A stretch of DNA of 64,000 bases from Candidatus Leucobacter sulfamidivorax (GTDB lineage: Bacteria; Actinomycetota; Actinomycetes; Actinomycetales; Microbacteriaceae): positions 496,001 through 560,000 of the forward strand of contig QZLF01000001.1 in the NCBI GenBank assembly GCA_016771945.1, read 5' to 3'. Shown in pieces: positions 1 through 64,000 of this stretch (the stretch's first letter is position 1; each line of letters begins with the position of its first letter). The translations under genes and the position numbers were made by a program. The notes beneath the pieces are model-generated. The model was not told the origin of the DNA. It saw nothing but the letters and a program-made list of their open reading frames with translations, and ran no database searches.

Positions 1-631
1 CCTGCGCGGCGCTGGTCTGCCGCTCGAGCTCGAGCTCGCGGCCCTGGGCCTCGAGCAGCGCCTGCGTGCGCGCCGCGCGCCAGCCGCGCTCGCCGAAGAA
101 GTAGGCCCCGCCGAAGTACATCAGGTTGGTGATGATCTGCAGCACCGCGAAGGTGGCGTAGGCCGAGAAGATCCCGGATCGCGGGAGGCCGGGGAACACG
201 GCGCTGTCCGCCGCGAAGAGCAGGCTCACCACGAGCCAGGCGATCATGGCGACGGCGATGATCACCCGCGACCACACCGAGAGCGCCCGGTTCTGCTCCC
301 AGGCGCCCACGGTGTAGAGCGCCAGGAAGAGGCAGATGTTCACGACCAGGATCTCGGGCACCCCGAACTGGCCGCAGACGAAGAAGCCGATCGATACGGC
401 GACGGCGACCGGCACGGGCCAGCGGCGGCGCACGGCGAGCGGCAGCGTGCAGAGCCCCAGACCGATCACCCAGACCCAGGGCTCCGGCGTCTCGTCGTAG
501 ATGCCGGTGCGCTGGTAGAGCAGGGAGGTGGTCGCCGCGGCGAGGGCGAGCAGCAGCGCGAGCACCGCGTCGATGCGCAGCGCCTCCGCCGGAGGTCTCG
601 GTCGTGCCCAGTGCTCGCCGTGCAGTGCCAT
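1..631 (-). CDS. Sensor histidine kinase, N-terminal part (cut by window edge)
   Basis: Reading from ATG at 631 toward position 1 gives an open frame that leaves the window. It starts MALHGEHWARPRP and then shows about five hydrophobic segments separated by short charged loops, ending in a helix rich in Glu/Gln/Arg (LLEAQGRELELERQTSAA). This multi-span membrane sensor followed by a coiled-coil linker is typical of NarL/DesK-type two-component kinases of actinobacteria; the dimerisation and ATPase domains would lie outside the window, so the family call is inferred. A -10 box TACGCT (minus strand, 638-643) ends 6 nt before the start codon, so the mRNA is probably leaderless. The gene is divergent from the ABC exporter at 754. 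Confidence 0.6.
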   Translation of the reverse strand, partial: MALHGEHWARPRPPAEALRIDAVLALLLALAAATTSLLYQRTGIYDETPEPWVWVIGLGLCTLPLAVRRRWPVPVAVAVSIGFFVCGQFGVPEILVVNICLFLALYTVGAWEQNRALSVWSRVIIAVAMIAWLVVSLLFAADSAVFPGLPRSGIFSAYATFAVLQIITNLMYFGGAYFFGERGWRAARTQALLEAQGRELELERQTSAAQ

Positions 632-679
632 GGATCCAGCGTAGAGCGGACGGAGGGGTGGCGCCTCCGACCTCAGGAG

Positions 680-695
680 GAGGCGGATCCGCCTC
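680..695. promoter_or_regulatory. Perfect 16-bp palindrome upstream of ABC exporter
   Basis: GAGGCGGATCCGCCTC reads the same on both strands. It lies in the divergent region between the sensor kinase and the ABC exporter, centred about 42 bp upstream of a -10-like TAGCGT at 727-732. It could be an operator for a regulator of the exporter; this is inference from position and symmetry only. Confidence 0.35.
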
Positions 696-753
696 GAGGA
701 GGATGCACCGGCCCGCCGGCACCTCGTAGCGTGGAGGCGAGGAAAGGAGCGAC

Positions 754-1650
754 ATGATCGAGATCGCAGGCGTCTCGCGCAGCTTCGGCAGCCGCAAGGT
801 GCTCGACGACGTGAGCTTCCGCGTCGAGAGCGGACGCATGACCGGCTTCGTTGGCGGGAACGGCGCGGGCAAGACCACGACGATGCGCATCATCCTGGGG
901 GTGCTCGCGGCGCAGAGCGGCGAGGTGCGCTTCGAGGGGCAGCCGATCACGGTCGCGGATCGCGCCCGCTTCGGCTACATGCCGGAGGAGCGGGGGCTGT
1001 ACCCCAAGATGAAGGTGCTGGAGCAGCTGGTCTATCTGGGCCGCCTGCACGGCCTGACCGGGGGCGAGGCGAAGGACTCCGCCGAGGGGCTGCTGAAGCG
1101 CCTCGGGCTGGGCGAGCGGATGAACGATCCGCTCGAGAGCCTCTCGCTCGGCAACCAGCAGCGGGCGCAGATCGCGGCCTCGCTCGTGCACCGCCCGACC
1201 GCCCTCGTGCTCGACGAGCCCTTCTCCGGGCTCGACCCGCTCGCGGTGGAGGTCGTGCTCGGCGTGCTGCGGGACTACGCGGCCCAGGGCGCGCCCGTGC
1301 TCTTCTCCTCGCACCAGCTCGACATCGTCGAGCGGCTCTGCGACGATGTCGTCGTCATCGGCGACGGCCGCATCCTCGCGGCGGGATCGCGCGACTCCCT
1401 GCGCGCCGAGCACTCGGGACGCGCCTTCGAGATCGAGCTCACGGGCCCCACCGCCGACGCCGGATGGGTGCGCGAGCAGCCCGGCGTCACGGTCACCTCG
1501 CTCGACGGGGGCTTCGCCCGCTTCGAGGCCGACACCGACGAGGCGGCGCAGGCGGTGCTCGCGCGCGCCGTGGGCGGATCCGCCGCGATCCGGCGCTTCG
1601 GCCAGGTCACCCCCTCGCTCGCCCAGATCTTCAAGGAGGTCGTGAAATGA
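754..1650 (+). CDS. ABC transporter ATP-binding protein (NatA-like)
   Basis: This 298-residue protein is the nucleotide-binding subunit of an ABC exporter, acting at the inner face of the membrane. Visible motifs are Walker A GGNGAGKTT (residues 34-42), signature LSLGNQQ (130-136) and Walker B LVLDEP (151-156), followed by a roughly 90-residue C-terminal extension as in NatA/YhaQ-type proteins. The start ATG has the ribosome site GAAAGGAG a few bases upstream. The stop overlaps the start of the membrane subunit at 1647 (ATGA), so the two are translationally coupled. Substrate is unknown; NatA family members export sodium, drugs or peptides. Confidence 0.9.
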   Translation: MIEIAGVSRSFGSRKVLDDVSFRVESGRMTGFVGGNGAGKTTTMRIILGVLAAQSGEVRFEGQPITVADRARFGYMPEERGLYPKMKVLEQLVYLGRLHGLTGGEAKDSAEGLLKRLGLGERMNDPLESLSLGNQQRAQIAASLVHRPTALVLDEPFSGLDPLAVEVVLGVLRDYAAQGAPVLFSSHQLDIVERLCDDVVVIGDGRILAAGSRDSLRAEHSGRAFEIELTGPTADAGWVREQPGVTVTSLDGGFARFEADTDEAAQAVLARAVGGSAAIRRFGQVTPSLAQIFKEVVK

Positions 1651-2774
1651 ACGCCGCCACCAGCCAGAACCCCGTCGGAGGCCGGCAGCTCAGCGCCGCC
1701 CAGGGGGCGTGGATCGTCGCCGAGCGGGAGATCAGCACGAAGCTGCGCAGCAAGGCGTTCCTCATCTCCACGGGCGTGCTGCTGCTGCTCATGCTCGGCG
1801 CCGTCGTCTTCGGCGGGATCATCTCGCAGACCGGCGGCTTCGGCGGCAAGACCTCGGTGGCCGTCGTCGCCGAGACCGCGGCCAAGGTCGACGCCCAGGT
1901 CTTCGACGTCACCTCGGTGGCGGATCGCGCCGCCGCCGAGCGCGCCGTGCTCGACGGCGATGTCGACGCCGCCGTCGTCCCCGGCGGCGACACCGAGGTC
2001 GGCCTCACGGTGCTCGCGGCCGACGAGCCGCCGATGGGCCTCGTCCAGGCGCTCTCGGCCTCGCCGTCGATCGAACTGCTCGACCCCGTGTCCCAGAACC
2101 CGCTGATCGCCTACTTCATCGCGATCGCCTTCGGCATCGTGTTCATGATGAGCGCGATCACCTTCGGCGCGACGATCGCGCAGAGCGTGGTGGAGGAGAA
2201 GCAGACCCGCATCGTCGAGATCCTGCTCGCCTCGATCTCGGCCCGCACCCTGATGGCCGGCAAGATCCTCGGCAACAGCATCCTCGCGCTCGGGCAGATC
2301 GTCGCGATCGCGGCGCTCGCCTCGGTGGGCATGCTCGCCACGGGGCAGGATCTGCTGCTCGGCGAGCTCGGCAGCTCGCTCATCTGGTTCGCGATCCTCT
2401 TCGCCCTCGGCTTCGTGCTGCTCGCCTCGCTGTATGCGGCGCTCGCCTCCCTCGTGTCCCGGCAGGAGGACGTGGCCTCGGCGACGAGCCCCGTCATGTG
2501 GCTCATCATGATCCCCTACATCGCGATCATCATGTTCCACACGAACCCCGAGGCGCTCGCGATCATGAGCTACATCCCGTTCTCGGCGCCCGTGGGCATG
2601 CCGATGCGCCTCTTCCTGGGCACGGCCGAGTGGTGGGAGCCGTACCTGTCGGCGCTCGTGCTGCTCGTGTCGATCGCGATCGTGATCCGGATCGGGGCGC
2701 GCATCTACGAGCGGTCGATCCTGCGCACCGGTCAGCGGGTGAAGCTCGGCGAGGCGCTGAAGGCCGACGCCTGA
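1647..2774 (+). CDS. ABC transporter permease (NatB-like, ABC-2 type)
   Basis: A 375-residue membrane protein starting at ATG 1647, which overlaps the ATPase stop (ATGA) and has GGAGG nine bases upstream. One transmembrane helix near the N terminus is followed by a soluble extracytoplasmic domain of about 150 residues and then a cluster of about five or six helices from IAYFIAIAFGIVFMMS onward. This layout is that of ABC-2/NatB permeases. It forms an exporter with the preceding ATPase. The longer upstream open frame is a shadow of the ATPase gene and was not used. Confidence 0.88.
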   Translation: MNAATSQNPVGGRQLSAAQGAWIVAEREISTKLRSKAFLISTGVLLLLMLGAVVFGGIISQTGGFGGKTSVAVVAETAAKVDAQVFDVTSVADRAAAERAVLDGDVDAAVVPGGDTEVGLTVLAADEPPMGLVQALSASPSIELLDPVSQNPLIAYFIAIAFGIVFMMSAITFGATIAQSVVEEKQTRIVEILLASISARTLMAGKILGNSILALGQIVAIAALASVGMLATGQDLLLGELGSSLIWFAILFALGFVLLASLYAALASLVSRQEDVASATSPVMWLIMIPYIAIIMFHTNPEALAIMSYIPFSAPVGMPMRLFLGTAEWWEPYLSALVLLVSIAIVIRIGARIYERSILRTGQRVKLGEALKADA

Positions 2775-2854
2775 GGAACGTGACGGTCGAGACCGGGCGC
2801 GCCGCAGGCGTGCTCGGCCTCGACCGCTCCCGTCCGTCCCCGTCGACCCGGGGC

Positions 2855-2908
2855 GAAAGGCCGGCTTTCGCGCTGGATCCCGGAACACGCAGCGAGAATC
2901 GGCCTTTC
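2855..2908. terminator. Stem-loop between convergent genes
   Basis: GAAAGGCCG at 2855-2863 pairs with CGGCCTTTC at 2900-2908, and inner bases (CGCTG/CAGCG) extend the stem. It lies between the convergent ABC permease and S4-protein genes and probably ends transcription from both sides; there is no long T-run. Confidence 0.55.
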
Positions 2909-2922
2909 ACGGGGTCGGGTCC

Positions 2923-3285
2923 CTACTCGCGACCCCGCAGCCGGTCGATCTCGCGGCGGTCGCGCTTGGTCGGGCGGCCGGCGCCGCGCTCCCGCACCAC
3001 GGCGGCGGGCCGCTCGACCCTGGGCGGAGGGGGAGGCGTGAGGTCCTCGAAGAGGGCGGCGGCCTCGGTCGCGCTGCCGCGCCGGGTCGCGAGCCCCGCG
3101 ACCCGGTAGATCCGCTCGAGGCCGTGCAGGCGCACGCGCACCGTGTCGCCGATGCTCACCGGCTGCGCGGGCTTGGCCGTCGCGTCGTTGACGCGCACGT
3201 GCCCCGCCTTGCAGGCCGCGGTCGCCTGGCTGCGCGTCTTCGCGAGGCGCACGGCCCAGACCCAGGCATCCACTCGTACCGACAC
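2923..3285 (-). CDS. S4-domain RNA-binding protein
   Basis: A 120-residue protein with an S4 fold at its N terminus (VRVDAWVWAVRLAKTRSQA, then GHVRVNDATAKPAQPVSIGD) and a basic tail. Such small S4 proteins (Hsp15/RqcP type) bind structured RNA, often stalled 50S ribosomes. The GTG at 3285 is chosen because the S4 motif begins right after it and a -10 box TATGCT (3292-3297, minus strand) lies 6 nt upstream, implying a leaderless message; the longer frame upstream has no family similarity. It is divergent from the YigZ gene, sharing a 31-bp promoter region. Confidence 0.85.
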   Translation of the reverse strand: MSVRVDAWVWAVRLAKTRSQATAACKAGHVRVNDATAKPAQPVSIGDTVRVRLHGLERIYRVAGLATRRGSATEAAALFEDLTPPPPPRVERPAAVVRERGAGRPTKRDRREIDRLRGRE

Positions 3286-3316
3286 GCCCCGAGCATACCT
3301 GTCGCAGAATAGAGGG

Positions 3317-3952
3317 GTGGAGTACGAGACCATCGCGGGGCCGGTCGATGCCGAGATCGAGATCTCGCGGTCGAGGTTTCTCGCGCGGCTCGAGCGGGTG
3401 GACACCGAGGCGGCCGCACGGGAGGTCATCGCCGCCGTGCGCGCCGAGCACCCGCGGGCCCGCCACCACTGCAGCGCGTTCGTGCTCGGAGCGGCGCAGC
3501 GCATCCTGCGCTCGAACGACGACGGAGAGCCGAGCGGCACCGCCGGCGCCCCGATGCTCGACGCCCTCGTGAGCGCGGGGCTGAGCGACGTGGTCGCCGT
3601 CGTCACCCGCTACTTCGGCGGGGTGCTGCTGGGCGCAGGCGGGCTCACCCGCGCCTACCGTGCGGCGGTCGCCGAGGCGGTGCGCGACGCCCCGCGCGTG
3701 CGCCGCGCCGAGCGTCGCGAGCTGCGAGTGCGCACGGGGTACGACATCGCCGCCCAGGTCGAGGCCGAGGCGCGCCGCCGGGGCTGGACCGTGGGGGATG
3801 CCGAGTACGGTGAGGCCGTCGAGCAGGCGTACCTCGTGCCCGAGGCGGATCGCGGAGCACTCGCGGCGCTCGCGGCCGAGCTCAGCTCGGGATCCGCGGT
3901 CCTCGTGCCCGGCGGGCTCGCCTACGTCGACCTGCCGGTCGGCGCTCCCTGA
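3317..3952 (+). CDS. YigZ/IMPACT family protein
   Basis: A 211-residue protein with the UPF0029/IMPACT N-terminal domain: ARHHCSAFVLG, NDDGEPSGTAGAPML and VVAVVTRYFGGVLLGAGGL are the conserved blocks of the family, followed by a C-terminal DUF1949-like ferredoxin-fold domain. Eukaryotic IMPACT modulates translation control; the bacterial role is not settled. Start GTG 3317 is preceded at 6 nt by CAGAAT (3305-3310), suggesting leaderless transcription. Full length for the family. Confidence 0.9.
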   Translation: MEYETIAGPVDAEIEISRSRFLARLERVDTEAAAREVIAAVRAEHPRARHHCSAFVLGAAQRILRSNDDGEPSGTAGAPMLDALVSAGLSDVVAVVTRYFGGVLLGAGGLTRAYRAAVAEAVRDAPRVRRAERRELRVRTGYDIAAQVEAEARRRGWTVGDAEYGEAVEQAYLVPEADRGALAALAAELSSGSAVLVPGGLAYVDLPVGAP

Positions 3953-3983
3953 ACTCCTGAGCCACCCGAACGCCGACCGTCCC

Positions 3984-4047
3984 CGAAACAGTCGTCACTC
4001 TGATGCGCCATTTCGCGATTTACCGCACCGAAGTGCCAACTGTTTCG
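3984..4047. terminator. Long imperfect stem-loop after YigZ gene
   Basis: CGAAACAGT (3984-3992) pairs with ACTGTTTCG (4039-4047), and the stem continues with CACT/AGTG after a mismatch. The element fills the gap between the YigZ gene and the esterase and may act as a terminator or be a REP-like element. Confidence 0.45.
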
Positions 4048-4099
4048 AGAAAGAACGAGGACGAGCGCGAAGGGGCGGGCGGCCCGGCAGAATGGGACC

Positions 4100-5683
4100 A
4101 TGAACGATGCAGCGCCGATGGCCGAAGCGCCGACCGCGGAGCCGCCGATCGCCAGGGCCCCCGCGGGGACGTTCCGGGGCGCCGCCCTGCCGGGGGTGAA
4201 GGCCTGGCGCGGCATCCGCTACGCCGAGCCGCCGACCGGCGAGCTGCGCTGGCGCGCGCCGGTCGCGCCCGCCGACGTCGACCCCGATGAGGAGGGCGTC
4301 GTCGACGCGCTCGAGTTCGGCCCCGCCTGCCCGCAGTCGCGCACGGCCGCGGTGCCGATGCATGGGGACATCCGCTTCGACGAGGACTGCCTCTCGCTCA
4401 ACGTCTGGGCGCCCGAGGGGCACGAGGATCCGCTGCCCGTCATGGTCTGGCTGCACGGCGGCGCCTACCTCTTCGGCACCGGGGCGCAGAGCCTGTACGG
4501 CGGCGCCGAGCTCGCCGTCGACGGCGTGGTCGTCGTCACCCTCAACTACCGCCTCGGCGCCCTCGGCTTCCTCGAGCTCACCCGCTGCGGCGAGCCCGGC
4601 GAGTTCGACGGCAACCTCGCCCTGCGCGACGTCCTGCTCGCGCTGCGGTGGGTGCAGCGCAACATCGCGGCCTTCGGCGGCGACCCGTCGCGCGTGACCC
4701 TCTTCGGGGAGTCGGCGGGCGGCGGGCTCGTCACGACGCTGCTCGCGACGCCGTCGGCCGAGGGGCTCTTCCACCGTGCGATCGCCCAGTCGTCGCCGGC
4801 CTCCAGCGTCTACGGCGAGGACCGCGCCTTCGGCGTCGCCCGGCGCGTGCTCACCGAGGTGGGCATCTCGGTGGGCGACGCGGGCGAGCTGCGCGACGTC
4901 CCTCTCGAGGAGGTGATGCAGGCCGTGCTGAAGGTGTTCGGCGACGTGCCGGCCGAGGCGCCGGGCACCATCGCCTTCGCGCCCGTGGTCGACGGCGAGC
5001 TCGTGCCCGAGTCGCCCGTGCAGGTGCTGCGCGAGGGGCGTGGGCTGCCGGTGCCCCTCATCATCGGGACGAACAAGGACGAGGCGTCCATGTTCAAGTT
5101 CCTGAAGTCGCCGCTGGTGCCGGTGAGCGACGCGCGCATCCTCGGGATGCTGGCCGACATCAGGGAGGAGCGCCCCGAGCTCACGGTGCCCGACATCGAG
5201 CGGGTGCGCACTGCCTACGAGGGTCTGCGCCGGCAGGCGGTGGGGCTCGGCATCGGCCGGGACATCGGCTTCCGGCTCCCCGCGCTGTGGATCGCCGAGG
5301 GGCACTCGGAGGTCGCGCCCACGTGGCTGTACCGCTTCGACCACGCCACGCCGATCCTGCGCCTCAGCGGCCTGGGTGCGATCCACGCGAGCGAGCTGCC
5401 CTACGTGTGGCGGCGGATCGGCGACCCCTCCACGGAGCTCGCCTTCCGGCTCGGCGGGCGTCGCGTCGCCGAGCGCATCTCGCAGCGGATGAGCGCGCGC
5501 TGGCTGGCCTTCGCGAAGGGGGAGGACCCGGATGCGGAAGGCATGGCCGACGCGCCCGACTGGCCGCGCTACGAGCCGGAGAGCCGGGAGAGCCTCGTGA
5601 TCGCGGAGCGGGATCGGATCGTGGCGGATCTCGACGCGGAGCTGCGCGAGGGCTGGGGCGACGAGGTGCTCGCCTTTCCCTGA
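4100..5683 (+). CDS. Carboxylesterase, type B (COesterase family)
   Basis: A 527-residue alpha/beta-hydrolase. The nucleophile elbow GESAGG carries the catalytic serine at residue 205; the oxyanion region LHGGAYLFG is at 119-126, an acidic residue is in the TNKDEAS block and the catalytic histidine in GAIHASELPYVW. The family hydrolyses carboxylic esters, including aryl and carbamate esters. Start ATG 4100 has CAGAAT at 4088-4093, 6 nt upstream, so it is probably leaderless. There is no signal peptide, so it is cytoplasmic. It stands alone and convergent with exonuclease III; any link to the nearby catabolic genes is conjecture. Confidence 0.9.
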   Translation: MNDAAPMAEAPTAEPPIARAPAGTFRGAALPGVKAWRGIRYAEPPTGELRWRAPVAPADVDPDEEGVVDALEFGPACPQSRTAAVPMHGDIRFDEDCLSLNVWAPEGHEDPLPVMVWLHGGAYLFGTGAQSLYGGAELAVDGVVVVTLNYRLGALGFLELTRCGEPGEFDGNLALRDVLLALRWVQRNIAAFGGDPSRVTLFGESAGGGLVTTLLATPSAEGLFHRAIAQSSPASSVYGEDRAFGVARRVLTEVGISVGDAGELRDVPLEEVMQAVLKVFGDVPAEAPGTIAFAPVVDGELVPESPVQVLREGRGLPVPLIIGTNKDEASMFKFLKSPLVPVSDARILGMLADIREERPELTVPDIERVRTAYEGLRRQAVGLGIGRDIGFRLPALWIAEGHSEVAPTWLYRFDHATPILRLSGLGAIHASELPYVWRRIGDPSTELAFRLGGRRVAERISQRMSARWLAFAKGEDPDAEGMADAPDWPRYEPESRESLVIAERDRIVADLDAELREGWGDEVLAFP

Positions 5684-5734
5684 GCGGGCGGTCCGGCGCT
5701 CGCCGAAGCGATGCCCGCGACGCGGCGCGCGCCG

Positions 5735-6619
5735 TCAGCCGAAGATCATCGGGGTGTCGAAGTCCTCGTCATCGTAGGCGGAGCCGAGCAGGTCGGGGTC
5801 GAGGTCGCAGACCACGGGCACGTGATCGCTCGGCCCGTCGCCCTTGCGCTCCTCGCGGTGGATCGAGGCGCCCGTCACCGCGCCGGCGAAGGCGGGGGAG
5901 CCCAGGATGAAGTCGATGCGCATGCCCTCGTTGCGAGGGAAGCGCAGCTGCTTGTAGTCCCAGAAGGTGTATCCCTCCGGCACGAGCGGCCGCACCACGT
6001 CCTCCAGCGGGGGCGAGAAGGAGGCGAACATCGAGCGCTCATCGGGAGAGACGTGGGTGGAGCGCCCCTCCTCGAAGGAGGGATCGCCCATGTCGGCGGC
6101 CAGCGGCGCGATGTTCCAGTCGCCCATGAGCGCGAGGGGCAGCTCGGGATCGGCCTCGATCCACCGCTCGGCGTCGGCGCGCAGCGCGGCCAGCCACTCG
6201 AGCTTGTAGGCGTAGTGCGGATCGTCGAGCGCGCGGCCGTTCGGCACGTAGAGGCTCCACAGGCGCAGATCGCCGACCGTCACCCCGAGCGCGCGGGCCT
6301 CGAGCGGCAACCCGTTCGGTCCGACGCCCTGGGCGGCCTCCTGCCCCTTGATGGGCTTCCCGAAGCCGGGCATCCCCTCGAAGCCGTAGGCGACCTCGGT
6401 CATCTCGTGGCGGCTCGCGAAGGCGACGCCGTTCCACTGGTTCAGGCCGTGGATCTCGAGGTGATACCCGGCGCGCTCGAACTCGTCGGCGGGGAACTGC
6501 TCGGGTCGGCACTTGATCTCCTGCATCGCGAGCACGTCGATGTCCTCGCGCACCAGCCAGTCGACCACGCGGCCGGCTCGGGTGCGGATCGAGTTGACGT
6601 TCCAGGTGGCGATGCGCAT
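5735..6619 (-). CDS. xthA: Exodeoxyribonuclease III
   Basis: A 294-residue exonuclease III/AP endonuclease of the EEP superfamily, acting in base-excision repair. It begins MRIATWNVNSIRTR, has the metal-binding glutamate in AMQEIK (residue 34), the GDWNIAP block and the C-terminal SDHVPV block carrying the catalytic histidine. ATG 6619 is preceded at 6 nt by TACGCT (6626-6631, minus strand), a leaderless arrangement. A 17-bp copy of its start region recurs at 6728-6744. Confidence 0.93.
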   Translation of the reverse strand: MRIATWNVNSIRTRAGRVVDWLVREDIDVLAMQEIKCRPEQFPADEFERAGYHLEIHGLNQWNGVAFASRHEMTEVAYGFEGMPGFGKPIKGQEAAQGVGPNGLPLEARALGVTVGDLRLWSLYVPNGRALDDPHYAYKLEWLAALRADAERWIEADPELPLALMGDWNIAPLAADMGDPSFEEGRSTHVSPDERSMFASFSPPLEDVVRPLVPEGYTFWDYKQLRFPRNEGMRIDFILGSPAFAGAVTGASIHREERKGDGPSDHVPVVCDLDPDLLGSAYDDEDFDTPMIFG

Positions 6620-6640
6620 GGATTCAGCGTAGTCCAGCAG

Positions 6641-6742
6641 TCAGTTGGGAACGGCCGAGCCCGCGGCCCAGAGGCCCGCGGCGCGCCCGGAGCACAGCGA
6701 GAAATCGCTGTGCTCTTCACGGACGCGGGTGGCGATGCGCAT
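6641..6742 (-). CDS. Possible leaderless 33-codon ORF copying the xthA start
   Basis: On the minus strand an ORF begins MRIATRVREEHSDFSL and stops after 33 codons. Its first five codons and the sequence around them (GGTGGCGATGCGCATGG) duplicate the xthA start. A TAGCCT box lies 7 nt upstream of its ATG, as in other leaderless genes here. It contains a perfect 10-bp hairpin. It may be a leader-type peptide, a relic of duplication, or noise; no family is recognised. Confidence 0.25.
   Translation of the reverse strand: MRIATRVREEHSDFSLCSGRAAGLWAAGSAVPN
6691..6714. terminator. Perfect 10-bp hairpin with GAAA loop
   Basis: AGCACAGCGA, loop GAAA (6701-6704), TCGCTGTGCT. It lies downstream of the alpha/beta hydrolase gene on the minus strand and upstream of xthA, so it could end the six-gene operon that runs from 11358 to 6793. 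No T-run follows on the minus strand. Confidence 0.45.
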
Positions 6743-6792
6743 GGGCTCAAGGCTACCGGCTTCGCGGCCGGACCCGTTCGGCCTTCAGCGCC

Positions 6793-7980
6793 TCAGCCCA
6801 TCTCGGCGAAGGTCTCGGCCACCCAGTCGGCGGTGAACTCGCCCACGTAGGGCATGTTGTCGAGACCGATGTGCTCGGCGCCGCCCTCCTCCTGGGTGAA
6901 GATGCGCAGCTCCCGCTTCGGCGAGTTCACCGCAGCCTCGTACTCGTCGTGGGCGTACGAGACCGGGATCTGCCGGTCGCCCTCGCCGTGGGTCACGAGG
7001 AAGGGCACCGTGATCCGCTCGACGACCCCCTCCAGGCGCATGTTCTTCGTCTTCTCGATGAAGTCGTCCATGTCGCTCGCGCCGAACACCCAGTGCACGT
7101 GGTCCCAGTAGTGCGGTACCGGATTCTCGCCCTCGCGGCGGCGGCGCGCCTCCTGCACGGCGGCCCAGTCGTAGTTCGCGCCCCACGCGACGGCGAGCGC
7201 GATGCGCTTCTCGAACGCCGTCGCCCGCGGCACGTAGTACCCGCCGAGCGACCAGCCGACGAGGCCGACCTTCGAGACGTCGACGCCCAGCTCCTCGGCG
7301 TGGGCCTCGATCCAGTCGAGGGTCGCCGCGGCCCACACCTCGGTGTCGAAGCGGGCGCGGAGATCGCGCATGCGCAGGGCCTCTCCCGAGCCGGGCGGGT
7401 CCATCATGAGCGTCGAGATGCCGCGGGCCGCGAGCTGCTGCGGGAACCCGGAGGTGTACATCATCTCCTTGGTGGAGTCGAGACCGTTCCACATCACGAC
7501 GAGCGGCTTCGGCCCGTCGCCCGGCGCGCGGTAGAAGTAGCCGGGCAGCGACGAGTCGACGCCCTCGACGCCCTCGTCCGCGCGGACGTAGGGGATCTCC
7601 ACGGTCGTCATCGGCACGTCGCCGAGCCGGGCGTGCTTGAGCAGCAGGTCGATCGACTTCTGGTACGCGGCCTTGCGGCCCTCCCAGTTCGGCGACTGCA
7701 GGCGCTCCGCCTGCGAGGTGTAGAGCGCCGCGCGGTAGTACTTCTCCGAGGCGCCCTTCCTCCAGCCGCGCGCCTCGTCGGTCTCGGCCGCGGCGAGCAG
7801 CCGATCGGCGACCGCCTGCCACGAGGCGTAGAGCAGCTCGGTGCCGGCGTCGTCGCCGTGCTGCGACGCCTCGAGCACCGGGCGCGAGGCCTTGTCGACG
7901 TCGTCGATCAGGCCGCCGTTGTTGAGCGTGGCGACGACCGACATGCTCCAGACGTAGTTGGTGGGGAAGTACATGTACAT
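6793..7980 (-). CDS. Alpha/beta hydrolase, C-C-hydrolase-like (DHPONH/FrsA-type)
   Basis: A 395-residue alpha/beta-hydrolase with a helical N-terminal region of about 125 residues before the core. The nucleophile elbow GWSLGG places serine at residue 244; aspartate 335 (THGEGDRQ) and histidine 370 (GGAEHIG) complete the triad. The architecture resembles 2,6-dihydroxypseudooxynicotine hydrolase, which cleaves a C-C bond next to a carbonyl, but the actual substrate is unknown. RBS AGGAG is nine bases upstream of ATG 7980. It is the last gene of the operon that begins with the flavin monooxygenase at 11358, so it probably acts after hydroxylation of the same substrate. Confidence 0.82.
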   Translation of the reverse strand: MYMYFPTNYVWSMSVVATLNNGGLIDDVDKASRPVLEASQHGDDAGTELLYASWQAVADRLLAAAETDEARGWRKGASEKYYRAALYTSQAERLQSPNWEGRKAAYQKSIDLLLKHARLGDVPMTTVEIPYVRADEGVEGVDSSLPGYFYRAPGDGPKPLVVMWNGLDSTKEMMYTSGFPQQLAARGISTLMMDPPGSGEALRMRDLRARFDTEVWAAATLDWIEAHAEELGVDVSKVGLVGWSLGGYYVPRATAFEKRIALAVAWGANYDWAAVQEARRRREGENPVPHYWDHVHWVFGASDMDDFIEKTKNMRLEGVVERITVPFLVTHGEGDRQIPVSYAHDEYEAAVNSPKRELRIFTQEEGGAEHIGLDNMPYVGEFTADWVAETFAEMG

Positions 7981-8004
7981 GGGTGAGGGCTCCTGGGTCG
8001 AGGT

Positions 8005-8430
8005 CTAGTGCGGGATGCCGAGCTCGGTCACCGTGCCGTCGCGGCGGATGCTGGTGAACGAGTTGTAGGCGACGAGGATGTCGGAGAACCTGCCGTCGGC
8101 GTCGAGTCGATACGAGATCACGCCGTGGAACTCGAACCTGTCGCCCTGCACCACCGGGCCGAAGAGCGATTCGGGATCGTCGCGCTCGGCCGTGAAGTAG
8201 GTGTCCATGCGGATCGCCACGTTCGTGTCCGAGCCGACGAAGTCGGTCGGCTCGAGCCGCTCCTCGAAGGTCGACCAGATCTTCGCGTAGTGATCCTTCA
8301 TGCCCTGCACGCCGTCGAACTCGAGCGTGCCGTTCTTCATGTGCATGTTCTCGGCGAGGTAGTCCTCGAAGGCGGTCTCGTCGCGGCGGTTGAACCGCGC
8401 GATGTAGTCGTCGAACTGCTGCTTCTGCAT
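8005..8430 (-). CDS. SnoaL/NTF2-fold protein
   Basis: A 141-residue single-domain protein with the pattern of the SnoaL-like/NTF2 superfamily: an N-terminal helix (QFDDYIARFNRRDETAFEDYLAE), then alternating strands with FEFHGVISYRLDADGRFSDI near the end. Members are isomerases, cyclases, hydratases or small-ligand binders. GAGGAG precedes ATG 8430 by six bases. It lies 24 bp before the hydrolase and 10 bp after the SDR of the same operon, so it probably acts on a pathway intermediate. Catalytic residues cannot be assigned. Confidence 0.75.
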   Translation of the reverse strand: MQKQQFDDYIARFNRRDETAFEDYLAENMHMKNGTLEFDGVQGMKDHYAKIWSTFEERLEPTDFVGSDTNVAIRMDTYFTAERDDPESLFGPVVQGDRFEFHGVISYRLDADGRFSDILVAYNSFTSIRRDGTVTELGIPH

Positions 8431-8440
8431 GTGGGCCTCC

Positions 8441-9250
8441 TCAGGCCGTTCCGGTGGTCGATGTCTGCTGGGCGGGGCGCACCGCGTCCGAGAGGAAGGT
8501 GGCGACCCCCGACAGGTACTGCCCGCCGTCGACGCCGATCTCGGCGCCGGTGACGTAGGAGGCCGCGTCGGAGAGCAGGAACACCACGACGTTCGCGACC
8601 TCCTCGGGCCGGCCGCCGCGGTGCAGGGGGGAGACCGCGAGGTTCGCCTGCAGGAAGGCCGGCGGGGCGCTCGCCGTCATCTCGGTGTGGATGTAGCCGG
8701 GATGCACGAGGTTGACGCGGATGCCGCGCGGGCCGAGTTCGGTGGCGGCCGAGTGGCTGAGCCCGCGGATCGCCCACTTGCTCGTGGTGTACGCGGCGGT
8801 GTAGTGGCCGGTCACCCCGGCGGCCGAGCCGATGTTGACGATCGAGGATCCCTCGCCCATGAGCGGCAGCAGCGCCTGCATGCCGAGCATCGGGCCGGTC
8901 GTGTTGATCGCGAGCACGCGATCCCAGTCCTCGCGCTCGACCGCGCCGATGCGCACCCGGTGCGTCACCCCGGCGTTGTTGACGAGGCCCTTCACACGGC
9001 GGCCGCCGAGCGAGGCGGCGAGATCCGCCCACCCCTGCTCGTCGCTCACGTCGAGGCGGCGGTACTCCACCGTGCCGGGCAGTCCGACGGCTGCGGCCAG
9101 CAGCTCGGGAGCGCCGTCGTGGATGTCGGCCGCGACCACGCGGGCGCCGTTCCGCGCGAGCAGCAGCACCTCCTCCGCGCCCTGGCCGCCGGCCGCGCCG
9201 GTCACGACGAAGAGCTCGCCCGCGAGACCGGGCAGCAGCACCTCGCTCAC
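8441..9250 (-). CDS. SDR family NAD(P)-dependent oxidoreductase
   Basis: A 269-residue classical short-chain dehydrogenase. Visible are the cofactor motif TGAAGGQG, NNAG in the strand-4 region, the catalytic serine in NIGSAAG, and YTTSK with the catalytic tyrosine and lysine. The end VDGGQYL is typical. It likely oxidises or reduces a hydroxyl/keto group in the pathway encoded by its operon. Its start overlaps the stop of the preceding VOC gene by four bases (ATGA), so translation is coupled. Confidence 0.88.
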   Translation of the reverse strand: MSEVLLPGLAGELFVVTGAAGGQGAEEVLLLARNGARVVAADIHDGAPELLAAAVGLPGTVEYRRLDVSDEQGWADLAASLGGRRVKGLVNNAGVTHRVRIGAVEREDWDRVLAINTTGPMLGMQALLPLMGEGSSIVNIGSAAGVTGHYTAAYTTSKWAIRGLSHSAATELGPRGIRVNLVHPGYIHTEMTASAPPAFLQANLAVSPLHRGGRPEEVANVVVFLLSDAASYVTGAEIGVDGGQYLSGVATFLSDAVRPAQQTSTTGTA

Positions 9251-9666
9251 GCCCGCACCTCGTGGGGGCGGTCGAGCAGCTCGATCAGATTGCCCTCGGG
9301 GTCGGCGACGAAGGCGGCGTGCACGCCCGCCTCGGGCGCCGGGAACGGCGCGGCTATGCTCGTCGCCCCCGCCGCGATGAGCCGGTCGTAGATCCGGGCC
9401 GTGTCGTCGACGCGGAAGCAGATGTGCCCGTATCCCCGGGTCAGCAGGGCCGAGGGCGGGTCGGCCGGCAGCGGCGCGACGCGCTCCGAGCCCTGCTTCT
9501 CGAGCAGCTCGATCGCGACGCCGTCGGGTCCGAGCAGGAAGATCCCGCGCAGTCCCACCGCCGCGATCTCGAACGGCTGCGCCGTCTCGAAGCCGAAGGC
9601 CCGCTGATACCAGTCCACCTGGGCGTCCAGGTCGGCGACCGACAGCCCCACATGATCCACGTGCAT
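9247..9666 (-). CDS. VOC family protein (glyoxalase fold)
   Basis: A 139-residue protein with two beta-alpha-beta-beta-beta modules of the vicinal-oxygen-chelate superfamily: it begins MHVDHVGLSVADLDAQ with the first metal-ligand histidine and continues to GHICFRV with the second; glutamates in IELLE and LIELLD are the other expected ligands. The size fits an epimerase, lyase or isomerase rather than a ring-cleaving dioxygenase. Start ATG 9666 has GAGGAG upstream. The gene is in the middle of the operon and overlaps the SDR. Confidence 0.82.
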   Translation of the reverse strand: MHVDHVGLSVADLDAQVDWYQRAFGFETAQPFEIAAVGLRGIFLLGPDGVAIELLEKQGSERVAPLPADPPSALLTRGYGHICFRVDDTARIYDRLIAAGATSIAAPFPAPEAGVHAAFVADPEGNLIELLDRPHEVRA

Positions 9667-9694
9667 GGCGTCTCCTCGTCTCGCTCGTATCGAC

Positions 9695-10237
9695 TCAGTC
9701 GCGCGGCCCGTGCCGCATCAGGCCGTCCCGCACGTTCTCCGGCAGCGCCCGGAGCACGTCCTCCTGGTATTCGCCGTCGATCAGGACGAAGGCGACCCGG
9801 GCGATGCCGTCGCCCCGGTTGGCCCAGGCGTGGTCGGTGCCGCGCTGCACGACGATGTCGCCGGCGTGCGCGGTCACCTCGCTGTCGTCGAGGAGCAGCG
9901 TGATCTCGCCCTCGAGCACGATGCCGTAGTCGATCGACTCGGTGCGATGGATCGGCGACTGCAGGCCGCGCTCGTCGAGATGCCCGGGCAGGAATTCGTT
10001 GATGCGGATCCGGGTGCCGCTCGCGGGCGGCGGCACGGTGACGTCGCCGATGGTCGGATCCTCCGGACCGGCGTGGATCGGCGCGGGCGCGGGGGTGGTC
10101 TCCCAGACCTCGTGGAAGGTGACGCCGTCGGCCGGCAGCTCCTTCGTGATCGGGACCGGGCCGTCGCTGACCACGACCGAGACGCCGTCTTCGGTATGGC
10201 CGGTGACGATGCGGCGCGGGACTCGGAACCCGCTCAC
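9695..10237 (-). CDS. Cupin domain protein
   Basis: A 180-residue protein with a single cupin barrel in its second half: SPIHRTESIDYGIVLEGEI fits the first cupin motif (H, E) and GDIVVQRGTDHAWANRGD the second (H). An N-terminal part of about 80 residues precedes it. Such proteins can be metal-dependent dioxygenases, isomerases or ligand sensors. GTG 10237 overlaps the stop of the flavin monooxygenase (GTGA), so it is coupled to it; the much longer upstream frame is a shadow of the monooxygenase and was not used. The gap to the VOC gene is 28 bp. Confidence 0.78.
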   Translation of the reverse strand: MSGFRVPRRIVTGHTEDGVSVVVSDGPVPITKELPADGVTFHEVWETTPAPAPIHAGPEDPTIGDVTVPPPASGTRIRINEFLPGHLDERGLQSPIHRTESIDYGIVLEGEITLLLDDSEVTAHAGDIVVQRGTDHAWANRGDGIARVAFVLIDGEYQEDVLRALPENVRDGLMRHGPRD

Positions 10238-11358
10238 GGCGCCGGCACCAGTGCGACGAGGGCCTCGGCCATGACGCGACCGGGGTCGGCGTCGGGCGAG
10301 CCGGGGTTCTGCTCCCAGTGGGCGAGCTGCAGGGAGGCGTCGACCACGCCCTTGATGCGTGGGATGCGGCGGGCGTAGAAGGCCGCGAGCTGCTCCTCGA
10401 GATCGCCCTCCTGCGTGAGGTACTCGGCGAGCACCAGCGAGTCCTCCACGCACTGCGCGGCGCCCTGCGCGATCAGCGGCGGCACGGCGTGCACGGCCTC
10501 GCCGAGGGCGAGCACGCGGCCCCGGTGCCAGGGCCCCTCGACGAAGATCCACTCGATCTCCTGGAAGTTCAGGAAGGTGTCCGCGTCGATGGAGTCGCGC
10601 AGGAAGTCGTACTCCCCGTGGAAGTCGGCCATCAGGCGCCGCACCTCCTGCCAGCCCTCGAGCCCGTTGTCGGGGCGCACCGGTTCGCAGAGCACGAAGA
10701 TGTAGCACTGGGTGTCGCTCACGGGCGTGTAGCCGACCTTGAACGCGCCGCCCGGGCCCGAGGGGAAGGCGATGCCGCCCTTCATCTCGGGCAGGCGGTC
10801 GGTGACCGCGCGCCAGATGCCGAGGCCGCTCGGGGCGCGATCCTCGACGATGCCGAGCTTCGGCCGGGTCTGCGACTTGATGCCCTCGGCGATGATGATC
10901 AGATCCCACGACTCGGTCGTGCCGTCGCTCAGGGTGGAGGTCGCCGAGCCCTCGTGGTTCTCGAACGACTCGAGCTCGGTGCCGAGGCGCACCTCGACGC
11001 CGAGCGACTCGGCCCTCTCGAGCAGCACCTCGTGCAGGTCGGGGCGGAGCGCTCCGATCGTCGCGGGCAGATCCTCGCCTCCGGTGCGCGGGGTCTCGAG
11101 GTGCGTGATCAGATGACCGTCGGCGGTCGTGAGCGTCACGCCGTCCTCCGGGTAGCCCTTCTCGAGGATCTTCTCGATCACGCCGAGCTCCTTGAACACC
11201 CTGAGTGCGTTGCCCTGGATGGTCAGGCCGTGCCCGACCCGCGCCCACGCCTGTGCGCGCTCGACGAGCGTCACGGCGACGCCCTCTCGCGCGAGCGCGA
11301 TCGCCGCAGTCAGGCCGGTGAATCCGCCACCGACGATGAGCACCTTGCTGACCGACAT
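10234..11358 (-). CDS. FAD-dependent monooxygenase (class A aromatic hydroxylase type)
   Basis: A 374-residue flavoprotein with the Rossmann GxGxxG variant VGGGFTGLTAA at the N terminus and the later blocks of p-hydroxybenzoate-hydroxylase-like enzymes. Two hallmark sites differ: the DG motif reads AEGIKSQTR instead of ADG, and the GD motif reads LGEAVHAVPP instead of GDAAH, so both conserved aspartates are glutamates. ATG 11358 is chosen over GTG 11376 because the Shine-Dalgarno GAGGAG lies between them. It is the first gene of a six-gene operon with a regulon site and TAACGT -10 box upstream, and likely catalyses the opening hydroxylation of the pathway. Confidence 0.83.
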   Translation of the reverse strand: MSVSKVLIVGGGFTGLTAAIALAREGVAVTLVERAQAWARVGHGLTIQGNALRVFKELGVIEKILEKGYPEDGVTLTTADGHLITHLETPRTGGEDLPATIGALRPDLHEVLLERAESLGVEVRLGTELESFENHEGSATSTLSDGTTESWDLIIIAEGIKSQTRPKLGIVEDRAPSGLGIWRAVTDRLPEMKGGIAFPSGPGGAFKVGYTPVSDTQCYIFVLCEPVRPDNGLEGWQEVRRLMADFHGEYDFLRDSIDADTFLNFQEIEWIFVEGPWHRGRVLALGEAVHAVPPLIAQGAAQCVEDSLVLAEYLTQEGDLEEQLAAFYARRIPRIKGVVDASLQLAHWEQNPGSPDADPGRVMAEALVALVPAP

Positions 11359-11430
11359 CTTCGTCACTCTCCTCACGGACGCCTCGGTACATCCGGCGGA
11401 CGACGATCGCGTCCCTGCATCCTGTGCAAG

Positions 11431-11485
11431 ACGTTATGCGGGAGCGGCGTGCGCACGCCACCCGCAGCGGCGATGCCAGCTATCG
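11431..11485 (-). promoter_or_regulatory. Regulon site A and -10 box, FMO operon
   Basis: Reading the minus strand, CGATAGCTGGCATCG (11485-11471) is followed 44.5 bp later (centre to centre) by TAACGT (11436-11431). It drives the operon starting at 11358. It belongs to the eleven-member set with consensus CGATRSYWGSCATCG. Confidence 0.6.
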
Positions 11486-11495
11486 GGCGCGGGTG

Positions 11496-12419
11496 CTATC
11501 GGCTCAGCGCCCCGGCCTGCGCGATGCCGTGAACGGTGGCGCGGAACCAGGAGTGCGCGGGATCGTGCTCGTGCACCGGATGCCACCACAGCCGCTCGAT
11601 CAGCTCGACCGCGGGGAACGGCGTCGGAATGGCCACGGTCGCCGTCGACGCGCCGACGCGCTCGATGAGCCGGCGCGGCACGACGCCGATCAACTCGGTG
11701 CCGGCGACGATGGTCGGGATCGAGAGCAGCGTCGAGGTCGCCACGCGGACGTTCACGCGGATGTCGAGCTCGCGCATCCGGCGTTCCGCCGGGGTCATGT
11801 GGGCGCGCCCGAAGTCGCAGCGGATGTGCGGGGCATCGATGAAGTCCTCGAACGAGATGCTGCCGCCCGAGACGACCGGGTTGTCGCGATCGGCGATGAC
11901 GACGTATTCGTCGCGGAACAGCTCGACGCCCGGGACCTCGATGCCGATGCCCGGGACCGCCACGATGAAGTCGTTCGCGAGCAGGTCCCTGCCGGCGTCG
12001 GTGGGGTCGGCGGGGAGGCGCCGCAGATCGAAGCCCAGGCCGCCGCCGGCCGCGATGGCGATCGCGAAGACGGGCCGCAGCTCGATGGCCGCGTAGTCGG
12101 TGAGCAGGATCCCGAACCTGCGGTTCGCGAGGGCGGGATCGAAGGGCTCCTCCTGCCCGAGCGCCTGCGCCACGAGCGGCAGGGTGAGCTGCACCTGGGG
12201 CAGGATCTGCCGCGCGAGCGGAGTCAGCTCGTAGTCGCGGCCGATCCGCACCAGCAGCTCGTCGTGGAACACGGTGCGCAGCCGCGCGAGAGCCGAGGAC
12301 ATCGTCGACTGGCCCATGCCGAGCCGCTCGCCCGCGCGCGTGACATTGGCCTCCTCGAGCAGCGCGCGCAGCGCGACGAGCAGGTTCAGGTCCGGGTCAC
12401 TGATAGCCACATGATGCAT
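11496..12419 (-). CDS. LysR-type regulator, candidate master of the catabolic regulon
   Basis: A 307-residue LysR-family regulator. The N-terminal winged helix-turn-helix is clear (LLEEANVTRAGERLGMGQSTMSSALARLR), followed by the effector-binding domain of the NodD/LinR/MexT-like group, which senses aromatic or related small molecules. It lies between the FMO operon (same strand) and the divergent ring-cleavage dioxygenase gene. Regulon site B (12412-12426) covers its own start codon at 12417-12419, the classic autoregulated position for this family, making it the leading candidate for binding all eleven sites. The second LysR gene at 46973 is the alternative. Confidence 0.88.
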   Translation of the reverse strand: MHHVAISDPDLNLLVALRALLEEANVTRAGERLGMGQSTMSSALARLRTVFHDELLVRIGRDYELTPLARQILPQVQLTLPLVAQALGQEEPFDPALANRRFGILLTDYAAIELRPVFAIAIAAGGGLGFDLRRLPADPTDAGRDLLANDFIVAVPGIGIEVPGVELFRDEYVVIADRDNPVVSGGSISFEDFIDAPHIRCDFGRAHMTPAERRMRELDIRVNVRVATSTLLSIPTIVAGTELIGVVPRRLIERVGASTATVAIPTPFPAVELIERLWWHPVHEHDPAHSWFRATVHGIAQAGALSR

Positions 12420-12466
12420 GGTATTCGCTCCGGCCGATGGTTGCCCATGGCGGATCGACGTACGCT
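12412..12466 (+). promoter_or_regulatory. Regulon site B and -10 box, dioxygenase gene
   Basis: TGATGCATGGTATTC (12412-12426) with TACGCT at 12461-12466, 44.5 bp centre to centre. It overlaps the start codon of the divergent LysR gene. A second partial match (GATGGTTGCCCATGG, 12436-12450) lies between the two. Confidence 0.55.
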
Positions 12467-12520
12467 CGGGAGAAATCGCGCCGCTTCGGCGCCCGAACGC
12501 GTCAACCGAGGAAAGGGTCG

Positions 12521-13459
12521 ATGATGACTGAACGGCTGGTATCCCATCTGCGCTACGCGGCGCTCGCGATTCCGAACTTCCAGGAGGAGCGCGACTTCTT
12601 CGTCAAGCACTGGGGTCTGACCGAGGTCGAGAGCGCCGAGGGGCTCGCCTACCTCGCGGCCGAGGGATCGCCGGAGCCGTACATCCTCCGGCTGCGCCAG
12701 GACGACAAGCGCATCGACCTCGTCGGCCTCGCGACGAAGGATCGCAAGGATCTGCACGCGCTCGCCGACAAGCTGCGCGCCGAGGGCGTGCAGTTCGTCC
12801 ACGATCCGCAGGATCTGCAGGGCCCCGGCGGCGGCTACGGCTTCCGCGTCTTCGACGGCGACGGCCGCGTGCTCGAGTTCTCGACCGACTACGAGCTGCG
12901 CGAGTCGCGCAAGATCCGGGAACGCGAGCCGATCCCGGTGAAGCTCTCGCACGTGGTGTTCAACACCGCCGATCTCGCGACGACCGCGCAGTGGTACATC
13001 GACCATCTCGACTTCGCGATCTCGGATTCGCTCGTGCGGCCCGACGGCACCGACCTCATGCACTTCATGCGCTGCAACGAGAACCACCACTCGATCGCGG
13101 TCGCGAGCGGCCCGCACCACTCGCTGCACCACCTGTCGTTCGAGATGCGAGGCATCGAGGAGTGGATGCGCGGCTCGGGCAAGATCCTGCGCGCGGGCAC
13201 GCGAATGATCTGGGGCCCGGGCCGGCACAACGCCGGAGACAACACCTTCGCCTACTTCCTCGACCCCGCGGGCAACACGATCGAGTACACCACGGAGCTC
13301 GCCGTGCTCGACGAGGACACCTGGCACCCCTCGCGGATGGACATCAGCGAGCTGTCCACCCAGGATCAGTGGGGCACCGCTCAGGAGATGAGCGAGCTGG
13401 TTGCCCGCGAGTCGTTCAACGACATCGACAAGGGCCTCTTCGTCGCGCCTCCGGTGTGA
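12521..13459 (+). CDS. VOC-type extradiol (ring-cleaving) dioxygenase
   Basis: A 312-residue two-domain VOC protein with the size and layout of type I extradiol dioxygenases (catechol 2,3-dioxygenase-like). In the second domain the Fe(II) ligands fit H144 (LSHVVFN), H204 (HHLSFEM) and E255 (NTIEYTTEL). These enzymes open catecholic rings by meta cleavage in the cytoplasm. GAGGAAAGG is upstream of ATG 12521; ATG 12524 is an equally possible start. The gene is divergent from the LysR regulator, has a regulon site upstream, and fits downstream of the FMO and upstream of the C-C-hydrolase-like protein. Confidence 0.88.
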   Translation: MMTERLVSHLRYAALAIPNFQEERDFFVKHWGLTEVESAEGLAYLAAEGSPEPYILRLRQDDKRIDLVGLATKDRKDLHALADKLRAEGVQFVHDPQDLQGPGGGYGFRVFDGDGRVLEFSTDYELRESRKIREREPIPVKLSHVVFNTADLATTAQWYIDHLDFAISDSLVRPDGTDLMHFMRCNENHHSIAVASGPHHSLHHLSFEMRGIEEWMRGSGKILRAGTRMIWGPGRHNAGDNTFAYFLDPAGNTIEYTTELAVLDEDTWHPSRMDISELSTQDQWGTAQEMSELVARESFNDIDKGLFVAPPV

Positions 13460-13477
13460 GCGGGCGCGCCGTCGCCG

Positions 13478-14125
13478 TCAGGCGGCCGGCGTCGTCAGCA
13501 TGAGACGGGACATCGTCACGAGGCGCTCGCCGAGGTCGTCGGGCCCGAGCGCGCCGGAGGCGCGGAACTCCGAGCCGAAGGCGACGTCCCACGAGGTCGC
13601 CTCGAAGACCATGGCGAAGGTGGAGCGGATCGTCGCCTCGGGGTCGTCGTGGGCGAAGCCCTCGGCCCGGTCCAGCATCCGCGCGGTGAACGCGTCGGCC
13701 ATGGCCTGGACGGCCCGGGTGCCGGTCGCGCGCATCGCGGGGTCGACGGCCGCGCGCAGCACGACGGCCCGCACGATGGCGGCGTGGGCGCGGAAGTGCT
13801 CGACCAGGAGGCGCACGGCGCGCTCGGTGAACGCGTCCGCGGCGAGTGCGTCCCACTCCGGCGAGGGGGCGTAGAGCGTCTCGATCTCCGCCGACAGCTC
13901 GCTCAGGACGTGATCGTGGATGGCCCTGACGAGCGCCTCCTTGCCCTCGAAGCGAGTGTAGAGCGCGCCCGCCGAGACGCCCGCGCGGCGGCACACCTCG
14001 GCGATGGAGAGCCCCTCGTAGCCGCGTTCGGCGAAGACCTCGGCCCCGGCTTCCAGGATCCGCTCGAGGGTGCGCAGCGATCGCGCCTGGAGGGGCGGTC
14101 GCACGCCGTCTGGAGGGAAGCTCAC
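13478..14125 (-). CDS. TetR-family regulator of the P450 operon
   Basis: A 215-residue TetR-type repressor: the helix-turn-helix GLSIAEVCRRAGVSAGALYTRFEGKEALV lies near residues 40-68 and the rest is a helical ligand-binding domain. GTG 14125 overlaps the stop of the ferredoxin reductase gene (GTGA), so it is made with the P450 system and probably regulates it, likely through the 20-bp palindrome at 16655-16674. The longer frame upstream is shadow. Confidence 0.86.
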   Translation of the reverse strand: MSFPPDGVRPPLQARSLRTLERILEAGAEVFAERGYEGLSIAEVCRRAGVSAGALYTRFEGKEALVRAIHDHVLSELSAEIETLYAPSPEWDALAADAFTERAVRLLVEHFRAHAAIVRAVVLRAAVDPAMRATGTRAVQAMADAFTARMLDRAEGFAHDDPEATIRSTFAMVFEATSWDVAFGSEFRASGALGPDDLGERLVTMSRLMLTTPAA

Positions 14126-15228
14126 CCTTCCAGTGTCGCAGGTGCCGGTGCCGCGGCGAGCGTCTTCAGGCGGGCCACCGGGATCCGGTAGCCGACGGCC
14201 GCCGCACCGCCGGGCCACTGCAGCAGCGCCCGGCCCTCCGAGAGGTCGCCGTCGATCACGGCCGGTGCGACTCCGAGCGGCGGCGCGCCGGCGATCTTCA
14301 CCTCCGTCCCGCACGCCTCGGTCCAGGCGTAGGGGACGGGCGCGTACGGGGGAGCGTCGTCGTCGAGCAGGCTCCGAGCCGCCGCGGCGCCCTGCGCGAG
14401 CGCGTTGGTCCAGGTCCTGTCGCGCCGTGCGCCTCCGGGGGAGCGCACGGTCGCGGCGTCGCCCGCGGCGACCACCGTGCGCCGCAGCCGGCACCGGTCG
14501 TCGGTGAGGTACCCCGTGGCGGCGTACTCGGGCGCGATCACGTCGGGCTCGGCGCCGATGGCCGCGAGCACCAGATCGGCCTCCCAGCGCCGGCCGTCGG
14601 CGGTGATCGCGGTGCCGTCGCCGAACGCCCCGCCCGGCGACTCCACGAGGCGGATCCCGGCCGTGCGCACCCGGTCGGTCAAGACGTCGGCGAGCATCCC
14701 CCAGCGCGCCGCCAGCGCACCCGGCCGGATCACGAGGGTGGTCTCGATGCCGCGGGCGTGCGTCGCCGAGGCGAGCTCGTAGGCGAGGAAGCCGGAGCCG
14801 ACGACCAGCGCGGATCTCGCGCGGGCCATGCGGGCCGAGACCCGCTCCGCATCGGCGATCGTGCTCACCACCTCGACGGACGGATCCCGGGGGCGTCGCG
14901 CCCTCGTGCCGGTTGCGAGCACCAGCCCGTCGTAGGGCAGCCGCTCGCCGTCGGCGAGGTGGACCCTGCGTTCGTCGAGATCCACCCGGATCGCCCGGAC
15001 CCCGGTGCGCAGCTCGGCGTCCGCGACGCCGAGCGCGAGGTCCCCGGCCTCGACCCCGCCGCTCAGGAAGGCCTTCGAGAGCGGCGGCCGCGAATAGGGA
15101 GGACGGGGCTCCCCGCCGACGATGACGAGTCCGCCATCGTGCCCGATCTCCCTGAGCGCGACTGCGGCCGCGGCGGCGGCCGGCCCGCCGCCCACGACCA
15201 CGATCCGCCCGCCGCGCGGCACGCCCAT
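14122..15228 (-). CDS. NAD(P)H-ferredoxin reductase (FAD) of the P450 system
   Basis: A 368-residue flavoprotein of the pyridine-nucleotide-disulphide fold. It has the FAD site VVVGGGPAAAAAAVALRE, the NAD site LVVGSGFLAYELA in the middle and the second FAD block CRLRRTVVAAGDAAT. It resembles putidaredoxin- or rhodocoxin-reductase-type proteins that pass electrons from NAD(P)H to a ferredoxin. ATG 15228 overlaps the ferredoxin stop by one base (TGATG). It probably reduces the adjacent ferredoxin for the P450. Confidence 0.87.
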   Translation of the reverse strand: MGVPRGGRIVVVGGGPAAAAAAVALREIGHDGGLVIVGGEPRPPYSRPPLSKAFLSGGVEAGDLALGVADAELRTGVRAIRVDLDERRVHLADGERLPYDGLVLATGTRARRPRDPSVEVVSTIADAERVSARMARARSALVVGSGFLAYELASATHARGIETTLVIRPGALAARWGMLADVLTDRVRTAGIRLVESPGGAFGDGTAITADGRRWEADLVLAAIGAEPDVIAPEYAATGYLTDDRCRLRRTVVAAGDAATVRSPGGARRDRTWTNALAQGAAAARSLLDDDAPPYAPVPYAWTEACGTEVKIAGAPPLGVAPAVIDGDLSEGRALLQWPGGAAAVGYRIPVARLKTLAAAPAPATLEG

Positions 15229-15428
15229 CAGGCCTCCCGCACCAGCAGCGCCGCGACCGGGCAGACCCGGGCGCCGGCAGCGGCAGCGGCCCGATCCGCC
15301 TCGGGCACCTCGCGGCCCTCGTGCTCGAAGACGACGTAGCCCTCCTCGTCGAGCGAGTACAGCTTCGGTGCGACCTCGGCGCACAGGCCGTGGCCCTCGC
15401 AGCGCTGGGCGATCACCTCGATCCTCAT
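15228..15428 (-). CDS. P450-type ferredoxin
   Basis: A 66-residue ferredoxin with C10-EGHGL-C16 and C56P, i.e. the CxxHxxC(x)nCP pattern of the small [3Fe-4S]-type ferredoxins that serve bacterial P450s; histidine 13 stands where a fourth cysteine would be. It transfers electrons from the reductase to the P450. It is translationally coupled on both sides: its ATG overlaps the P450 stop (ATGA) and its stop overlaps the reductase start. Confidence 0.9.
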   Translation of the reverse strand: MRIEVIAQRCEGHGLCAEVAPKLYSLDEEGYVVFEHEGREVPEADRAAAAAGARVCPVAALLVREA

Positions 15429-16618
15429 CGCGGACTCCTCTCCCGGACGAGACGGACGGGGATCCTCTCCCACGTGTTGAGCATCGAGTTCTCGGCGATC
15501 ACGGGCTCGCCGGTGAGCTCGATGCGCTCCACGGACTCGAGGAGCGCGTGGAAGAGCGCGTGGAGCTCGAGCCGGGCGACGCCCTGGCCTGCACAGCCGT
15601 GCGTGCCGTACCCGAAGGCCAGGTGATCGAGCGGGTTGCGGCGCACGTCGAACTCGTCCGGCCTCTCCCATTTGCGCTCGTCCCGGTTCGCCGAGGCGAG
15701 CAGGTTCCAGATCCGCGCCCCCTCGGGAATCGGGACGCCTCCGAGCACGGTGTCGTGCGCGGTCAGCCGGGTGAAGCCGCGGATGGGGCTCTCGAAGCGC
15801 ACGAGCTCGTTGATCGCCGAGCTCACCAGGGCCGGGTCGTCGCGCAGGATCCGCCACTGCTCGGGCCGCTCGGCGAAGGTCACGAGCAGATGCCCGATCG
15901 CGGTCGCCGTGGTCTCCAGGGAGGGGCCGAGGTAGTCGATGAGCAGGGCGGGGCATTTGTCGGGCGGGATCACGCCGGCGTCGGCGGCCGCGAGCACGTC
16001 CGCTCCGAGGCTGCCGGGTGCGAGCTCGCGCCGCTCGGCGAGCTCGACCGTGAACTCCGCGATGCAGCGCGACAGCTCGATGTTGCGCGGCGTCCTCTCG
16101 CTGACGGGCCCGAGCAGGTCGGTGCCGCCCTGCGCCCACTCGAACAGGTGCTCGCGGTTGCGCCGGGGCAGGCCCAGGAAGTCCGGGATCACCGAGAGCG
16201 GCATCGCCTGGGCCAGGTCGGAGACGCCTTCGATCTCCTCTTTCGCGAGTGCGGCGTCGACCACGCCGCGGGCCTTGGCGACGATCTCGTCACGGCGGCC
16301 GCGCACGGCACGCGGCTGCAGGCCGGTGGCGACCACCGAGCGCAGCAGATCGTGCTCGGGCGGATCGCTGGCCAGCGTGGTCCGGCGGATCACGGCGTTC
16401 GCCGTATCGGTGAAGGCCACTCCCTCACCGGAGATGAAGGTCTCGTGGTTCTCGAGCGCCGAGCGCACCTCGTCGTAGCGGGTCACGGCGTAGATGTCGT
16501 GCCTGTCGAGGTGGACGACGGCACCGAGCTCGCGCAGCTCGCGGTACTGCGCGAGGCGACCGTCGCGGTCGTACCTTTCGAAGAGGTCGAGGTCGGTGGC
16601 GGCTGCGCTTGTCGGCAT
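15425..16618 (-). CDS. Cytochrome P450
   Basis: A 397-residue soluble bacterial P450. The haem-binding block FGYGTHGCAGQG puts the axial cysteine at residue 342; ExxR is ELVR in AINELVRFESP; the I-helix reads YLGPSLETTATA, the usual oxygen-activation segment. It oxidises a hydrophobic substrate using the ferredoxin and reductase encoded just downstream. The substrate is unknown; the family includes terpenoid, aromatic-ether and macrolide hydroxylases. It is the first gene of a four-gene operon ending in its TetR regulator and is divergent from an MFS exporter. Confidence 0.94.
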   Translation of the reverse strand: MPTSAAATDLDLFERYDRDGRLAQYRELRELGAVVHLDRHDIYAVTRYDEVRSALENHETFISGEGVAFTDTANAVIRRTTLASDPPEHDLLRSVVATGLQPRAVRGRRDEIVAKARGVVDAALAKEEIEGVSDLAQAMPLSVIPDFLGLPRRNREHLFEWAQGGTDLLGPVSERTPRNIELSRCIAEFTVELAERRELAPGSLGADVLAAADAGVIPPDKCPALLIDYLGPSLETTATAIGHLLVTFAERPEQWRILRDDPALVSSAINELVRFESPIRGFTRLTAHDTVLGGVPIPEGARIWNLLASANRDERKWERPDEFDVRRNPLDHLAFGYGTHGCAGQGVARLELHALFHALLESVERIELTGEPVIAENSMLNTWERIPVRLVRERSPR

Positions 16619-16654
16619 GGCTCCTCCTTGAGCATCGGAATCGGACGATAAAAC

Positions 16655-16674
16655 AGAATCAGAATTCTTATTCT
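16655..16674. promoter_or_regulatory. 20-bp near-perfect palindrome, likely TetR operator of P450 operon
   Basis: AGAATCAGAATTCTTATTCT is symmetrical except for one mismatched pair. It is AT-rich in a GC-rich genome and lies 37 bp upstream of the P450 start, where a repressor would block transcription. The TetR gene at the end of the operon is the natural candidate; assignment is inference. Confidence 0.55.
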
Positions 16675-16692
16675 CTTACAAGCATCCGGCGG

Positions 16693-16747
16693 AGATGCCA
16701 GCCATCGCGCGGACATGGGCCGCGCTCGGCAGCCCGGGGCTCAGAAT
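16693..16747 (+). promoter_or_regulatory. Regulon site C and -10 box, MFS gene
   Basis: AGATGCCAGCCATCG (16693-16707), then CAGAAT at 16742-16747, 44.5 bp centre to centre. It sits between the P450 operon and the MFS exporter and is oriented toward the exporter. Confidence 0.6.
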
Positions 16748-16769
16748 GGGGAGGGTGTCCGGAGACAGC

Positions 16770-18029
16770 ATGAAGACCCGGGGCGCTCCCGCCGTCGCGA
16801 CGCCCGGCCTGAGCGTCTCGGCGCTGGCCGCGCTCGGCATCGTCGCGATTCTCGGGCCGCTCGGCTCGGACGTCTTCCTGCCGGGGCTGCCGACCATGAC
16901 CGAGGCATTCGGCGTTCCCGCCGAGCAGCTGCAGCTGACCCTGAGCGCGTTCACCATCGGCCTCGCGGCCGGCCAGCTGGTGGCGGGGCCGCTCTCCGAC
17001 GCCGTAGGCCGGCGCCGGCCGCTCGTGCTCGGCACCGCCGCCGCGGCCGCGGCCGGAGTCGGCGCGGCCTTCGCCCCGAACCTCGCCCTCCTCGTCGTCG
17101 CCTGCCTCGTGATGGGGCTCGGCACCGCGTTCGGCGCGGGCACGACCCGCGCGGTGGTCAGCGACCTCGCCGAAGGCGGTGACCAGCTCACGCGCGGCTT
17201 CGCCCTGCTCAACACCCTCGTCGCGATCGGGCCGATCGTCGCGCCCATCGCGGGCATGGCCCTGATGCTGGTCTGGGGGTGGCGGGGCATCTTCGCCGGC
17301 TACGCGGTGCTCTGCCTGGTCGGGCTCGTCGCGGTGCTCTGGCGGGTGCCGGAGTCGCTGTCGCGCGAGGCGCGCGTGACGGGCGGCTTCGGGGCGATCC
17401 CGCCGACCGTCGCGCGGGCGTTCCGCTCCCGCCCGTTCCTCTGCGGCGCACTCGTCGTCTGGTTCGGCTTCGCGGCGTCCTGGGCCTACATCTCGGGCTC
17501 CTCCCACATCGTGCAGACCGTGCTCGGCTTCGACGCGACCGTGTACGCGATCACCTTCGCGGTGAACGGCTGCGGGCTGGTGCTCGCCGGACTCGTCGTC
17601 GCGCGCCTGGCCGGCCGGTTCACCGATCACCGGATCATGGGCATGGGCCTCGGACTGCTGAGCCTCGGCGCGCTGCTGGTGGGCGTCGGCGCGGCGCTCG
17701 CCGGCGGCGGTGCGCCCTCGCCGTGGCTCGTGCTGCCGGGCCTGTTCTGCTTCGCCGCGGCGATCGGGTTCTATCTCGGTCCCGGCATGGTGCTCGCGGT
17801 GAGCGAGCTGCGCGGCACCGCGGGAACAGCGCTGGCGCTCGTCGGCGCCGTGCAGTTCGTCGTCGCGGCGATCGTCTCGCCGCTGGCCGCCCTCGGGAGC
17901 GGCAACAGCCTCGTCCCCTTCGTGATCACGGTCGCGGCGGCCACCGGGGCCGCATGGCTCTCCTGGGCGCTCTTCCGGGATGGTAGCCATCGCGCACCGG
18001 CCCTGGTCGGGGCGGAGAGCCGGTCATAG
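16770..18029 (+). CDS. MFS transporter (Bcr/CflA type)
   Basis: A 419-residue, about twelve-helix major facilitator transporter. The early block LGSDVFLPGLPTM and the loop GPLSDAVGRRRPL are hallmarks of the Bcr/CflA drug-exporter group. ATG 16770, with GGAG five bases upstream, is chosen instead of ATG 16695, because the latter lies inside regulon site C and before the -10 box. It is a same-length paralogue of the MFS gene at 42454, and both have the regulon site. It probably exports a toxic substrate or intermediate, or imports a substrate. Confidence 0.88.
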   Translation: MKTRGAPAVATPGLSVSALAALGIVAILGPLGSDVFLPGLPTMTEAFGVPAEQLQLTLSAFTIGLAAGQLVAGPLSDAVGRRRPLVLGTAAAAAAGVGAAFAPNLALLVVACLVMGLGTAFGAGTTRAVVSDLAEGGDQLTRGFALLNTLVAIGPIVAPIAGMALMLVWGWRGIFAGYAVLCLVGLVAVLWRVPESLSREARVTGGFGAIPPTVARAFRSRPFLCGALVVWFGFAASWAYISGSSHIVQTVLGFDATVYAITFAVNGCGLVLAGLVVARLAGRFTDHRIMGMGLGLLSLGALLVGVGAALAGGGAPSPWLVLPGLFCFAAAIGFYLGPGMVLAVSELRGTAGTALALVGAVQFVVAAIVSPLAALGSGNSLVPFVITVAAATGAAWLSWALFRDGSHRAPALVGAESRS

Positions 18030-18032
18030 GCT
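17978..18032 (+). promoter_or_regulatory. Regulon site D and -10 box, flavin oxidase operon
   Basis: GGATGGTAGCCATCG (17978-17992) followed by TAGGCT (18027-18032), 44.5 bp centre to centre. The site lies inside the last codons of the preceding MFS gene, which argues for selection on the DNA itself. Confidence 0.62.
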
Positions 18033-18118
18033 CGGAGCCAGTTGCGCGGCCGAGCCGACGCACCCACGACGATCGCGCGGCGGAGCCGCCGTGTCCACCG
18101 AAGCAGAGGAGCTCGACG

Positions 18119-19519
18119 ATGACCCTTCCCGCCGACCGATTCGATGGCAGGCTCGTGCTGCCCGGCGACTCCGACTTCGAGGAGGCCGTGCTCGGCCGGG
18201 TGTTCAACGGGCGCCGCCCGGATCGTCGCCCCGATGCGGTGCTGATCGCGGCGTCGGTCGAGGACGTGCGCCGGGGGGTGCTGCTCGCGAAGGAGCGGGG
18301 CTGGACGGTGGCGGTGCGCTCCGGCGGCCACGCCTGGGCGGCGTGGAGCGTGCGCGACGGGGGCCTCCTCATCGATCTCGGCGCGCTGGACGACATCGAC
18401 TACGACGCGGAGACCGAGATCGTGAGCGCGGGGCCCGCGACCAAGGGCGGCGAGGTGCTCTCCCCGTATCTCGAGGAGCGGGGCCGCTTCTTCAACGGCG
18501 GCCACTGCCCCTCGGTCGGCATCGGCGGCTTCCTGCTGCAGGGCGGCCAGGGCTGGAACCAGCGCGGCTGGGGCTGGGCGGCGGAGAGCGTCGTCGCCGT
18601 CGACGTGGTGACCGCGGACGGCGAGCTGGTGCGCGCCGACGCCGAGCAGAACAGCGACCTGTACTGGGCCGCACGCGGGGCGGGCCCCAGCTACCCGGGC
18701 ATCGTGGTGCGCTTCCACCTGCAGACCCGCCCGAAGTTCGGCGCGCTGGCGCACACCGTGCACGGCTACGAGCTCGAGGACTTCACCGAGGTCATGACGT
18801 GGATGTACGAGAACCACGCCAGGATCAGCACCGACGTCGAGATCGTCTGCGTCTCGCAGATGACCGAGACGCCCGACGGCGGGCAGCGGCGCCTGCTTCT
18901 CGTCACCGCGCTCGCCTTCGGTCCCGACTCCGACACCGCCCGCGAGTACGTGGCGCCGTTCAACGAGATCCCGGTCATCGACCGCGCCGTGTTCGTCGTC
19001 GACGGCGTCCCGACGACCCTCGCCGAGCAGCGCGCGAACCAGGAGGTCGCGAACCCCGAGCACGCCCAGTACATCTGCGATTGCGCGTGGATCGACGGCG
19101 ACTACTCCGCCGAGGGCATCGCCGCGATGGTCGAGGGGATCCGCCCCCTCTTCACGACGAACCCGACCGAGAAGGGCTTCGCGATCTGGATGAGCAACGC
19201 GCCGCGCCGCGAGCTGCCAGATATGGCGTTCTCCCTGCACACGGACGCGTATGTGGCGGCCTACACCGTGTACGACGACCCCGCCGACTTCGCCCGCAAC
19301 CGGGCCTGGGTGACCGAGGTCTACGAGCACGCGCAGCCCGTCACGGCCGGCCAGTACCTCGGAGACTCCGACATGACGAATCGTCAGCTGAAGTTCATGG
19401 CGCCCGAGAACTGGGAGCGCCTGCAGGGCGTCATCCGGGATCGCGATCCCGAGGGCCGCTTCGCCCGATACCTGGCCAGCGACCCCGCCACCATCAACAC
19501 CAACCACTGGGAGCTGTGA
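18119..19519 (+). CDS. FAD-linked oxidase, berberine-bridge type with bicovalent FAD
   Basis: A 466-residue oxidoreductase of the FAD-binding-4/BBE family. RSGGHAW places the FAD-linking histidine at residue 71 and GGHCPSVGIGG the cysteine at 130, the two residues that bind FAD doubly in this family; the C terminus INTNHWEL is the BBE tail. Relatives oxidise alkaloids (6-hydroxynicotine oxidase), sugars or aromatic alcohols. It has no signal peptide, so it is probably cytoplasmic. It begins the operon with the RpiB-like gene (4 bp gap) and a broken MDR gene, under regulon site D. Confidence 0.87.
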   Translation: MTLPADRFDGRLVLPGDSDFEEAVLGRVFNGRRPDRRPDAVLIAASVEDVRRGVLLAKERGWTVAVRSGGHAWAAWSVRDGGLLIDLGALDDIDYDAETEIVSAGPATKGGEVLSPYLEERGRFFNGGHCPSVGIGGFLLQGGQGWNQRGWGWAAESVVAVDVVTADGELVRADAEQNSDLYWAARGAGPSYPGIVVRFHLQTRPKFGALAHTVHGYELEDFTEVMTWMYENHARISTDVEIVCVSQMTETPDGGQRRLLLVTALAFGPDSDTAREYVAPFNEIPVIDRAVFVVDGVPTTLAEQRANQEVANPEHAQYICDCAWIDGDYSAEGIAAMVEGIRPLFTTNPTEKGFAIWMSNAPRRELPDMAFSLHTDAYVAAYTVYDDPADFARNRAWVTEVYEHAQPVTAGQYLGDSDMTNRQLKFMAPENWERLQGVIRDRDPEGRFARYLASDPATINTNHWEL

Positions 19520-19523
19520 GACC

Positions 19524-20042
19524 ATGACACGCATTCACTTCGCCGCGGATCACGGCGGCTACGAGCTGGGTCGGCGCCTGCAGGAGCGCGCCATCGCCGG
19601 AGGCTTCGACGTCATCTGGCACGGTGCGGACGAGCTCGACCCGGGGGACGACTACCCGGGCTTCGCCGTGCGGATCGGCCAGGCGGTCGTCGAGGATCAG
19701 GACGCCGGCGTCGACGCCTTCGGCGTGCTCGTCGTGGGCGAGCCGGCTGCGGGCGTCGTCGCCGCGAACAAGGCGAACGGCGCGCGCGCCGTGCCGGCCA
19801 CCACGCCGAACGAGGCGATCAGCGCCCGTCGCATCATCGACGCCAACGTGCTGGTGCTCGGCGGCGTCGCCTACGAGCCTTCGGCCTGGCTCTCGATCGG
19901 AGCGTTCGTGCGTACCGGCATGGCGCCGGTGGTCGAGCACGGGCGCCGCATCCTCCAGATCGAGGAGTACGAGAACTCGGGCACCATCGAGGGGTGGGCG
20001 GTGCAGCTCGAGCCCGAGCAGATCGCCCGCCAGTACGCATGA
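19524..20042 (+). CDS. RpiB/LacAB-fold protein lacking the usual catalytic site
   Basis: A 172-residue member of the ribose-5-phosphate isomerase B/LacA-LacB family: it begins MTRIHFAADHGGYELG, carries DYPGFA and ends the core with VAANKANGARA. The usual CGTG(I)G block with the catalytic cysteine instead reads VVGEPAAGVVAANK, so the cysteine is valine and the anion-binding loop is changed. It is therefore unlikely to be a normal pentose-phosphate isomerase and may isomerise or bind a pathway intermediate. It follows the flavin oxidase gene by 4 bp. Confidence 0.8.
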   Translation: MTRIHFAADHGGYELGRRLQERAIAGGFDVIWHGADELDPGDDYPGFAVRIGQAVVEDQDAGVDAFGVLVVGEPAAGVVAANKANGARAVPATTPNEAISARRIIDANVLVLGGVAYEPSAWLSIGAFVRTGMAPVVEHGRRILQIEEYENSGTIEGWAVQLEPEQIARQYA

Positions 20043-20139
20043 AGCACCGACGCCCGAAGCGAGGCATGTTGCCGATCATCGAGCTTGTCGAGATGCCCGG
20101 CGCCGTACCCACCCGTGCAATTGGATCAGGAGGACGCGC

Positions 20140-21053
20140 ATGAGCCGTGCATTGCTCTACGATCGGGTCGGCGGCCCGGAGGTGCTCAGGATCGCCGAGG
20201 CTCCCGACACCGCGCTCGGTGCGGGCGAGGTGGCGCTGCGCGTGCGCGCGGCAGGCCTCAACCCCTTCGACGCGAAGGTGCGCAGCGGCTTCATCCCCTT
20301 CGACGCGCCCTTCCCCCGTCGCGTCGGCAGCGACGTCGCCGGCACCGTGATCGCGGTGGGCCCGGGCGCGCGCTACTGGGACGGCTCGCCCGTCGAGCCC
20401 GGAGACGAGGTGCTCGGTCGCGCCGACGGCTCCGTGGCCGAGCGGGCGATCGCGCAGGCCTCCGATCTGACGCGGCGCCCCGAGGGGCTCGACGTCGCGG
20501 CCGCCGGCGGACTGAACGTCGCGGGCCTGACCGCGGTATCGGTGCTGACGACGGCGCCCGTTGCCGCCGCCGACACGGTGCTCGTGGGCGGCGCTGCAGG
20601 TGCGGTCGGCTTCGTCGCGGCGCAGCTCGCGCTCGCCGCGGGCGCGACGGTCGTCGGCACGGCCTCTCCGCGCAACCACGAGCTGCTGCGCTCGGTCGGC
20701 GTCGTGCCGGTGGCCTACGGCGACGCCGTCGCCGAGCGGGTGGCGAGCACGGCGCGGTCACCGCGGTCTACGACTGCCACGGCCGCGATGCCCTCGACGC
20801 CGGTGTCGCGCTCGGCGTGCCGGCGGAGCGCATGGTGGCGATCGCCGCCTACCAGGCCGTCGACGAGCTCGGCGTGCATAACGCGGAGCGCGCGGCGCGG
20901 ACCGCCGAGAATCTGGCGCGCCTCGCCGGCGAGATCGCGGCCGGTCGGCTGGTCTTCCCGGTCGCCCGGACCTTCCCGCTCGATGCGGCGGTCGCCGCCT
21001 TCGAGGCGCTGGAGGCGCCGCACCCGCCCGGCAAGATCGTCGTGACGCCCTGA
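20140..21053 (+). pseudogene. Quinone/zinc-type alcohol dehydrogenase (MDR), frameshifted
   Basis: The MDR protein is clear in one frame from MSRALLYDRVGGPEVLR through the cofactor block VLVGGAAGAVGFVAAQLA to VAYGDAVAERV, then continues in the next frame as HGAVTAVYDCHGRDALDAG to the end KIVVTP. The switch lies near 20735-20755 and is explained by one missing base; restored, the protein would have about 304 residues, normal for the family. It is either a recent inactivation or a sequence error. AGGAGG is upstream of ATG 20140. It follows the RpiB-like gene by 97 bp. Confidence 0.8.
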
Positions 21054-21076
21054 GCCGGCCTTCTCCCCGCAAGGAC

Positions 21077-21124
21077 TTGGCGCGGATGTGCAGTTATCCG
21101 TCATGTACTGCACATCCGCGCCAA
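21077..21124. terminator. Perfect 18-bp inverted repeat, bidirectional terminator
   Basis: The arm TTGGCGCGGATGTGCAGT (21077-21094) and its exact complement (21107-21124) flank a 12-base loop. It lies between the convergent MDR and aldehyde dehydrogenase genes. The length and perfection of the stem are greater than other hairpins in the window. Confidence 0.7.
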
Positions 21125-21167
21125 CTGCTCTGCAAGGGCAGTCGCCTGTGCGGGTCGGACGCGGGGC

Positions 21168-22544
21168 TCAGCCCCGCCACACGGTCTTGAGGTTGCAGAA
21201 CTCGCGGATGCCGACGGCCGCGAGCTCGCGGCCCACGCCCGAGTCCTTCACCCCGCCGAAGGGCAGCTCGGGGTACGAGGCGGTCATGCCGTTGACGAAG
21301 ACGGCGCCCGCGTCGAGGCGGTCGATGAACCACTCCTGCTCGTCGGCGTCCTGCGTCCACACCGCCGAGCTCAGCCCGAAGGTGGTGCCGTTGGCGATGC
21401 GCAGCGCCTCCTCGCGGCTCTCTGCGCGGTAGACGGTGGCGACCGGGCCGAAGGCCTCCTCGAGGTGGAGCCGCATCTCGGGGGTGATGTCGGCGAGCAC
21501 GGTCGGCTCGTAGAACCAGCCGGCGCCCTCGGGCGCCTTGCCGCCGGCGAGCACCCGCGCGCCCTTGGCGACGGCGTCCTCGACCTGGCCGGCGAGCTCG
21601 TCGCGGCCGCCCTCGGTGGCCAGCGGGCCGATGTCGGTCGACTCCTCGAAGGGATCGCCGAGCTTCAACGCCGCGGTCTTCCGGGCGAACAGCTCGGTGA
21701 ACTCGTCGTAGACGTCGGCGTGCACGATGAAGCGCTTGCCCGCGATGCAGGACTGCCCGTTGTTCTGGTTGCGCGCGGTCACCGCGACCGTCGCGGCCCG
21801 CTCGATGTCCGCGCTGGGCATGACGATGAAGGGATCGGACCCGCCGAGCTCGAGCACGACGTGCTTGACCTCGGAGCCGGAGATCGAGGCCAGCGAGCGG
21901 CCGGCCGGCTCCGAGCCGGTCAGGGTCGCCGCCTTCACGCGAGGGTCGCGCAGCACCCCCTCCACCCGCGAGGCGGGGATCAGCAGGGAGTGGAAGGAGC
22001 CCTCCGGAAAGCCTGCGCGCTCGAAGAGCGTGTCGAGGTACAGGGCCGCCTGCGGCACGTTCGAGGCGTGCTTCAGCAGACCGGTGTTGCCGGCCATGAG
22101 AGCGGGCCCCGCGAAGCGCAGCACCTGCCAGATCGGGTAGTTCCACGGCATGACCGCGAGCACGATGCCGATGGGCGCGTACCGGGTTCCCGCGGCCGAC
22201 GCCCCGACCGCGGCGGGGTCGGCGAGGGGCTCTGGCGCGAGGAACTGCTCCGCGTTGTCGGCGTAGAAGCGCAGGCCCTTCGCGGCCTTCAGCACCTCGG
22301 CCCGCGCTCCCTTGATCGGGCGCCCCATCTCGAGGGTGATGAGGCGCGCGGCCTCCTCGACGTCCTCCTCGAGCAGATCCGCAGCCCGGTGCATCCACTC
22401 CGCGCGCTGGGCGAAGGAGGTCTCGCGCAGCACCTCGAAGGCGGCCTGCGCCCGGGCGATCCGGCGTTCGACCTCCTCCTCCGTGTGGGCCTCGAATGTC
22501 TGCTCGGTCTCACCCGTGAAGGGGTTGATGGTCGCGATGGCCAT
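21168..22544 (-). CDS. NAD(P)-dependent aldehyde dehydrogenase (succinate-semialdehyde type)
   Basis: A 458-residue aldehyde dehydrogenase. The catalytic glutamate is in VVLELGGSDPF and the cysteine in NNGQSCIAGKRF; the C-terminal block ELPFGGVKDSGVGRE is typical of succinate-semialdehyde dehydrogenases of the SSADH/YneI group. ATG 22544 follows GAGGAG by nine bases; the longer upstream frame has no family match. Regulon site E drives it, so it probably removes an aldehyde produced by the pathway. It is divergent from the GntR operon. Confidence 0.92.
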   Translation of the reverse strand: MAIATINPFTGETEQTFEAHTEEEVERRIARAQAAFEVLRETSFAQRAEWMHRAADLLEEDVEEAARLITLEMGRPIKGARAEVLKAAKGLRFYADNAEQFLAPEPLADPAAVGASAAGTRYAPIGIVLAVMPWNYPIWQVLRFAGPALMAGNTGLLKHASNVPQAALYLDTLFERAGFPEGSFHSLLIPASRVEGVLRDPRVKAATLTGSEPAGRSLASISGSEVKHVVLELGGSDPFIVMPSADIERAATVAVTARNQNNGQSCIAGKRFIVHADVYDEFTELFARKTAALKLGDPFEESTDIGPLATEGGRDELAGQVEDAVAKGARVLAGGKAPEGAGWFYEPTVLADITPEMRLHLEEAFGPVATVYRAESREEALRIANGTTFGLSSAVWTQDADEQEWFIDRLDAGAVFVNGMTASYPELPFGGVKDSGVGRELAAVGIREFCNLKTVWRG

Positions 22545-22601
22545 GCGCTTGCGCTCCTCGATGGTCGGTGGTGGCGGCGAATTCGTACCGGCGTCTCCGC
22601 G

Positions 22602-22655
22602 AGCGTACGACGTCGGAGGTCGTTCCGCCATCGCGGGCGACGATGGCAGGCATGC
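22602..22655 (-). promoter_or_regulatory. Regulon site E and -10 box, aldehyde dehydrogenase
   Basis: On the minus strand GCATGCCTGCCATCG (22655-22641) is followed by TACGCT (22607-22602), 43.5 bp centre to centre. Confidence 0.58.
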
Positions 22656-22669
22656 CCGCACCCCGCTGG

Positions 22670-22690
22670 TTCGATATTCGATATTCGATC
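22670..22690. repeat. Three tandem 7-mers TTCGATA/C, possible operator
   Basis: TTCGATA, TTCGATA, TTCGATC follow each other without gap, ending 11 bp before the GntR start codon at 22702. The position fits the promoter or an autoregulatory GntR binding region. Confidence 0.45.
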
Positions 22691-22701
22691 ATCCTGGGGA
22701 A

Positions 22702-23406
22702 ATGCCATCACTGCAACCCCGACGAATGACCGATGCGGTGGTCCGCGAGCTCCGCGAGCGGATCGTCTCGGGCGAACTCGCGCCCGGGATGCGGATCGAC
22801 ATCAACACGCTCGCCTCCGAGCTGGGGGTGAGCCACACGCCCGTGCGCGAGGCGATCCTGCATCTCGAGGGCCTCGGCATGGTGACCCGCCAGCCCTACC
22901 GCGGCACGGTGGTCACCGGGATCGACCCGAATCGTCTGGAGGAGATCACCGCGCTGCGCATCGACCTCGAGGGCCGGGCGACGCTGCTCGGCGTGCCGAG
23001 GCTGTCGGAGCACGACATCGCGCGCATGCGCGAGCTCCACGAGGAGCTCGCCGCCGACGAGGCGGACGGATCCCTGGGCTCCGACGGCTTCAACGGGCTC
23101 AACCGCGAGTTCCACGGCGTCGTCTACGCGGCCGCGGACTCGCCCACGCTGCTGCGTCTGATCGAGACGCTGCAGGACGAGGCGGATCGCATCCGGCTGC
23201 GGGTCGACATGCAGGGGTCGACCGCGCCCGCCTTCCACGCCGAGATCCTGCGGGCCTGCGAGCGGCGCGACGCGCAGGCCGCCTGCGAGGCGACCAGGAG
23301 GCACCTGCTGGAGTCCTTCTTCGCTCTGCGGGGCGGAGACCGTGCGCCGGGCGAGGGAATCCTCGCGGGCGTGATCCGCGACACGAAGATGGAGACGATC
23401 CGATGA
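22702..23406 (+). CDS. GntR-family regulator (FadR/VanR type)
   Basis: A 234-residue regulator: the winged helix-turn-helix spans about residues 10-75 (LRERIVSGELAPGMRI, ELGVSHTPVREAI) and the helical FCD effector domain follows, with the metal-site histidine-type residues in FHGVVY and FHAEILRACER. It begins an operon whose next gene overlaps it by four bases (ATGA), so it most likely regulates that operon. The ATG at 22702 lacks a good ribosome site; CATCCT ends 6 nt upstream, so it may be leaderless. Confidence 0.88.
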   Translation: MPSLQPRRMTDAVVRELRERIVSGELAPGMRIDINTLASELGVSHTPVREAILHLEGLGMVTRQPYRGTVVTGIDPNRLEEITALRIDLEGRATLLGVPRLSEHDIARMRELHEELAADEADGSLGSDGFNGLNREFHGVVYAAADSPTLLRLIETLQDEADRIRLRVDMQGSTAPAFHAEILRACERRDAQAACEATRRHLLESFFALRGGDRAPGEGILAGVIRDTKMETIR

Positions 23407-24410
23407 GTGAAGACGCCTTCCGCGCCGAGCCGCCGACCCTGTTCCTCACCGACGAGGACGTCGAGGCGCTCGCCGACTGGGACGGCGCGATCGACGCGCT
23501 GCGCGAGGCGTACAGTCATCCCGACGAGCCGGGGTCGACGCCCGAGCGCGCCGTGGCGGTGACCGCGACCGGCTGGCAGCGGGTGATGCCCTCGGCGCCT
23601 CCGGGCGCGAAGTACGCCGGTTCGAAGACCATCTCGGCCTCGCTGCGGAACGGCCTGGCGAGCTACCTGATCACGCTGTTCGACCAGCGCGATTCCCGCC
23701 TCGTCGCCCTCGTCGACGGCAACCGCATCACGGGCCTGCGCACCGCCGCGACCGCGGCCGCCGCTCTCACCGCGCTGCTGCCCGGTCGGCCCGTCGCCGC
23801 CGCCGTGGTCGGCTCGGGCTTCGAGGCCCGGGCGCAGCTGCGCGCGGCCTCCCGGGTCGCCGATATCGCGGAGGCGCGGGTGTCGAGCCCCACCGCGGCC
23901 AACCGCGAGCGCTTCGCGGCCGAGCTCTCCGACGAGCTCGGCATCCCGGTGACCGCGGTCGCCGAGCCCGAGGCCGCGGTCCGCGGCGCGGGGCTCGTGC
24001 TGTGCGCCGCCAGATCCCGCGACGAGAGCCCGACCGTGAGATCCGAGTGGCTGGACGACGACGCCACCGTGGTCTCGGTCGGGTCCACGACCCCCTCGCA
24101 GCGGGAGCTCGATCCCGCGATCATCGGCCGCGCCTCGATCGTCGTCGCCGATGCGCTCGCCGAGGTGCTCCACGACAGCGGCGACATGATCGAGGCGCGC
24201 CGCGCGGGTCTCGACCCCGACGCGGTCACGGTCTCGCTGCACACACTGCTCGCGGGCGACGCGACCCGGCCCGAGCGCGGCATCGCCGTCTACAAGTCCA
24301 CCGGAAGCGGGTTCCAGGACATCGTGCTCGCCGAGCTGCTGGTCGACCGCGCGCTCGAGCGGGGCCTCGGCACGCCGCTGCCGGTCGGCATCCTGACCAT
24401 TCGCAAGTAG
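23403..24410 (+). CDS. Ornithine cyclodeaminase/mu-crystallin family protein
   Basis: A 335-residue protein of the OCD family: the substrate block GLRTAATAAAAL, the NAD-binding block AAVVGSGFEARAQLRAA near residue 130, and the late VYKSTGSGFQDIVLAELLV motif. Family members are ornithine cyclodeaminases, alanine dehydrogenases and ketimine or imine reductases. In a catabolic operon with a lyase and a flavin oxidase, reduction of an imine intermediate is plausible but not shown. It overlaps the GntR gene by ATGA. Confidence 0.85.
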   Translation: MSEDAFRAEPPTLFLTDEDVEALADWDGAIDALREAYSHPDEPGSTPERAVAVTATGWQRVMPSAPPGAKYAGSKTISASLRNGLASYLITLFDQRDSRLVALVDGNRITGLRTAATAAAALTALLPGRPVAAAVVGSGFEARAQLRAASRVADIAEARVSSPTAANRERFAAELSDELGIPVTAVAEPEAAVRGAGLVLCAARSRDESPTVRSEWLDDDATVVSVGSTTPSQRELDPAIIGRASIVVADALAEVLHDSGDMIEARRAGLDPDAVTVSLHTLLAGDATRPERGIAVYKSTGSGFQDIVLAELLVDRALERGLGTPLPVGILTIRK

Positions 24411-24461
24411 CCCCGGCGCCACCGCTGACGCATCACCACCACTCCAGAGGAGAAGAACACC

Positions 24462-25481
24462 ATGGCCGGATACACCAGGTCCGAGGCCCGCGACTGGGCG
24501 CGCGAGCGCCTCGTCGGCGCCGTCAACTGCACCATCCCCTCGTTCACGCGCGACCTGCGCGACATCAACGAGGCGGGCATCAGGCACGACATCCGCCTCG
24601 CCAAGGAGCACGGCTTCCTCGGCACGCTCGGCGTCTCGGAGATCAGCATCACCCTGCCCGAGTACCTCCGCTTCCTCGAGATCGTGAAGGACGAGGCGCA
24701 GGACGATCTCGTCGTCGTGCACCATGCCAGCTGGAGCAACCTGGAGCAGAACATCGAGGCGGTCAAGGGCGCCGAGGCCGCGGGGGCCGAGCTCGTCCTG
24801 CTGTCGTACCCGCCGAACTTCTACCCGGAGTCGGAGCAGGAGGTCTACGACTACACGAAGGCCGTCTGCGACGCCACGAACCTCGCGGTGATCCTGTTCC
24901 CGATGTTCCTGTGGGGCTTCAGCTCGCGGATCCATCCCTCCGACATCCCCGCCCGCCTGATCCGGCGCATGCTCGACGACATCCCCAACATCGCCGTGAT
25001 CAAGGCGGAGGGAGGCTTCCCCTCGATCATGGGCATCGTCGAGTGCCACCGGCTGTTCGGCGAGGAGGTCGTGATCTCCTGCCCGATCGAGGGCGAGCTG
25101 CTGCCGCTCGGCCAGCTGATCCCGATCCAGCTCTCGGCCACCAGTGACCACGAGTTCTGGGGCCCGACGATTCCCGAGGCGATGCGCCTGCTGCGCGCGG
25201 GCGAGTTCCAGGAGGTCACCGACCTCTACTGGCGGATGCACCCGGCGCGGAAGGCCAAGAGCGCCGTCTCGCAGCAGCTCAACGGCGGCAACTTCATCAA
25301 CCGGCAGCTGTGGAAGTTCCAGGGCTGGCTGCGCGGCTACAACGGCGGGCCGCTGCGCCTGCCCACCCAGCGCATCCACGATCCGCAGATGAACCAGCTG
25401 CGCAAGGGCCTCATCGATTCTGGCTTCGAGCCGAGCACGGACCCGTTCCGCGACTTCTTCATCGGCCGCAACCCGGCCTGA
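24462..25481 (+). CDS. DapA/NanA-family lyase (dihydrodipicolinate synthase fold)
   Basis: A 339-residue TIM-barrel protein of the DHDPS family. The Schiff-base lysine fits the lysine in NIAVIKAEGG, and SYPPNFY supplies the tyrosine region. Beyond the barrel there is a C-terminal extension of about 60 residues. The family contains pyruvate-releasing aldolases, hydratase-aldolases and decarboxylating dehydratases. A strong GGAGAAG site precedes ATG 24462. The operon context with OCD, a VAO-type oxidase and an SDR suggests degradation rather than lysine synthesis. Confidence 0.85.
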   Translation: MAGYTRSEARDWARERLVGAVNCTIPSFTRDLRDINEAGIRHDIRLAKEHGFLGTLGVSEISITLPEYLRFLEIVKDEAQDDLVVVHHASWSNLEQNIEAVKGAEAAGAELVLLSYPPNFYPESEQEVYDYTKAVCDATNLAVILFPMFLWGFSSRIHPSDIPARLIRRMLDDIPNIAVIKAEGGFPSIMGIVECHRLFGEEVVISCPIEGELLPLGQLIPIQLSATSDHEFWGPTIPEAMRLLRAGEFQEVTDLYWRMHPARKAKSAVSQQLNGGNFINRQLWKFQGWLRGYNGGPLRLPTQRIHDPQMNQLRKGLIDSGFEPSTDPFRDFFIGRNPA

Positions 25482-25499
25482 TCCGATCGGAGACCGAAG

Positions 25500-27098
25500 A
25501 TGAGCACCACCCCCGACATCATCCCGGCGGTCGTCGCCGACATCGACCCGGCCGTCGTGCAGGCGGCGCTCGCCGAGATGGCGGCGATCCTGGGCCAGGA
25601 TCGCGTGCTGCCCGGCGACGGCGACGGCGAGTTCCGCGACCCCTATCAGCCGGTCGAATGGCTGGCCTTCGCGGCCGCCGGAGTCGTGCAGCCCGACACC
25701 GCCGAGCAGGTGCAGCAGATCGTGCGCATCGCAGCGGCTCACGGGGTGCCGGTGTGGGCGCAGGGCCAGGGCCGCAACAACGGCTACGGCGGCGCGGCCC
25801 CGCGCGTCTCCGGCGGCATCACGATCAACTTCCGCCGGATGAACCGCGTGCTGGAGATCGACGAGGAGCTCGGCTACGCGCTCATCGAACCGGGCGTCTC
25901 CTTCCAGGAGCTGTACGAGGCCGTCGAGGCTGCAGGCGCGAACCTCATGGTCAGCGTGCCCGATCTCGGCTGGGGTTCGATGGGCGGCAACCAGCAGGAC
26001 AACGGCCTCACCTATCTGCCCTACGGCAAGGACTGGCGCAACATCTGCGGACTGGAGGTCGTCACGGCCGACGGCGAACTGCTGCGCACCGGCATGGGGG
26101 CGATGGCGGGCAACCAGTCGTGGAACCTCTACCGGCGCAGCCTCGGCCCGACGATCGAGCCGCTGTTCTTCCAGGGCAACTTCGGCGTCGTCACGAAGCT
26201 CGGCGTGTGGCTCATGCCGAAGCCGGAGGTCATCACGCACGTCCACATCGACGTGAAGCGCGACGAGGATCTGATCCCGCTCGTCGACACGCTGCGCCGG
26301 CTGCGGCTCGACGGCACGATCGACGGCGTGCCCTGCATCCTGAACACCCTGCTCATCGCCTCGACCATCGCGCCGCGCGCGCACTGGTACGAGCCCGAGG
26401 AGGGCGTGATCCCCGACGAGGCCATCGACGAGATCGCGGAGCGGATCGGCATCGGCCGCTGGCATCTGCGGCTCGCGCTCTACGGCGACCGCCCGGTCAA
26501 CGAGCACAACCTGGCGAAGATCGAGCGGGAGTTCGGCGCCATCCCCGACGCCCGGATCCGCAGCGCGACCACCGGGCCGGAGGAGTGGGCCGAGCTGCCC
26601 GATCCCTCGGATCGCGTCTACGCCGGGGTGCCGAACCAGGACTGGACGACGATGGCCGGCTGGCGCGGCGGCGAGCACGGCGGGCACATGTCGTTCACCC
26701 CGGTGGCGCCGCTCACGGGACGCAAGGTGTACGAGCTGCAGATGTGGCTCAAGGCCCGGTTCGAGAGGAACGGGCTCGACCACACCGCCGACCTGATCGT
26801 CGTGAACGAGCGCTCGCTCTGCAGCGTCGCCGGCATCACCTTCGACATCGACGACGAGGAGGCGACCGCCGACGGCTACCGGGTGATGCAGGAGCTCGTG
26901 CGCGAGGCGGGCGGGATCGGCTACGGCGAGTATCGCGCCCATCTGCACTTCATGGATCTCGCGCAGGAGCAGTTCGGCTTCGGCGATCACGCCTACCGGC
27001 GCTTCGTCGAGCGGATCAAGGACGCGGTGGATCCGCAGGGGATCCTGAGCCCCGGCCGCCACGGCATCTGGCCCGCGGCGATGCGGGGCGGGCGATGA
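25500..27098 (+). CDS. VAO-family FAD-linked oxidase (4-cresol dehydrogenase-like)
   Basis: A 532-residue flavoprotein of the vanillyl-alcohol-oxidase/p-cresol methylhydroxylase family. The FAD domain contains VWAQGQGRNNGYGG and the LGWGSMGGNQQDNG region, and the C terminus carries the short family motif HGIWP. Members oxidise para-alkyl phenols, vanillyl alcohol or eugenol to quinone methides. The VAO-type histidine or PCMH-type tyrosine for covalent FAD cannot be assigned by eye. No cytochrome subunit gene is next to it, so it may use oxygen. The stop overlaps the SDR start (ATGA). Confidence 0.85.
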   Translation: MSTTPDIIPAVVADIDPAVVQAALAEMAAILGQDRVLPGDGDGEFRDPYQPVEWLAFAAAGVVQPDTAEQVQQIVRIAAAHGVPVWAQGQGRNNGYGGAAPRVSGGITINFRRMNRVLEIDEELGYALIEPGVSFQELYEAVEAAGANLMVSVPDLGWGSMGGNQQDNGLTYLPYGKDWRNICGLEVVTADGELLRTGMGAMAGNQSWNLYRRSLGPTIEPLFFQGNFGVVTKLGVWLMPKPEVITHVHIDVKRDEDLIPLVDTLRRLRLDGTIDGVPCILNTLLIASTIAPRAHWYEPEEGVIPDEAIDEIAERIGIGRWHLRLALYGDRPVNEHNLAKIEREFGAIPDARIRSATTGPEEWAELPDPSDRVYAGVPNQDWTTMAGWRGGEHGGHMSFTPVAPLTGRKVYELQMWLKARFERNGLDHTADLIVVNERSLCSVAGITFDIDDEEATADGYRVMQELVREAGGIGYGEYRAHLHFMDLAQEQFGFGDHAYRRFVERIKDAVDPQGILSPGRHGIWPAAMRGGR

Positions 27099-27826
27099 GC
27101 GCCGCACGGGCGACGGGCGCCGCACGGGTCGCGGTCGTCTCGGGCGCGGCCCGGGGCATCGGCGCGGCCATCGCCGAGCGGCTGCGCGCGGACGGCTTCA
27201 CCGTGGTGAGCCTGGATCTGCAGCGCCCCGACGCGGCGCGCGAGGGGATCGTCGACCTCGTCTGCGACATCGCGGATCCCGAGGCGGTCGCGGCGGCGGT
27301 CGCGCGGGCGGGGGAGGAGGGGCGGATCGACGCGCTCGTGCACTGCGCGGCCTATCAGGTGATCGCGCCCTTCGCCGAGCTCGACCCCGCGGTGTGGGAC
27401 CGCACCTTCGCGGTGAACGTGCGCGCCGGCTTCGACCTGGTGCGCGCGGTGCTGCCCGGCATGCGGGCGGCGGGCCGGGGACGCATCGTCATGATCACCT
27501 CGTCGAGCCAGTTCACCCCGCCGCCGATGATGACCCACTACATCGCGAGCAAGGGCGCGCTGACCGGCATGGTGCGCGCGCTCGCCACCGAGCTCGGCCC
27601 GATGGGCATCACCGTGAACGCGGTCGCCCCCGGCCTCACCGCCACCGCGCACGCGCTCGAGGACGTGCCAGAGGCCCACTTCGAGCTGGTGCGCTCGCGC
27701 CAGGCGATCCCGCGCACTGGCCGGCCGGAGGACATCGCCGCGGTGGTGTCCTTCGCGGTCTCCGACGACGCGGCCTTCATGACCGGGCAGACCCTGCTCG
27801 TCGACGGCGGTGAGGGGCGGATCTAG
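27095..27826 (+). CDS. SDR family oxidoreductase
   Basis: A 243-residue classical short-chain dehydrogenase: VVSGAARGIGAAIA cofactor motif, catalytic serine in MITSSSQ, tyrosine and lysine in HYIASKGAL, C-terminal VDGGEGR. It is the last gene of the GntR-OCD-DapA-VAO operon and overlaps the flavin oxidase (ATGA). It probably oxidises an alcohol made in that pathway. Confidence 0.88.
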   Translation: MSAARATGAARVAVVSGAARGIGAAIAERLRADGFTVVSLDLQRPDAAREGIVDLVCDIADPEAVAAAVARAGEEGRIDALVHCAAYQVIAPFAELDPAVWDRTFAVNVRAGFDLVRAVLPGMRAAGRGRIVMITSSSQFTPPPMMTHYIASKGALTGMVRALATELGPMGITVNAVAPGLTATAHALEDVPEAHFELVRSRQAIPRTGRPEDIAAVVSFAVSDDAAFMTGQTLLVDGGEGRI

Positions 27827-27845
27827 CCCCGCGTCCCGAAACTGC

Positions 27846-27901
27846 GAATACCTGGCATGTCGAATGAGGGGGAGCGCTTTCGACGCCCCGGCCATCAGGA
27901 T
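27846..27901 (+). promoter_or_regulatory. Regulon site F and -10 box, SDR/SnoaL operon
   Basis: GAATACCTGGCATGT (27846-27860) with CAGGAT at 27896-27901, 45.5 bp centre to centre. Confidence 0.55.
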
Positions 27902-27930
27902 GGACTCATCCGAGGAACGAAGGAGTTGCA

Positions 27931-28695
27931 ATGGGACGGCTGCAGGGCAAGGTCGCGCTGATCACGGGGATCGGCGCCGGCATGGGCCGGGAGGCCGCGA
28001 GGCGCTTCGCCGCCGAGGGCGCGAAGGTCGTCGGCTGCGATCTGAACACCGCGAAGCTCGATGAGGTCGTGGCCGAGGTCAGGGCCGCGGGCGGCGAGAT
28101 CACCGGCTTCACGGTTGACGCCGGCGACCCGCAGCAGGTGTCGCAGTGGATCGACGACGCCGTATCGACGTACGGCGCGATCGACGTGCTCTACAACAAC
28201 GCGGGCTGGCAGGCGCCGTTCCGCACGATCGACGAGCTCCCCGTCGAGGACTGGCAGAAGAACATCAACCTCGAGCTCAACATCGTCTTCTACGCCGTGC
28301 ACTTCGCCTGGCCGCATCTGAAGGCCTCCCGCGGCGTGATCATCAACATCGGCTCGATCGCCGGCATCCGCGGCGTCGAGTTCATCCCGCAGAACGTGCA
28401 CGGCACCGCGAAGGGCGGCGTCATCAACCTCACCCAGCAGCTCGCCGTCGAGGGCGGCCCGTTCGGCATCCGCGCGGTCTGCATCTCGCCCGGCTTCATC
28501 GAGACCGAGGCGACCGCGTTCCTCGTCAATGATCCGCCGCCCCCGCTCAAGGAGACCTGGGACCGCATCCCGCTGCGCCGCGTCGGCCGGCCCGACGACA
28601 TCGTGAGCGCCGCGGTGTTCCTGGCCTCCGACGAGGCCTCGTGGATCACCGGCGTCAACCTCGTGGTCGACGGCGGCGGATCGGTGCTGGGTTGA
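27931..28695 (+). CDS. SDR family protein with His in place of catalytic Tyr
   Basis: A 254-residue SDR with a normal cofactor motif (TGIGAGMG), NNAG, and the active-site serine in NIGSIAG. The YxxxK motif reads HGTAK, so histidine stands where tyrosine is expected. A subgroup of SDRs with this change is known to exist; the catalytic consequence is unclear. AAGGAG precedes ATG 27931. It is followed after 52 bp by an NTF2-fold gene and is under regulon site F. Confidence 0.87.
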   Translation: MGRLQGKVALITGIGAGMGREAARRFAAEGAKVVGCDLNTAKLDEVVAEVRAAGGEITGFTVDAGDPQQVSQWIDDAVSTYGAIDVLYNNAGWQAPFRTIDELPVEDWQKNINLELNIVFYAVHFAWPHLKASRGVIINIGSIAGIRGVEFIPQNVHGTAKGGVINLTQQLAVEGGPFGIRAVCISPGFIETEATAFLVNDPPPPLKETWDRIPLRRVGRPDDIVSAAVFLASDEASWITGVNLVVDGGGSVLG

Positions 28696-28747
28696 ACAGC
28701 CCGCTCGGCCAGGCACAGGGAATAGACGGACGGAAAGAGGAATGACG

Positions 28748-29404
28748 ATGACGGAGCAGAACGGCGAGCTCTCGCTCGAGACGAGGCTGGGCAAGCTGGA
28801 GGCGGTGCAGGCGATCCAGAACCTCATGGGCCGCTACTCGTACTGGCACACCGCCAACATGCACGGGGAGTGCCTCGACCTGTTCGCCATGACGCGGGAC
28901 GACGTCAGCGCGGAGATGATGTGGGGCGTCTACGAGGGCCCCGAGAGCCTGCGCCGGCTCTACCCCGGATACCACGTCTGGACCGACGGTGACATGAAGG
29001 GCAAGATGCACATGCACCTCATGACGACGCAGGTCATCGAGGTCGCCGACGATCTGCAGACCGCGCGCGGATCCTGGATCTCCCCGGGCCTCGAGACGAT
29101 GTCGTTCGTCGCGGGCGATTCGAACGACGCGTTCTGGGCGTGGTGCAAGTACGGCGTCGACTTCATCCGCGAGAACGGCGAGTGGAAGATCTGGCACCTG
29201 CACGTCTACGGCCTGTTCATGACGCCGTACGGCAAGCCCTGGACGGAGGACTCGATGGAGCACGGCGCCCCGCCCATGCCCGACGAGTTCCTGCCCGACA
29301 AGCCTCCGACGACCTACTGGATGTACTCGCAGGATCGCGTCTACGCGAACGAGCCGGCGCCGCCGGCCCCCTACGCGACCTTCGACGAGGCCGATCGCTA
29401 CTGA
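28748..29404 (+). CDS. SnoaL/NTF2-fold protein, long form
   Basis: A 218-residue protein with a SnoaL_4-like domain: an N-terminal helix (LGKLEAVQAIQNLMGRYSYWH), then MHMHLMTTQVIEV, FWAWCKYGVDFIRENGEWKIWHLHVYGLF, and a proline-rich C-terminal arm of about 50 residues. Related proteins are dehydratases, ketosteroid-isomerase-like enzymes or aromatic-ring dioxygenase small-subunit-like folds. ATG 28748 is preferred over 28742 because GAGG lies seven bases upstream of it. Confidence 0.78.
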   Translation: MTEQNGELSLETRLGKLEAVQAIQNLMGRYSYWHTANMHGECLDLFAMTRDDVSAEMMWGVYEGPESLRRLYPGYHVWTDGDMKGKMHMHLMTTQVIEVADDLQTARGSWISPGLETMSFVAGDSNDAFWAWCKYGVDFIRENGEWKIWHLHVYGLFMTPYGKPWTEDSMEHGAPPMPDEFLPDKPPTTYWMYSQDRVYANEPAPPAPYATFDEADRY

Positions 29405-29419
29405 TCCGACGCCTCCCAG

Positions 29420-29454
29420 CGCTGTGCCCTCGCCGACTCGGCGGGGGCACAGCG
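29420..29454. terminator. 17-bp stem terminator between convergent genes
   Basis: CGCTGTGCCCTCGCCGA pairs with TCGGCGGGGGCACAGCG with a single mismatch and a very short loop. It separates the SnoaL gene and the convergent TetR gene. Confidence 0.65.
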
Positions 29455-29479
29455 TCGTATGAGCCGCCTGCGCCGCGCG

Positions 29480-30109
29480 TCAGAGGCCGGCGGCGGCGAA
29501 GCCGGCTTCGAGGATCGCGTAGCCGCGGCGAATGGTCTCGATGGCGGTCTCCCGCACCGCCTCGGGGGATTCGCCGCGCGCCATCGCGGCGCCGCGCGCC
29601 TCCATCGCCGACCAGTGGAATCCGGTCATCGCGCGCGCCAGGCCGTCTGCCAGCCCGCCTCGCTCCAGGCTCGGATCCTGCTCGAGCAGCGCGTCCCTCG
29701 TGATGCGCGTGTGCGCCTCGAACATCGAGAGCCGCCGCTGCTGCAGCGTGGGGCTCATGGCGATCATGTGCACGGCTTGGGCGAACTCGCCGGGGTAGCC
29801 GGGGTCGAGGTCGATCATGTCGAGTGCGTTCTCCATGACCGCCTCGCTGATGCGCTGCCCGGGCCTCCGCTCGCGGAGGCTCCGCTCGAACATCGTCAGC
29901 ACGAGTTCGTCGTGTCGGAACACGATGTCGTCCTTGCGCGGGAAGTGGTTGAACACGGTTCGGGTCGAGACCCCGGCCGCAGCAGCGATCTGGGCCATGG
30001 TCACCCGTTCGAAGCCGTGCTCGGAGAAGAGCGGCCAAGCGGCGTCCAGGATCCGCTCCCGGCGTTCCTCGCGGGCACGTACCCGCGCGTCCGTCGACGG
30101 TGTGCTCAT
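29480..30109 (-). CDS. TetR-family regulator, divergent from FMO/ABC operon
   Basis: A 209-residue TetR-type repressor with the helix-turn-helix VTMAQIAAAAGVSTRTVFNHFPRKDDI near residues 38-65 and the TetR_C-type helical domain. ATG 30109 follows GGAAGG by five bases. It is divergent from the operon at 30221 and two copies of TGCAGTCGATGCA lie between them, the classic layout of a TetR repressor controlling itself and its neighbour. Confidence 0.88.
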   Translation of the reverse strand: MSTPSTDARVRAREERRERILDAAWPLFSEHGFERVTMAQIAAAAGVSTRTVFNHFPRKDDIVFRHDELVLTMFERSLRERRPGQRISEAVMENALDMIDLDPGYPGEFAQAVHMIAMSPTLQQRRLSMFEAHTRITRDALLEQDPSLERGGLADGLARAMTGFHWSAMEARGAAMARGESPEAVRETAIETIRRGYAILEAGFAAAGL

Positions 30110-30137
30110 CGATACCTTCCATCGTTCGAGAAGAATG

Positions 30138-30187
30138 TGCAGTCGATGCAACTAAGTGCTACTGTCACTTTACTTGCAGTCGATGCA
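30138..30187. promoter_or_regulatory. Two TetR-type operators (TGCAGTCGATGCA twice)
   Basis: TGCAGTCGATGCA occurs at 30138-30150 and 30175-30187, centres 37 bp apart. The second copy extends to a perfect-armed palindrome ACTTGCA-N5-TGCAAGT (30172-30190). They fill the divergent region between the TetR gene and the SnoaL/FMO/ABC operon. Confidence 0.68.
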
Positions 30188-30220
30188 AGTACAAAGTCCC
30201 AGCATCGAAGGAGATGTGAG

Positions 30221-30622
30221 ATGCCCCGTCCCGAAGAGAACATCGCGACCGCCATCGCATTCTTGCAGACCGGGCTCGATCAGCGCCGACCCGAAGAGGC
30301 GATCGAGAGGTACGTGGGCGATGAATACATCCAGCACAACCCCAATGTGGCCTCGGGCAAGCAGGGCTTCATCGATATGGTGCACGAGGTGTTCGACCCG
30401 ATGCCGGAGGACGCTCCGAGCCCGACGCTGAAGAAGACCATCGCAACGGAGGATCACGCCTGGCTGCTCTGGCACTCGCCGGACCGCGAGCCCGGCGGGC
30501 CCGGCGGCGCGCTCGTGGAGATCTTCCGCTTCGACGGGAACGGCAAGATCGTGGAGCACTGGGATGTGCACGCGCCCCTGAAGCCCGCGGCCGAGTACAA
30601 GCACGCGAACGGGGCGTTCTGA
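30221..30622 (+). CDS. SnoaL-like (ester cyclase type) protein
   Basis: A 133-residue SnoaL/NTF2-fold protein with the pattern YVGDEYIQHNPNVASGKQGF, then ALVEIFRFDGNGKIVEHWDVH, which is typical of the SnoaL-like polyketide cyclase/predicted ester cyclase group. AAGGAG lies seven bases before ATG 30221. It is the first gene of a long operon repressed, probably, by the divergent TetR. The stop overlaps the next start (TGATG). Confidence 0.82.
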   Translation: MPRPEENIATAIAFLQTGLDQRRPEEAIERYVGDEYIQHNPNVASGKQGFIDMVHEVFDPMPEDAPSPTLKKTIATEDHAWLLWHSPDREPGGPGGALVEIFRFDGNGKIVEHWDVHAPLKPAAEYKHANGAF

Positions 30623-31830
30623 TGCGCGTCGCGAAGGTCGCGATCGTCGGGGCCGGCCCCGCGGGCGGCTCGGCGGCCGTGTGGCTCGCCGAGCGCGGCG
30701 TCGACGTCACCCTGATCGAGGCGAGCCACAACACCTCGATCAACGGGCAGGCGGTCACCTTCGGGCCGCAGATGCACCGGGGCATCCACGAACTCGGGCT
30801 GCTCGAGGAGATGGTGTCGCGCGGCAACAACTTCGACGGCGTGGCCGCCGATGTCGAGCCCGGCGGCGAGACGCGCGCGGCGAAGTCCGAGCCGATGGTC
30901 CCGGGCGTCCGGCCGATGCTCACGATGCGGCGCCAGGAGCTGCACGAGCTGCTGGTGGAGCGGGCGCAGCGGGCCGGCGCGCGCTACCTGCTCGGAGTGA
31001 GCTTCGAGAGCCTGCGCGATCTCGGCGATGCGATCGAGATCACACTCTCCGACGGCCAGGTGGAGCGCTACGACCTGCTCATCGGGGCCGACGGCATCCG
31101 CTCGAAGGTGCGCGGGTTCATCGCCCCCGAGGTCGAGGTCGAGCCGCTGCCGCAGGGCGCGTACCGCGCGGTCGTCGACGACGTCACCCGCGACGACCAT
31201 CCGGGCCTCAGCTACATGGGCTCGCGCGACGACTACATGTGCGGCTACATCGAGCTCTACGGCGGCCTCACCTACGTGACCATCGCCTACAACCACGAGG
31301 AGGAGCGGATCGCGCACGCCGATGTGCCGCGCAGGATGCGCGAGATCCTCGCCCCGGAGCTCGGCGAGATGGCGCGCCTGCGCGATCTCGTGACCGACGA
31401 GCTCGCCGACATCCCCGGGCGGGTCAGCTTCCGCAAGATGGAGACCGTCATGGTCGACGGGCCCTGGCACCGGGGCCGGGTCGTGCTCGTCGGGGACGCC
31501 GCTCACGGCACCACGCCGAACCTCGGCCTGGGCGCGGGCAGCGCGATGGAGGACGTGCTCGTACTCATGCGCAAGCTCGCCGACGACTCGCCGAAGACCC
31601 TCGACCGGCTGCTGGAGGACTACTCGAACGAGCGCCTCGCCCGCATCCTCGTGGTGAACCGCAACTCGGCCCGGCTCTGCCGACTGCAGTGCGAGCACGG
31701 CTCGAACAGCCCCGTGCTGCTCGAGGAGTACGCGAAGGCCGCGGCAGAGTTCGATGCGACGGTCTCGCCGACGGGCTCCAGCGCCTACGTCGACGTGTTC
31801 GCCGACTTCAGGGATTCGGACGCCGCCTGA
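30622..31830 (+). CDS. FAD-dependent monooxygenase (aromatic hydroxylase type)
   Basis: A 402-residue class A flavin monooxygenase: VAIVGAGPAGGSAAVWLAE (FAD), GADGIRSKVR (DG motif) and VLVGDAAHGTTPNLGLGAG (GD motif) are all canonical, unlike the paralogue at 10234. It probably hydroxylates the compound taken up by the ABC transporter encoded directly downstream. Translation is coupled to the SnoaL-like gene (TGATG) and through an 18-codon ORF to the first permease gene. Confidence 0.9.
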   Translation: MRVAKVAIVGAGPAGGSAAVWLAERGVDVTLIEASHNTSINGQAVTFGPQMHRGIHELGLLEEMVSRGNNFDGVAADVEPGGETRAAKSEPMVPGVRPMLTMRRQELHELLVERAQRAGARYLLGVSFESLRDLGDAIEITLSDGQVERYDLLIGADGIRSKVRGFIAPEVEVEPLPQGAYRAVVDDVTRDDHPGLSYMGSRDDYMCGYIELYGGLTYVTIAYNHEEERIAHADVPRRMREILAPELGEMARLRDLVTDELADIPGRVSFRKMETVMVDGPWHRGRVVLVGDAAHGTTPNLGLGAGSAMEDVLVLMRKLADDSPKTLDRLLEDYSNERLARILVVNRNSARLCRLQCEHGSNSPVLLEEYAKAAAEFDATVSPTGSSAYVDVFADFRDSDAA

Positions 31831-31886
31831 TGCACTCCGCCGCCGACGCCCACGCGGAGCCCGGTCCCGGCAGCCGGGAGGCCTGA
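31830..31886 (+). CDS. 18-codon bridging ORF between FMO and permease genes
   Basis: The FMO stop TGA overlaps an ATG (TGATG at 31828-31832). The 18-codon ORF that follows, MHSAADAHAEPGPGSREA, ends in a TGA that overlaps the permease ATG in the same way (31884-31888). The reading ribosome could thus pass from gene to gene. It may be only a coupling device; no function as a peptide is suggested. Confidence 0.35.
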   Translation: MHSAADAHAEPGPGSREA

Positions 31887-32827
31887 TGCTGGGCTTCATC
31901 CTGCGCCGAGTCGGGCTGGGGCTGGTGATGCTCTTCGCCGCCGTCACCCTGATGTTCTTCCTCGTGTCGGTGAACCCGGAGTCGATCGCCCGCACGATGC
32001 TGGGCGGCTCGGCGACCCCGGATGCGATCGCCGATCGCGTCGCGGAGATGGGGCTCGACCGTCCGATCGTCGTGCGCTACGGCGAGTGGCTCCTCGGCCT
32101 GCTGCGCGGGGATCTCGGCGAGTCGTACGTGTGGGGCACCTCCGTCAACGCCACCATCGCCCAGCACCTGCCGGTCACGCTGTCGATCGTCATCGGGGCG
32201 GTGCTCGTCACCGCGGTGCTCGCCGTCCTCCTCGGGACGACGGCGGCGCTCCGTCGCGGCTGGATCGACCGCCTGCTGCAGCTGCTCGCGGTCTTCGGCA
32301 CCGCGCTGCCCGGCTTCCTCGTGGCGCTGCTGCTGGTCACCGTGTTCGCCATCCAGCTGCAGTGGTTCCCCGCGATCGGCTACACCGCCTTCGCGAAGGA
32401 TCCGCGGATGTGGGCGCTGGGACTCGTGCTGCCGGTCGCCTCGATCTGCGTCGTCGCGACCTCCGCCGCGGCGATGCAGATGCGGGCCGCCGTGATCGAG
32501 GTCGGCAATCGCGATTTCGTGCGCACCCTGCGCAGCCGCGGCTTCTCCGAGCGGCGGGTCGTCGGCGTGCACGTGCTGCGCGCGGCGGCGCCGGTGGTGC
32601 TCAGCGTGCTGTCGCTGCAGTTCGTCGGCATGCTCTCGGGCGTCGTCGTGGTCGAGCAGATCTTCGCGCTGCAGGGCATCGGCAGCGACGCCCTGAACGC
32701 GACGACGAAGGGCGACGTACCCGTCGTGCTCGGCGTGATCGTGGTCTGCGTGGTCATCGTCGTGCTCGTGAACCTGGCCATCGACCTGCTCAACGCCTGG
32801 ATCAACCCGAAGGTGCGATTGACATGA
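31886..32827 (+). CDS. ABC transporter permease (DppB/OppB type)
   Basis: A 313-residue inner-membrane permease of the oligopeptide/nickel class: it begins MLGFILRRVGLGLVMLF, has the N-terminal OppB block, and about six helices ending LLNAWINPKVR. It pairs with the permease domain of the next gene. The stop overlaps the next start (ATGA). Weak Shine-Dalgarno; translation is probably coupled through the preceding small ORF. Confidence 0.9.
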   Translation: MLGFILRRVGLGLVMLFAAVTLMFFLVSVNPESIARTMLGGSATPDAIADRVAEMGLDRPIVVRYGEWLLGLLRGDLGESYVWGTSVNATIAQHLPVTLSIVIGAVLVTAVLAVLLGTTAALRRGWIDRLLQLLAVFGTALPGFLVALLLVTVFAIQLQWFPAIGYTAFAKDPRMWALGLVLPVASICVVATSAAAMQMRAAVIEVGNRDFVRTLRSRGFSERRVVGVHVLRAAAPVVLSVLSLQFVGMLSGVVVVEQIFALQGIGSDALNATTKGDVPVVLGVIVVCVVIVVLVNLAIDLLNAWINPKVRLT

Positions 32828-34629
32828 CCGACAGCGCTCCCGTCACCGGGCACTTCCGCGTACCGCGGCAGCCGAATCGCGCCAGGCGCTCCGGCGGTTC
32901 GGCGCTGCGGCGCTACCTGCGCGATCCGGCGGCGGTGATCTCGACGCTCGCGATCCTGGCCATCGTGCTGCTCGTTGTGTTCGCCGACCTCGTCGCCCCC
33001 ATCGACCCGACCGCCCTCGATCTCGGGAACGCCAACGCCGCGCCGAGCGCGGCGCACTGGCTCGGCACCGACTCGGCGGGGCGCGACATCTGGTCCCGCG
33101 TGCTGCACGGCGGTCAGCTCACCCTGGTCGGCGCCCTCGTCGTGATCGTCGTGTCGAACGTCATCGGCATCGTGGGGGGCCTCCTCGCCGGCTACTTCGG
33201 GGGCTGGCTCGATCATGTCGGGTCCTGGCTGTCGGCGCTGCTGATGGCGCTGCCCGCGCTCATCGTGCTGCTCGCGGTGCGCGGCACCCTCGCAGGCGCC
33301 GTGCTCGCGATCATGGCGTTCTTCGGTGTGTTCATCTCGCCCATGCTGTTCCAGGTGGTGCGCACGGCGGTGCGCGGGGTGCTCGGCGAGCCCTACGTCG
33401 ACGCGGCCAGGGTCTCGGGGCTCAGCGACCGCCGCATCGTGTTCCACCACGTGCTCTCGGCGATCCGCGCGCCGCTCATCATCCAGACGATGCTCATCGC
33501 CGGCATGGCGATCGGGGTGCAGTCGGCGCTCGACTTCCTGGGCGTCACCGGCACCGCGACGACCTGGGGCGGCATGCTGAGCGAGGGCTTCACGAGGATC
33601 ACCCTCAACCCCTTCGCCGTGTTCTGGCCGGCGCTCTTCCTCGGCGTCATGACCGCGGCGCTCATCCTCATCGGCAACGGCCTGCGCGACGCGCTCGACA
33701 CGAAGGAGGCGCCGCCGCCCGCGCGGACGCTTCGCGGCGCCGATGTGCGCACGGCGACGACCGCGGCCTTCCGGCCGGCGGCCGGGGCCGCGGCCGAGGG
33801 CCCCCTGCTCGCGGTGCGCGGGCTCACGGTCCGGTATCCGGGGCGAGACGGCGACGATGCGACCGTGGTGTCGGGCGTCGATCTCACGATCCGCGCGGGC
33901 GAGGTCGTCGGCCTCGTCGGCGAGTCGGGATCGGGCAAGACCCAGACGGCGTTCTCGATCCTGGGCCTGCTCCCCGGCGTCGCCCGCGTCACCGCCGGCA
34001 GCATCGACTTCCGCGGGGTGGAGCTGCTGAGCCTCAGCCGCCGCGGCCTGCGACAGATGCGCAGCGGCGGCATCGCCTACGTGCCGCAGGAGCCGATCTC
34101 GAACCTCGACCCCAACTTCACCGTCGGGCAGCAGCTCACCGAGGTGCTGCGCGTGCTGAAGGGGATGCGCCGCGCCGAGGCGCGTCGGCGCGCGCTCGAG
34201 CTGCTCGCCGACGTGCAGATCCGCGAGCCCGAGCAGGTCTTCCGCAGCCACCCCCACGAGATCTCGGGCGGCATGGCGCAGCGGGTGCTGATCGCCATCG
34301 CGCTCGCGCTCGAGCCCGCGCTGCTGATCGCCGACGAGCCCACGACGGCGCTCGACGTCACCGTGCAGGCCGAGGTGCTGATGATCCTGCGCCGCCTGCA
34401 GGCCGATCGCGGCATGGCCATGCTGCTCGTCACGCACGACCTCGGGGTCGCGGCGGGCATGTGCGATCGCGTGAACGTCATCCGCCACGGCGAGATCGTG
34501 GAAGAGGGCGACGTCGAACAGATCTTCCACGCGCCGCGGCATCCGTACACGAAAGAGCTGATCGCCTCCCAGCTCGACGATCGCCCGGCGCGTGGAGCAC
34601 TCTCGAGCACGACGGGAGGAGCACGATGA
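32824..34629 (+). CDS. Fused ABC permease-ATPase (DppC-DppD type)
   Basis: A single 601-residue frame carries a DppC-like permease (residues about 1-300: six helices, GTDSAGRDIWSRVLHG, and the EAA-type loop YVDAARVSGLSD) joined by a linker of about 30 residues to a DppD-like ATPase (about 325-590: Walker A GESGSGKTQT, signature ISGGMAQR, Walker B LLIADEPTTALDV, C-terminal RHPYTKELI). Both halves appear complete. Such fusion is known but uncommon. It acts with the DppB-, DppF- and binding-protein-like neighbours as one importer. Confidence 0.9.
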   Translation: MTDSAPVTGHFRVPRQPNRARRSGGSALRRYLRDPAAVISTLAILAIVLLVVFADLVAPIDPTALDLGNANAAPSAAHWLGTDSAGRDIWSRVLHGGQLTLVGALVVIVVSNVIGIVGGLLAGYFGGWLDHVGSWLSALLMALPALIVLLAVRGTLAGAVLAIMAFFGVFISPMLFQVVRTAVRGVLGEPYVDAARVSGLSDRRIVFHHVLSAIRAPLIIQTMLIAGMAIGVQSALDFLGVTGTATTWGGMLSEGFTRITLNPFAVFWPALFLGVMTAALILIGNGLRDALDTKEAPPPARTLRGADVRTATTAAFRPAAGAAAEGPLLAVRGLTVRYPGRDGDDATVVSGVDLTIRAGEVVGLVGESGSGKTQTAFSILGLLPGVARVTAGSIDFRGVELLSLSRRGLRQMRSGGIAYVPQEPISNLDPNFTVGQQLTEVLRVLKGMRRAEARRRALELLADVQIREPEQVFRSHPHEISGGMAQRVLIAIALALEPALLIADEPTTALDVTVQAEVLMILRRLQADRGMAMLLVTHDLGVAAGMCDRVNVIRHGEIVEEGDVEQIFHAPRHPYTKELIASQLDDRPARGALSSTTGGAR

Positions 34630-35456
34630 ACGCGCTGCTCGAAGTCGATCGGCTGACCGTGCGCTACGGCGGTCGCCGTGCGCAGAAGTCGGCGCCGCCC
34701 ACCCTCGACGCGGTCTCGCTCACCATCGACCGCGGTGAGGCGGTCGGGCTCGTCGGCGAGTCCGGCTCGGGCAAGACCACGCTCGGCCGCGCCGTGCTCG
34801 GCCTCGCCCCCGTCAGCGACGGCCGCATCCGCTTCGAGGGGAGGGATCTCGCGGAGCTCTCGAAGTCTGCGCGCCGGGCGCTCGCCAAGGATCTGCAGGT
34901 GGTGTTCCAGGATCCCTACGGCTCGCTGAACCCGACCTTCAGCGTGGGCCGGATCCTCGCGGAGCCGCTGTTCGCGGCGGGCAGCGTCAGCCGCGCCGAG
35001 GCGGACGAGCGCGTCGCGGAGGTGCTGCGCAAGGTGCATCTCGACCCCGGCGTCGCCTCCCGATATCCCCACGAGTTCTCGGGCGGGCAGCGGCAGCGCA
35101 TCGCGATCGCGCGGGCGATCGTGCGCGAGCCGAAGCTCGTCGTCTGCGACGAGCCCACGTCGGCGCTCGATCTCACGACGCAGGCGCGGATCATCGATCT
35201 GTTCCTCGAGTTCCAGCAGGAGATCGGGGTCGCCTACCTCTTCATCTCGCACGACCTCGGCGTCGTGCGCGCGCTCTGCCACCGGGTGGCCGTGCTGCGC
35301 GCGGGGGCGATCGTCGAGACGGGGCCGGGCGGGCTCGTCACCTCCGCCCCGAGCGACCCCTACACGCAGCAGCTGCTCGCAGCCTCGCCCGTCGCCGACC
35401 CCGCGGTGCAGCGCCCTCGCTGGGCGCCCGCCGCGACCCCGACCCCGGTCCCGTGA
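34626..35456 (+). CDS. ABC transporter ATP-binding protein (DppF type)
   Basis: A 276-residue ATPase of the oligopeptide class: Walker A GESGSGKTT, Q-loop VVFQDPYGSLNP, signature FSGGQRQR, Walker B LVVCDEPTSALD, H-loop ISHDLGV, and the C-terminal DPYTQQLLAA. ATG 34626 overlaps the stop of the fused permease-ATPase (ATGA). It completes the ATPase pair. Confidence 0.92.
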   Translation: MNALLEVDRLTVRYGGRRAQKSAPPTLDAVSLTIDRGEAVGLVGESGSGKTTLGRAVLGLAPVSDGRIRFEGRDLAELSKSARRALAKDLQVVFQDPYGSLNPTFSVGRILAEPLFAAGSVSRAEADERVAEVLRKVHLDPGVASRYPHEFSGGQRQRIAIARAIVREPKLVVCDEPTSALDLTTQARIIDLFLEFQQEIGVAYLFISHDLGVVRALCHRVAVLRAGAIVETGPGGLVTSAPSDPYTQQLLAASPVADPAVQRPRWAPAATPTPVP

Positions 35457-35535
35457 CCGCCCGCACGAACCCCGCAGAACCCATGGCCGCGCCAGTGCCG
35501 GCGCTGCCAGGACACCCAACCGAGAGGAATCAGAA

Positions 35536-37098
35536 ATGAGAGAACGACTCGCTCGCACCATGCGAACGGGGGCCGTGGCCGCGGTCGCCGGCTTCGCCCT
35601 CGTGCTCGCCGCCTGTTCGGGCGGCGGATCCGGCACGACCGGCGGCGACGGGACCGGCGGCGATGAGCCCAGGCACCTCGGCGTCATCACCCCGGCGCCG
35701 TTCGTCAGCTGGGACCCGATCGCGGCCTTCACGCCCTACGGCGGCGGGCTCTACTACCAGGCCGTCTACGACACGCTGATCCGCGAGGACGCGAGCGGCG
35801 AGCTGCAGCCGAACCTCGCGACCGGCTGGGAGTACGACGACAGCCTGACGACGCTGACGATGGATCTGCGCAGCGATGTGACCTTCACCGACGGCGCGGC
35901 CTTCGACGCCGACGCGGCGGTCGCGAACCTCGAGCGCACCCGGGTCACCCCCGGGCCGCGCATCGCCGACCTCGCGAACGTCACCTCCGTCACCGCGGTC
36001 GACGCCGACACGATCGAGCTCGTGCTCAGCGCCCCCGACCCCGGCCTGGTCGAGCAGCTCGCCCGCGCCGCGGGCCAGATGGCGAGCCCGGCCTCCCTCG
36101 ACGCCGGCACCTTCGACGCCCCGGTCGGCAGCGGCCCCTACGTCCTGGACGCGGCGAACACCGTCGACGGCGAATCCTACGCCTTCGTGCGGAACGAGGA
36201 CTACTGGAACGCCGAGGCCTGGGGCTTCGACAGCGTGACGGTGCAGTGGGTGCCCGACCCGAGCGCCCGTCTGAACGCGCTCAAGGCCGGGCAGGTGAAT
36301 GCGACGGCGGTGGAGTTCACCCAGCTCGAGGAGGCCGCTTCCGCGGGGCTGACGGCGATGGAATTCGGCGGCGGTCTCGTCGGCATCCAGTTCCTCGACC
36401 TCGCGGGCGACTCGCCGATCTCCGATGTGCGCGTACGTCAGGCCATCAACTACGCGCTCGACGCCGATGCGCTGAGCGAGGCGTTCAGCGCCGGCACCGG
36501 TCGCGTCAGCGACCAGCCCTTCGGCCCGCACAACGCCGGGTTCGTCGACTCCCTGGAGGACCACTACACGCACGACGTGGCGAAGGCGAAGCAGCTGCTC
36601 GCCGAGGCCGGCTACCCGGACGGCGTCACCATCACCCTGCCGGACTCCTCGGGCGCCTTCCCGGGCCTCCCGATCATGGACGCGATCGTGCAGCAGCTGG
36701 GCGAGGCCGGCATCACGGTCGAGGTCGTCGACTCGGCCCTCGACTTCCCCGAGATCGTGAACCAGATGTTCACCGCCGCCTACCCGGCGTGGGTGACCCA
36801 GTGGGCGCTGGCCAGCGACTGGAACGTCGTGTCGCAGTGGCTGCTGCCCAGCTCGACCTTCAACCCGTTCCATGTCGAGAACCCCGAGGTCCAGGCGCTC
36901 ATCGACGATGTGCGGGGCTCCACGGGCGAGGACCAGGTGAAGGCCTACCAGGCGCTCAACACCTTCCTCGTCGATCAGGCCTGGGGCGCGTGGCTGTACG
37001 CGACGCCCTACGGCTACGCGCACGACGACACCGTCGTGGCGCAGGAGCACCTCGGCGAGCAGTCCGCCTGGCTCGGCGACCTGTCGCCGGCGGAGTAG
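35536..37098 (+). CDS. ABC substrate-binding lipoprotein (family 5)
   Basis: A 520-residue extracytoplasmic binding protein of the oligopeptide/nickel (SBP_bac_5) family. It has a lipoprotein signal peptide with lipobox LAAC, a glycine/threonine-rich linker, and the family block DVRVRQAINYALDADAL. It captures the substrate for the adjacent importer. Because the operon also encodes an aromatic hydroxylase and a SnoaL-like enzyme, the ligand is probably a small organic compound rather than a peptide. Confidence 0.9.
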   Translation: MRERLARTMRTGAVAAVAGFALVLAACSGGGSGTTGGDGTGGDEPRHLGVITPAPFVSWDPIAAFTPYGGGLYYQAVYDTLIREDASGELQPNLATGWEYDDSLTTLTMDLRSDVTFTDGAAFDADAAVANLERTRVTPGPRIADLANVTSVTAVDADTIELVLSAPDPGLVEQLARAAGQMASPASLDAGTFDAPVGSGPYVLDAANTVDGESYAFVRNEDYWNAEAWGFDSVTVQWVPDPSARLNALKAGQVNATAVEFTQLEEAASAGLTAMEFGGGLVGIQFLDLAGDSPISDVRVRQAINYALDADALSEAFSAGTGRVSDQPFGPHNAGFVDSLEDHYTHDVAKAKQLLAEAGYPDGVTITLPDSSGAFPGLPIMDAIVQQLGEAGITVEVVDSALDFPEIVNQMFTAAYPAWVTQWALASDWNVVSQWLLPSSTFNPFHVENPEVQALIDDVRGSTGEDQVKAYQALNTFLVDQAWGAWLYATPYGYAHDDTVVAQEHLGEQSAWLGDLSPAE

Positions 37099-37103
37099 TG
37101 CCG

Positions 37104-38024
37104 ATGAAGCACTACGCGGATCTCCTGCTCGACGCGATCGTGGCGCACGACCCGGGCATCCTGCCGCTCGCGCCGCGCTACCGCGCGACCGAGAACTCCA
37201 TCCCCGCCGCCCTCGGCCAGATGCGGGCGTTCACCCTCGGCGAGGGGGTGAACGCCCGGGGGCCGCTCGTCGTCGACGAGGACCTCGGTCAGGTCGTCGT
37301 CGTCGCGAACCTGCAGCTGGGCGGTGCCCCCGCGACGTTCTGGGCGCGCATCGCGGTCGTCGACGGGCTCGTCGCCGAGGTCGAGCTGTACCACGTGCAG
37401 TCTCCCGCCGAGGGCGGCTACGTCATGCTCGCCGAGGAGATCGGCCGCGAGCCCGCGCCCTGGCACGCGGAGATCACCGACGACGTCCGCGCGAGCCGCG
37501 ACGAGCTCGTCGCGCTCGGCCGCGGGGTCTTCATCGATGCCGAGTACGAGCTCGCCGACGTCGCCCCCGAGTGCTGGCTGATGGAGCAGGGCGGCATCGT
37601 GTGGGAGTACACGGAGTTCAGCGATCTGGCGTTCGGCGACGGGCTGCAGAGCGATCGGCCCACGGCCGAGAAGCAGCCCATGCTCGCGGGGCTGCCGCCC
37701 TTCCGGCCGCTCGACCCCGAGGCGCGCCTGATCGCCTTCGACACCGCGGGCGGGTACGCCGTCACGATCGGCCTGGTACCGGGCTACACGATGCCCACGG
37801 TGACGAGCGTCGCCAACACCTCAGCCTTCGTGCCCGCGACGATGCACGAGATCCACGGCAGGTCGATCCTGCCGCAGTGGCTCGAGGGTCGGAGCGTCGT
37901 CGCCGAGGACGAGGTGACCTGCGTCTCGATGCAGATCCTGCGCTACTTCGACGGCAAGCTGCAGGGGCTGCAGATGTTCAACAGCCTCACCGGCGCCGGC
38001 GCGCGGCCGGTGTGGGTGAGCTGA
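37104..38024 (+). CDS. Uncharacterised protein, DUF8021-like N-terminal part
   Basis: A 306-residue protein of unknown function. Its first 110 residues (AIVAHDPGILPLAPRYRATENSI, then LGEGVNARGPL and RIAVVDGLVAEVELYHV) resemble the DUF8021 pattern, an NTF2-like fold seen in secondary-metabolism and catabolic clusters; the second half ends in ALRYFDGK-like strand patterns (ILRYFDGKLQGLQMFNSL). GGAG lies eight bases upstream of ATG 37104; GTG 37098, overlapping the previous stop, is an alternative. It is the last gene of the ABC operon and may act on the imported compound. Confidence 0.6.
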   Translation: MKHYADLLLDAIVAHDPGILPLAPRYRATENSIPAALGQMRAFTLGEGVNARGPLVVDEDLGQVVVVANLQLGGAPATFWARIAVVDGLVAEVELYHVQSPAEGGYVMLAEEIGREPAPWHAEITDDVRASRDELVALGRGVFIDAEYELADVAPECWLMEQGGIVWEYTEFSDLAFGDGLQSDRPTAEKQPMLAGLPPFRPLDPEARLIAFDTAGGYAVTIGLVPGYTMPTVTSVANTSAFVPATMHEIHGRSILPQWLEGRSVVAEDEVTCVSMQILRYFDGKLQGLQMFNSLTGAGARPVWVS

Positions 38025-38037
38025 CACGGCCGAACGG

Positions 38038-38067
38038 CGAAGGCCCCCTGCGTGCAGGGGGCCTTCG
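38038..38067. terminator. Perfect 13-bp stem terminator
   Basis: CGAAGGCCCCCTG, loop CGTG (38051-38054), CAGGGGGCCTTCG. It lies between the end of the ABC operon and the convergent NAD(P)-binding protein gene and can serve both directions. Confidence 0.8.
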
Positions 38068-38077
38068 CGTTATCCGG

Positions 38078-38722
38078 TCAGTTCGCGAACGAGATGTGCT
38101 CGCGGCTGTGCGCGCCGCTCTCGGCCTCGTCGACGATCGCGATCGCGAAGTCGGCGCCTGAGATGACGAGCGGGCCGGCTTCGCTCTCGAGCGCGATGCC
38201 TCCGCCGGTGCGGTACGAGCCGGTGCGTTCGCCGGGGGCGAAGCCGCCGAAGATCGTCGCGGGGCTCGCGTTCACCCAGTTCACGTCGGCCTCGCCCGAG
38301 GCGAGCCAGTCGAGCACGCCGGCCATCTCGCTCGCCTCCGGGCGCGCCTCGGCGGGGAATTCGTCGAGCTCGGCGAAGCGCGGGGCGCCCGGGGCAGGGC
38401 GCAGCGAGCCGAAACCGCCGACGACGATCAGGCGATCCTCGGGCGACTTCGCGAGCGCGACGACTCCTCGGTAGGCCTCGAGAATGCGGCCTTCGAGCTC
38501 GCCGCGCGGCGAGAGCGCGCCGATGACGACGTCCACGCCCTCGACGGCCTCGGCGACGGCGACTGAGTCGAAGACGTCGCCGTGCAGGTAACGGACGCCC
38601 TCGACAGCCTCTTTCGGCGCGTTGCGGCTGAACGACGTGACCTCGTGGCCGCGCGAGGCGGCCTCTGCGACGATGTTGGCGCCGGCGTAGCCGGTTCCGC
38701 CGATGACGGTGATGGTGGTCAT
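38078..38722 (-). CDS. NAD(P)-binding protein (atypical SDR/NmrA-like)
   Basis: A 214-residue single-Rossmann-domain protein: ITVIGGTGYAGANIVAEA at the N terminus is the GxxGxxG NAD(P) site of atypical SDRs, and the C-terminal part contains DFAIAIVDEAESGAH. Relatives are flavin reductases, quinone reductases or NADPH sensors. AAAGGAAT precedes ATG 38722. It lies 43 bp downstream of the acyl-CoA-dehydrogenase-like monooxygenase and could provide reduced flavin or act as a quinone reductase for it; this is inference. Confidence 0.75.
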   Translation of the reverse strand: MTTITVIGGTGYAGANIVAEAASRGHEVTSFSRNAPKEAVEGVRYLHGDVFDSVAVAEAVEGVDVVIGALSPRGELEGRILEAYRGVVALAKSPEDRLIVVGGFGSLRPAPGAPRFAELDEFPAEARPEASEMAGVLDWLASGEADVNWVNASPATIFGGFAPGERTGSYRTGGGIALESEAGPLVISGADFAIAIVDEAESGAHSREHISFAN

Positions 38723-38765
38723 GGAGATTCCTTTCGGGGTGGAGAGGTGAGCCGCGGGTCGCGGA

Positions 38766-39995
38766 TCAGAAGAAGGCGGGGTCGAAAGGGCCGAGTCCCT
38801 TGCCGAGCAGCACCCGGCCGGCGGACTCGGTCGAGAAGCCCCAGTCGGAGGTCGGGTGGCTGGCGATGACCTCGGCGTCGTGCAGGATGCGCGCGAGCGC
38901 CGCGCCCTCCTTGTGCACGCTCGATCCGGCCTCGGCGACGATGGCGCGGACGGCCTCGACGCAGAGCCGGATCGAGCCTGCCGCGCAGAGGTTCAGCCGT
39001 GCGCGGTCCTCGAGCGTGACCTCGTCGACGCTCTCGCCGATGGCATCGCCGATGGTCCTGACGAGACGCACGCCGTCGTTCAGCAGGCTCAGGGCCGAGT
39101 AGACCTTGAACATCGCCGCGCCGTACGCGGCGTGGATCACCGCCGAGTCGCGGGGCTGCACTTCGGAGAAGGGGTGGAAGCGACGATCGACGGCCGCGCC
39201 GAAGAGCTCGCCCGCGGCCTGCGCCGTGCCCACGAGGAAGGCGGTGTGCATGAGCAGGATCACCTGCAGGGCCGGGTACCGCATCAGCAGGTAGTCGAAC
39301 TCCGAGGCGGCGAGCTTCGTCGCGCCGAGCGCTGCGAAGCTCTCGCTGACGGCCCGGTGCTCGGGGACGAAGACCCCGTCGGCGCTCACATCGTGGCTGC
39401 CGGTGCCCCTCATGCCGGACATCGCCCAGTCGTAGTGGATCGTCGTGTCCGACACCGGCACGAAGAACCGGGTCATCTCGCGACCCTCCGGGGTGTCGAC
39501 GAAGCCACCGAGCGTGAGCCATTCGGCCTGCACGCAGCCCGAAGCGTAGCTCCAACGGCCGGTGAGCCGGTAACCGCCCTCGACTCGTTCCACGGCGTTC
39601 GTCGGCCGGGCGGCGCCGCTGCCCGCGACGAGCGCGTAGCCCCGGTCGTCGAACAGCTCGTCGCGCAGGGTCCTGCCCATGCGCGCCGAGTACCAGCTGT
39701 TCTGCATCAGGTACGAGGCGATCCAGCCGTGCGAGGCGTCGCCCCGCGCGAGCGTGCGCACGACGTCGACGAAGGTCTGCAGATCGGCTCCGATGCCGCC
39801 GAGCTCCGGCGGGGTGATCAGCCCGAGCAGCCCCGATTCCCGCAGCGCCAGCCAGGAGGCATCGGGAACGGTGTTCTCGCGCTCGCCCTGAGCCGCATTC
39901 TCGCGGAAGACCGCCGCGAGCGCCTCGGCGCGGTGCAGGATCTCGGTGCGGTCCATGCTCTGGACGCGGTCCATGGGTGATGCGGTGACGGACAC
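38766..39995 (-). CDS. Acyl-CoA-dehydrogenase-fold flavin monooxygenase (HsaA/HpaC2-like)
   Basis: A 409-residue member of the acyl-CoA dehydrogenase superfamily, of the subgroup that includes group D flavin-dependent aromatic hydroxylases (HsaA, p-hydroxyphenylacetate hydroxylase C2, indole-acetate oxygenase). The N-terminal helical block contains GLLGLITPPELGGIGADLQ, followed by RLTGRWSYASGC in the flavin/substrate region. GTG 39995 is the first start; no strong ribosome site is visible. No dedicated flavin reductase is next to it apart from the NAD(P)-binding protein. Confidence 0.8.
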   Translation of the reverse strand: MSVTASPMDRVQSMDRTEILHRAEALAAVFRENAAQGERENTVPDASWLALRESGLLGLITPPELGGIGADLQTFVDVVRTLARGDASHGWIASYLMQNSWYSARMGRTLRDELFDDRGYALVAGSGAARPTNAVERVEGGYRLTGRWSYASGCVQAEWLTLGGFVDTPEGREMTRFFVPVSDTTIHYDWAMSGMRGTGSHDVSADGVFVPEHRAVSESFAALGATKLAASEFDYLLMRYPALQVILLMHTAFLVGTAQAAGELFGAAVDRRFHPFSEVQPRDSAVIHAAYGAAMFKVYSALSLLNDGVRLVRTIGDAIGESVDEVTLEDRARLNLCAAGSIRLCVEAVRAIVAEAGSSVHKEGAALARILHDAEVIASHPTSDWGFSTESAGRVLLGKGLGPFDPAFF

Positions 39996-40049
39996 TGTCG
40001 GCCTCGATTCTCCGGGGCGCGCAACCCTTGCGCGCCGTCGCAGAGGCCA

Positions 40050-40078
40050 TTTAATTAGAATGCAATATCATTTGTCAA
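40050..40078 (-). promoter_or_regulatory. Promoter of HsaA-like gene in an AT-rich patch
   Basis: On the minus strand TTGACA (40078-40073) is followed 16 to 17 bp later by AATTAA/ATTAAA. The AT-rich patch contains TTAGA...TCTAA arms (about 40055-40083) that could be a repressor site. It is one of few promoters here with a clear -35 box. Confidence 0.5.
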
Positions 40079-40153
40079 TCTAAGTAAGTCGATCATTGGT
40101 AGCGCCGTTGCTGATAGCTGCACCCTCGATCCTCAGTGCAGGATCGGAGCCGG

Positions 40154-41587
40154 TCAGAAAGCGGGCTCGAATCTGACCTTGCTCCCGGCGGTTCCGCTGT
40201 TGCCGGGTCTGTTACCGGGTGGCCGGTCGGTGTACCCTCGCCCGGTGGGTGAGACCCAGTCCAGCGTGCCGTCCCTGCGTTGGGACACCCGCCACCCGGT
40301 GTGATGCTTCAAAGTGTGGTGCCCTCTGCAGAGGCTCGCGAGATTCGTCGTCGCGGTCGGGCCGCCCTTCGCGGCATCGATCGTGTGATCGAGGTCGCAT
40401 TCGATCGCGGATCTGCGGCAACCGATGAACCTGCAGCGCTGGTCCCTGACCCGGAGGAGCCGTCGCATGGCCTCGCTGGGCCGGTACCGCTCCACGCTCA
40501 ACACCTCGCCGGTGGCCTCATTCGTGCGAATCAGCTCCCAGATGGGAGTCTCGGCCGCGAGGTCGCGTGCGGTATCGGGGCTGATGGGCCCGTACCCGCC
40601 CAGCACCGCCGGTTCCAGGGTAGAGTGTGCCGGCCAACCGGCCTCGGCGGCGACATCCTCACCGAGTGCGGTGGCGGGGACGATCACCTGGACGTGGGCC
40701 TGAATGCCCGGAAGGTTGCCGGGCACCCCCGCTGCAACCTCCACGGGCTCCCCGGTGAGGAGGAGGTCGGCGAACAGATCGGTGCGAATCTCGTCCCGTA
40801 GACGCCGCCGGGAGGTCGCTCCAGCGCCCAGCCCCGAACCCGCGTCTGCAGTCGTGCCTGCCGCAGCTTCTGACCGGGCCGCGGCCATGGCAGCCGTTTC
40901 CTTCTGTTCGATACGCTGAGCTATGACCGTCAACCTCTGGTAGATGCTGTGCGCCTCGACTGCGGGCAGGTGCGCGATGACATCCGCCATGCCGTCCTCC
41001 TGATCCACCAGCACCACCCGGCGCCGTGTACGCGCCCGCTCATGCCGCTCTGCGATCGGATGTTCGGCGTGCTCTTCTGCGAGACGCCTCGCGATCGGGC
41101 GCAGTCGGGCCGGGGTCTCGCGGACCGCGACCTCGAGCACCGCCGTCTCGTACGCCTGACGCCGGGTTTCGGTGTTCGGGTCGTGTTCGATCTCCCCGAT
41201 AATCGTGCCGGCGTCGATGATCACCCGGGTGTGCTGCTCGGACACGGTCCCGGCGCGATAGGCCTGGTACACGTTCGGGTAGTCGTGGGTCAGGGTCTGC
41301 GCGTGGCAGAGTTGCCGTTCGACGGTGTGCTCGCTCTGCCGGGTGAGTGCGGCGATCTCGGCGCGGGAGGCTCGGTAGGCCAGCTCGGCACGCGGCCCGT
41401 CAGGGATCATCGAGAGATCGTCCTGGGATTCCGCGGCGGCGAGTTCGAAGATGATCGCGAGCTCGTGCACCCGGTCGGCCTCGGCCTGACGGATGCGCCG
41501 TTCGATAGCGGCGAGACGGGTGAGGGCGGCGTCGAGCTCAGCGACCAGCAAGCTGCTGGGGCCGAACGCGGTACGCGGGAGGTTCAT
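40154..41587 (-). CDS. DUF222/HNH endonuclease-domain protein (13E12 repeat family)
   Basis: A 477-residue protein: an N-terminal helical DUF222 domain (about residues 20-330) and a C-terminal HNH motif (RCRFIGC, then ECDLDHTIDAAKGGPT, then LCRGHHTLKH). These proteins are multicopy in actinobacteria and are thought to be selfish or phage-related nucleases; their cellular role is not proven. It sits between catabolic genes with no functional link, and probably entered as an insertion. Confidence 0.9.
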   Translation of the reverse strand: MNLPRTAFGPSSLLVAELDAALTRLAAIERRIRQAEADRVHELAIIFELAAAESQDDLSMIPDGPRAELAYRASRAEIAALTRQSEHTVERQLCHAQTLTHDYPNVYQAYRAGTVSEQHTRVIIDAGTIIGEIEHDPNTETRRQAYETAVLEVAVRETPARLRPIARRLAEEHAEHPIAERHERARTRRRVVLVDQEDGMADVIAHLPAVEAHSIYQRLTVIAQRIEQKETAAMAAARSEAAAGTTADAGSGLGAGATSRRRLRDEIRTDLFADLLLTGEPVEVAAGVPGNLPGIQAHVQVIVPATALGEDVAAEAGWPAHSTLEPAVLGGYGPISPDTARDLAAETPIWELIRTNEATGEVLSVERYRPSEAMRRLLRVRDQRCRFIGCRRSAIECDLDHTIDAAKGGPTATTNLASLCRGHHTLKHHTGWRVSQRRDGTLDWVSPTGRGYTDRPPGNRPGNSGTAGSKVRFEPAF

Positions 41588-41724
41588 ACCCCTCAGTGAA
41601 CCAGGGACCTCCGACGTTCAGAGCCCGGAACAGGCCCACCCCAGAACAAAGATCGACGGAGTTTCTTATTGAGAACCCTACAAAAAGGGTGGGCGCAGCG
41701 GAGACAAAGAGCGGGCTGCGGCTC
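41588..41724. other. Gap with inverted CCCACCC/GGGTGGG arms
   Basis: Between the HNH-protein and MarR genes GCCCACCC (near 41634) pairs with GGGTGGGC (near 41688) across an AT-richer stretch containing TTTCTTATTGAG and ACAAAAAG. It probably holds the HNH-gene promoter on the minus strand; no further gene is seen. Confidence 0.3.
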
Positions 41725-42309
41725 TCAGACGTCGTCCCCGGCGCTGGAATCCCCAATGCCAGAGTCCCCGACGCCCGAGTCCTCGACCTCCTGGGCCAGG
41801 CCGCGGAGCGTGCCGACCAGCCGGGTCCGCTCGGCCGCCGGAACCGAACGGGCCCACTCGATCTCCAGCCCGTGCAGGGCGATCATCGCCTCCCGCAGCA
41901 GTTCGAGACCGGCCGGCAGGATCGACACCAGCTTCGTGCGCCCGTCCGCCTCGACGTCGGGGCTGTTCACCTCGACCAGGCCGTCGCGGCGCAGCCCGCG
42001 CAGCAGGCTCGAGACGCTCGGCGCGGTGACCCGCGTCAGGCGCGCGATCTCCGAGGGCGTCGTCGGGCCGAGAGCGGCAAGGGTGCTGAGCACGTGCATG
42101 GCGGTGGAGGATCGGCCGAGCTCCCGGAACACCACCGCCTGCCGCTGCTTGATGAGCGTGGCCACCCGATTCACCGCCATCGACAGCAGCGCCGCGTCCA
42201 TCTCGGCGCCTGGCACCATGCGCTCCACGAGGCGCTCGTAGGCGTCCTGGTACTCCGATTCGGAGAGCTGCGCCGCGGCCGCGGGAGCGCGATGCGGGTC
42301 TGCGGGCAT
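41725..42309 (-). CDS. MarR-family regulator
   Basis: A 194-residue MarR-type protein: the winged helix region reads TPSEIARLTRVTAPSVSSLLRGLRRDGLVEV with the wing EADGRTKLV. The C terminus has a short repetitive acidic tail (DSGVGDSGIGDSSAGDD). It is divergent from the second MFS exporter, the usual arrangement for a MarR repressor of an efflux gene, although the exporter also carries regulon site G. TAGGCT on the minus strand at 42345-42340 is a likely -10 box. Confidence 0.87.
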   Translation of the reverse strand: MPADPHRAPAAAAQLSESEYQDAYERLVERMVPGAEMDAALLSMAVNRVATLIKQRQAVVFRELGRSSTAMHVLSTLAALGPTTPSEIARLTRVTAPSVSSLLRGLRRDGLVEVNSPDVEADGRTKLVSILPAGLELLREAMIALHGLEIEWARSVPAAERTRLVGTLRGLAQEVEDSGVGDSGIGDSSAGDDV

Positions 42310-42371
42310 CTCGACAACCTTTCGCCTGACGGTTCAGCCAGCCTAGTACGCGCCGGCCCCGCGGGCTTCCG

Positions 42372-42426
42372 CGATACCTGGCATGGAGGCGGAGGTGTGG
42401 GCGGCGCCCGGCGCGCTCGCCAGGAT
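42372..42426 (+). promoter_or_regulatory. Regulon site G and -10 box, second MFS gene
   Basis: CGATACCTGGCATGG (42372-42386) with CAGGAT at 42421-42426, 44.5 bp centre to centre. Confidence 0.6.
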
Positions 42427-42453
42427 GGATGGATGCGCCGAAGGAGGGCACAC

Positions 42454-43713
42454 GTGGAGCGAAGACGCGACGCGAAGGAGACCGAGACCGGAGCGGGGCT
42501 GTCCGCCGGCATGATCTCGGCGGTGATCGCCCTGACGCTGATGGGTCCGTTCACGAGCGACGGGCTGCTGCCGGCGCTGCCGGCGCTTGCCGCCGAGTTC
42601 GGGGCGAGCGCCGACCGGGTGCAGCTGACCATCACCGCGGCCACCTTCGGCGTCGCGATCGGGCAGTTGCTGCTCGGCACGCTGTCCGATGCGCGGGGCC
42701 GCCGGGGCCTGCTGCTCGTCGGCGGCGCCGGCATGGTGCTGGCCTCCGTGCTCGGCGCCGTGTCGACCTCGCTGTGGATGCTGATCCTCGCCTGCGGCCT
42801 GCTCGGCCTCACGAGCGCCGCCGGCCTCGCGCTCGGCCGCGCCGTGCTGGCCGACCGGCTCAGCGGCGGCATCCTCACCCGCGCCTACTCGCTCTGGGGC
42901 GCGGTGATCGGCGTCGCGCCGATGCTCGCGGCGGTCGGCGGCGCGCAGATCCTGACCTTCTCGGGCTGGCGCGCGATCTTCTGGGCCTTCGCCGCGCTCG
43001 CGCTCGCCACCCTGCTGCTGACGGTGCTCTGGCTGCCCGAGACGCTGCCGCCCGAGAGGCGGGTGCGCACCTCCTGGCGCACCTTCGGGCAGAGCCTCGC
43101 CGAGGTGTTCCGCTCGAGGGTCTTCGTCGCCTCCTCGTTCGTCGCCTGGCTGGGCTTCGCGGCGGTGTTCGCCTACACCTCGGCGTCGCCGTTCATCCTG
43201 CAGACGATGCTCGGCTTCAGCCCGACGGGGTTCTCGCTCGTGCTCGCGGCCGACGGCGCAGGGCTGATGATCGCGAGTGCGATCGCCGCCAAGCTCGCGA
43301 TCAGGTTCACCCCGGTGCGGCTCATGGCGATCGGCCTGTCGATCGCGTCGCTCGGCGCGCTCGCCGCCGTGTACGCGATCGCGTTCGACGCGGTGAACGC
43401 CGTCACGATGGTCACCTCGATGGTGCTCGTCGGCGGCAGCATGGGCTTCGTGTTCGGGGCCGCGACCTCGCTCGCGCTGCTCGATCTCGGCCGCATCGCC
43501 GGCACCGCGCTCGCCGTGATGGGCGCGCTGCAGTTCGTCTTCGCCGGCATCGCCGCGCCGCTCGTCGGCGTCGCGGGCGATCGCAGCGCGGTGCCGTACG
43601 CGATCGTGATCGCCGTGATCGTGGTCGGGTCGTGGATCTCCCTCGCCGCTGCGGCGCGGGTCAGCACCGGCCGATGGCAGGCATCCGCCCCAGCTGCGGC
43701 GGATGCCGGGTAG
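42454..43713 (+). CDS. MFS transporter (Bcr/CflA type), paralogue
   Basis: A 419-residue, about twelve-helix transporter with the Bcr/CflA blocks TSDGLLPALPALA and GTLSDARGRRGLL. GTG 42454 follows GGAGGG by five bases and lies after the -10 box; longer frames are shadow. It has the same length as, and clear similarity to, the MFS protein at 16770, so the two probably arose by duplication. Its last codons contain regulon site H of the next operon. Confidence 0.88.
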   Translation: MERRRDAKETETGAGLSAGMISAVIALTLMGPFTSDGLLPALPALAAEFGASADRVQLTITAATFGVAIGQLLLGTLSDARGRRGLLLVGGAGMVLASVLGAVSTSLWMLILACGLLGLTSAAGLALGRAVLADRLSGGILTRAYSLWGAVIGVAPMLAAVGGAQILTFSGWRAIFWAFAALALATLLLTVLWLPETLPPERRVRTSWRTFGQSLAEVFRSRVFVASSFVAWLGFAAVFAYTSASPFILQTMLGFSPTGFSLVLAADGAGLMIASAIAAKLAIRFTPVRLMAIGLSIASLGALAAVYAIAFDAVNAVTMVTSMVLVGGSMGFVFGAATSLALLDLGRIAGTALAVMGALQFVFAGIAAPLVGVAGDRSAVPYAIVIAVIVVGSWISLAAAARVSTGRWQASAPAAADAG

Positions 43714-43726
43714 GCAGGCGAGTATG
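43672..43726 (+). promoter_or_regulatory. Regulon site H and -10 box, cyclase/FAH operon
   Basis: CGATGGCAGGCATCC (43672-43686), inside the MFS coding end, with AGTATG at 43721-43726, 44.5 bp centre to centre. Confidence 0.6.
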
Positions 43727-43750
43727 GAGGCAGCGAGCGAAGGAGCCCCC

Positions 43751-44517
43751 ATGCGATTCATCGACCTGTCGATGCCCCTCGACGATGTCATCCCCGTCGA
43801 TCCGCCGTTCCTGCGGCCTCAGATCGAGTACAAGGATCACATCGGCGGGCTGCAGGACATGTACAAGATGTACGGGATCCTCCCCGAGCAGCTGCCGGAC
43901 GGGCAGGGGCTCGCGGCCGAGACCGTCACGATCACCACGCACGCGGGCACGCACGTCGACGCGCCCTGGCACTACCACCCGACCATGAACGGCGGTGAGA
44001 AGGCCTGGACGATCGACGAGGTGCCCTCGACTGGTTCTTCAGGCCCGGCGTGAAGCTCGATCTGCGCCACCTGCCGAGCGGGCACCTCGTCACCGCCGCC
44101 GATCTCGAGGTGGCGCTGCGGGGCAGCGGGCACGAGCTCCAGCCCTTCGACATCGTGCTCATGCACACGGTCGCCTCGGCCGCCTACGGCCGTGACGACT
44201 ACATCGACACCGGCATCGGCTTCGGCCGCGAGGCCACGCTCTTCCTCACCGACCGCGGCGTGCGTGTCGTCGGCACCGACGCCTGGGGCTGGGATCTGCC
44301 GGTGAGCGCGGGCCGCCGGCTGTTCGAGGAGACCGGCGATCCCTCGAACGTCTGGGAGGGGCACAAGGCGGGCGCCGATGTCGGCTACTGCCAGATCGAG
44401 AAGCTGCAGAACCTCGAGTCGCTGCCGAGCACCGGCTTCACCGTGGCCTGCTTCCCCGTGAAGGTGCGCGGCGCCTCGGCGGGCTGGACGCGCGCGGTCG
44501 CGCTCATCGAGGACTAG
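43751..44517 (+). pseudogene. Cyclase-family metal hydrolase, frameshifted
   Basis: The first frame gives MRFIDLSMPLDDVIPVDPPF and the metal-binding block THAGTHVDAPWHY of the cyclase (kynurenine-formamidase-like) family, then runs to a stop at 44053. The homologous remainder continues one frame over as LDWFFRPGVKLDLRHLPSGH to the end. The shift, near 44023-44030 at GTGCCCTCG, is explained by one missing base. Intact, it would have about 255 residues, a normal length. AAGGAG lies five bases before ATG 43751. Either recently broken or a sequence error. Confidence 0.82.
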
Positions 44518-44518
44518 A

Positions 44519-44534
44519 CCTCTTATATAAGAGG
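44519..44534 (+). promoter_or_regulatory. Perfect palindrome overlapping the FAH ribosome-binding site
   Basis: CCTCTTATATAAGAGG is a perfect 16-bp palindrome. Its right half is the Shine-Dalgarno (AAGAGGAG) of the gene at 44541. In mRNA the stem CCUCUU/AAGAGG would cover the ribosome site, allowing temperature- or coupling-dependent translation; as DNA it could be an operator. Confidence 0.5.
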
Positions 44535-44540
44535 AGCATC

Positions 44541-45518
44541 ATGCGCATCGCACGCTGGGAGATCGAGGGCAGGGTCGAGGAGGGCCTCGTGCACGAGGGC
44601 CGGCTCGTTCCCTTCTTCGAGGGCACGACCGTGGCCGGTCTCCTGGAGGCCGGCCTCGAGGCCGCCCTCGCCGCAGGCGAGCGGCTGCTCGCGGATCGGG
44701 GCGGATCGGAGCACGAGCTCGCCGCGGCCAGGCTGCTGGCGCCGCTGCAGCCGGCGTCGATCCGCGACTTCGTCGCCTTCGAGGAGCATGTCGAAGGCGT
44801 TGCGGTCTCGGTGGACGGCAAGGGCGGCGTCCCCGAGGCCTGGTACCGCTACCCGACCTTCTACTTCACGAACCCGCACTCGGTGCTCGGCCCCGACGAC
44901 ACCGTCACCCCGCCGCAGTGCGAGGCGCTCGACTTCGAGCTCGAGCTCGCGGCGGTCGTCGGGGCGCCGGCCCGCGACGGCTCCGACCTCACCCCGGCCG
45001 AGGGGGCGGCGGCGATCTTCGGCTACACGATCATGAACGACTGGTCGGCGCGCGACGTGCAGGCCCGCGAGATGCAGGTGCGCCTGGGCCCGGCGAAGGG
45101 CAAGGACTTCGGCACGGCGCTCGGGCCGTGGATCGTGACCGCCGACGAGTTCGCCGATCTCGTGGACGAGGAGGGATTCCTCCCGCTCGAGCTCGAGGCG
45201 AGGATCAACGGGGAGCGCATCGGGCACGACCTGCTCTCGAACATGGGCTGGCCGTTCGGGGAGCTCGTCGCCTACGCCTCGCGCAACACGCGGGTGGTGC
45301 CGGGCGACGTGCTCGGCTCGGGCACGGCGGGGAACGGGGGCTGCCTCGGCGAGCTCTGGGGCCGGAACGGCTCGCGCACGCCGCCGCCGCTCCGGGAGGG
45401 CGACACCGTGACCCTGCGCGTGGAACGCATCGGCGAGCTGCGCGGAACGGTGGGACCTGCGCGCGAGGTGCCCGAGATCCCGCCTGCCCGGAAGCGCAGC
45501 CGCGCACGGAGCAGGTAG
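44541..45518 (+). CDS. Fumarylacetoacetate hydrolase family protein
   Basis: A 325-residue FAH-fold protein with the metal ligands E133 and E135 (DFELELAAVVG) and D167 (MNDWSARDVQ). The family includes FAH, 2-keto-4-pentenoate hydratases and acylpyruvate hydrolases, which act on ring-cleavage products. It follows the broken cyclase gene by 23 bp in the operon under regulon site H. Substrate unknown; a homologue lies at 45930. Confidence 0.9.
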   Translation: MRIARWEIEGRVEEGLVHEGRLVPFFEGTTVAGLLEAGLEAALAAGERLLADRGGSEHELAAARLLAPLQPASIRDFVAFEEHVEGVAVSVDGKGGVPEAWYRYPTFYFTNPHSVLGPDDTVTPPQCEALDFELELAAVVGAPARDGSDLTPAEGAAAIFGYTIMNDWSARDVQAREMQVRLGPAKGKDFGTALGPWIVTADEFADLVDEEGFLPLELEARINGERIGHDLLSNMGWPFGELVAYASRNTRVVPGDVLGSGTAGNGGCLGELWGRNGSRTPPPLREGDTVTLRVERIGELRGTVGPAREVPEIPPARKRSRARSR

Positions 45519-45527
45519 CCGCCGCGG

Positions 45528-45582
45528 CGATGGTTGGCATCGCCCCGGCTCGGTGGCCGGTGCGCTCGTTTGGTCGTAGCGT
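45528..45582 (+). promoter_or_regulatory. Regulon site I and -10 box, ABM/FAH operon
   Basis: CGATGGTTGGCATCG (45528-45542), the closest match to the consensus dyad, with TAGCGT at 45577-45582, 44.5 bp centre to centre. Confidence 0.65.
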
Positions 45583-45634
45583 GAGGAACGCCGGGAGCAG
45601 ACCCGACGACGAAGTCCGAGAAAGGAACCCCCTG

Positions 45635-45928
45635 ATGGCTTTTGTGTGCAGCGCGACCTGGATCGCGAAGGACGGCGAGGCGGAGACCGTGCGCTCCGCC
45701 CTCGAACAGCTCTCGCCCGCCTCTCGGGAGGAGCCCGGCAACCTCTACTACCAGGCCCACCAGAACCCGGACGAGCCGAACGTCTTCCGCATCTTCGAGG
45801 TCTACACCGACGAGGCCGCCTTCAAGGCCCACGGCACCTACCCCCACTTCGAGAAGTGGGCGCTCGGTCAGGCGATCCCGGCCCTCGAGACGCGACAGCG
45901 CGACTTCTCCGAGACCCTGGACTTCTGA
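45635..45928 (+). CDS. Antibiotic biosynthesis monooxygenase (ABM) domain protein
   Basis: A 97-residue ferredoxin-like-fold protein of the ABM family: AKDGEAETVRSALEQLSPASREEPGNLYYQAHQ then RIFEVYTDEAAFKAH, PHFEKW. Members are cofactor-free monooxygenases for quinol-like substrates (YgiN, ActVA-Orf6) or simple ligand binders. AAAGGA lies eight bases before ATG 45635. It begins an operon with an FAH-family gene, one base after its stop. Confidence 0.85.
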   Translation: MAFVCSATWIAKDGEAETVRSALEQLSPASREEPGNLYYQAHQNPDEPNVFRIFEVYTDEAAFKAHGTYPHFEKWALGQAIPALETRQRDFSETLDF

Positions 45929-45929
45929 G

Positions 45930-46898
45930 ATGGCGCAGTATGCGCGCTTCGTCGGCCCGAACGGCATCGTCCATACCGGGCGGGTGCAGCACGGCAGACT
46001 GCAGGACATCCCGGGCGATCCCGAGATCCTCGACCTGCTGAACAGCCCCGAGGAGGTGCGCCGCGACATCGAGCTGCGCGCCGGGCGGCTGCAGAAGCTG
46101 CCGGTCGAGAACGCGACGCTCGCCGTGCCCGTGCAGCCGCGCGCGATGCGCGACTTCCTCGTCTTCGAGGCGCACATCGCGGGCATGAAGAAGACCGAGG
46201 GCGGCGACGGCAGCGTGCCGCCGCAGTGGTACGAGGCCCCGGCGTTCCTGTTCATGAACCCGTGGTCGGTGCTGCCGAGCGGCGCCGAGATCCCCATGCC
46301 GCCGTTCACGCAGAAGCTCGACTTCGAGCTCGAGGTCGCGATGATCGTGAAGCACACCGTGCGCGACGTGCCGATCGAGGAGGCCCACGAGCACATCGCC
46401 GGCTTCTGCCTGCTCAACGACTGGAGCGCGCGCGACATCCAGGGCAACGAGATGCGGGTGGGCCTCGGCCCGTCGAAGGGCAAGGACTTCGCCAACACGC
46501 TCGGGCCGTGGCTCACGACGCCCGACGAGCTTGAGCAGTACCGCGAGGGCGACCGCTATGCGCTTGAGATGTCGGTGGCGATCAACGGCGAGGTCGTCGG
46601 CACCGACAACCTGCGCAACATGTCGTGGTCGTTCGAGGAGATGCTCGTGCACGCCTCGCGCGACGCCTGGGTCGGCGCGGGCGACGTGCTGGCGACGGGC
46701 ACGGCGTCGCAGGGTGCGCTCTCGGAGCGCTGGGCGCGCGCCGGCGGCGAGCTCGTGATCCCGCCGCTCCAGGTGGGCGACGTCGTCACGATGACCGTGG
46801 AGGGCCTCGGCACGATCGAGAACCGCATCGGTCCGCAGCGGAGCCCGGGGCACACGGTCCCGCCGGCGAGACGGACGTACGGCCCCGACCGCCTGTGA
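45930..46898 (+). CDS. Fumarylacetoacetate hydrolase family protein, second copy
   Basis: A 322-residue FAH-fold protein with metal ligands at E133, E135 (DFELEVAMIV) and D164 (LNDWSARDIQ). It also carries the downstream block MRVGLGPSKGKDFANTLGPWL shared with the copy at 44541. Both likely act on ketonic or enolic ring-cleavage products such as acylpyruvates or hydroxymuconate derivatives. It begins immediately after the ABM stop codon. Confidence 0.9.
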   Translation: MAQYARFVGPNGIVHTGRVQHGRLQDIPGDPEILDLLNSPEEVRRDIELRAGRLQKLPVENATLAVPVQPRAMRDFLVFEAHIAGMKKTEGGDGSVPPQWYEAPAFLFMNPWSVLPSGAEIPMPPFTQKLDFELEVAMIVKHTVRDVPIEEAHEHIAGFCLLNDWSARDIQGNEMRVGLGPSKGKDFANTLGPWLTTPDELEQYREGDRYALEMSVAINGEVVGTDNLRNMSWSFEEMLVHASRDAWVGAGDVLATGTASQGALSERWARAGGELVIPPLQVGDVVTMTVEGLGTIENRIGPQRSPGHTVPPARRTYGPDRL

Positions 46899-46972
46899 CT
46901 CTCCGCGGTTCGGAGCGGGACGGAGGTCTCGATTATGCTGTGACTCACGCGCAGGGAAGCGGGGTCGTCGGC

Positions 46973-47905
46973 ATGGATGCACTGCGAGGCATGGACATCA
47001 ACCTCATCGTGGTGCTCGACGCCGTGCTCACGGAGCGCCATCTGAGCCGCGCCGGGGAGGTCATCGGGCTGACCCAGCCGGCCGTCAGCGGCTCGGTGGC
47101 GAAGCTGCGCAAGATCATCGGAGACCCCCTCCTGGTGCGCTCCGGCCGTACCTTCGAGCTCACCGAGCGCGCCCGGGAGCTGCAGCCGCTCGTGCGAGAG
47201 GCGCTCGACGAGGTCGGCCGCACCTTCGACCTGCGGCCCGCGTTCGATCCGCGCACCAGCGATCGTCAGTTCAGGATCGCCGCCTCCGACTACGCCCTCT
47301 CCGTCATGACCGCGCCGTTGCTCGAAGTGCTGGCGGAGGAGGCGCCGCTGGCGTCGGTGGAGTTCGACGCGCTCAACGACATCGACCCCGTCGATCTGCT
47401 GCGCAGGGACGTCGTTGTGGCCTCGGCGGGCCGGGGCGTTCCCGGCAAGCACCAGTCGCTGTTCTCGGACGCCTTCGTCTGCCTCGTGAGCCGCGACAAT
47501 CCGCGGCTCGAGAACGGGGCGCTGACGCTCGAGGATCTCTCGGAACTGCCGTACATCGACGTGAAGTTCACCGAGAGCGTGGTCATGCTCGCGAACGACG
47601 CCCTCGTCGCCGCGGGCGTCAACCCCCGCGTCGCGCTCACCGTGCCGGGATTCCTCCCGATCCCGTTCATGATCGAGAACACCGACATGTACGGCTTCGT
47701 GCCCAAGCGCATCGCCGAGCTCTACGCCGACCGCCTGGGCCTCGTCGTCGCCGAGACGCCGGTGCCGCAGCGTACCCTGGTCGAGGTCGTCTACTGGCAC
47801 CCGTCGAAGACCGATGATCCGGCGCTGCGCTGGCTGGTCGGGATCCTCCGGGAGACCGCCGAGCGGGTCGAGTTCCGTTCGGAGCCGGACGCCGAGCTCG
47901 TCTGA
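46973..47905 (+). CDS. LysR-type regulator
   Basis: A 310-residue LysR-family regulator of the same NodD/LinR-like subgroup as the one at 11496: helix-turn-helix HLSRAGEVIGLTQPAVSGSVAKLRK, then the effector domain beginning FDPRTSDRQFRIAASDYA. A TATGCT -10 box lies at 46934-46939, without a regulon site at the expected distance. It is transcribed in the same direction as the FAH genes. It is the second candidate for the regulon activator, or it controls a subset. Confidence 0.9.
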   Translation: MDALRGMDINLIVVLDAVLTERHLSRAGEVIGLTQPAVSGSVAKLRKIIGDPLLVRSGRTFELTERARELQPLVREALDEVGRTFDLRPAFDPRTSDRQFRIAASDYALSVMTAPLLEVLAEEAPLASVEFDALNDIDPVDLLRRDVVVASAGRGVPGKHQSLFSDAFVCLVSRDNPRLENGALTLEDLSELPYIDVKFTESVVMLANDALVAAGVNPRVALTVPGFLPIPFMIENTDMYGFVPKRIAELYADRLGLVVAETPVPQRTLVEVVYWHPSKTDDPALRWLVGILRETAERVEFRSEPDAELV

Positions 47906-47959
47906 GGCGCCGCTCTGCCGCTCATCTCGAAGCATCGAGACCAGGATCTGCGCACCGCC

Positions 47960-48262
47960 TCAGAGGATCCGCTCGGGAAAACCGACGGAGGCCTCGCGCA
48001 GCGGCGGTGCGACCGCGATCGCGGCCGCGCGCTCGGGATCCGCCGTGTAGACCTCCTCGGCGGCACGGAATGCGGCCTCGTCGCCGGGATGGGAGATCGC
48101 CCAGGTGAACGTCTCCGCCTCGCGATCGAGGTACGCCCACTCGATGGTGAAGCCGGCGCGCTCGCGCAGCGGCGGGATGCGCGGCAGCCACCACGCGAGG
48201 AACTCATCCGCCGTGCCCGGACCGAGCAGGTAGCGGCGCAGCATCAGCGTCCGCCGGCCCAT
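47960..48262 (-). CDS. Small ferredoxin-like-fold (NIPSNAP/EthD-type) protein
   Basis: A 100-residue protein starting MGRRTLMLRRYLLGPGTADEF with WWLPRIPPLRERAGF and a C-terminal EVYTADPERAAAIAVAPPL segment; the pattern resembles dimeric alpha-beta-barrel proteins of the NIPSNAP/EthD group, but the match is by eye. ATG 48262 overlaps the stop of the SDR gene by one base (TGATG), so it is made with the SDR. Confidence 0.6.
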   Translation of the reverse strand: MGRRTLMLRRYLLGPGTADEFLAWWLPRIPPLRERAGFTIEWAYLDREAETFTWAISHPGDEAAFRAAEEVYTADPERAAAIAVAPPLREASVGFPERIL

Positions 48263-49047
48263 CAGTCGCTCACGATCGTTCCGCCGTCGACGACGATGTT
48301 CTGCCCGGTCGTGAAGCCGCCCGCGGCCGACGCGAGGTAGAGCGCCGTGCCGGCCACGTGGGCGGGGTCGCCGAAACGGCGCATCGGGGTCTTCGCGAGC
48401 CTCGCCTCGCGGCCGGGCCCCTCGGTGATGGGCTTGGCGAACTCGGTCGCGATCACGCCGGGCGAGATCGCGTTCACCCGCACCCCCGAGGCGCCCCACT
48501 GCACGGCGAGGTTGCGGGCGAGCTGCGCGTTCGCGGCCTTCGTGATGCCGTAGAGCCCGATCCGCGAGTTGCCGCGCAGACCGGAGAGGCTCGACATCAC
48601 GATGAAGGATCCGCCGCCGCGCTCGGCCATCTGCGGGATGGTCAGGTTCGCCAGGTGCAGCACGCTGCGGACGTGGATGTCGAACATGCGGTCGAGCTGC
48701 TCGTCGGTGCTGCTCGTGTGCGGGCCCGTGTCGAGGGCGACGCCGGCGTTGCAGACCACCGTGTCGATGCGCCCGTGAGCGCGGAGCGTCGAGTCGACGA
48801 GGGAGCCGAGCTCCTCGTCCGAGGTCACGTCGCAGGCGCGGCCGTCCACCGGCAGGCCCGCCGCGGCGAGGTCGGCCGCGACCGCCTCCGGGCGCTCGGC
48901 GGCGAGCCCGCTCAGCACGGTGCGCGCACCCGCCGAGGCCAGCACACGGGCCGTCGCGAGCCCGAGGCCCGAGGTCGCCCCGGTGACGAGCGCGACGGTT
49001 CCCCGCAGCGAGAAGAGCTCGGCAGCCGATGGCATGGTCGCAGTCAT
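48262..49047 (-). CDS. SDR family oxidoreductase
   Basis: A 261-residue classical SDR: cofactor motif TGATSGLG, CNAG, serine in VMSSLSG, YGITK with the catalytic tyrosine and lysine, and C-terminal VDGGTIVSD. ATG 49047 is preceded at 7 nt by TAGCGT (49060-49055), so the message is probably leaderless, while regulon site J lies 43.5 bp further up. The longer frame upstream is therefore not used. It likely oxidises or reduces a pathway intermediate. Confidence 0.9.
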   Translation of the reverse strand: MTATMPSAAELFSLRGTVALVTGATSGLGLATARVLASAGARTVLSGLAAERPEAVAADLAAAGLPVDGRACDVTSDEELGSLVDSTLRAHGRIDTVVCNAGVALDTGPHTSSTDEQLDRMFDIHVRSVLHLANLTIPQMAERGGGSFIVMSSLSGLRGNSRIGLYGITKAANAQLARNLAVQWGASGVRVNAISPGVIATEFAKPITEGPGREARLAKTPMRRFGDPAHVAGTALYLASAAGGFTTGQNIVVDGGTIVSD

Positions 49048-49054
49048 GACGCCC

Positions 49055-49108
49055 ACGCTAGACCGCCGGCCGCATGCGGCATACCGCTCGGGGCGATGGC
49101 TGCCATTG
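49055..49108 (-). promoter_or_regulatory. Regulon site J and -10 box, SDR operon
   Basis: Minus strand CAATGGCAGCCATCG (49108-49094) then TAGCGT (49060-49055), 43.5 bp centre to centre. Confidence 0.6.
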
Positions 49109-49140
49109 CGGCGGCGCGAACCCGCGCCCATACGTGCTGT

Positions 49141-49195
49141 CGATGGCTGTCATTGACGCGCTGCGCTGGCGGACCGTCGTCGCGACGTCTTGGAT
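49141..49195 (+). promoter_or_regulatory. Regulon site K and -10 box, ribose-type ABC operon
   Basis: CGATGGCTGTCATTG (49141-49155) with TTGGAT at 49190-49195, 44.5 bp centre to centre. Sites J and K are 47 bp apart and serve the two divergent operons. Confidence 0.58.
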
Positions 49196-49281
49196 GGGAA
49201 CCATGGCCACCGAGTGGTGGCCGTGCGGCAGCGCAGCCGATAGGAACGCCGGGCTGCCGCCGAGGATCAGGAGGTAGTTCA

Positions 49282-50427
49282 GTGTTCAAGGCAAAGGCGG
49301 CGACATCCATCGCGGCGCTGGCATTGGCCGCGCTCGCGCTCACCGGCTGCAGCGACGGGCCGGCAGCGACGGATACGGGCGGTACCGGCGATACCGGCGG
49401 CGAGACCAGCGCGGCGGCGCAGGAGGCGCTCGACCGGGCGTTCGCGGGCGTCGGCTCGGACCTCAGCGATCTGGAGCCCACCACCGTGCCCGAGGGCGTC
49501 AACCTCTACGTCATGTCCTGCGGCGAGCAGATCGCGACCTGCCACAAGCCGGCGGCGGCCGTGGTCGAGGCCGCGGAGGCCGCGGGCTGGACCGGGCAGA
49601 TCGTCGACGGCAAGCTGAACCCGGAGGGCTTCGCCACCGCGATCCGCCAGGCGATCGCGGGCGGCGCCGACGTGCTCGTGCCGATCGGCATCGGCTGCGG
49701 CGCTGCTGCCGCGGCCTTCCAGGAGGCGAAGGACGCCGGTGTCACGATCATCGGCGGCGGCGGCGTCGACGACTGCGATCCGAAGATCTGGGATTCCGAG
49801 CGCCTCTGGCTGCCCGACATGCCCCCGTTCTTCTTCACGATGGGCGGCCTGATGGCCGACTACGCCTTCGGGGCGAACAACGGCGAGGTGAAGGCCGTCG
49901 TGATCAACAGCACCACCAACGTGTGGGGCGCCTGGATCACCGAGAGCTTCGAGGACCAGCTGGATTCGCTCGGCGGCGGTGAGGTGCTCGAGGTCATCGA
50001 CGTCTCCGATCAGGAGACCGCCGACAACTCGTACATCCAGAAGGTGACGAGCGCGCTGCTCGCCAACCCCGACGCCAACGTGCTGATCGTGCCCACGGAC
50101 AGCTACCTCGAGACCGGCCTCGCAGCCGCCATCGACCAGGCGGGCTTCGCGGATCAGCTGACCGTCATCGGCGGCTTCGGCGGCGACGGCGCGATCGACA
50201 TGATCCGCACGGGCCAGCCGGGCATCACCGCCACGGTCGCACTGGCGCCCACCTGGGAGGGCTGGGGCTCGGTCGACACCGCGATCCGGATTCTGAACGG
50301 TCAGGAGCCGGCCTACATCGGCCAGTCGATCCAGGTCATCGACGCCGACAACAACCTCCCGGCTTCGGGTGGGTACGAGGGCTCGATCGACTTCCGCGCG
50401 AAGTTCCTCGCGTCCTGGGGCAAGTAA
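49282..50427 (+). CDS. ABC substrate-binding lipoprotein (RbsB-like)
   Basis: A 381-residue lipoprotein: signal peptide with lipobox ALTGC, a Gly/Thr-rich linker, and a periplasmic-binding-protein type 1 domain (NLYVMSCGEQIATC, AIAGGADVLVPIGIGCG, VTIIGGGGVDDC). It captures ligand for the ATPase and permease that follow. AGGAGG lies seven bases before GTG 49282. The RbsB fold is used for sugars, autoinducer-2 and also aromatic acids, and this copy is under a catabolic-regulon site, so a non-sugar ligand is plausible. Confidence 0.88.
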   Translation: MFKAKAATSIAALALAALALTGCSDGPAATDTGGTGDTGGETSAAAQEALDRAFAGVGSDLSDLEPTTVPEGVNLYVMSCGEQIATCHKPAAAVVEAAEAAGWTGQIVDGKLNPEGFATAIRQAIAGGADVLVPIGIGCGAAAAAFQEAKDAGVTIIGGGGVDDCDPKIWDSERLWLPDMPPFFFTMGGLMADYAFGANNGEVKAVVINSTTNVWGAWITESFEDQLDSLGGGEVLEVIDVSDQETADNSYIQKVTSALLANPDANVLIVPTDSYLETGLAAAIDQAGFADQLTVIGGFGGDGAIDMIRTGQPGITATVALAPTWEGWGSVDTAIRILNGQEPAYIGQSIQVIDADNNLPASGGYEGSIDFRAKFLASWGK

Positions 50428-52027
50428 GTGACCGAGGCCCCGACCAGCACCCCCGAGGCGACGAGCGACGGCTCGTCGCCTCGGGGCGGAGCCCGCTCTG
50501 CGCATCGAGCGGCTGAGCAAGAGCTTCGCGGGCACGCGGGCGCTGAACAACGTCTCGCTCACGGTGCGCCCCGGCACCGTGCATGCGCTGCTCGGCGGCA
50601 ACGGCTCGGGCAAGAGCACGACGATCAAGATCCTCGCGGGCGTCTACTCCGCCGACCAGGGCGAGTTGGAGGTGCTCGGCAGGCGCTTCGATCTGCAGAG
50701 CTACTCGCCGGCGACGGCCCAGGAGGCCGGCCTCAGGTTCGTGCACCAGGATCTCGGCCTGTTCGACGAGCTCTCCATCGAGGAGAACTTCGCCCTCGGC
50801 AGCGGCTATCCCCGTCGCGGCGGCGGGATCGACTGGCGGGGCCTCCGCAGGCACGTCGCGGAGCTGCTGGCCGAGTATGAGCTGGCGATCGATCCGCAGA
50901 TGCCGGTCGGCCGGCTGCGCCCTTCGGACCAGACCATGGTGGCGATCGCGCGCGCCCTGCAGGACCAGAGCGGGGGCAGCCGGCGCGTCCTGGTGCTCGA
51001 CGAGCCCACCGCACGGCTCGCGGCGCACGAGTCCGAACTGCTGCTCGAGCGGGTGCGCCGTCGTGCCGAGCTCGGCCAGACCGTCATCATCGTGAGCCAC
51101 CGTCTGCGCGAGGTGATCGCCGTCGCCGACGATTTCACGGTCTACCGCGACGGCCGCGTCGCCGGCACGATCGAGGGCCGCACGCCCTCGGAGGACGAGC
51201 TGATCGAGGTCATGGCCGGAGGCCTGGTCAAGGCGCTGCGCCCGACCGGGGAGGCCGCCCATGCCGAGCGCGAGCCGGTGTTCTCCGTCTCGGGTCTCAC
51301 CGGCGGGCCCGTCCGCGGCATCGATTTCACGGTGCACCGGGGCGAGATCCTCGGTCTCACCGGCCTCGTCGGATCCGGCCGCTCCAGCGTGCTCAAGATC
51401 CTCTTCGGCGAGCACCGCCCGGCGAGCGGCACCATGGAGTTCGAGGGCGAGCCCTTCGCCCCCCGCGATATCGGCGAGGCGATGGCGGCCGGCGTCGCGC
51501 TCGTCCCCGAGGATCGCGGAGCCGAGGCGGCCTTCCCCGAGCTGTCCGTCTCCGAGAACATCGCCGTCGCGACCTACAAGGAGAACTGGACCGGCGGCGT
51601 CATGCCGCGCGGCAGGGAGCGCCGCACGGCCACGGGGCTGATCGAGTCGTTCGGCGTCAAGGTCGCCGGTCCCGACGCGCTCTTCTCCTCAATGTCGGGC
51701 GGCAACCAGCAGAAGGTGGTGCTCTCGCGGTGGATGCAGCGCGCGCCGAAGCTGCTGCTGCTCGACGAGCCGACGCAGGGCGTGGACGTGATGAGCCGCG
51801 CCGACATCTACGACATCATCCGCCGCGCGGCCGCCGAGGGCTGCACCGTCATCGTGGCCTCGAGCGACCTCAGCGAGATCCACGCGCTCTGCGACCGTGC
51901 GCTGGTGCTGAGCCGGGGCAGGATCTCGGACGAGGTCATCGCCGGCGACCTCGACGTCGATGAGCTCACCAGCCTGGTGCTGCGCGAGAAGACCATTCCA
52001 GATGCGACCACGGAGGCGCAGCAATGA
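50428..52027 (+). CDS. ABC ATPase, two-domain RbsA type, frameshifted near its start
   Basis: A roughly 500-residue tandem ATPase of the ribose class: first domain Walker A GGNGSGKSTT and Walker B VLVLDEPTARL; second domain degenerate Walker A VGSGRSS, signature MSGGNQQK, Walker B LLLLDEPTQGVD. The natural start GTG 50428, directly after the binding-protein stop, gives MTEAPTSTPEA, but the family sequence PALRIERLSKSF begins one frame over, so one extra base lies between about 50450 and 50500 (for example in the CCCCC run). In the body frame the first start codon is GTG 50564, which cuts into the conserved N-terminal strand. Sequence error or recent damage. Confidence 0.8.
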
Positions 52028-53040
52028 CCGATTCCAGTGCCCCCCAGACGAACACCGTGTCGATCGCGGTGCCCCGCCAAGCCCCCTGGCTGAAGCTGCT
52101 CGAGGCCTACGCGCTGCCGCTCCTGACGGTGCTCGTCTTCGTCTTCTTCGCCTTCTTCCCGCTCTCGGCGAAGGCGTTCCCCACGATCAACAACGTGAAC
52201 GTGATCCTGGGCAGTCAGGCGGTGATCGCGCTCATCGCGGTCGCGGCTCTGTTCCCGCTCGTCTGCGGCTACTTCGACTTCTCCCTGGGCGCGACCGCGG
52301 CCATGACGCAGGTGCTGTGCGCCGGGCTCATGGCGCGGGCGGGGCTGCCGCTCTGGCTGGTGGTGATCGTCTGCGTGCTGCTCGGCATCCTCGTCGGCGT
52401 CGTCAACGGCTTCTTCGTCACGAAGCTCGGCATGAGTCCGTTCGTCACCACCCTGGGCATGGCGATGCTGATCACGGGACTGATGATCTGGTACACGGGC
52501 GGTCAGTCGATCGTCAGCGGCATCAACCCGGCCCTGATCCGCTTCGGCTCGTCGCGCCTCGCCGGGATCCCGACCGTGTTCTTCATCACCCTCGCCGTCG
52601 CCGCGATCGCGTGGTACTTCTTCACGCACACGCCCTTCGGCCGCTCGCTCTACGCCGTCGGCTCGAATGCGACGGCGGCGAAGCTCGTCGGGCTTCCCGT
52701 CACGAAGAACGTCTGGTGGAGCTTCATCGTCGCCGGGGCGATCGCGGGTCTCGCCGGAGTCATGCAGCTGGCACGCTCGGGCAGCGGCACCGCCTCCGAC
52801 GGCAACTTCCTGCTGTTCCCGGCGCTCGCCGCCGTGTTCCTGGGCGCGACGGCGATCAGGCCGGGCTTCTTCAACGTCATCGGCACGATCATCGGCGCGG
52901 TCTTCGTGTCGGTCTCGGTCAGCGGTCTGACGCTGTCGGGCGCGAGCGGCTGGGCCTCGAACGTCTTCAACGGCGTCGCCCTGCTGGCGGCGGTCGGGCT
53001 CTCGACCTATCTGGGCCGCCGACAGAGATCGGGAGCCTAG
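52024..53040 (+). CDS. ABC transporter permease (RbsC-like)
   Basis: A 338-residue membrane protein of the ribose/xylose/AI-2 permease family, with about nine hydrophobic segments and the conserved region GRSLYAVGSNATAAKLVGLPV. It forms the channel with the ATPase, with which it overlaps (ATGA). A strong terminator follows. Confidence 0.9.
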   Translation: MTDSSAPQTNTVSIAVPRQAPWLKLLEAYALPLLTVLVFVFFAFFPLSAKAFPTINNVNVILGSQAVIALIAVAALFPLVCGYFDFSLGATAAMTQVLCAGLMARAGLPLWLVVIVCVLLGILVGVVNGFFVTKLGMSPFVTTLGMAMLITGLMIWYTGGQSIVSGINPALIRFGSSRLAGIPTVFFITLAVAAIAWYFFTHTPFGRSLYAVGSNATAAKLVGLPVTKNVWWSFIVAGAIAGLAGVMQLARSGSGTASDGNFLLFPALAAVFLGATAIRPGFFNVIGTIIGAVFVSVSVSGLTLSGASGWASNVFNGVALLAAVGLSTYLGRRQRSGA

Positions 53041-53063
53041 CCGGCCGCGTTCCGCAGTCGTCT

Positions 53064-53100
53064 CGACCGTGCCCGGGTGCTCACCGCCCGGGCACGGTCG
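53064..53100. terminator. Perfect 14-bp stem terminator
   Basis: CGACCGTGCCCGGG, nine-base loop, CCCGGGCACGGTCG, followed by TTTCG. It ends the ribose-type ABC operon. Confidence 0.85.
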
Positions 53101-53229
53101 TTTCGCCTGCCGTCGCACCGGTCTGCGCTCGGGGTTCGGGCGGCGGTCGGACGGCGGCGTCGGACGGCGGTCTGGCGGCGGCAACATAACGGTTCCGTGA
53201 TTCATCGTGCGATTTTCGCGAATCTGCCA

Positions 53230-53270
53230 TATAGTCATGATGAATATGCCCTTTCATGACGGGTATATCC
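53230..53270 (+). promoter_or_regulatory. Promoter and possible operator of BKACE gene
   Basis: TATAGT at 53230-53235 is a likely -10 box. Downstream, AATATGCCC (53243-53251) and GGGTATATC (53261-53269) form an imperfect inverted repeat, and TCATGA occurs twice 19 bp apart. A repressor site over the start of transcription is possible. Regulon spacing is not found here. Confidence 0.35.
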
Positions 53271-53291
53271 TGCGACGAAGGAGGGTCAAGG

Positions 53292-54233
53292 GTGATCTCG
53301 AGCAACAAGGTGATCGTCTCGGCGGCGGTGACGGGTTCTGTGCACATCCCCTCGATGAGCGAGTACCTGCCGGTCACGCCGGAGGAGATCGGCCAGGCCG
53401 CGGTCGAAGCCGCGCAGGCCGGTGCCGCGATCGTCCACCTGCACGCCCGCTACGACGACGGACGCCCGTCGCCCGAGCCCGAGACCTTCGCCCGCTTCCT
53501 TCCCCGCGTCGCGGCCGAGACCGACGCGGTGATCAACATCTCCACCGGCGGCGCGAGCTCCATGACGATCGAGGATCGCCTCGCGGCCGCGACCACCTTC
53601 AGTCCGGAGCTGGCGTCGCTCAACATGGGCACCATGAACTTCGTCTTCGCGGGGATCGCGGATCGCATCACCGAGTACCGCTTCCCCTGGGAGCGGGACT
53701 ACGTGCTGGCGAGCTACAGCCACCCCTTCACCAACACCTTCGACAAGATCGAGTACACGCTGCGCGAGCTCGGCGAGGGGAACGGCACCCGCTTCGAGTT
53801 CGAGTGCTACGACATCGGCCACCTCTACAGCCTCGCCCACTTCGTCGACAGGGGGCTCGTGCAGGCGCCGTTCCTCGTGCAGGGCGTCTTCGGCATCCTG
53901 GGCGGCATCGGCGCCGACATCGAGAACCTCGACTACATGGTGCAGACGGCGGATCGGCTCTTCGGCGACGACTACACCTACTCCGCGTTCGCCGCCGGGC
54001 GCAAGCAGATGGAGTTCACCACCCGCAGCGCCGAGCTGGGAGGCCATTCGCGGGTCGGGCTCGAGGACAACATCTTCATCGGGAAGGGGGAGAAGGCGGT
54101 GTCGAGCGCGCAGCAGGTGGAGAAGATCATCGGCACGCTGCGGGGGCTCGGCAAGGAGATCGCCACTCCGGACGAGGCTCGCGAGATGCTGCACCTCAAG
54201 GGGAGGGCCGCGACGAACATCCCGGCGCCCTGA
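53292..54233 (+). CDS. BKACE family enzyme (DUF849, beta-keto acid cleavage)
   Basis: A 313-residue TIM-barrel protein of the beta-keto acid cleavage enzyme family, which converts a beta-keto acid and acetyl-CoA into an acyl-CoA and acetoacetate. The Zn-binding VHLHAR block is near residue 46; NISTGG follows and LGGIGAD is in the second half. GTG 53292 follows AAGGAGG by seven bases and is preferred to ATG 53256, which lies inside the promoter-proximal repeat. It stands between two transporter operons and has its own promoter; its keto acid is unknown. Confidence 0.88.
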   Translation: MISSNKVIVSAAVTGSVHIPSMSEYLPVTPEEIGQAAVEAAQAGAAIVHLHARYDDGRPSPEPETFARFLPRVAAETDAVINISTGGASSMTIEDRLAAATTFSPELASLNMGTMNFVFAGIADRITEYRFPWERDYVLASYSHPFTNTFDKIEYTLRELGEGNGTRFEFECYDIGHLYSLAHFVDRGLVQAPFLVQGVFGILGGIGADIENLDYMVQTADRLFGDDYTYSAFAAGRKQMEFTTRSAELGGHSRVGLEDNIFIGKGEKAVSSAQQVEKIIGTLRGLGKEIATPDEAREMLHLKGRAATNIPAP

Positions 54234-54282
54234 CCGGACCCCGTCCCGGTCGGCGGGGAGGCCGTCAGGAGCAGGTGAGAGC

Positions 54283-54313
54283 TTGACAGACCCCACCCCC
54301 TTCCGGCTATATT
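54283..54313 (+). promoter_or_regulatory. Sigma-70-type promoter of the branched-chain-type ABC operon
   Basis: TTGACA (54283-54288) and TATATT (54308-54313), or CTATAT one base earlier, with a spacing of 18 to 19 bp. This is the clearest -35/-10 pair in the window, so this operon probably does not need the activator used by its neighbours. Confidence 0.6.
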
Positions 54314-54374
54314 CATCAAGGCGTACGCACACGATTGCATAACCCATCGCTCGCTCAACGAGGAGACAGAGTCC

Positions 54375-55877
54375 ATGCCCGACACGAACCAGTCCGCATC
54401 AGGCGTCCGGCCGTTGCTGCGGGTGTCCAACCTGACCCGTCGTTTCGGGGGTGTGGTCGCGCTTGATGATGTGAGCTTCGACGTGGCCGAGGGGGAACGC
54501 CTGGCGGTGATCGGTCCGAACGGGGCGGGCAAGAGCACCCTGTTGAAGCTGATCGCGGGGCAGGACCGGCCCACGTTCGGGACCGTGTCGCTTGAGGGTG
54601 CGGGGCAGATCAGCGGGTCCAGCCCCCGCCACATCACTCGAACGGGGATCTCGCTGGCCCGGCAGGTGCCGCGCCCGCTGCGCTCGCTCACCGTGTCCGA
54701 GAACGTCGCGGTGGGTATCGCGGCTGCCGGGCATCGCGGGCACGGCCGCGCGCAGCACCGCATCGAGGAGATCCTCGAGTCCACCGGCCTGGCGGGCAAG
54801 GCAGGACGGGCCGCGGGCACCCTCCCGCTGCTGGATTTGAAGCGTCTCGAGGTGGCGCGGGCGCTCGCGAGCGCACCACGGCTGATCCTGCTGGACGAGG
54901 TGAGCGCGGGCCTGAGCGAGAGCGACCTGTTCGAGGTGATCGAGCTCATCCGGGGCATCGGGGAGCAGGGCACGGCGCTGGTGATCGTGGAGCATGTGCA
55001 GGAGGTCGTGAAGCAGCTCGCGCAGCGGGTGATCGTGCTGAACTGGGGGCGCTTGTTCGCGGAGGGCACCCCGGAGTCCGTCGCGGATGACGAGCGGGTG
55101 CGGGAGGTGTACTTCGGGGCGCGGGACGCGGACGCGATCGAGACCGTGCCCCGGGAGCGGCCGGTCCTGCAGCCCGGGCAGGGCCTCGTGCTGCGGGACG
55201 TGGTCGTGAAGCGGGGGCAGCATCTCGCGTTGAACGGGGCGTCGCTCGAGGTGCCGGCGGGGTCGGTGACGGCGGTGCTGGGGCCGAACGGGGCGGGGAA
55301 GACGACCCTGTCGCAGTGCATCAGCGGGCTGCTCCCGGTCGCGGCCGGCGAGCTGGAGTACGACGGGCGGGATATGCGGAAGGTGCCGGCGCATGCGCGG
55401 GCGGCGGCGGGGATCGCGCACTGCCAGGAGGGGCGGAAGCTGTTTGCGGGGCTGACCGTGGAGGAGAACCTGATGCTCGGCGCGTTCGGGAAGCGGCGGA
55501 CCGAGCGGCAGGATCTCGCGGAGCTCGTGCTGGCCGACTTCCCCGTGCTGCATGAGCGGCGGACGCAGGTCGCGACGACGATGTCGGGCGGGCAGCAGCA
55601 GATGCTCGCGATCGCGCGGGCGCTGATGTCCGGGCCGACGTTGCTCGTGTTGGACGAGTTGACTCTTGGCCTGTCGCCGAAGGCGGCGGACGAGATTTAT
55701 GAGGTGCTCGAGCGGATCACCGAGCGGGGCACCAGTCTGCTGCTGCTCGAGCAGAACGCGGAGCGGCCGACGCGGCTCGCAGACCAGGTGTATGTGCTCT
55801 CGCACGGCAAGGTCGTGTTCTCTGGCGCGCCGGGCGATCTCTCCCAGGAAGACCTCGTGGCAGCCTACCTCGGCTGA
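54375..55877 (+). CDS. Fused two-domain ABC ATPase (LivG-LivF type)
   Basis: A 500-residue protein with two complete ATPase domains of the branched-chain amino-acid class: domain 1 Walker A GPNGAGKST, Walker B LILLDEVSAGL; domain 2 Walker A GPNGAGKTT, signature MSGGQQQ, Walker B LLVLDELTLGL. In domain 1 the signature region reads LPLLDLKRLE rather than LSGGQ-like. LivG and LivF are normally separate proteins. The gene uses TTG leucine and GGG/GCG codons more than its neighbours, suggesting separate origin. It works with the binding protein and two permeases that follow. Confidence 0.88.
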   Translation: MPDTNQSASGVRPLLRVSNLTRRFGGVVALDDVSFDVAEGERLAVIGPNGAGKSTLLKLIAGQDRPTFGTVSLEGAGQISGSSPRHITRTGISLARQVPRPLRSLTVSENVAVGIAAAGHRGHGRAQHRIEEILESTGLAGKAGRAAGTLPLLDLKRLEVARALASAPRLILLDEVSAGLSESDLFEVIELIRGIGEQGTALVIVEHVQEVVKQLAQRVIVLNWGRLFAEGTPESVADDERVREVYFGARDADAIETVPRERPVLQPGQGLVLRDVVVKRGQHLALNGASLEVPAGSVTAVLGPNGAGKTTLSQCISGLLPVAAGELEYDGRDMRKVPAHARAAAGIAHCQEGRKLFAGLTVEENLMLGAFGKRRTERQDLAELVLADFPVLHERRTQVATTMSGGQQQMLAIARALMSGPTLLVLDELTLGLSPKAADEIYEVLERITERGTSLLLLEQNAERPTRLADQVYVLSHGKVVFSGAPGDLSQEDLVAAYLG

Positions 55878-55954
55878 CACGATCCGGTGCCACGCACCGA
55901 CCCCGAAATCCAGAATCCATATATACGGACAGATCAACGGAAGAAAGGTTCACC

Positions 55955-57181
55955 ATGTTGAAGAGAACGATGATGACGGCCGTCGCAGGCGTCGCGGCGC
56001 TCGCGCTCGCGGCCTGCTCGGGCGGCGGAGGCGGCGACACGGGCGGCGATGGCGGATCCGCCTCCGGCGACGTGATCAAGATCGGCGCGGCGCTGCCGAT
56101 GACCGGCGGGCTCGCCTCGTTCGGCCCGATGATCGAGTCCGGCTACCAGCAGCTCGTCGACGACGTCAACGCAGACGGCGGCATCGAGATCGACGGCACC
56201 AGCCACCAGGTGGAGCTGATCGTGCGCGACAGCGAGTCCGACTCGACCAAGGTCGCCGAGGCCTCGCGCTCGCTGGTGCTCGACGACGGCGTCGTGGGCC
56301 TGCTCGGCTCGGTGACGCCGCCGCTGGCGGTGCCCGCCTCGACCGTGGCCGAGGCCGAACAGGTTCCCTTCGTCGGCACGCTCACGCCGGTGCAGTCGTG
56401 GCTCGCGGGCAACCCCGAGGGCTGGAGCTACGCCTGGAACTTCTTCTTCGACGAGGACGACATGACCGCCCTGCAGTACAAGGTGGCCGACCTCACCGAG
56501 ACGAACAAGAAGGTGGCGCTGTTCACCGACAACGCCGAGGACGGCACCGTCATGGGCGCGCTCTGGGAGGAGAAGGCCTCCGAGTTCGGCTACGAGGTCG
56601 TGCAGCGGGCGATCTTCCCCGTCGGCACCACCGACTACACGCAGTACATCAACGAGCTGAAGTCCTCCGACGCCGACGTGCTCATCGCGCAGATGATCCC
56701 GCCGGATGCGATGGCGCTGTGGAAGCAGCTGAAGGCCGCCGACGTCGACCTGCAGCTCGCCTTCGCCGAGAAGGCTGCCAGCACCAGCGCCTGGCCCGCC
56801 GAGCTCGGCGAGATCGCCGAGGGCACCATGATCACCGACTGGTACATGGAGGGCGACCCCAAGGGAGCCGAGCTGCTCGAGCAGTTCGCCGCCCAGGTGG
56901 GCGTGAACCCCGAGGCCGGCGCGGCCGTGCTCGCCTACTCGGCGGCGAAGGTGCTCACCGACGCCATCGCGCGCGCCGGATCCCTCGATCCCAGCGTGAT
57001 CAACGAGGAGATCGCGAACACCTCGGGCATGTACCCCTCGGGCTACGAGATCGAGTTTGGCGACGACCACGCCTCCCGCATCGAGCCCGTCTCGTCGCAG
57101 TGGGTCGGCCCGGACACCAAGCAGATCTTCCCGCAGGTCGAGGGCATCTCGCTGGTGGTTCCGATCGCCGGGCTGCAGTAG
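55955..57181 (+). CDS. ABC substrate-binding lipoprotein (LivJ-like, family 6)
   Basis: A 408-residue extracytoplasmic binding protein of the branched-chain amino-acid/urea/aromatic-acid class: lipoprotein signal peptide with lipobox LAAC, Gly/Asp-rich linker, then VIKIGAALPMTGGLASFGPMI, the typical opening of the mature domain. GAAAGG is eight bases before ATG 55955. This family also binds aromatic acids (protocatechuate, benzoate derivatives), which would fit this region. Confidence 0.92.
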   Translation: MLKRTMMTAVAGVAALALAACSGGGGGDTGGDGGSASGDVIKIGAALPMTGGLASFGPMIESGYQQLVDDVNADGGIEIDGTSHQVELIVRDSESDSTKVAEASRSLVLDDGVVGLLGSVTPPLAVPASTVAEAEQVPFVGTLTPVQSWLAGNPEGWSYAWNFFFDEDDMTALQYKVADLTETNKKVALFTDNAEDGTVMGALWEEKASEFGYEVVQRAIFPVGTTDYTQYINELKSSDADVLIAQMIPPDAMALWKQLKAADVDLQLAFAEKAASTSAWPAELGEIAEGTMITDWYMEGDPKGAELLEQFAAQVGVNPEAGAAVLAYSAAKVLTDAIARAGSLDPSVINEEIANTSGMYPSGYEIEFGDDHASRIEPVSSQWVGPDTKQIFPQVEGISLVVPIAGLQ

Positions 57182-57209
57182 CACCCGGCCGCGGTAAGAG
57201 GAGAGTGTG

Positions 57210-58121
57210 ATGGTCGATGCCGGAGTGATCCTGTCGGGACTGCTGACGGGTACCCTGTACGCGCTGATCGGGCTGGGCCTGACCCTGCTATCCGGGGTCA
57301 TGCGCCTGGTCAACCTCGCGCACGGCGAGCTCATGATGGTCGGGGCGTACCTCGCCTCGGTCGTGCTGGGACTCTTCGGCGTCGACCCTCTCCTGACCCT
57401 CGTGATCGTGGTGCCCGTGGTGATGCTCGTGGGCTACCCGCTGCAGCGCCACGTGTTCACCCGGCTGCTGCGCCGGAACGAGGAAGCGCCCATGGTCGCG
57501 ACCTTCGGCCTGTCGCAGCTGGTCATCGCGATCCTCGTGATCCTGTTCGGCGGGAACGTGCGCTCCCTGTCGGCCCCGTACGCGACCCAGGGCCTGGAGC
57601 TGCTGGGCACCACGGTGCGGGTCTCGTCGATCATCACCGCGGTGATCTCCGTCGTGCTCGTGGTCGCGACGTACCTGGTCGTGCAGCGCACCCAGTGGGG
57701 CGCCGCGCTCCGGGCGTCCGCGGTCGACCCGCAGACCGCGTCCACGATGGGCATCAACGTGGAGCGCGTGTACGCGCTGACGTTCGCGGTCTCGGCGGCG
57801 TTCGCCGCGATCGCGGGCATCCTCGTGGGCATCGGCTTCGCGTACTCGCCCACCTCGGGCGCGAAGTACATGCTGATCGGCTTCACCGTGGTCGTGCTCG
57901 GCGGCTTCGGCAGCGTCTTGGGCACCCTGTGGGCGGGCCTGGGCATCGGCGTGATCGAAGCGGTCGGCGCGGCGGTGTTCGGCACCGAGTTCCGCGAGCT
58001 CGTGATCTACGCCACCTTCATCCTGATCCTGATCGTCGTGCCGATCGTGGTGCGCATCGTCAAGCGCTCCCGCGAGGCGAAGGCCCAGCGGCGCATCCAG
58101 TACGAGAGGAGCGCCGCGTGA
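57210..58121 (+). CDS. ABC transporter permease (LivH type)
   Basis: A 303-residue inner-membrane permease with about eight hydrophobic segments and the LivH signature region NLAHGELMMVGAYLA. ATG 57210 is preferred to GTG 57207 because GAGGAG is then six bases upstream. The stop overlaps the LivM start (GTGA). Confidence 0.92.
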   Translation: MVDAGVILSGLLTGTLYALIGLGLTLLSGVMRLVNLAHGELMMVGAYLASVVLGLFGVDPLLTLVIVVPVVMLVGYPLQRHVFTRLLRRNEEAPMVATFGLSQLVIAILVILFGGNVRSLSAPYATQGLELLGTTVRVSSIITAVISVVLVVATYLVVQRTQWGAALRASAVDPQTASTMGINVERVYALTFAVSAAFAAIAGILVGIGFAYSPTSGAKYMLIGFTVVVLGGFGSVLGTLWAGLGIGVIEAVGAAVFGTEFRELVIYATFILILIVVPIVVRIVKRSREAKAQRRIQYERSAA

Positions 58122-59146
58122 ACGCGCCCACTTCCTTCATCACCGGGATCGCCCGGAAGGCCCCCGGGGCATGGTCGTGGGCGGGCCTTGCCGCCGGCGG
58201 CGTGATCGTGTACCTGGTCTCCTCCGCCCTGACCCCGCGCACGATGGACGTGCTGATCTCGCTGTTCATCTACATGGCCGGCGCGGTCGGGTGGAACATC
58301 ATCGGCGGCATCGGCGGTCAGTTCTCCCTCGTGCACGCCGCCTTCGTCGGCGCCGGCTCCTACACGGCGATCATGGTCACCCGCGAACCGCTGGGACTCT
58401 CCGCGCCCGTGGCGATGCTGTTCGCGATCGTGGTCGGAGCGGTGCTCGCGCTCATCGTGGGCTCCTTCCTCTTCTTCCTGCGCGGCATCCTGTTCGCGAT
58501 CGCGTCGCTCGCCGTCGCGATGGCGATCATGGCGTGGATGACGATCTGGGAGTTCACGGGCGCCTCGCAGAACCTCAGCGGCGTCGGCAGCCTGATCCCG
58601 CGCAGGCCCGAGCAGTTCAACTACGCGATCGTCGTGGTCGTGGCCGCGATCGGGATCTCGCTGCTCGTGCAGCACTCGCGCTACGGTCTGCGGCTCAAGT
58701 CGGTGCGCGACGACCAGGAGGTCGCCGACAGTCTCGGGGTGTCCCCGTTCTGGACGAAGCTGCGCGCGATGGTGCTCTCGGGCGCGATCATGGGCGCGGT
58801 GGGCGCGCTGATCGCGTGGCAGGTCGGCTCGGTCGAGCCCTTCTCGGCGTTCAGCCTGAACTGGACGATCAACTTCATCGTGATGGCCGTGATCGGCGGT
58901 CTGGGCACGATCTGGGGGCCCGCGATCGGCGCGGTGATCATCTACTACGGCCTGACCGTGCTGCTGCAGGGGTTCCCGTACGTGAACCTCGTCGTGTCGG
59001 GCCTGCTCATGATCGTCCTGATCACGCTCCTGCCCGGCGGCCTGATCGGCGGGGTGAAACACGTGATCGAACGGGCCCGGACCCGGCACGGGACACCACA
59101 GACACCACCCACCACAACAGCCACGACGGCGGTCCCCGCGGGCTGA
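58118..59146 (+). CDS. ABC transporter permease (LivM type)
   Basis: A 342-residue permease with about nine hydrophobic segments and LivM-typical GGIGGQFSLVHAAFVGAG and GGLGTIWGPAIGA. GTG 58118 overlaps the LivH stop. It completes a transporter made of fused ATPase, binding protein, LivH and LivM. The C terminus ends in a Thr/Pro-rich tail. Confidence 0.92.
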   Translation: MNAPTSFITGIARKAPGAWSWAGLAAGGVIVYLVSSALTPRTMDVLISLFIYMAGAVGWNIIGGIGGQFSLVHAAFVGAGSYTAIMVTREPLGLSAPVAMLFAIVVGAVLALIVGSFLFFLRGILFAIASLAVAMAIMAWMTIWEFTGASQNLSGVGSLIPRRPEQFNYAIVVVVAAIGISLLVQHSRYGLRLKSVRDDQEVADSLGVSPFWTKLRAMVLSGAIMGAVGALIAWQVGSVEPFSAFSLNWTINFIVMAVIGGLGTIWGPAIGAVIIYYGLTVLLQGFPYVNLVVSGLLMIVLITLLPGGLIGGVKHVIERARTRHGTPQTPPTTTATTAVPAG

Positions 59147-59160
59147 CACTCGCGCAGGAC

Positions 59161-59194
59161 AGGGGGAGGATCGGCGCTCGCCGATCCTCCCCCT
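59161..59194 (+). terminator. Perfect 16-bp stem terminator after LivM gene
   Basis: AGGGGGAGGATCGGCG and its exact complement are separated by two bases, followed by CTTTG. It ends the branched-chain-type ABC operon just before the insertion sequence. Confidence 0.85.
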
Positions 59195-59304
59195 CTTTGC
59201 GCGCCCGCCCTGCGCCCGCCCTGCCCTCGGCCCTGCGCCCCACCGCGTGAATCGTGTCGTGTTTGATGGAGGGTATTCCTGTATCGAAAGGAACCCCCGG
59301 CATC

Positions 59305-59616
59305 ATGCCCGTCCCCTACCCAGCAGAACTCCGCGAACGTGCGGTTCGGCTCGTAATCGAAGCCCGTCAGAACCCCGCGACCCGTGATGGCGCGATCACG
59401 AGGATCGCGAAGCAACTCGACCTCCTCCCCGAGACGGTCCGGAAATGGGTGCGCCGTGCCGAGATCGACGAGGGTATCCGCCCCGGCACGACCAGTGAGG
59501 ATGCGGCCCGGATCACGGAACTCGAGCGCGAGGTACGTGAGCTTCGGCGCGCGAACCAGATCCTGAAGTCCGCGTCGGCTTTCTTCGCGGCGGAGCTCGA
59601 CCGCCCCTCACGATGA
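59305..59616 (+). CDS. IS3-type transposase subunit A
   Basis: A 103-residue helix-turn-helix protein: YPAELRERAVRLVIEAR, IAKQLDLLPETVRKWVRRAEI, then a leucine-zipper-like helix (ITELEREVRELRRANQILKSASAFFAAEL), the standard OrfA layout of IS3 elements. ATG 59305 has a distant ribosome site; ATG 59266 is an alternative. Its stop overlaps the OrfB start (ATGA). Confidence 0.87.
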   Translation: MPVPYPAELRERAVRLVIEARQNPATRDGAITRIAKQLDLLPETVRKWVRRAEIDEGIRPGTTSEDAARITELEREVRELRRANQILKSASAFFAAELDRPSR

Positions 59617-60539
59617 CCGAGAAGACCGCGTACATCGACGCCAATCGCACCGAGTTCGGGGTCGAGCCGATCTGCCGGGCACTTGAAGACACGCCCGCCC
59701 AGATCGCCCCGTCAAGCTACTACGCGGCGAAGAACAGACCGCCCTCGGATCGTGAGCTGCGCGACCATGGCCTCTGCGAGAAAATCGCCCGCATCCACGA
59801 GGACAACTATGGCGTCTACGGTGTGCGGAAGATCCACGCCGCGCTTCGCCGTGAGGGTGAACGCGTCGCGGAATCGACAGTGCGCCGCCTCATGCGGCAG
59901 CTCGGACTCCGCGGGATCTCGCGAGCGAAAGGCCCCCGAACCACGAAGCCGGCCCCGGAGACCGGCCGCCCCCTCGATCTCGTGAACCGGCAGTTCATCG
60001 CGGCTCGTCCGAACGAGTTGTGGGTCGCCGATATCACCTACGTCAGGACCTTCTCGGGGTGGGTGTACGTCGCGTTCGTGCTCGATGTGTACTCGCGCAT
60101 GATCGTCGGCTGGCAGCTCTCCACCCGCCTCTACACCGATCTCGCGCTCGACGCGCTCCGGATGGGGATCTGGCGACGCCAACGCCAAGGTCATGATCTT
60201 GCCGGGCTGACGCATCACTCCGATAGGGGCGTCCAGTATCGAGCGATTCGCTACACGGAACGGCTCGCGGAATGCGACGCGGTCACGTCCGTCGGCTCCA
60301 AGGGCGATTCGTATGACGCGATGGCCGAGGCACTGAACTCGCTCTACAAAGCCGAACTCGTCCGCAACCTCGGCCCGTGGCAATCGATCAATGATCTCGA
60401 GATCGCGACCGCGGAATGGGTGGACTGGTGGAACGAGCGCCGCCTCCATGGCGAACTCGATCAGCGCCCACCCGCCGAGGTCGAGACCGCCTACTGGGCG
60501 ACCTGTCAGCCCTCACTTGCCTTGTCTGAAACCAACTAA
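59613..60539 (+). CDS. IS3-type transposase subunit B (DDE integrase core)
   Basis: A 308-residue transposase with an N-terminal HTH_21-type region (YGVYGVRKIHAALRREG) and an rve integrase core. The DDE residues fit WVADITYV (D), HHSDRGVQY (D) and AEALNSLYKAE (E); the region WNERRLHGELDQRPPAE is the usual IS3 ending. The frame is intact, so the element may be active. OrfB begins by ATGA overlap with OrfA rather than only by a programmed frameshift. Confidence 0.92.
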   Translation: MTEKTAYIDANRTEFGVEPICRALEDTPAQIAPSSYYAAKNRPPSDRELRDHGLCEKIARIHEDNYGVYGVRKIHAALRREGERVAESTVRRLMRQLGLRGISRAKGPRTTKPAPETGRPLDLVNRQFIAARPNELWVADITYVRTFSGWVYVAFVLDVYSRMIVGWQLSTRLYTDLALDALRMGIWRRQRQGHDLAGLTHHSDRGVQYRAIRYTERLAECDAVTSVGSKGDSYDAMAEALNSLYKAELVRNLGPWQSINDLEIATAEWVDWWNERRLHGELDQRPPAEVETAYWATCQPSLALSETN

Positions 60540-60569
60540 AACACTCTCTACCAAACCCGACACTTGACA

Positions 60570-61083
60570 CGGTTCCTACGAAGAGGTTGTGGAAGCTGAT
60601 GACCGCGAGGAGGGCGGCCGCGAGCATCGGGCTCAGGAGGGATTCCAGGTCGTAGGCGAGCCGGGACAGGGAGAGTGCTCGCGTGTACTCGCGCTCGTCA
60701 GGAAGTACGGACGGGATCACGGCCTGGAACGTCGGCGTGAACGTCGCGGACGCGGACTGCAGCAGGAAGATCAGAACATAGATCTGCCACGCTTCCGCCA
60801 CGAACGGCAAGGAGATAGCGACCCCGGCACGGATGAGGTCCGCGCCGATGAGTACGGGCCTCCGGGGTAGGCGGGCGACGAGCGCGGTCGTGACCGGGGA
60901 CACGGCGACGTAGGCGACCATCTTGATCGTCATCGCCACACCCATCACGATGCCGGCCTCCCCGCCGGAGATGTCGAACGCGAGCAGGCCGAGCGCGACA
61001 GTGAGGAGCCCGGTCCCGAGCAAGGCGATGATCTGCGCGCCGAACAGCTTCGCATAGATCGGGTTACGAAGAACGGCAAGCAT
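60570..61083 (-). pseudogene. MFS transporter, N-terminal 171 residues, truncated by IS
   Basis: From ATG 61083 the frame encodes a major facilitator protein: NPIYAKLFGAQIIALLGTGLL, then about five helices up to ISFHNLFVGT, where homology stops at the IS end. A full member has about 400 residues, so more than half is lost. The remaining part resembles MFS exporters found beside ArsR regulators. The missing part is not on the other side of the IS. The gene was probably co-transcribed with the ArsR gene, which ends 15 bp upstream. Confidence 0.82.
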
Positions 61084-61098
61084 CAGAGGCCCTACTGG

Positions 61099-61482
61099 TC
61101 ACTGAAGATCGTGGGTTGATTGCTGGGGCGCGATGTGATGCGGTGGCAGCTGTCCGTTCGCGACGGCATGCTCAGCCTGCTTGATCGCCTCGATCACAAG
61201 CTTGAGTGCATGCTCGTCCGTGAGACGGTACAGCACGCTCGTGCCCTCGTGCCGAGTTGTCACCATGCGCGCCATCCGCATTCGGGCAAGGTGCTGAGAC
61301 ACCCCGGACGGCTTCTTCCCGACAAGTTCCGCGAGCGCGTTCACGGGCAGCTCTTCGGCCCGGCGGAGTGCAAGAACGATCTTGATTCGGGTCGGGTCCG
61401 CGAGGATGCCGAGTACCTCGGCCGCGAGATCGACACACTCCGACGCGGAGTCCATCTCGCGAGCACCCATATCTGCATTCAT
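61099..61482 (-). CDS. ArsR-family regulator (metal-sensing type)
   Basis: A 127-residue ArsR/SmtB-type repressor: helix-turn-helix VNALAELVGKKPSGVSQHLARMR, wing TTRHEGTSVLYRLT, and a C-terminal tail with histidines (PPHHIAPQQSTHD) after the last helix, a pattern used for Ni/Co or Zn binding in NmtR/KmtR-like sensors. TAATAT (61494-61489) ends 6 nt before ATG 61482, so the message is probably leaderless. It would regulate the downstream MFS gene, now cut by the IS. Confidence 0.88.
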   Translation of the reverse strand: MNADMGAREMDSASECVDLAAEVLGILADPTRIKIVLALRRAEELPVNALAELVGKKPSGVSQHLARMRMARMVTTRHEGTSVLYRLTDEHALKLVIEAIKQAEHAVANGQLPPHHIAPQQSTHDLQ

Positions 61483-61502
61483 ACGCAGATATTAACATTA
61501 TA

Positions 61503-61735
61503 CGTTCAAGGTGCACTAATGGAGACACCGTTCCGGCCCGCTGGAAACTGGAATCTACCAACAGCCGGGAACCCGTTCGTCTCCGGGCCAGGCGAGTGCT
61601 CGAGTCGTGCCGAGACGGCGGCCGGGCCCGGTTCCGTGGGTTTCGTACATCGATTCCGCTCTGGTGAGTGACGGGTTTTGTAGCTCTTGCACGATGGTCA
61701 CCTGATGGTCATTTCGAGAACGTAGGGTCCGGAAC
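61503..61735. other. Noncoding gap with tandem ATGGTCA repeats
   Basis: No convincing gene is seen. ATGGTCA occurs at 61694-61700 and 61705-61711, one helical turn apart, followed by the -10-like TAGGGT at 61723-61728, which lies 7 nt before the ATG at 61736. The repeats may be an activator site. Confidence 0.4.
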
Positions 61736-61927
61736 ATGATCCGGGACGCAGCTAAACTGCAGAGCACCGCGCGCGACTTGTCGGAGCTCGGGCTCTCATT
61801 GAGCAACCAGTCGACACCTCCTACCGCCGAGACCTGCGAAGCGATCGGCCTCGCACTCGTGGCGCTCTCCGGCGCGCTGCAAGACATCGCCGAGGCCCTG
61901 ACTGCGCCGCAGCTGACGTCGGCCTAG
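61736..61927 (+). CDS. Small hypothetical protein, 63 residues
   Basis: A short helical, acidic protein (MIRDAAKLQSTARDLSELGL and ALVALSGALQDIAEALTAP). No family is recognised. A leaderless-type -10 box TAGGGT lies 7 nt upstream, and a second small gene follows after 13 bp, supporting that it is real. Confidence 0.5.
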   Translation: MIRDAAKLQSTARDLSELGLSLSNQSTPPTAETCEAIGLALVALSGALQDIAEALTAPQLTSA

Positions 61928-61940
61928 AAGGGACGGGCCG

Positions 61941-62120
61941 GTGGAGACCAAGGCCGTGGGCGATGTCGTGTACACGCTCAACCGTCGGGAGTCCCCGGAG
62001 AACGATCTGGGGAACTGGTACTGGTTGGGTGCAGACGGCAGCGTGCTCGAACCCACGGAGGCCGAGTTGCGTGCGTTGAAGATCAGCGACGACGTTCTGG
62101 ACGACCGGATCCCGGATTGA
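61941..62120 (+). CDS. Small hypothetical protein, 59 residues
   Basis: From GTG 61941 the frame reads VETKAVGDVVYTLNRRESP, then NWYWLGADGSVLEPTEAEL, and ends RIPD. It contains aromatic residues and a balanced composition unlike shadow frames of this genome. GAAGGGACGGG upstream could serve as a ribosome site. It probably forms an operon with the 63-residue gene. Function unknown. Confidence 0.5.
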   Translation: METKAVGDVVYTLNRRESPENDLGNWYWLGADGSVLEPTEAELRALKISDDVLDDRIPD

Positions 62121-62205
62121 GCGGATCGCCTCCCGAACGTCGACGGAGAGAGGGAGATCGTCCTCCGCCCGATGCGTGTGACGGCTGGAGTCCTAGAGTG
62201 AAGGC

Positions 62206-62712
62206 ATGAGCGCGGAGAAGGGGCCGGACCGCGAGCCGAAAGGGCTCTCCGAAGCGCGTGTGCGAAAGGCGAGCAGCCGGGATGCCGCCACGGTCGGCCG
62301 ATTGCTCTACGATTTCAACCGCGAGTTCGAGACGCCGACGCCCACGGCCGAGCAGTTCGCCACCCGCTTCGAGGCACTGATCGAGCGGGACGATGTATCG
62401 GTGCTCCTCTCGGAGTCGCACGCGGAGGCACTCGGCTTCGCCTTTCTCACGATGCGCCCCACTCCCTACGGCGACGGCCCCCTGGTGCAGCTCGAGGAGC
62501 TCTACGTCGAGCCGCGGTGCAGGAACCGCGGTGTGGGCACGACCCTGCTGCATGCGGCTCTCGCGGAGGCGAGTGCCCGCGATGCGGTCGAGATGCACAT
62601 CAACGTCGACGAGGACGACGTCGCCACCCGCAGGTTCTACGAGCGATACGGATTCGTCAATCTCCAGCCGGGCGGCGAGTTCCGCATGCTCTGCTACCTG
62701 CGCGAGCTCTGA
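62206..62712 (+). CDS. GNAT family N-acetyltransferase
   Basis: A 168-residue acetyltransferase: strand QLEELYVEPRCRNRGVGTTLLHAAL contains motif A (RxxGxG/A) for acetyl-CoA, and NVDEDDVATRRFYERYGFVN is motif B. It transfers acetyl from acetyl-CoA to an amine; substrate unknown. TAGAGT (62194-62199) lies 6 nt before the ATG, a leaderless arrangement. Confidence 0.88.
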   Translation: MSAEKGPDREPKGLSEARVRKASSRDAATVGRLLYDFNREFETPTPTAEQFATRFEALIERDDVSVLLSESHAEALGFAFLTMRPTPYGDGPLVQLEELYVEPRCRNRGVGTTLLHAALAEASARDAVEMHINVDEDDVATRRFYERYGFVNLQPGGEFRMLCYLREL

Positions 62713-62747
62713 TCGAGGGCCCGCGCGCCGGAGCGTGCGTCCCGGAG

Positions 62748-63035
62748 CTACCAGTGATGGCGGAAGGCGAACCGGCCGTCGACGAACACATCGAAGTACT
62801 TCGCGCCCCCGTCGATGAGCTGCTGAGCGATCAGCCGCACCGAGACCATGTGCTTCTCGTGCACGCCGACCTCGAGGTCGAAGACGTTCGGCATGACGAT
62901 CCCCAGGTTCCCGCCGCTGTCGACCGCGAGAACGCCGTCGACGCTGACCGTCACCCGGTTGCGGATCCCGGCCAGCCTCACGGTGACCTCGTGTCGTTCT
63001 TGAACGCCCACGGTGAAGGCGAAAGTCGTCGGCAT
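62748..63035 (-). CDS. Small protein of two internal beta repeats
   Basis: A 95-residue protein made of two similar units: FTVGVQERHEVTVRL...VTVSVDGVLAV (about residues 7-40) and LEVGVHEKHMVSVRL...FDVFVDGRFAF (about 54-92). Each has the pattern VGVxExHxVxVRL followed by VxVDG. A two-sheet beta structure is likely. No function is recognised. The stop lies 35 bp from the convergent GNAT gene. Confidence 0.6.
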   Translation of the reverse strand: MPTTFAFTVGVQERHEVTVRLAGIRNRVTVSVDGVLAVDSGGNLGIVMPNVFDLEVGVHEKHMVSVRLIAQQLIDGGAKYFDVFVDGRFAFRHHW

Positions 63036-63106
63036 GAGGTCAACTCAACCACAGATCGCGTGCCGGCCGAGGGCACGAGCACCCCGTTTCGGTCCGCCGA
63101 TCGTCG

Positions 63107-64000
63107 TCACGGCTTCGGCACCACCTTGGCGTCCTGGGCGGGGAAGACCACCTTCTGAATGATGATGATGCCGCTCGCGGCGATGGGGATCGCGACGAGC
63201 GCGCCGAGGACCCCGCCGAGCGCACCCCCTCCGACCGCGGCGATCACCACGATCGACCCCGGGACGGCGACCGCCTTGCTCATGATGCGCGGGCTGAGCA
63301 CGTACGCCTCCACCTGCAGGTAGATGACGTAGTAGATGAGCGAGACGAGCGCGGTCAGGGGGGATGCGAACAGGCAGATCAGCGTGTTGATGATCGCGCC
63401 GCTCAGCGTTCCGACCAGCGGGATGAGGGATCCGATGAATGCGATGAGCGCGAGCAGCACGGGCATCGGAGCGCCGATGATCGAGAGGAATATCAGGCTG
63501 AGGACGCCGTTGATCAGAGCCAGGCTGATCTGCCCGATCACGTACCGCCCGACCGCGCCTGACACGTCCTCAAGGAGCTCGGTGTAGCGCGGACGCGCGT
63601 GGGCGGCGACGAAGCGGGCGGACACCTTCTTCATCGATCGGAGCGACGCCATGAAGTACAGGGTCAGGATGAGCACGATCGTCACTCCGGTGAGCCCGCC
63701 GGTGATCCCCGCCCCGATCGCGAGCAGGCCGCCGCCGATCTGCGTGAGGTTCTGCGGGTCCTGGACGAAATCCAGCGCGCCTTCGAGCGCCTTGTCCAAG
63801 GAGTCCCCGTACTGGTTCGTCAGATCGAGGTACCACTGGCTCGTGACGAACGCGTCGATGAGCTCCGGCGCATCCTCGACGAGGGAGGCGACCTGGTCGA
63901 CGATGATCGGGATGATCGCGATCAGGATCCCCGCGAAGAGGAGCACCACGGTGACGACCACGACGGTGACGGCGGCCGGACGCGGAAGCTTCCGCTCGAG
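63107..64000 (-). CDS. AI-2E family transporter (PerM-like), partial
   Basis: The minus-strand frame is open to the right edge of the window, so the N terminus is missing; about 297 residues are visible. It has hydrophobic segments near VVLLFAGILIAIIPIIV, ALLAFIGSLIPLVGTLSG and the terminal IVVIAAVGGGALGGVLGALVAIPIAASGIII, with the long soluble loop between first and later helices that marks the AI-2E/UPF0118 family. Members export autoinducer-2 or act as Na/H antiporters. Confidence 0.88.
   Translation of the reverse strand, partial: LERKLPRPAAVTVVVVTVVLLFAGILIAIIPIIVDQVASLVEDAPELIDAFVTSQWYLDLTNQYGDSLDKALEGALDFVQDPQNLTQIGGGLLAIGAGITGGLTGVTIVLILTLYFMASLRSMKKVSARFVAAHARPRYTELLEDVSGAVGRYVIGQISLALINGVLSLIFLSIIGAPMPVLLALIAFIGSLIPLVGTLSGAIINTLICLFASPLTALVSLIYYVIYLQVEAYVLSPRIMSKAVAVPGSIVVIAAVGGGALGGVLGALVAIPIAASGIIIIQKVVFPAQDAKVVPKP

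Follow-up and report, generated by a model that had tools for sequence, protein, structure and literature searches.

The 64,000-nt window of Candidatus Leucobacter sulfamidivorax (the whole stretch of DNA that was analysed, to which all coordinates refer) carries a nearly symmetric 13-bp palindrome, GATRSYWGSYATC (15 bp including the ends), whose centre lies 44.5 bp ± 1 from the centre of a -10 box before about a dozen catabolic and transport units. Judged from genome comparisons, these dyads probably serve as operators for a single LysR-type regulator specific to the pathway, LysR1, the proposed activator, which is encoded on the minus strand at 11496–12410 (GTG at 12410). This gives a catabolic island, present in Microbacterium, Leucobacter, Agromyces, Tersicoccus, Demequina, Actinospica, and others, a likely regulator together with an operator and a set of target units.

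Dyads and target units in the window

A sequence-only reading of this DNA had proposed eleven dyads, and all were recovered where it placed them, one of them within a base; the site listed at 12412 has its centre at 12419. A matrix derived from relatives finds these eleven and a twelfth (30117, plus strand) that had been missed, bringing the number to at least twelve. The direction of action is the minus strand for the dyads at 11471, 22641, and 49094. Dyad 1, CGATAGCTGGCATCG (11471–11485, minus strand), with the -10 box TAACGT at 11436–11431, precedes a minus-strand unit that begins with an FMO gene (10234–11376) and continues with cupin, VOC, SDR, SnoaL, and hydrolase genes. The gene at 5735–6619 encodes an endonuclease/phosphatase-family protein and not an FMO. 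Dyad 2, TGATGCATGGTATTC (12412–12426, plus strand; an alternative register scores only -6.4 with the matrix), lies 44.5 bp from TACGCT (12461–12466) and faces an extradiol-dioxygenase-like VOC gene (ATG 12521/12524); it also holds the predicted -10 box of LysR1.

Two dyads may act in both directions. Dyad 3 (16693–16707, centre 16700) is followed on the plus strand by CAGAAT (16742–16747) and an MFS gene (ATG 16770), and on the minus strand by TTCTGT (16658–16653) and a P450 gene (ATG 16618). Dyad 5 (22641–22655, centre 22648) is followed on the minus strand by TACGCT (22607–22602) and an aldehyde dehydrogenase gene (ATG 22544), and on the plus strand by CATCCT (22690–22695) and a GntR gene (ATG 22702), which would be leaderless if this box is used.

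The remaining plus-strand dyads comprise dyad 4 (17978–17992; TAGGCT, 18027–18032), before genes for an FAD oxidase (ATG 18119), an RpiB-like protein, and an MDR-like protein; dyad 6 (27846–27860; score 14.0), with a weak -10 box, CAGGAT (27896–27901), before SDR (ATG 27931) and SnoaL genes; and dyad 7, CGATACCTTCCATCG (30110–30124, centre 30117), with TACTGT (30160–30165) at 45.5 bp, before a SnoaL gene (ATG 30221), a flavin monooxygenase gene, and an Opp-type importer. Further along are dyad 8 (42372–42386; CAGGAT, 42421–42426), before a second MFS gene (GTG 42454); dyad 9 (43672–43686; GAGTAT, 43720–43725), before cyclase (ATG 43751) and FAH genes; dyad 10 (45528–45542; TAGCGT, 45577–45582), before ABM (ATG 45635) and FAH genes; and dyad 12 (49141–49155; score 16.4), with the -10-like TTGGAT (49190–49195), before a ribose-type ABC importer (GTG 49282). 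Dyad 11 (49094–49108, minus strand; TAGCGT, 49060–49055) precedes an SDR gene whose ATG at 49047, 7 nt past the -10 box, makes it leaderless. As had been described, the dyads at 17978 and 43672 lie inside upstream genes, each at the end of one of the two MFS genes.

Of 7 exact copies of the 13-mer GATRSYWGSCATC in the 3.84-Mb genome, the window has 5. With the dyad matrix alone, a thirteenth window dyad scoring at least 12 appears at 13150, within the dioxygenase gene and without TAnnnT at 43.5–45.5 bp.

Spacing and promoter elements

The claimed spacing of 43.5–45.5 bp was borne out, with one change of frame: at 43672 the box is better read as GAGTAT, at 43.5 bp, than as AGTATG. The -10 box has the form TAnnnT at 7 of the 12 window dyads; the other five (CAGAAT, CAGGAT twice, GAGTAT, and TTGGAT) would not convince if taken alone. 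When dyad to -10 distances were tallied over 386 oriented dyads with a score of at least 9, from the relatives plus the window, 38 fell at exactly 44.5 bp, 7 at 43.5, and 5 at 45.5, against a mean of 0.36 and a maximum of 8 at all other distances.

A T at position +19 from the dyad, which was not a selection criterion, occurs in 36 of 42 sites and corresponds to the first base of a -35 element with a 17-nt spacer. These promoters had been thought to need no good -35 box; the alignment indicates, to the contrary, that a reduced -35 is present and conserved. Downstream of the dyad only this T and the G at +18 are kept, and no second palindrome is conserved. Assuming that transcription starts at the predicted positions, 6–8 nt after the -10 box, the dyad centre lies at about -54 and not near -65.

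Conservation at orthologous genes

In the comparison with relatives that the earlier reading proposed, the dyad-plus-spacing pattern is kept before many of the same genes. The element is present in 7/7 relatives at the orthologues of the FMO gene (dyad 1) and likewise in 7/7 at the VOC gene (dyad 2), in 6/7 at the cyclase gene (dyad 9), in 5/8 at the FAH gene (dyad 10), in 5/13 at the SDR gene of dyad 6, and in 2/3 at the P450 gene (dyad 3, minus direction). At the FAD oxidase (dyad 4) it was found in 12 of 16 relatives, the remaining four having none within 350 bp. For dyad 5, it occurs in 2/4 relatives at the aldehyde dehydrogenase and in 2/3 at the GntR frame (query OCDreg). The binding-protein gene behind dyad 12 has a dyad in 6/6 relatives, none of them with TAnnnT, and the SDR gene at 49047 (dyad 11) has a site in none of nine relatives, which are mostly paralogues. 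In 6 of 11 family loci (L072–L082), the fetched piece around the oxidase holds no element scoring at least 12. The rows for MFS1 and MFS2, whose queries were out of frame, were left out of the orthologue and locus counts; the query gap9670 was partly out of frame.

LysR1 and its own promoter

LysR1 consists of an HTH_1 and a LysR substrate domain; the searches used a longer open reading frame that starts at 12419. Its best matches of solved structure, with a best E of 4.1e-28, are entries 2uyf, 2uye, 1utb, and 1uth, which carry the database names ‘regulatory protein’ or ‘LysR-type regulatory protein’ and which we take to be DntR. Matches to the NCBIfam BsrA and LeuO models fall far below the cut-offs. 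Of 24 distinct cluster genomes (27 entries; the pairs G041/G788, G012/G784, and G172/G785 each match at the same positions and count once), 23 have a LysR1 relative, and, in a class-wide draw of 394 genomes, an E of 1e-55 was reached only by the own genome and five others, at 37–39% identity.

The predicted -10 box of LysR1, TACCAT (12418–12423, minus strand), lies inside dyad 2, 7 nt before the GTG at 12410, which would give a leaderless start. The same placement inside the dyad is seen in seven relatives (L185–L191); in the remaining LysR1 genes, the dyad lies 40–80 bp upstream or is absent. Since the dyad contains this predicted leaderless -10 box, autorepression is expected. Among the 23 distinct LysR1 genes, 13 have at their own start a dyad-plus-minus-10 promoter that points away from them, compared with none of 26 LysR2 genes (Fisher P 4e-6; 2e-4 with only the 8 outside the training loci), and in 13 of the 23 the regulator is divergent from a target with the operator between. 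Two others have a dyad without a -10 box, and eight have no dyad nearby, seven of these being in the small-genome genera g13 and g46. Repeats were dropped from the promoter counts (L193, L197, L200, L220, L227, L230; L244 is the same LysR2 gene as L240), and L210, L212, and L213, where LysR2 scored best, and L211 (33%) were left out of the LysR1 tally.

In G312, the oxidase is present, with neither a LysR1 orthologue nor an element near the oxidase; this was not counted as support, because the piece spans 2.8 kb and L072, from a genome with LysR1, also has no element.

Alternative explanations

The dyads might be palindromes that arise by chance in GC-rich DNA and were matched by eye to equally fortuitous -10 boxes. 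Such palindromes are indeed common in the family, with at least one exact match in 145 of 199 genomes, but elsewhere they lack the -10 box: TAnnnT at the distance was seen in 0/120 orientations of 60 other palindromes in the own genome and in 0/122 orientations in the family control. The regulon as originally proposed also withstood a scan of part of the genome (400 kb plus the 60 palindromes), from which the pattern was absent bar one weak exception (score 17.2, with TGTCGT). With the relatives-derived matrix, the window yields 12 oriented matches (10 dyads) that score at least 17, and 400 kb of the own genome yields none. Among the 13 window dyads that score at least 12 when only the dyad matrix is applied, 7 have TAnnnT at 43.5–45.5 bp (background in the window 0.0005 per position per strand; binomial P 5.6e-15), compared with 0 of 11 in the 400 kb. 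A limit of the matrix is that its training sites in relatives had themselves been selected with a -10 filter and a matrix made from the eleven window sites. A matrix-free count avoids this circularity: of the GAT-N7-ATC palindromes, 35 of the 207 counted in 16 relatives have TAnnnT 43.5–45.5 bp away, compared with 4 of 52 for the window and 1 of 222 for the control; ten other 3-bp distance windows gave 0 to 3 each. A backward-pattern control was left out as a yardstick because it contains CTA, which is presumably rare in GC-rich DNA. With the spacing and the position at orthologous genes both conserved, chance was rejected on the own-genome and family controls and is almost certainly not the explanation.

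It is unlikely that LysR2, the second conserved LysR-type regulator of the cluster (46976–47905, plus strand), binds the dyads instead of LysR1, or that both bind with different inducers. Paralogous LysR pairs that share sites and respond to different inducers occur in some aromatic pathways, and LysR2 is related to LysR1 (32–37%) and as widespread; since both have relatives in the same 23 of the 24 distinct genomes, occurrence does not tell the two apart. Yet a scan of the 450 bp before each of the 26 distinct LysR2 genes found no dyad, and the recognition helix of LysR2 reads TQPAVS (SPPAVS in L097), compared with GQS[STA]MS in LysR1 relatives of at least 52%. With a dyad-plus-minus-10 promoter at the LysR1 start and none at LysR2, position therefore favours LysR1 over LysR2. 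A mixed oligomer of the two would agree with their joint occurrence, with G312, which has neither at that level (LysR1 33%, LysR2 none), and with Actinospica, where two such genes, only 43–44% related to LysR1 and LysR2, are adjacent and divergent; it is nevertheless very unlikely, given a nearly symmetric dyad that position ties to LysR1 only. Use of the dyads by a global regulator outside the cluster, or by a local GntR or TetR protein, is also most improbable. The GntR/FCD regulator (22702–23406, plus strand), possibly itself a target, is divergent from the aldehyde dehydrogenase gene across dyad 5, but GntR orthologues (at least 60%) turn up in 6 of the 24 genomes and TetR at 2 of the 16 loci, a distribution on which both were rejected as common regulators; the lack of a -10 box at all 11 strong dyads of the control 400 kb is unlike the pattern of a global regulator. 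A LysR-type regulator near -54 is the best-supported agent.

Proposed mechanism

A LysR1 dimer or tetramer would bind at about -54, roughly 11 bp upstream of the -35. Once it has bound a pathway compound, it would retain RNA polymerase at promoters that have a -35 too weak to function unaided; a class-I contact with the C-terminal domain of the alpha subunit would be compatible with a dyad upstream of the -35. At its own gene, the same operator would cover the -10 box and leaderless start of LysR1, which would limit its own synthesis. A single regulator would jointly induce uptake, oxidation, ring cleavage, and the reactions of side chains, and pathway members could be recognised by their promoters even where gene order has been shuffled. 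Some dyad-controlled targets look aromatic-catabolic; C-glycoside and kynurenine were pursued as leads to the pathway substrate and gave nothing specific. No description of this regulon was found in the open-licence literature.

Comparison with known LysR systems

Through its best solved matches, LysR1 resembles the salicylate-type regulators DntR and NahR, although the similarity is modest. The earlier proposal of a single LysR-type activator near -54 is supported and gains from the promoters at LysR1 starts, but the operator is not the usual LysR box. T and A at dyad positions -6/+6 occur in 0/12 window dyads and 0/60 listed sites, where G and C take these ends in 40/60 and the selecting matrix disfavours T; a T-N11-A in another register lies nearby in 14/60.

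In PMC4834489, the general LysR model has a T-N11-A site centred near -65 and a second (activation) site that reaches past the -35 and is described as non-conserved. The present system shares with this model a regulator divergent from its target, a palindrome between them that overlaps the predicted LysR1 promoter, and the expectation of negative autoregulation; it differs in having mostly G-N11-C, at about -54, one helical turn nearer, and a dozen dyads with no conserved second site. The same source describes the ThnR tetralin regulon, in which, as proposed here, one LysR-type protein serves several promoters of one catabolic cluster. One ThnR site is displaced by a helical turn, which recalls the dyads here; the ThnR sites lie at -64 in three promoters and at -76 (or -75) in one, whereas the present dyads, at about -54, are shifted towards the promoter.

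According to PMC12609908, CutR of Mycobacterium sp. JC1 is an actinobacterial LysR-type protein whose palindrome has no recognisable second site and whose recognition helix, like that of LysR1, lacks a proline at position 30, a residue whose role is given there; its site is T-n12-A at -60, whereas the LysR1 dyad has no such T. Position 30 of LysR1 was placed by eye. A link between serine 30 and the loss of T-N11-A was considered but is unproven in these sequence comparisons: an Actinospica LysR1-like gene (44%) has SQPAMS, yet the oxidase promoter there has the same dyad. No LysR gene was found within 10 kb on either side of that oxidase and its dyad.

It is a tentative and, taken whole, rather doubtful idea that an actinobacterial LysR clade without T-N11-A, with serine replacing the thymine-reading proline 30 of BenM, governs an entire mosaic catabolic island through one compact -54 operator that lacks a second site; together with an obligate LysR partner, it would coordinate a dozen promoters in several actinobacterial families. 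With its non-standard sequence and position, the operator offers a clean test of LysR access to RNA polymerase. In PMC5002191, the MetR operator TGAAnnTnnTTCA has the same 13-bp 4-5-4 geometry and a central T (here A or T), and its ends are T and A, where the present dyads have G and C.

A regulon defined by conserved dyads

The GAT-N7-ATC-type dyads define one regulon, a conclusion that is well supported; no description of it was found in the open-licence literature searched. The sequence-only reading had proposed a hidden regulon of eleven such dyads, and all eleven were found in the window (positions 496001-560000 of its contig), with some corrections of position and frame. The proposal is upheld by a control from the same genome (3.84 Mb), and by the conserved spacing and orthologue positions in relatives. 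Matrices for the dyad and the -10 box were trained on 44 sites from sixteen relative loci (L083-L098), with the window sites excluded, and applied to the window and, as the control, to twenty separate 20-kb stretches of the same genome, 400 kb in total. The pattern was not equally frequent elsewhere, with 12 oriented matches at a combined score of at least 17 in the window versus none in the control, in a scan that is not wholly independent, as the training sites had themselves been chosen by a first matrix, built from the window's eleven sites, together with a -10 filter. The 12 matches represent ten dyads; those at 27853 (14.0) and 49148 (16.4) fall below this score. Lower cut-offs of 15, 13, and 11 gave 14 versus 1, 16 versus 5, and 20 versus 12 matches in window and control.

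When the -10 score was ignored, dyads scoring at least 12 carried TAnnnT at 43.5-45.5 bp, measured from dyad centre to -10 centre, in 7/13 cases in the window versus 0/11 in the control. Counted without any matrix, GAT-N7-ATC palindromes had TAnnnT at these distances in 4/52 cases in the window, 35/207 in the sixteen relatives, and 1/222 in the control, while ten other distance windows gave 0 to 3 each. Among 60 further genome places taken from those listed for the 13-mer with at most one mismatch, TAnnnT at the dyad distance was found in none of 120 orientations, and nAnnnT in four; one place, which carries TGTCGT, had 17.2 as its combined score. Likewise, TAnnnT was absent at this distance from all 122 orientations of 61 loci that lie beyond the window, in the same genome or elsewhere in its family. 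A dyad-like palindrome without a -10 box lies at 13150, inside the dioxygenase gene, and similar ones at the matching places of L083, L091, and L097; these probably reflect protein conservation.

Conservation in relatives

The FAD oxidase at 18119, used as the query, retrieved the sixteen relative loci, which come from Microbacterium, Leucobacter, Agromyces, Tersicoccus, Demequina, Actinospica, Aurantimicrobium, and other actinobacterial MAGs. Every one has at least one listed site. Culturable species with the cluster include Microbacterium fluvii and Leucobacter weissii (L086 and L095). For dyads scoring at least 9 in these loci and the window, TAnnnT peaked at a distance of 44.5 (38 occurrences) and also occurred at 43.5 (7) and 45.5 (5); the remaining positions between -90 and +140 averaged 0.36 occurrences and never exceeded 8.

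At combined scores of at least 13 and no more than 350 bp upstream of the gene, the element was found for orthologues of the flavin monooxygenase (7/7), the dioxygenase (7/7), the cyclase at 43751 (6/7), the FAD oxidase (12/16), the second FAH (5/8), the SDR at 27931 (5/13), the aldehyde dehydrogenase (2/4), and the P450 (2/3). It was found in 0/9 relatives upstream of SDR 48262 (start at 49047, minus strand), in 0/9 upstream of LysR2, and in 0/8 upstream of RpiB, the gene following the oxidase, the last being consistent with a position inside the operon. The sugar-binding-protein gene of the ABC importer had the element in 6/6 relatives, with TAnnnT at 43.5-45.5 from the best site in 0/6, so its promoter may work differently from the others. 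In two Microbacterium loci, this gene is preceded by two dyads 87-88 bp apart (15139/15227 in L086; 15140/15227 in L098). The FAD oxidase was not found at E 1e-40 in any of the nine other listed genomes of the same genus, and the cluster (11496-49155) therefore looks like an accessory island in the genus.

Promoter anatomy

The 42 sites with 44.5 spacing gave the core consensus G-A-T-R-S-Y-W-G-S-Y-A-T-C, and no second conserved palindrome between dyad and -10 box; we infer an operator without a second site. An unselected T was found at +19 in 36/42 of these sites and a G at +18 in 29/42, where +19 is the first base of the -35 element given a 17-nt spacer. T at +19 recurred in 12/16 listed sites from loci reached via LysR1, some of which were already part of the training loci. 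Counted by hand, 7/12 window dyads have T at the matching place (12419, 17985, 22648 minus, 42379, 45535, 49101 minus, and 49148). These promoters thus carry a reduced -35 element, which corrects the earlier claim that none of them needs a good -35 box. The dyad centre would lie near -54, if transcripts start 6-8 nt after the -10 box, as predicted. The SDR (49047) and GntR (22702) genes begin 6-7 nt past their predicted -10 boxes, which suggests leaderless transcripts.

The likely regulator

Two LysR-type genes, LysR1 (11496-12410, minus strand) and LysR2 (46976-47905, plus strand), are conserved alongside the cluster. A search of 27 genome entries, representing 24 distinct genomes, revealed LysR1 relatives in 23, with at least 52% identity in 22 and 44% in Actinospica; in G312, a cluster genome with the oxidase, the best match was only 33%. 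LysR2 is kept as faithfully (23/24; 43% in Actinospica, absent from G312). It is position that tells the two apart. An outward-pointing dyad with a -10 box at 44.5 or 43.5 was found at the start of 13/23 distinct LysR1 genes (a dyad without -10 box in 2/23, neither in 8/23), and a dyad at the start of 0/26 distinct LysR2 genes. The contrast has P 4e-6 with all 13 promoters, five of which belonged to the training set, and P 2e-4 with the eight outside it. LysR1 is, thus, the likely regulator of the regulon; we infer activation by LysR1, and an inducer. In Actinospica (G781:C5:23244-25250), two divergent adjacent LysR-type genes are each ~40-44% identical to LysR1 or LysR2.

In the window and in L185-L191 (LysR1 identity 66-93%), TACCAT lies within the dyad, 6-7 nt ahead of the GTG or ATG start of LysR1. 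This hexamer is predicted to be a leaderless LysR1 promoter, and a regulator sitting on the dyad would obstruct it. Another actinobacterium, Mycobacterium tuberculosis, has a mapped leaderless transcriptome (excerpt of PMC3898074).

LysR operators are usually T-N11-A sequences near -65 that overlap the regulator's own promoter (excerpt of PMC4834489). The dyad resembles this standard in its predicted overlap with the LysR1 promoter, but would lie one helical turn nearer the promoter than -65. T and A occupy the T-N11-A places in 0/12 window dyads, and in 0/60 listed sites, the latter chosen with a matrix disfavouring T there. The 13-bp geometry is that of the MetR operator TGAAnnTnnTTCA (excerpt of PMC5002191). 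In BenM and CbnR, the proline at residue 30 meets the thymine (excerpt of PMC12609908), where LysR1, as placed by eye, apparently has serine. A tie between this serine and the loss of T-N11-A is a lead only, since the Actinospica LysR1 homologue retains the proline, yet the same dyad is found there.

The neighbours of LysR1 include a flavin monooxygenase and a protein resembling catechol-2,3-dioxygenase, each matched below its curated cut-off. Together with the best solved-structure matches of LysR1, which we take to be DntR, these neighbours suggest a pathway of aromatic catabolism.

Other features of the window

A transposase pair at 59254-60539 (HTH_Tnp_1 and rve) is presumably IS3-like. 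An Rfam ALIL pseudoknot (59577-59711) lies where its two frames join, which fits the programmed frameshifting expected of such elements. The cyclase domain is divided between two overlapping frames (43751-44053 and 44050-44517); several relatives have the halves in one frame, with 24 nt separating the matches.
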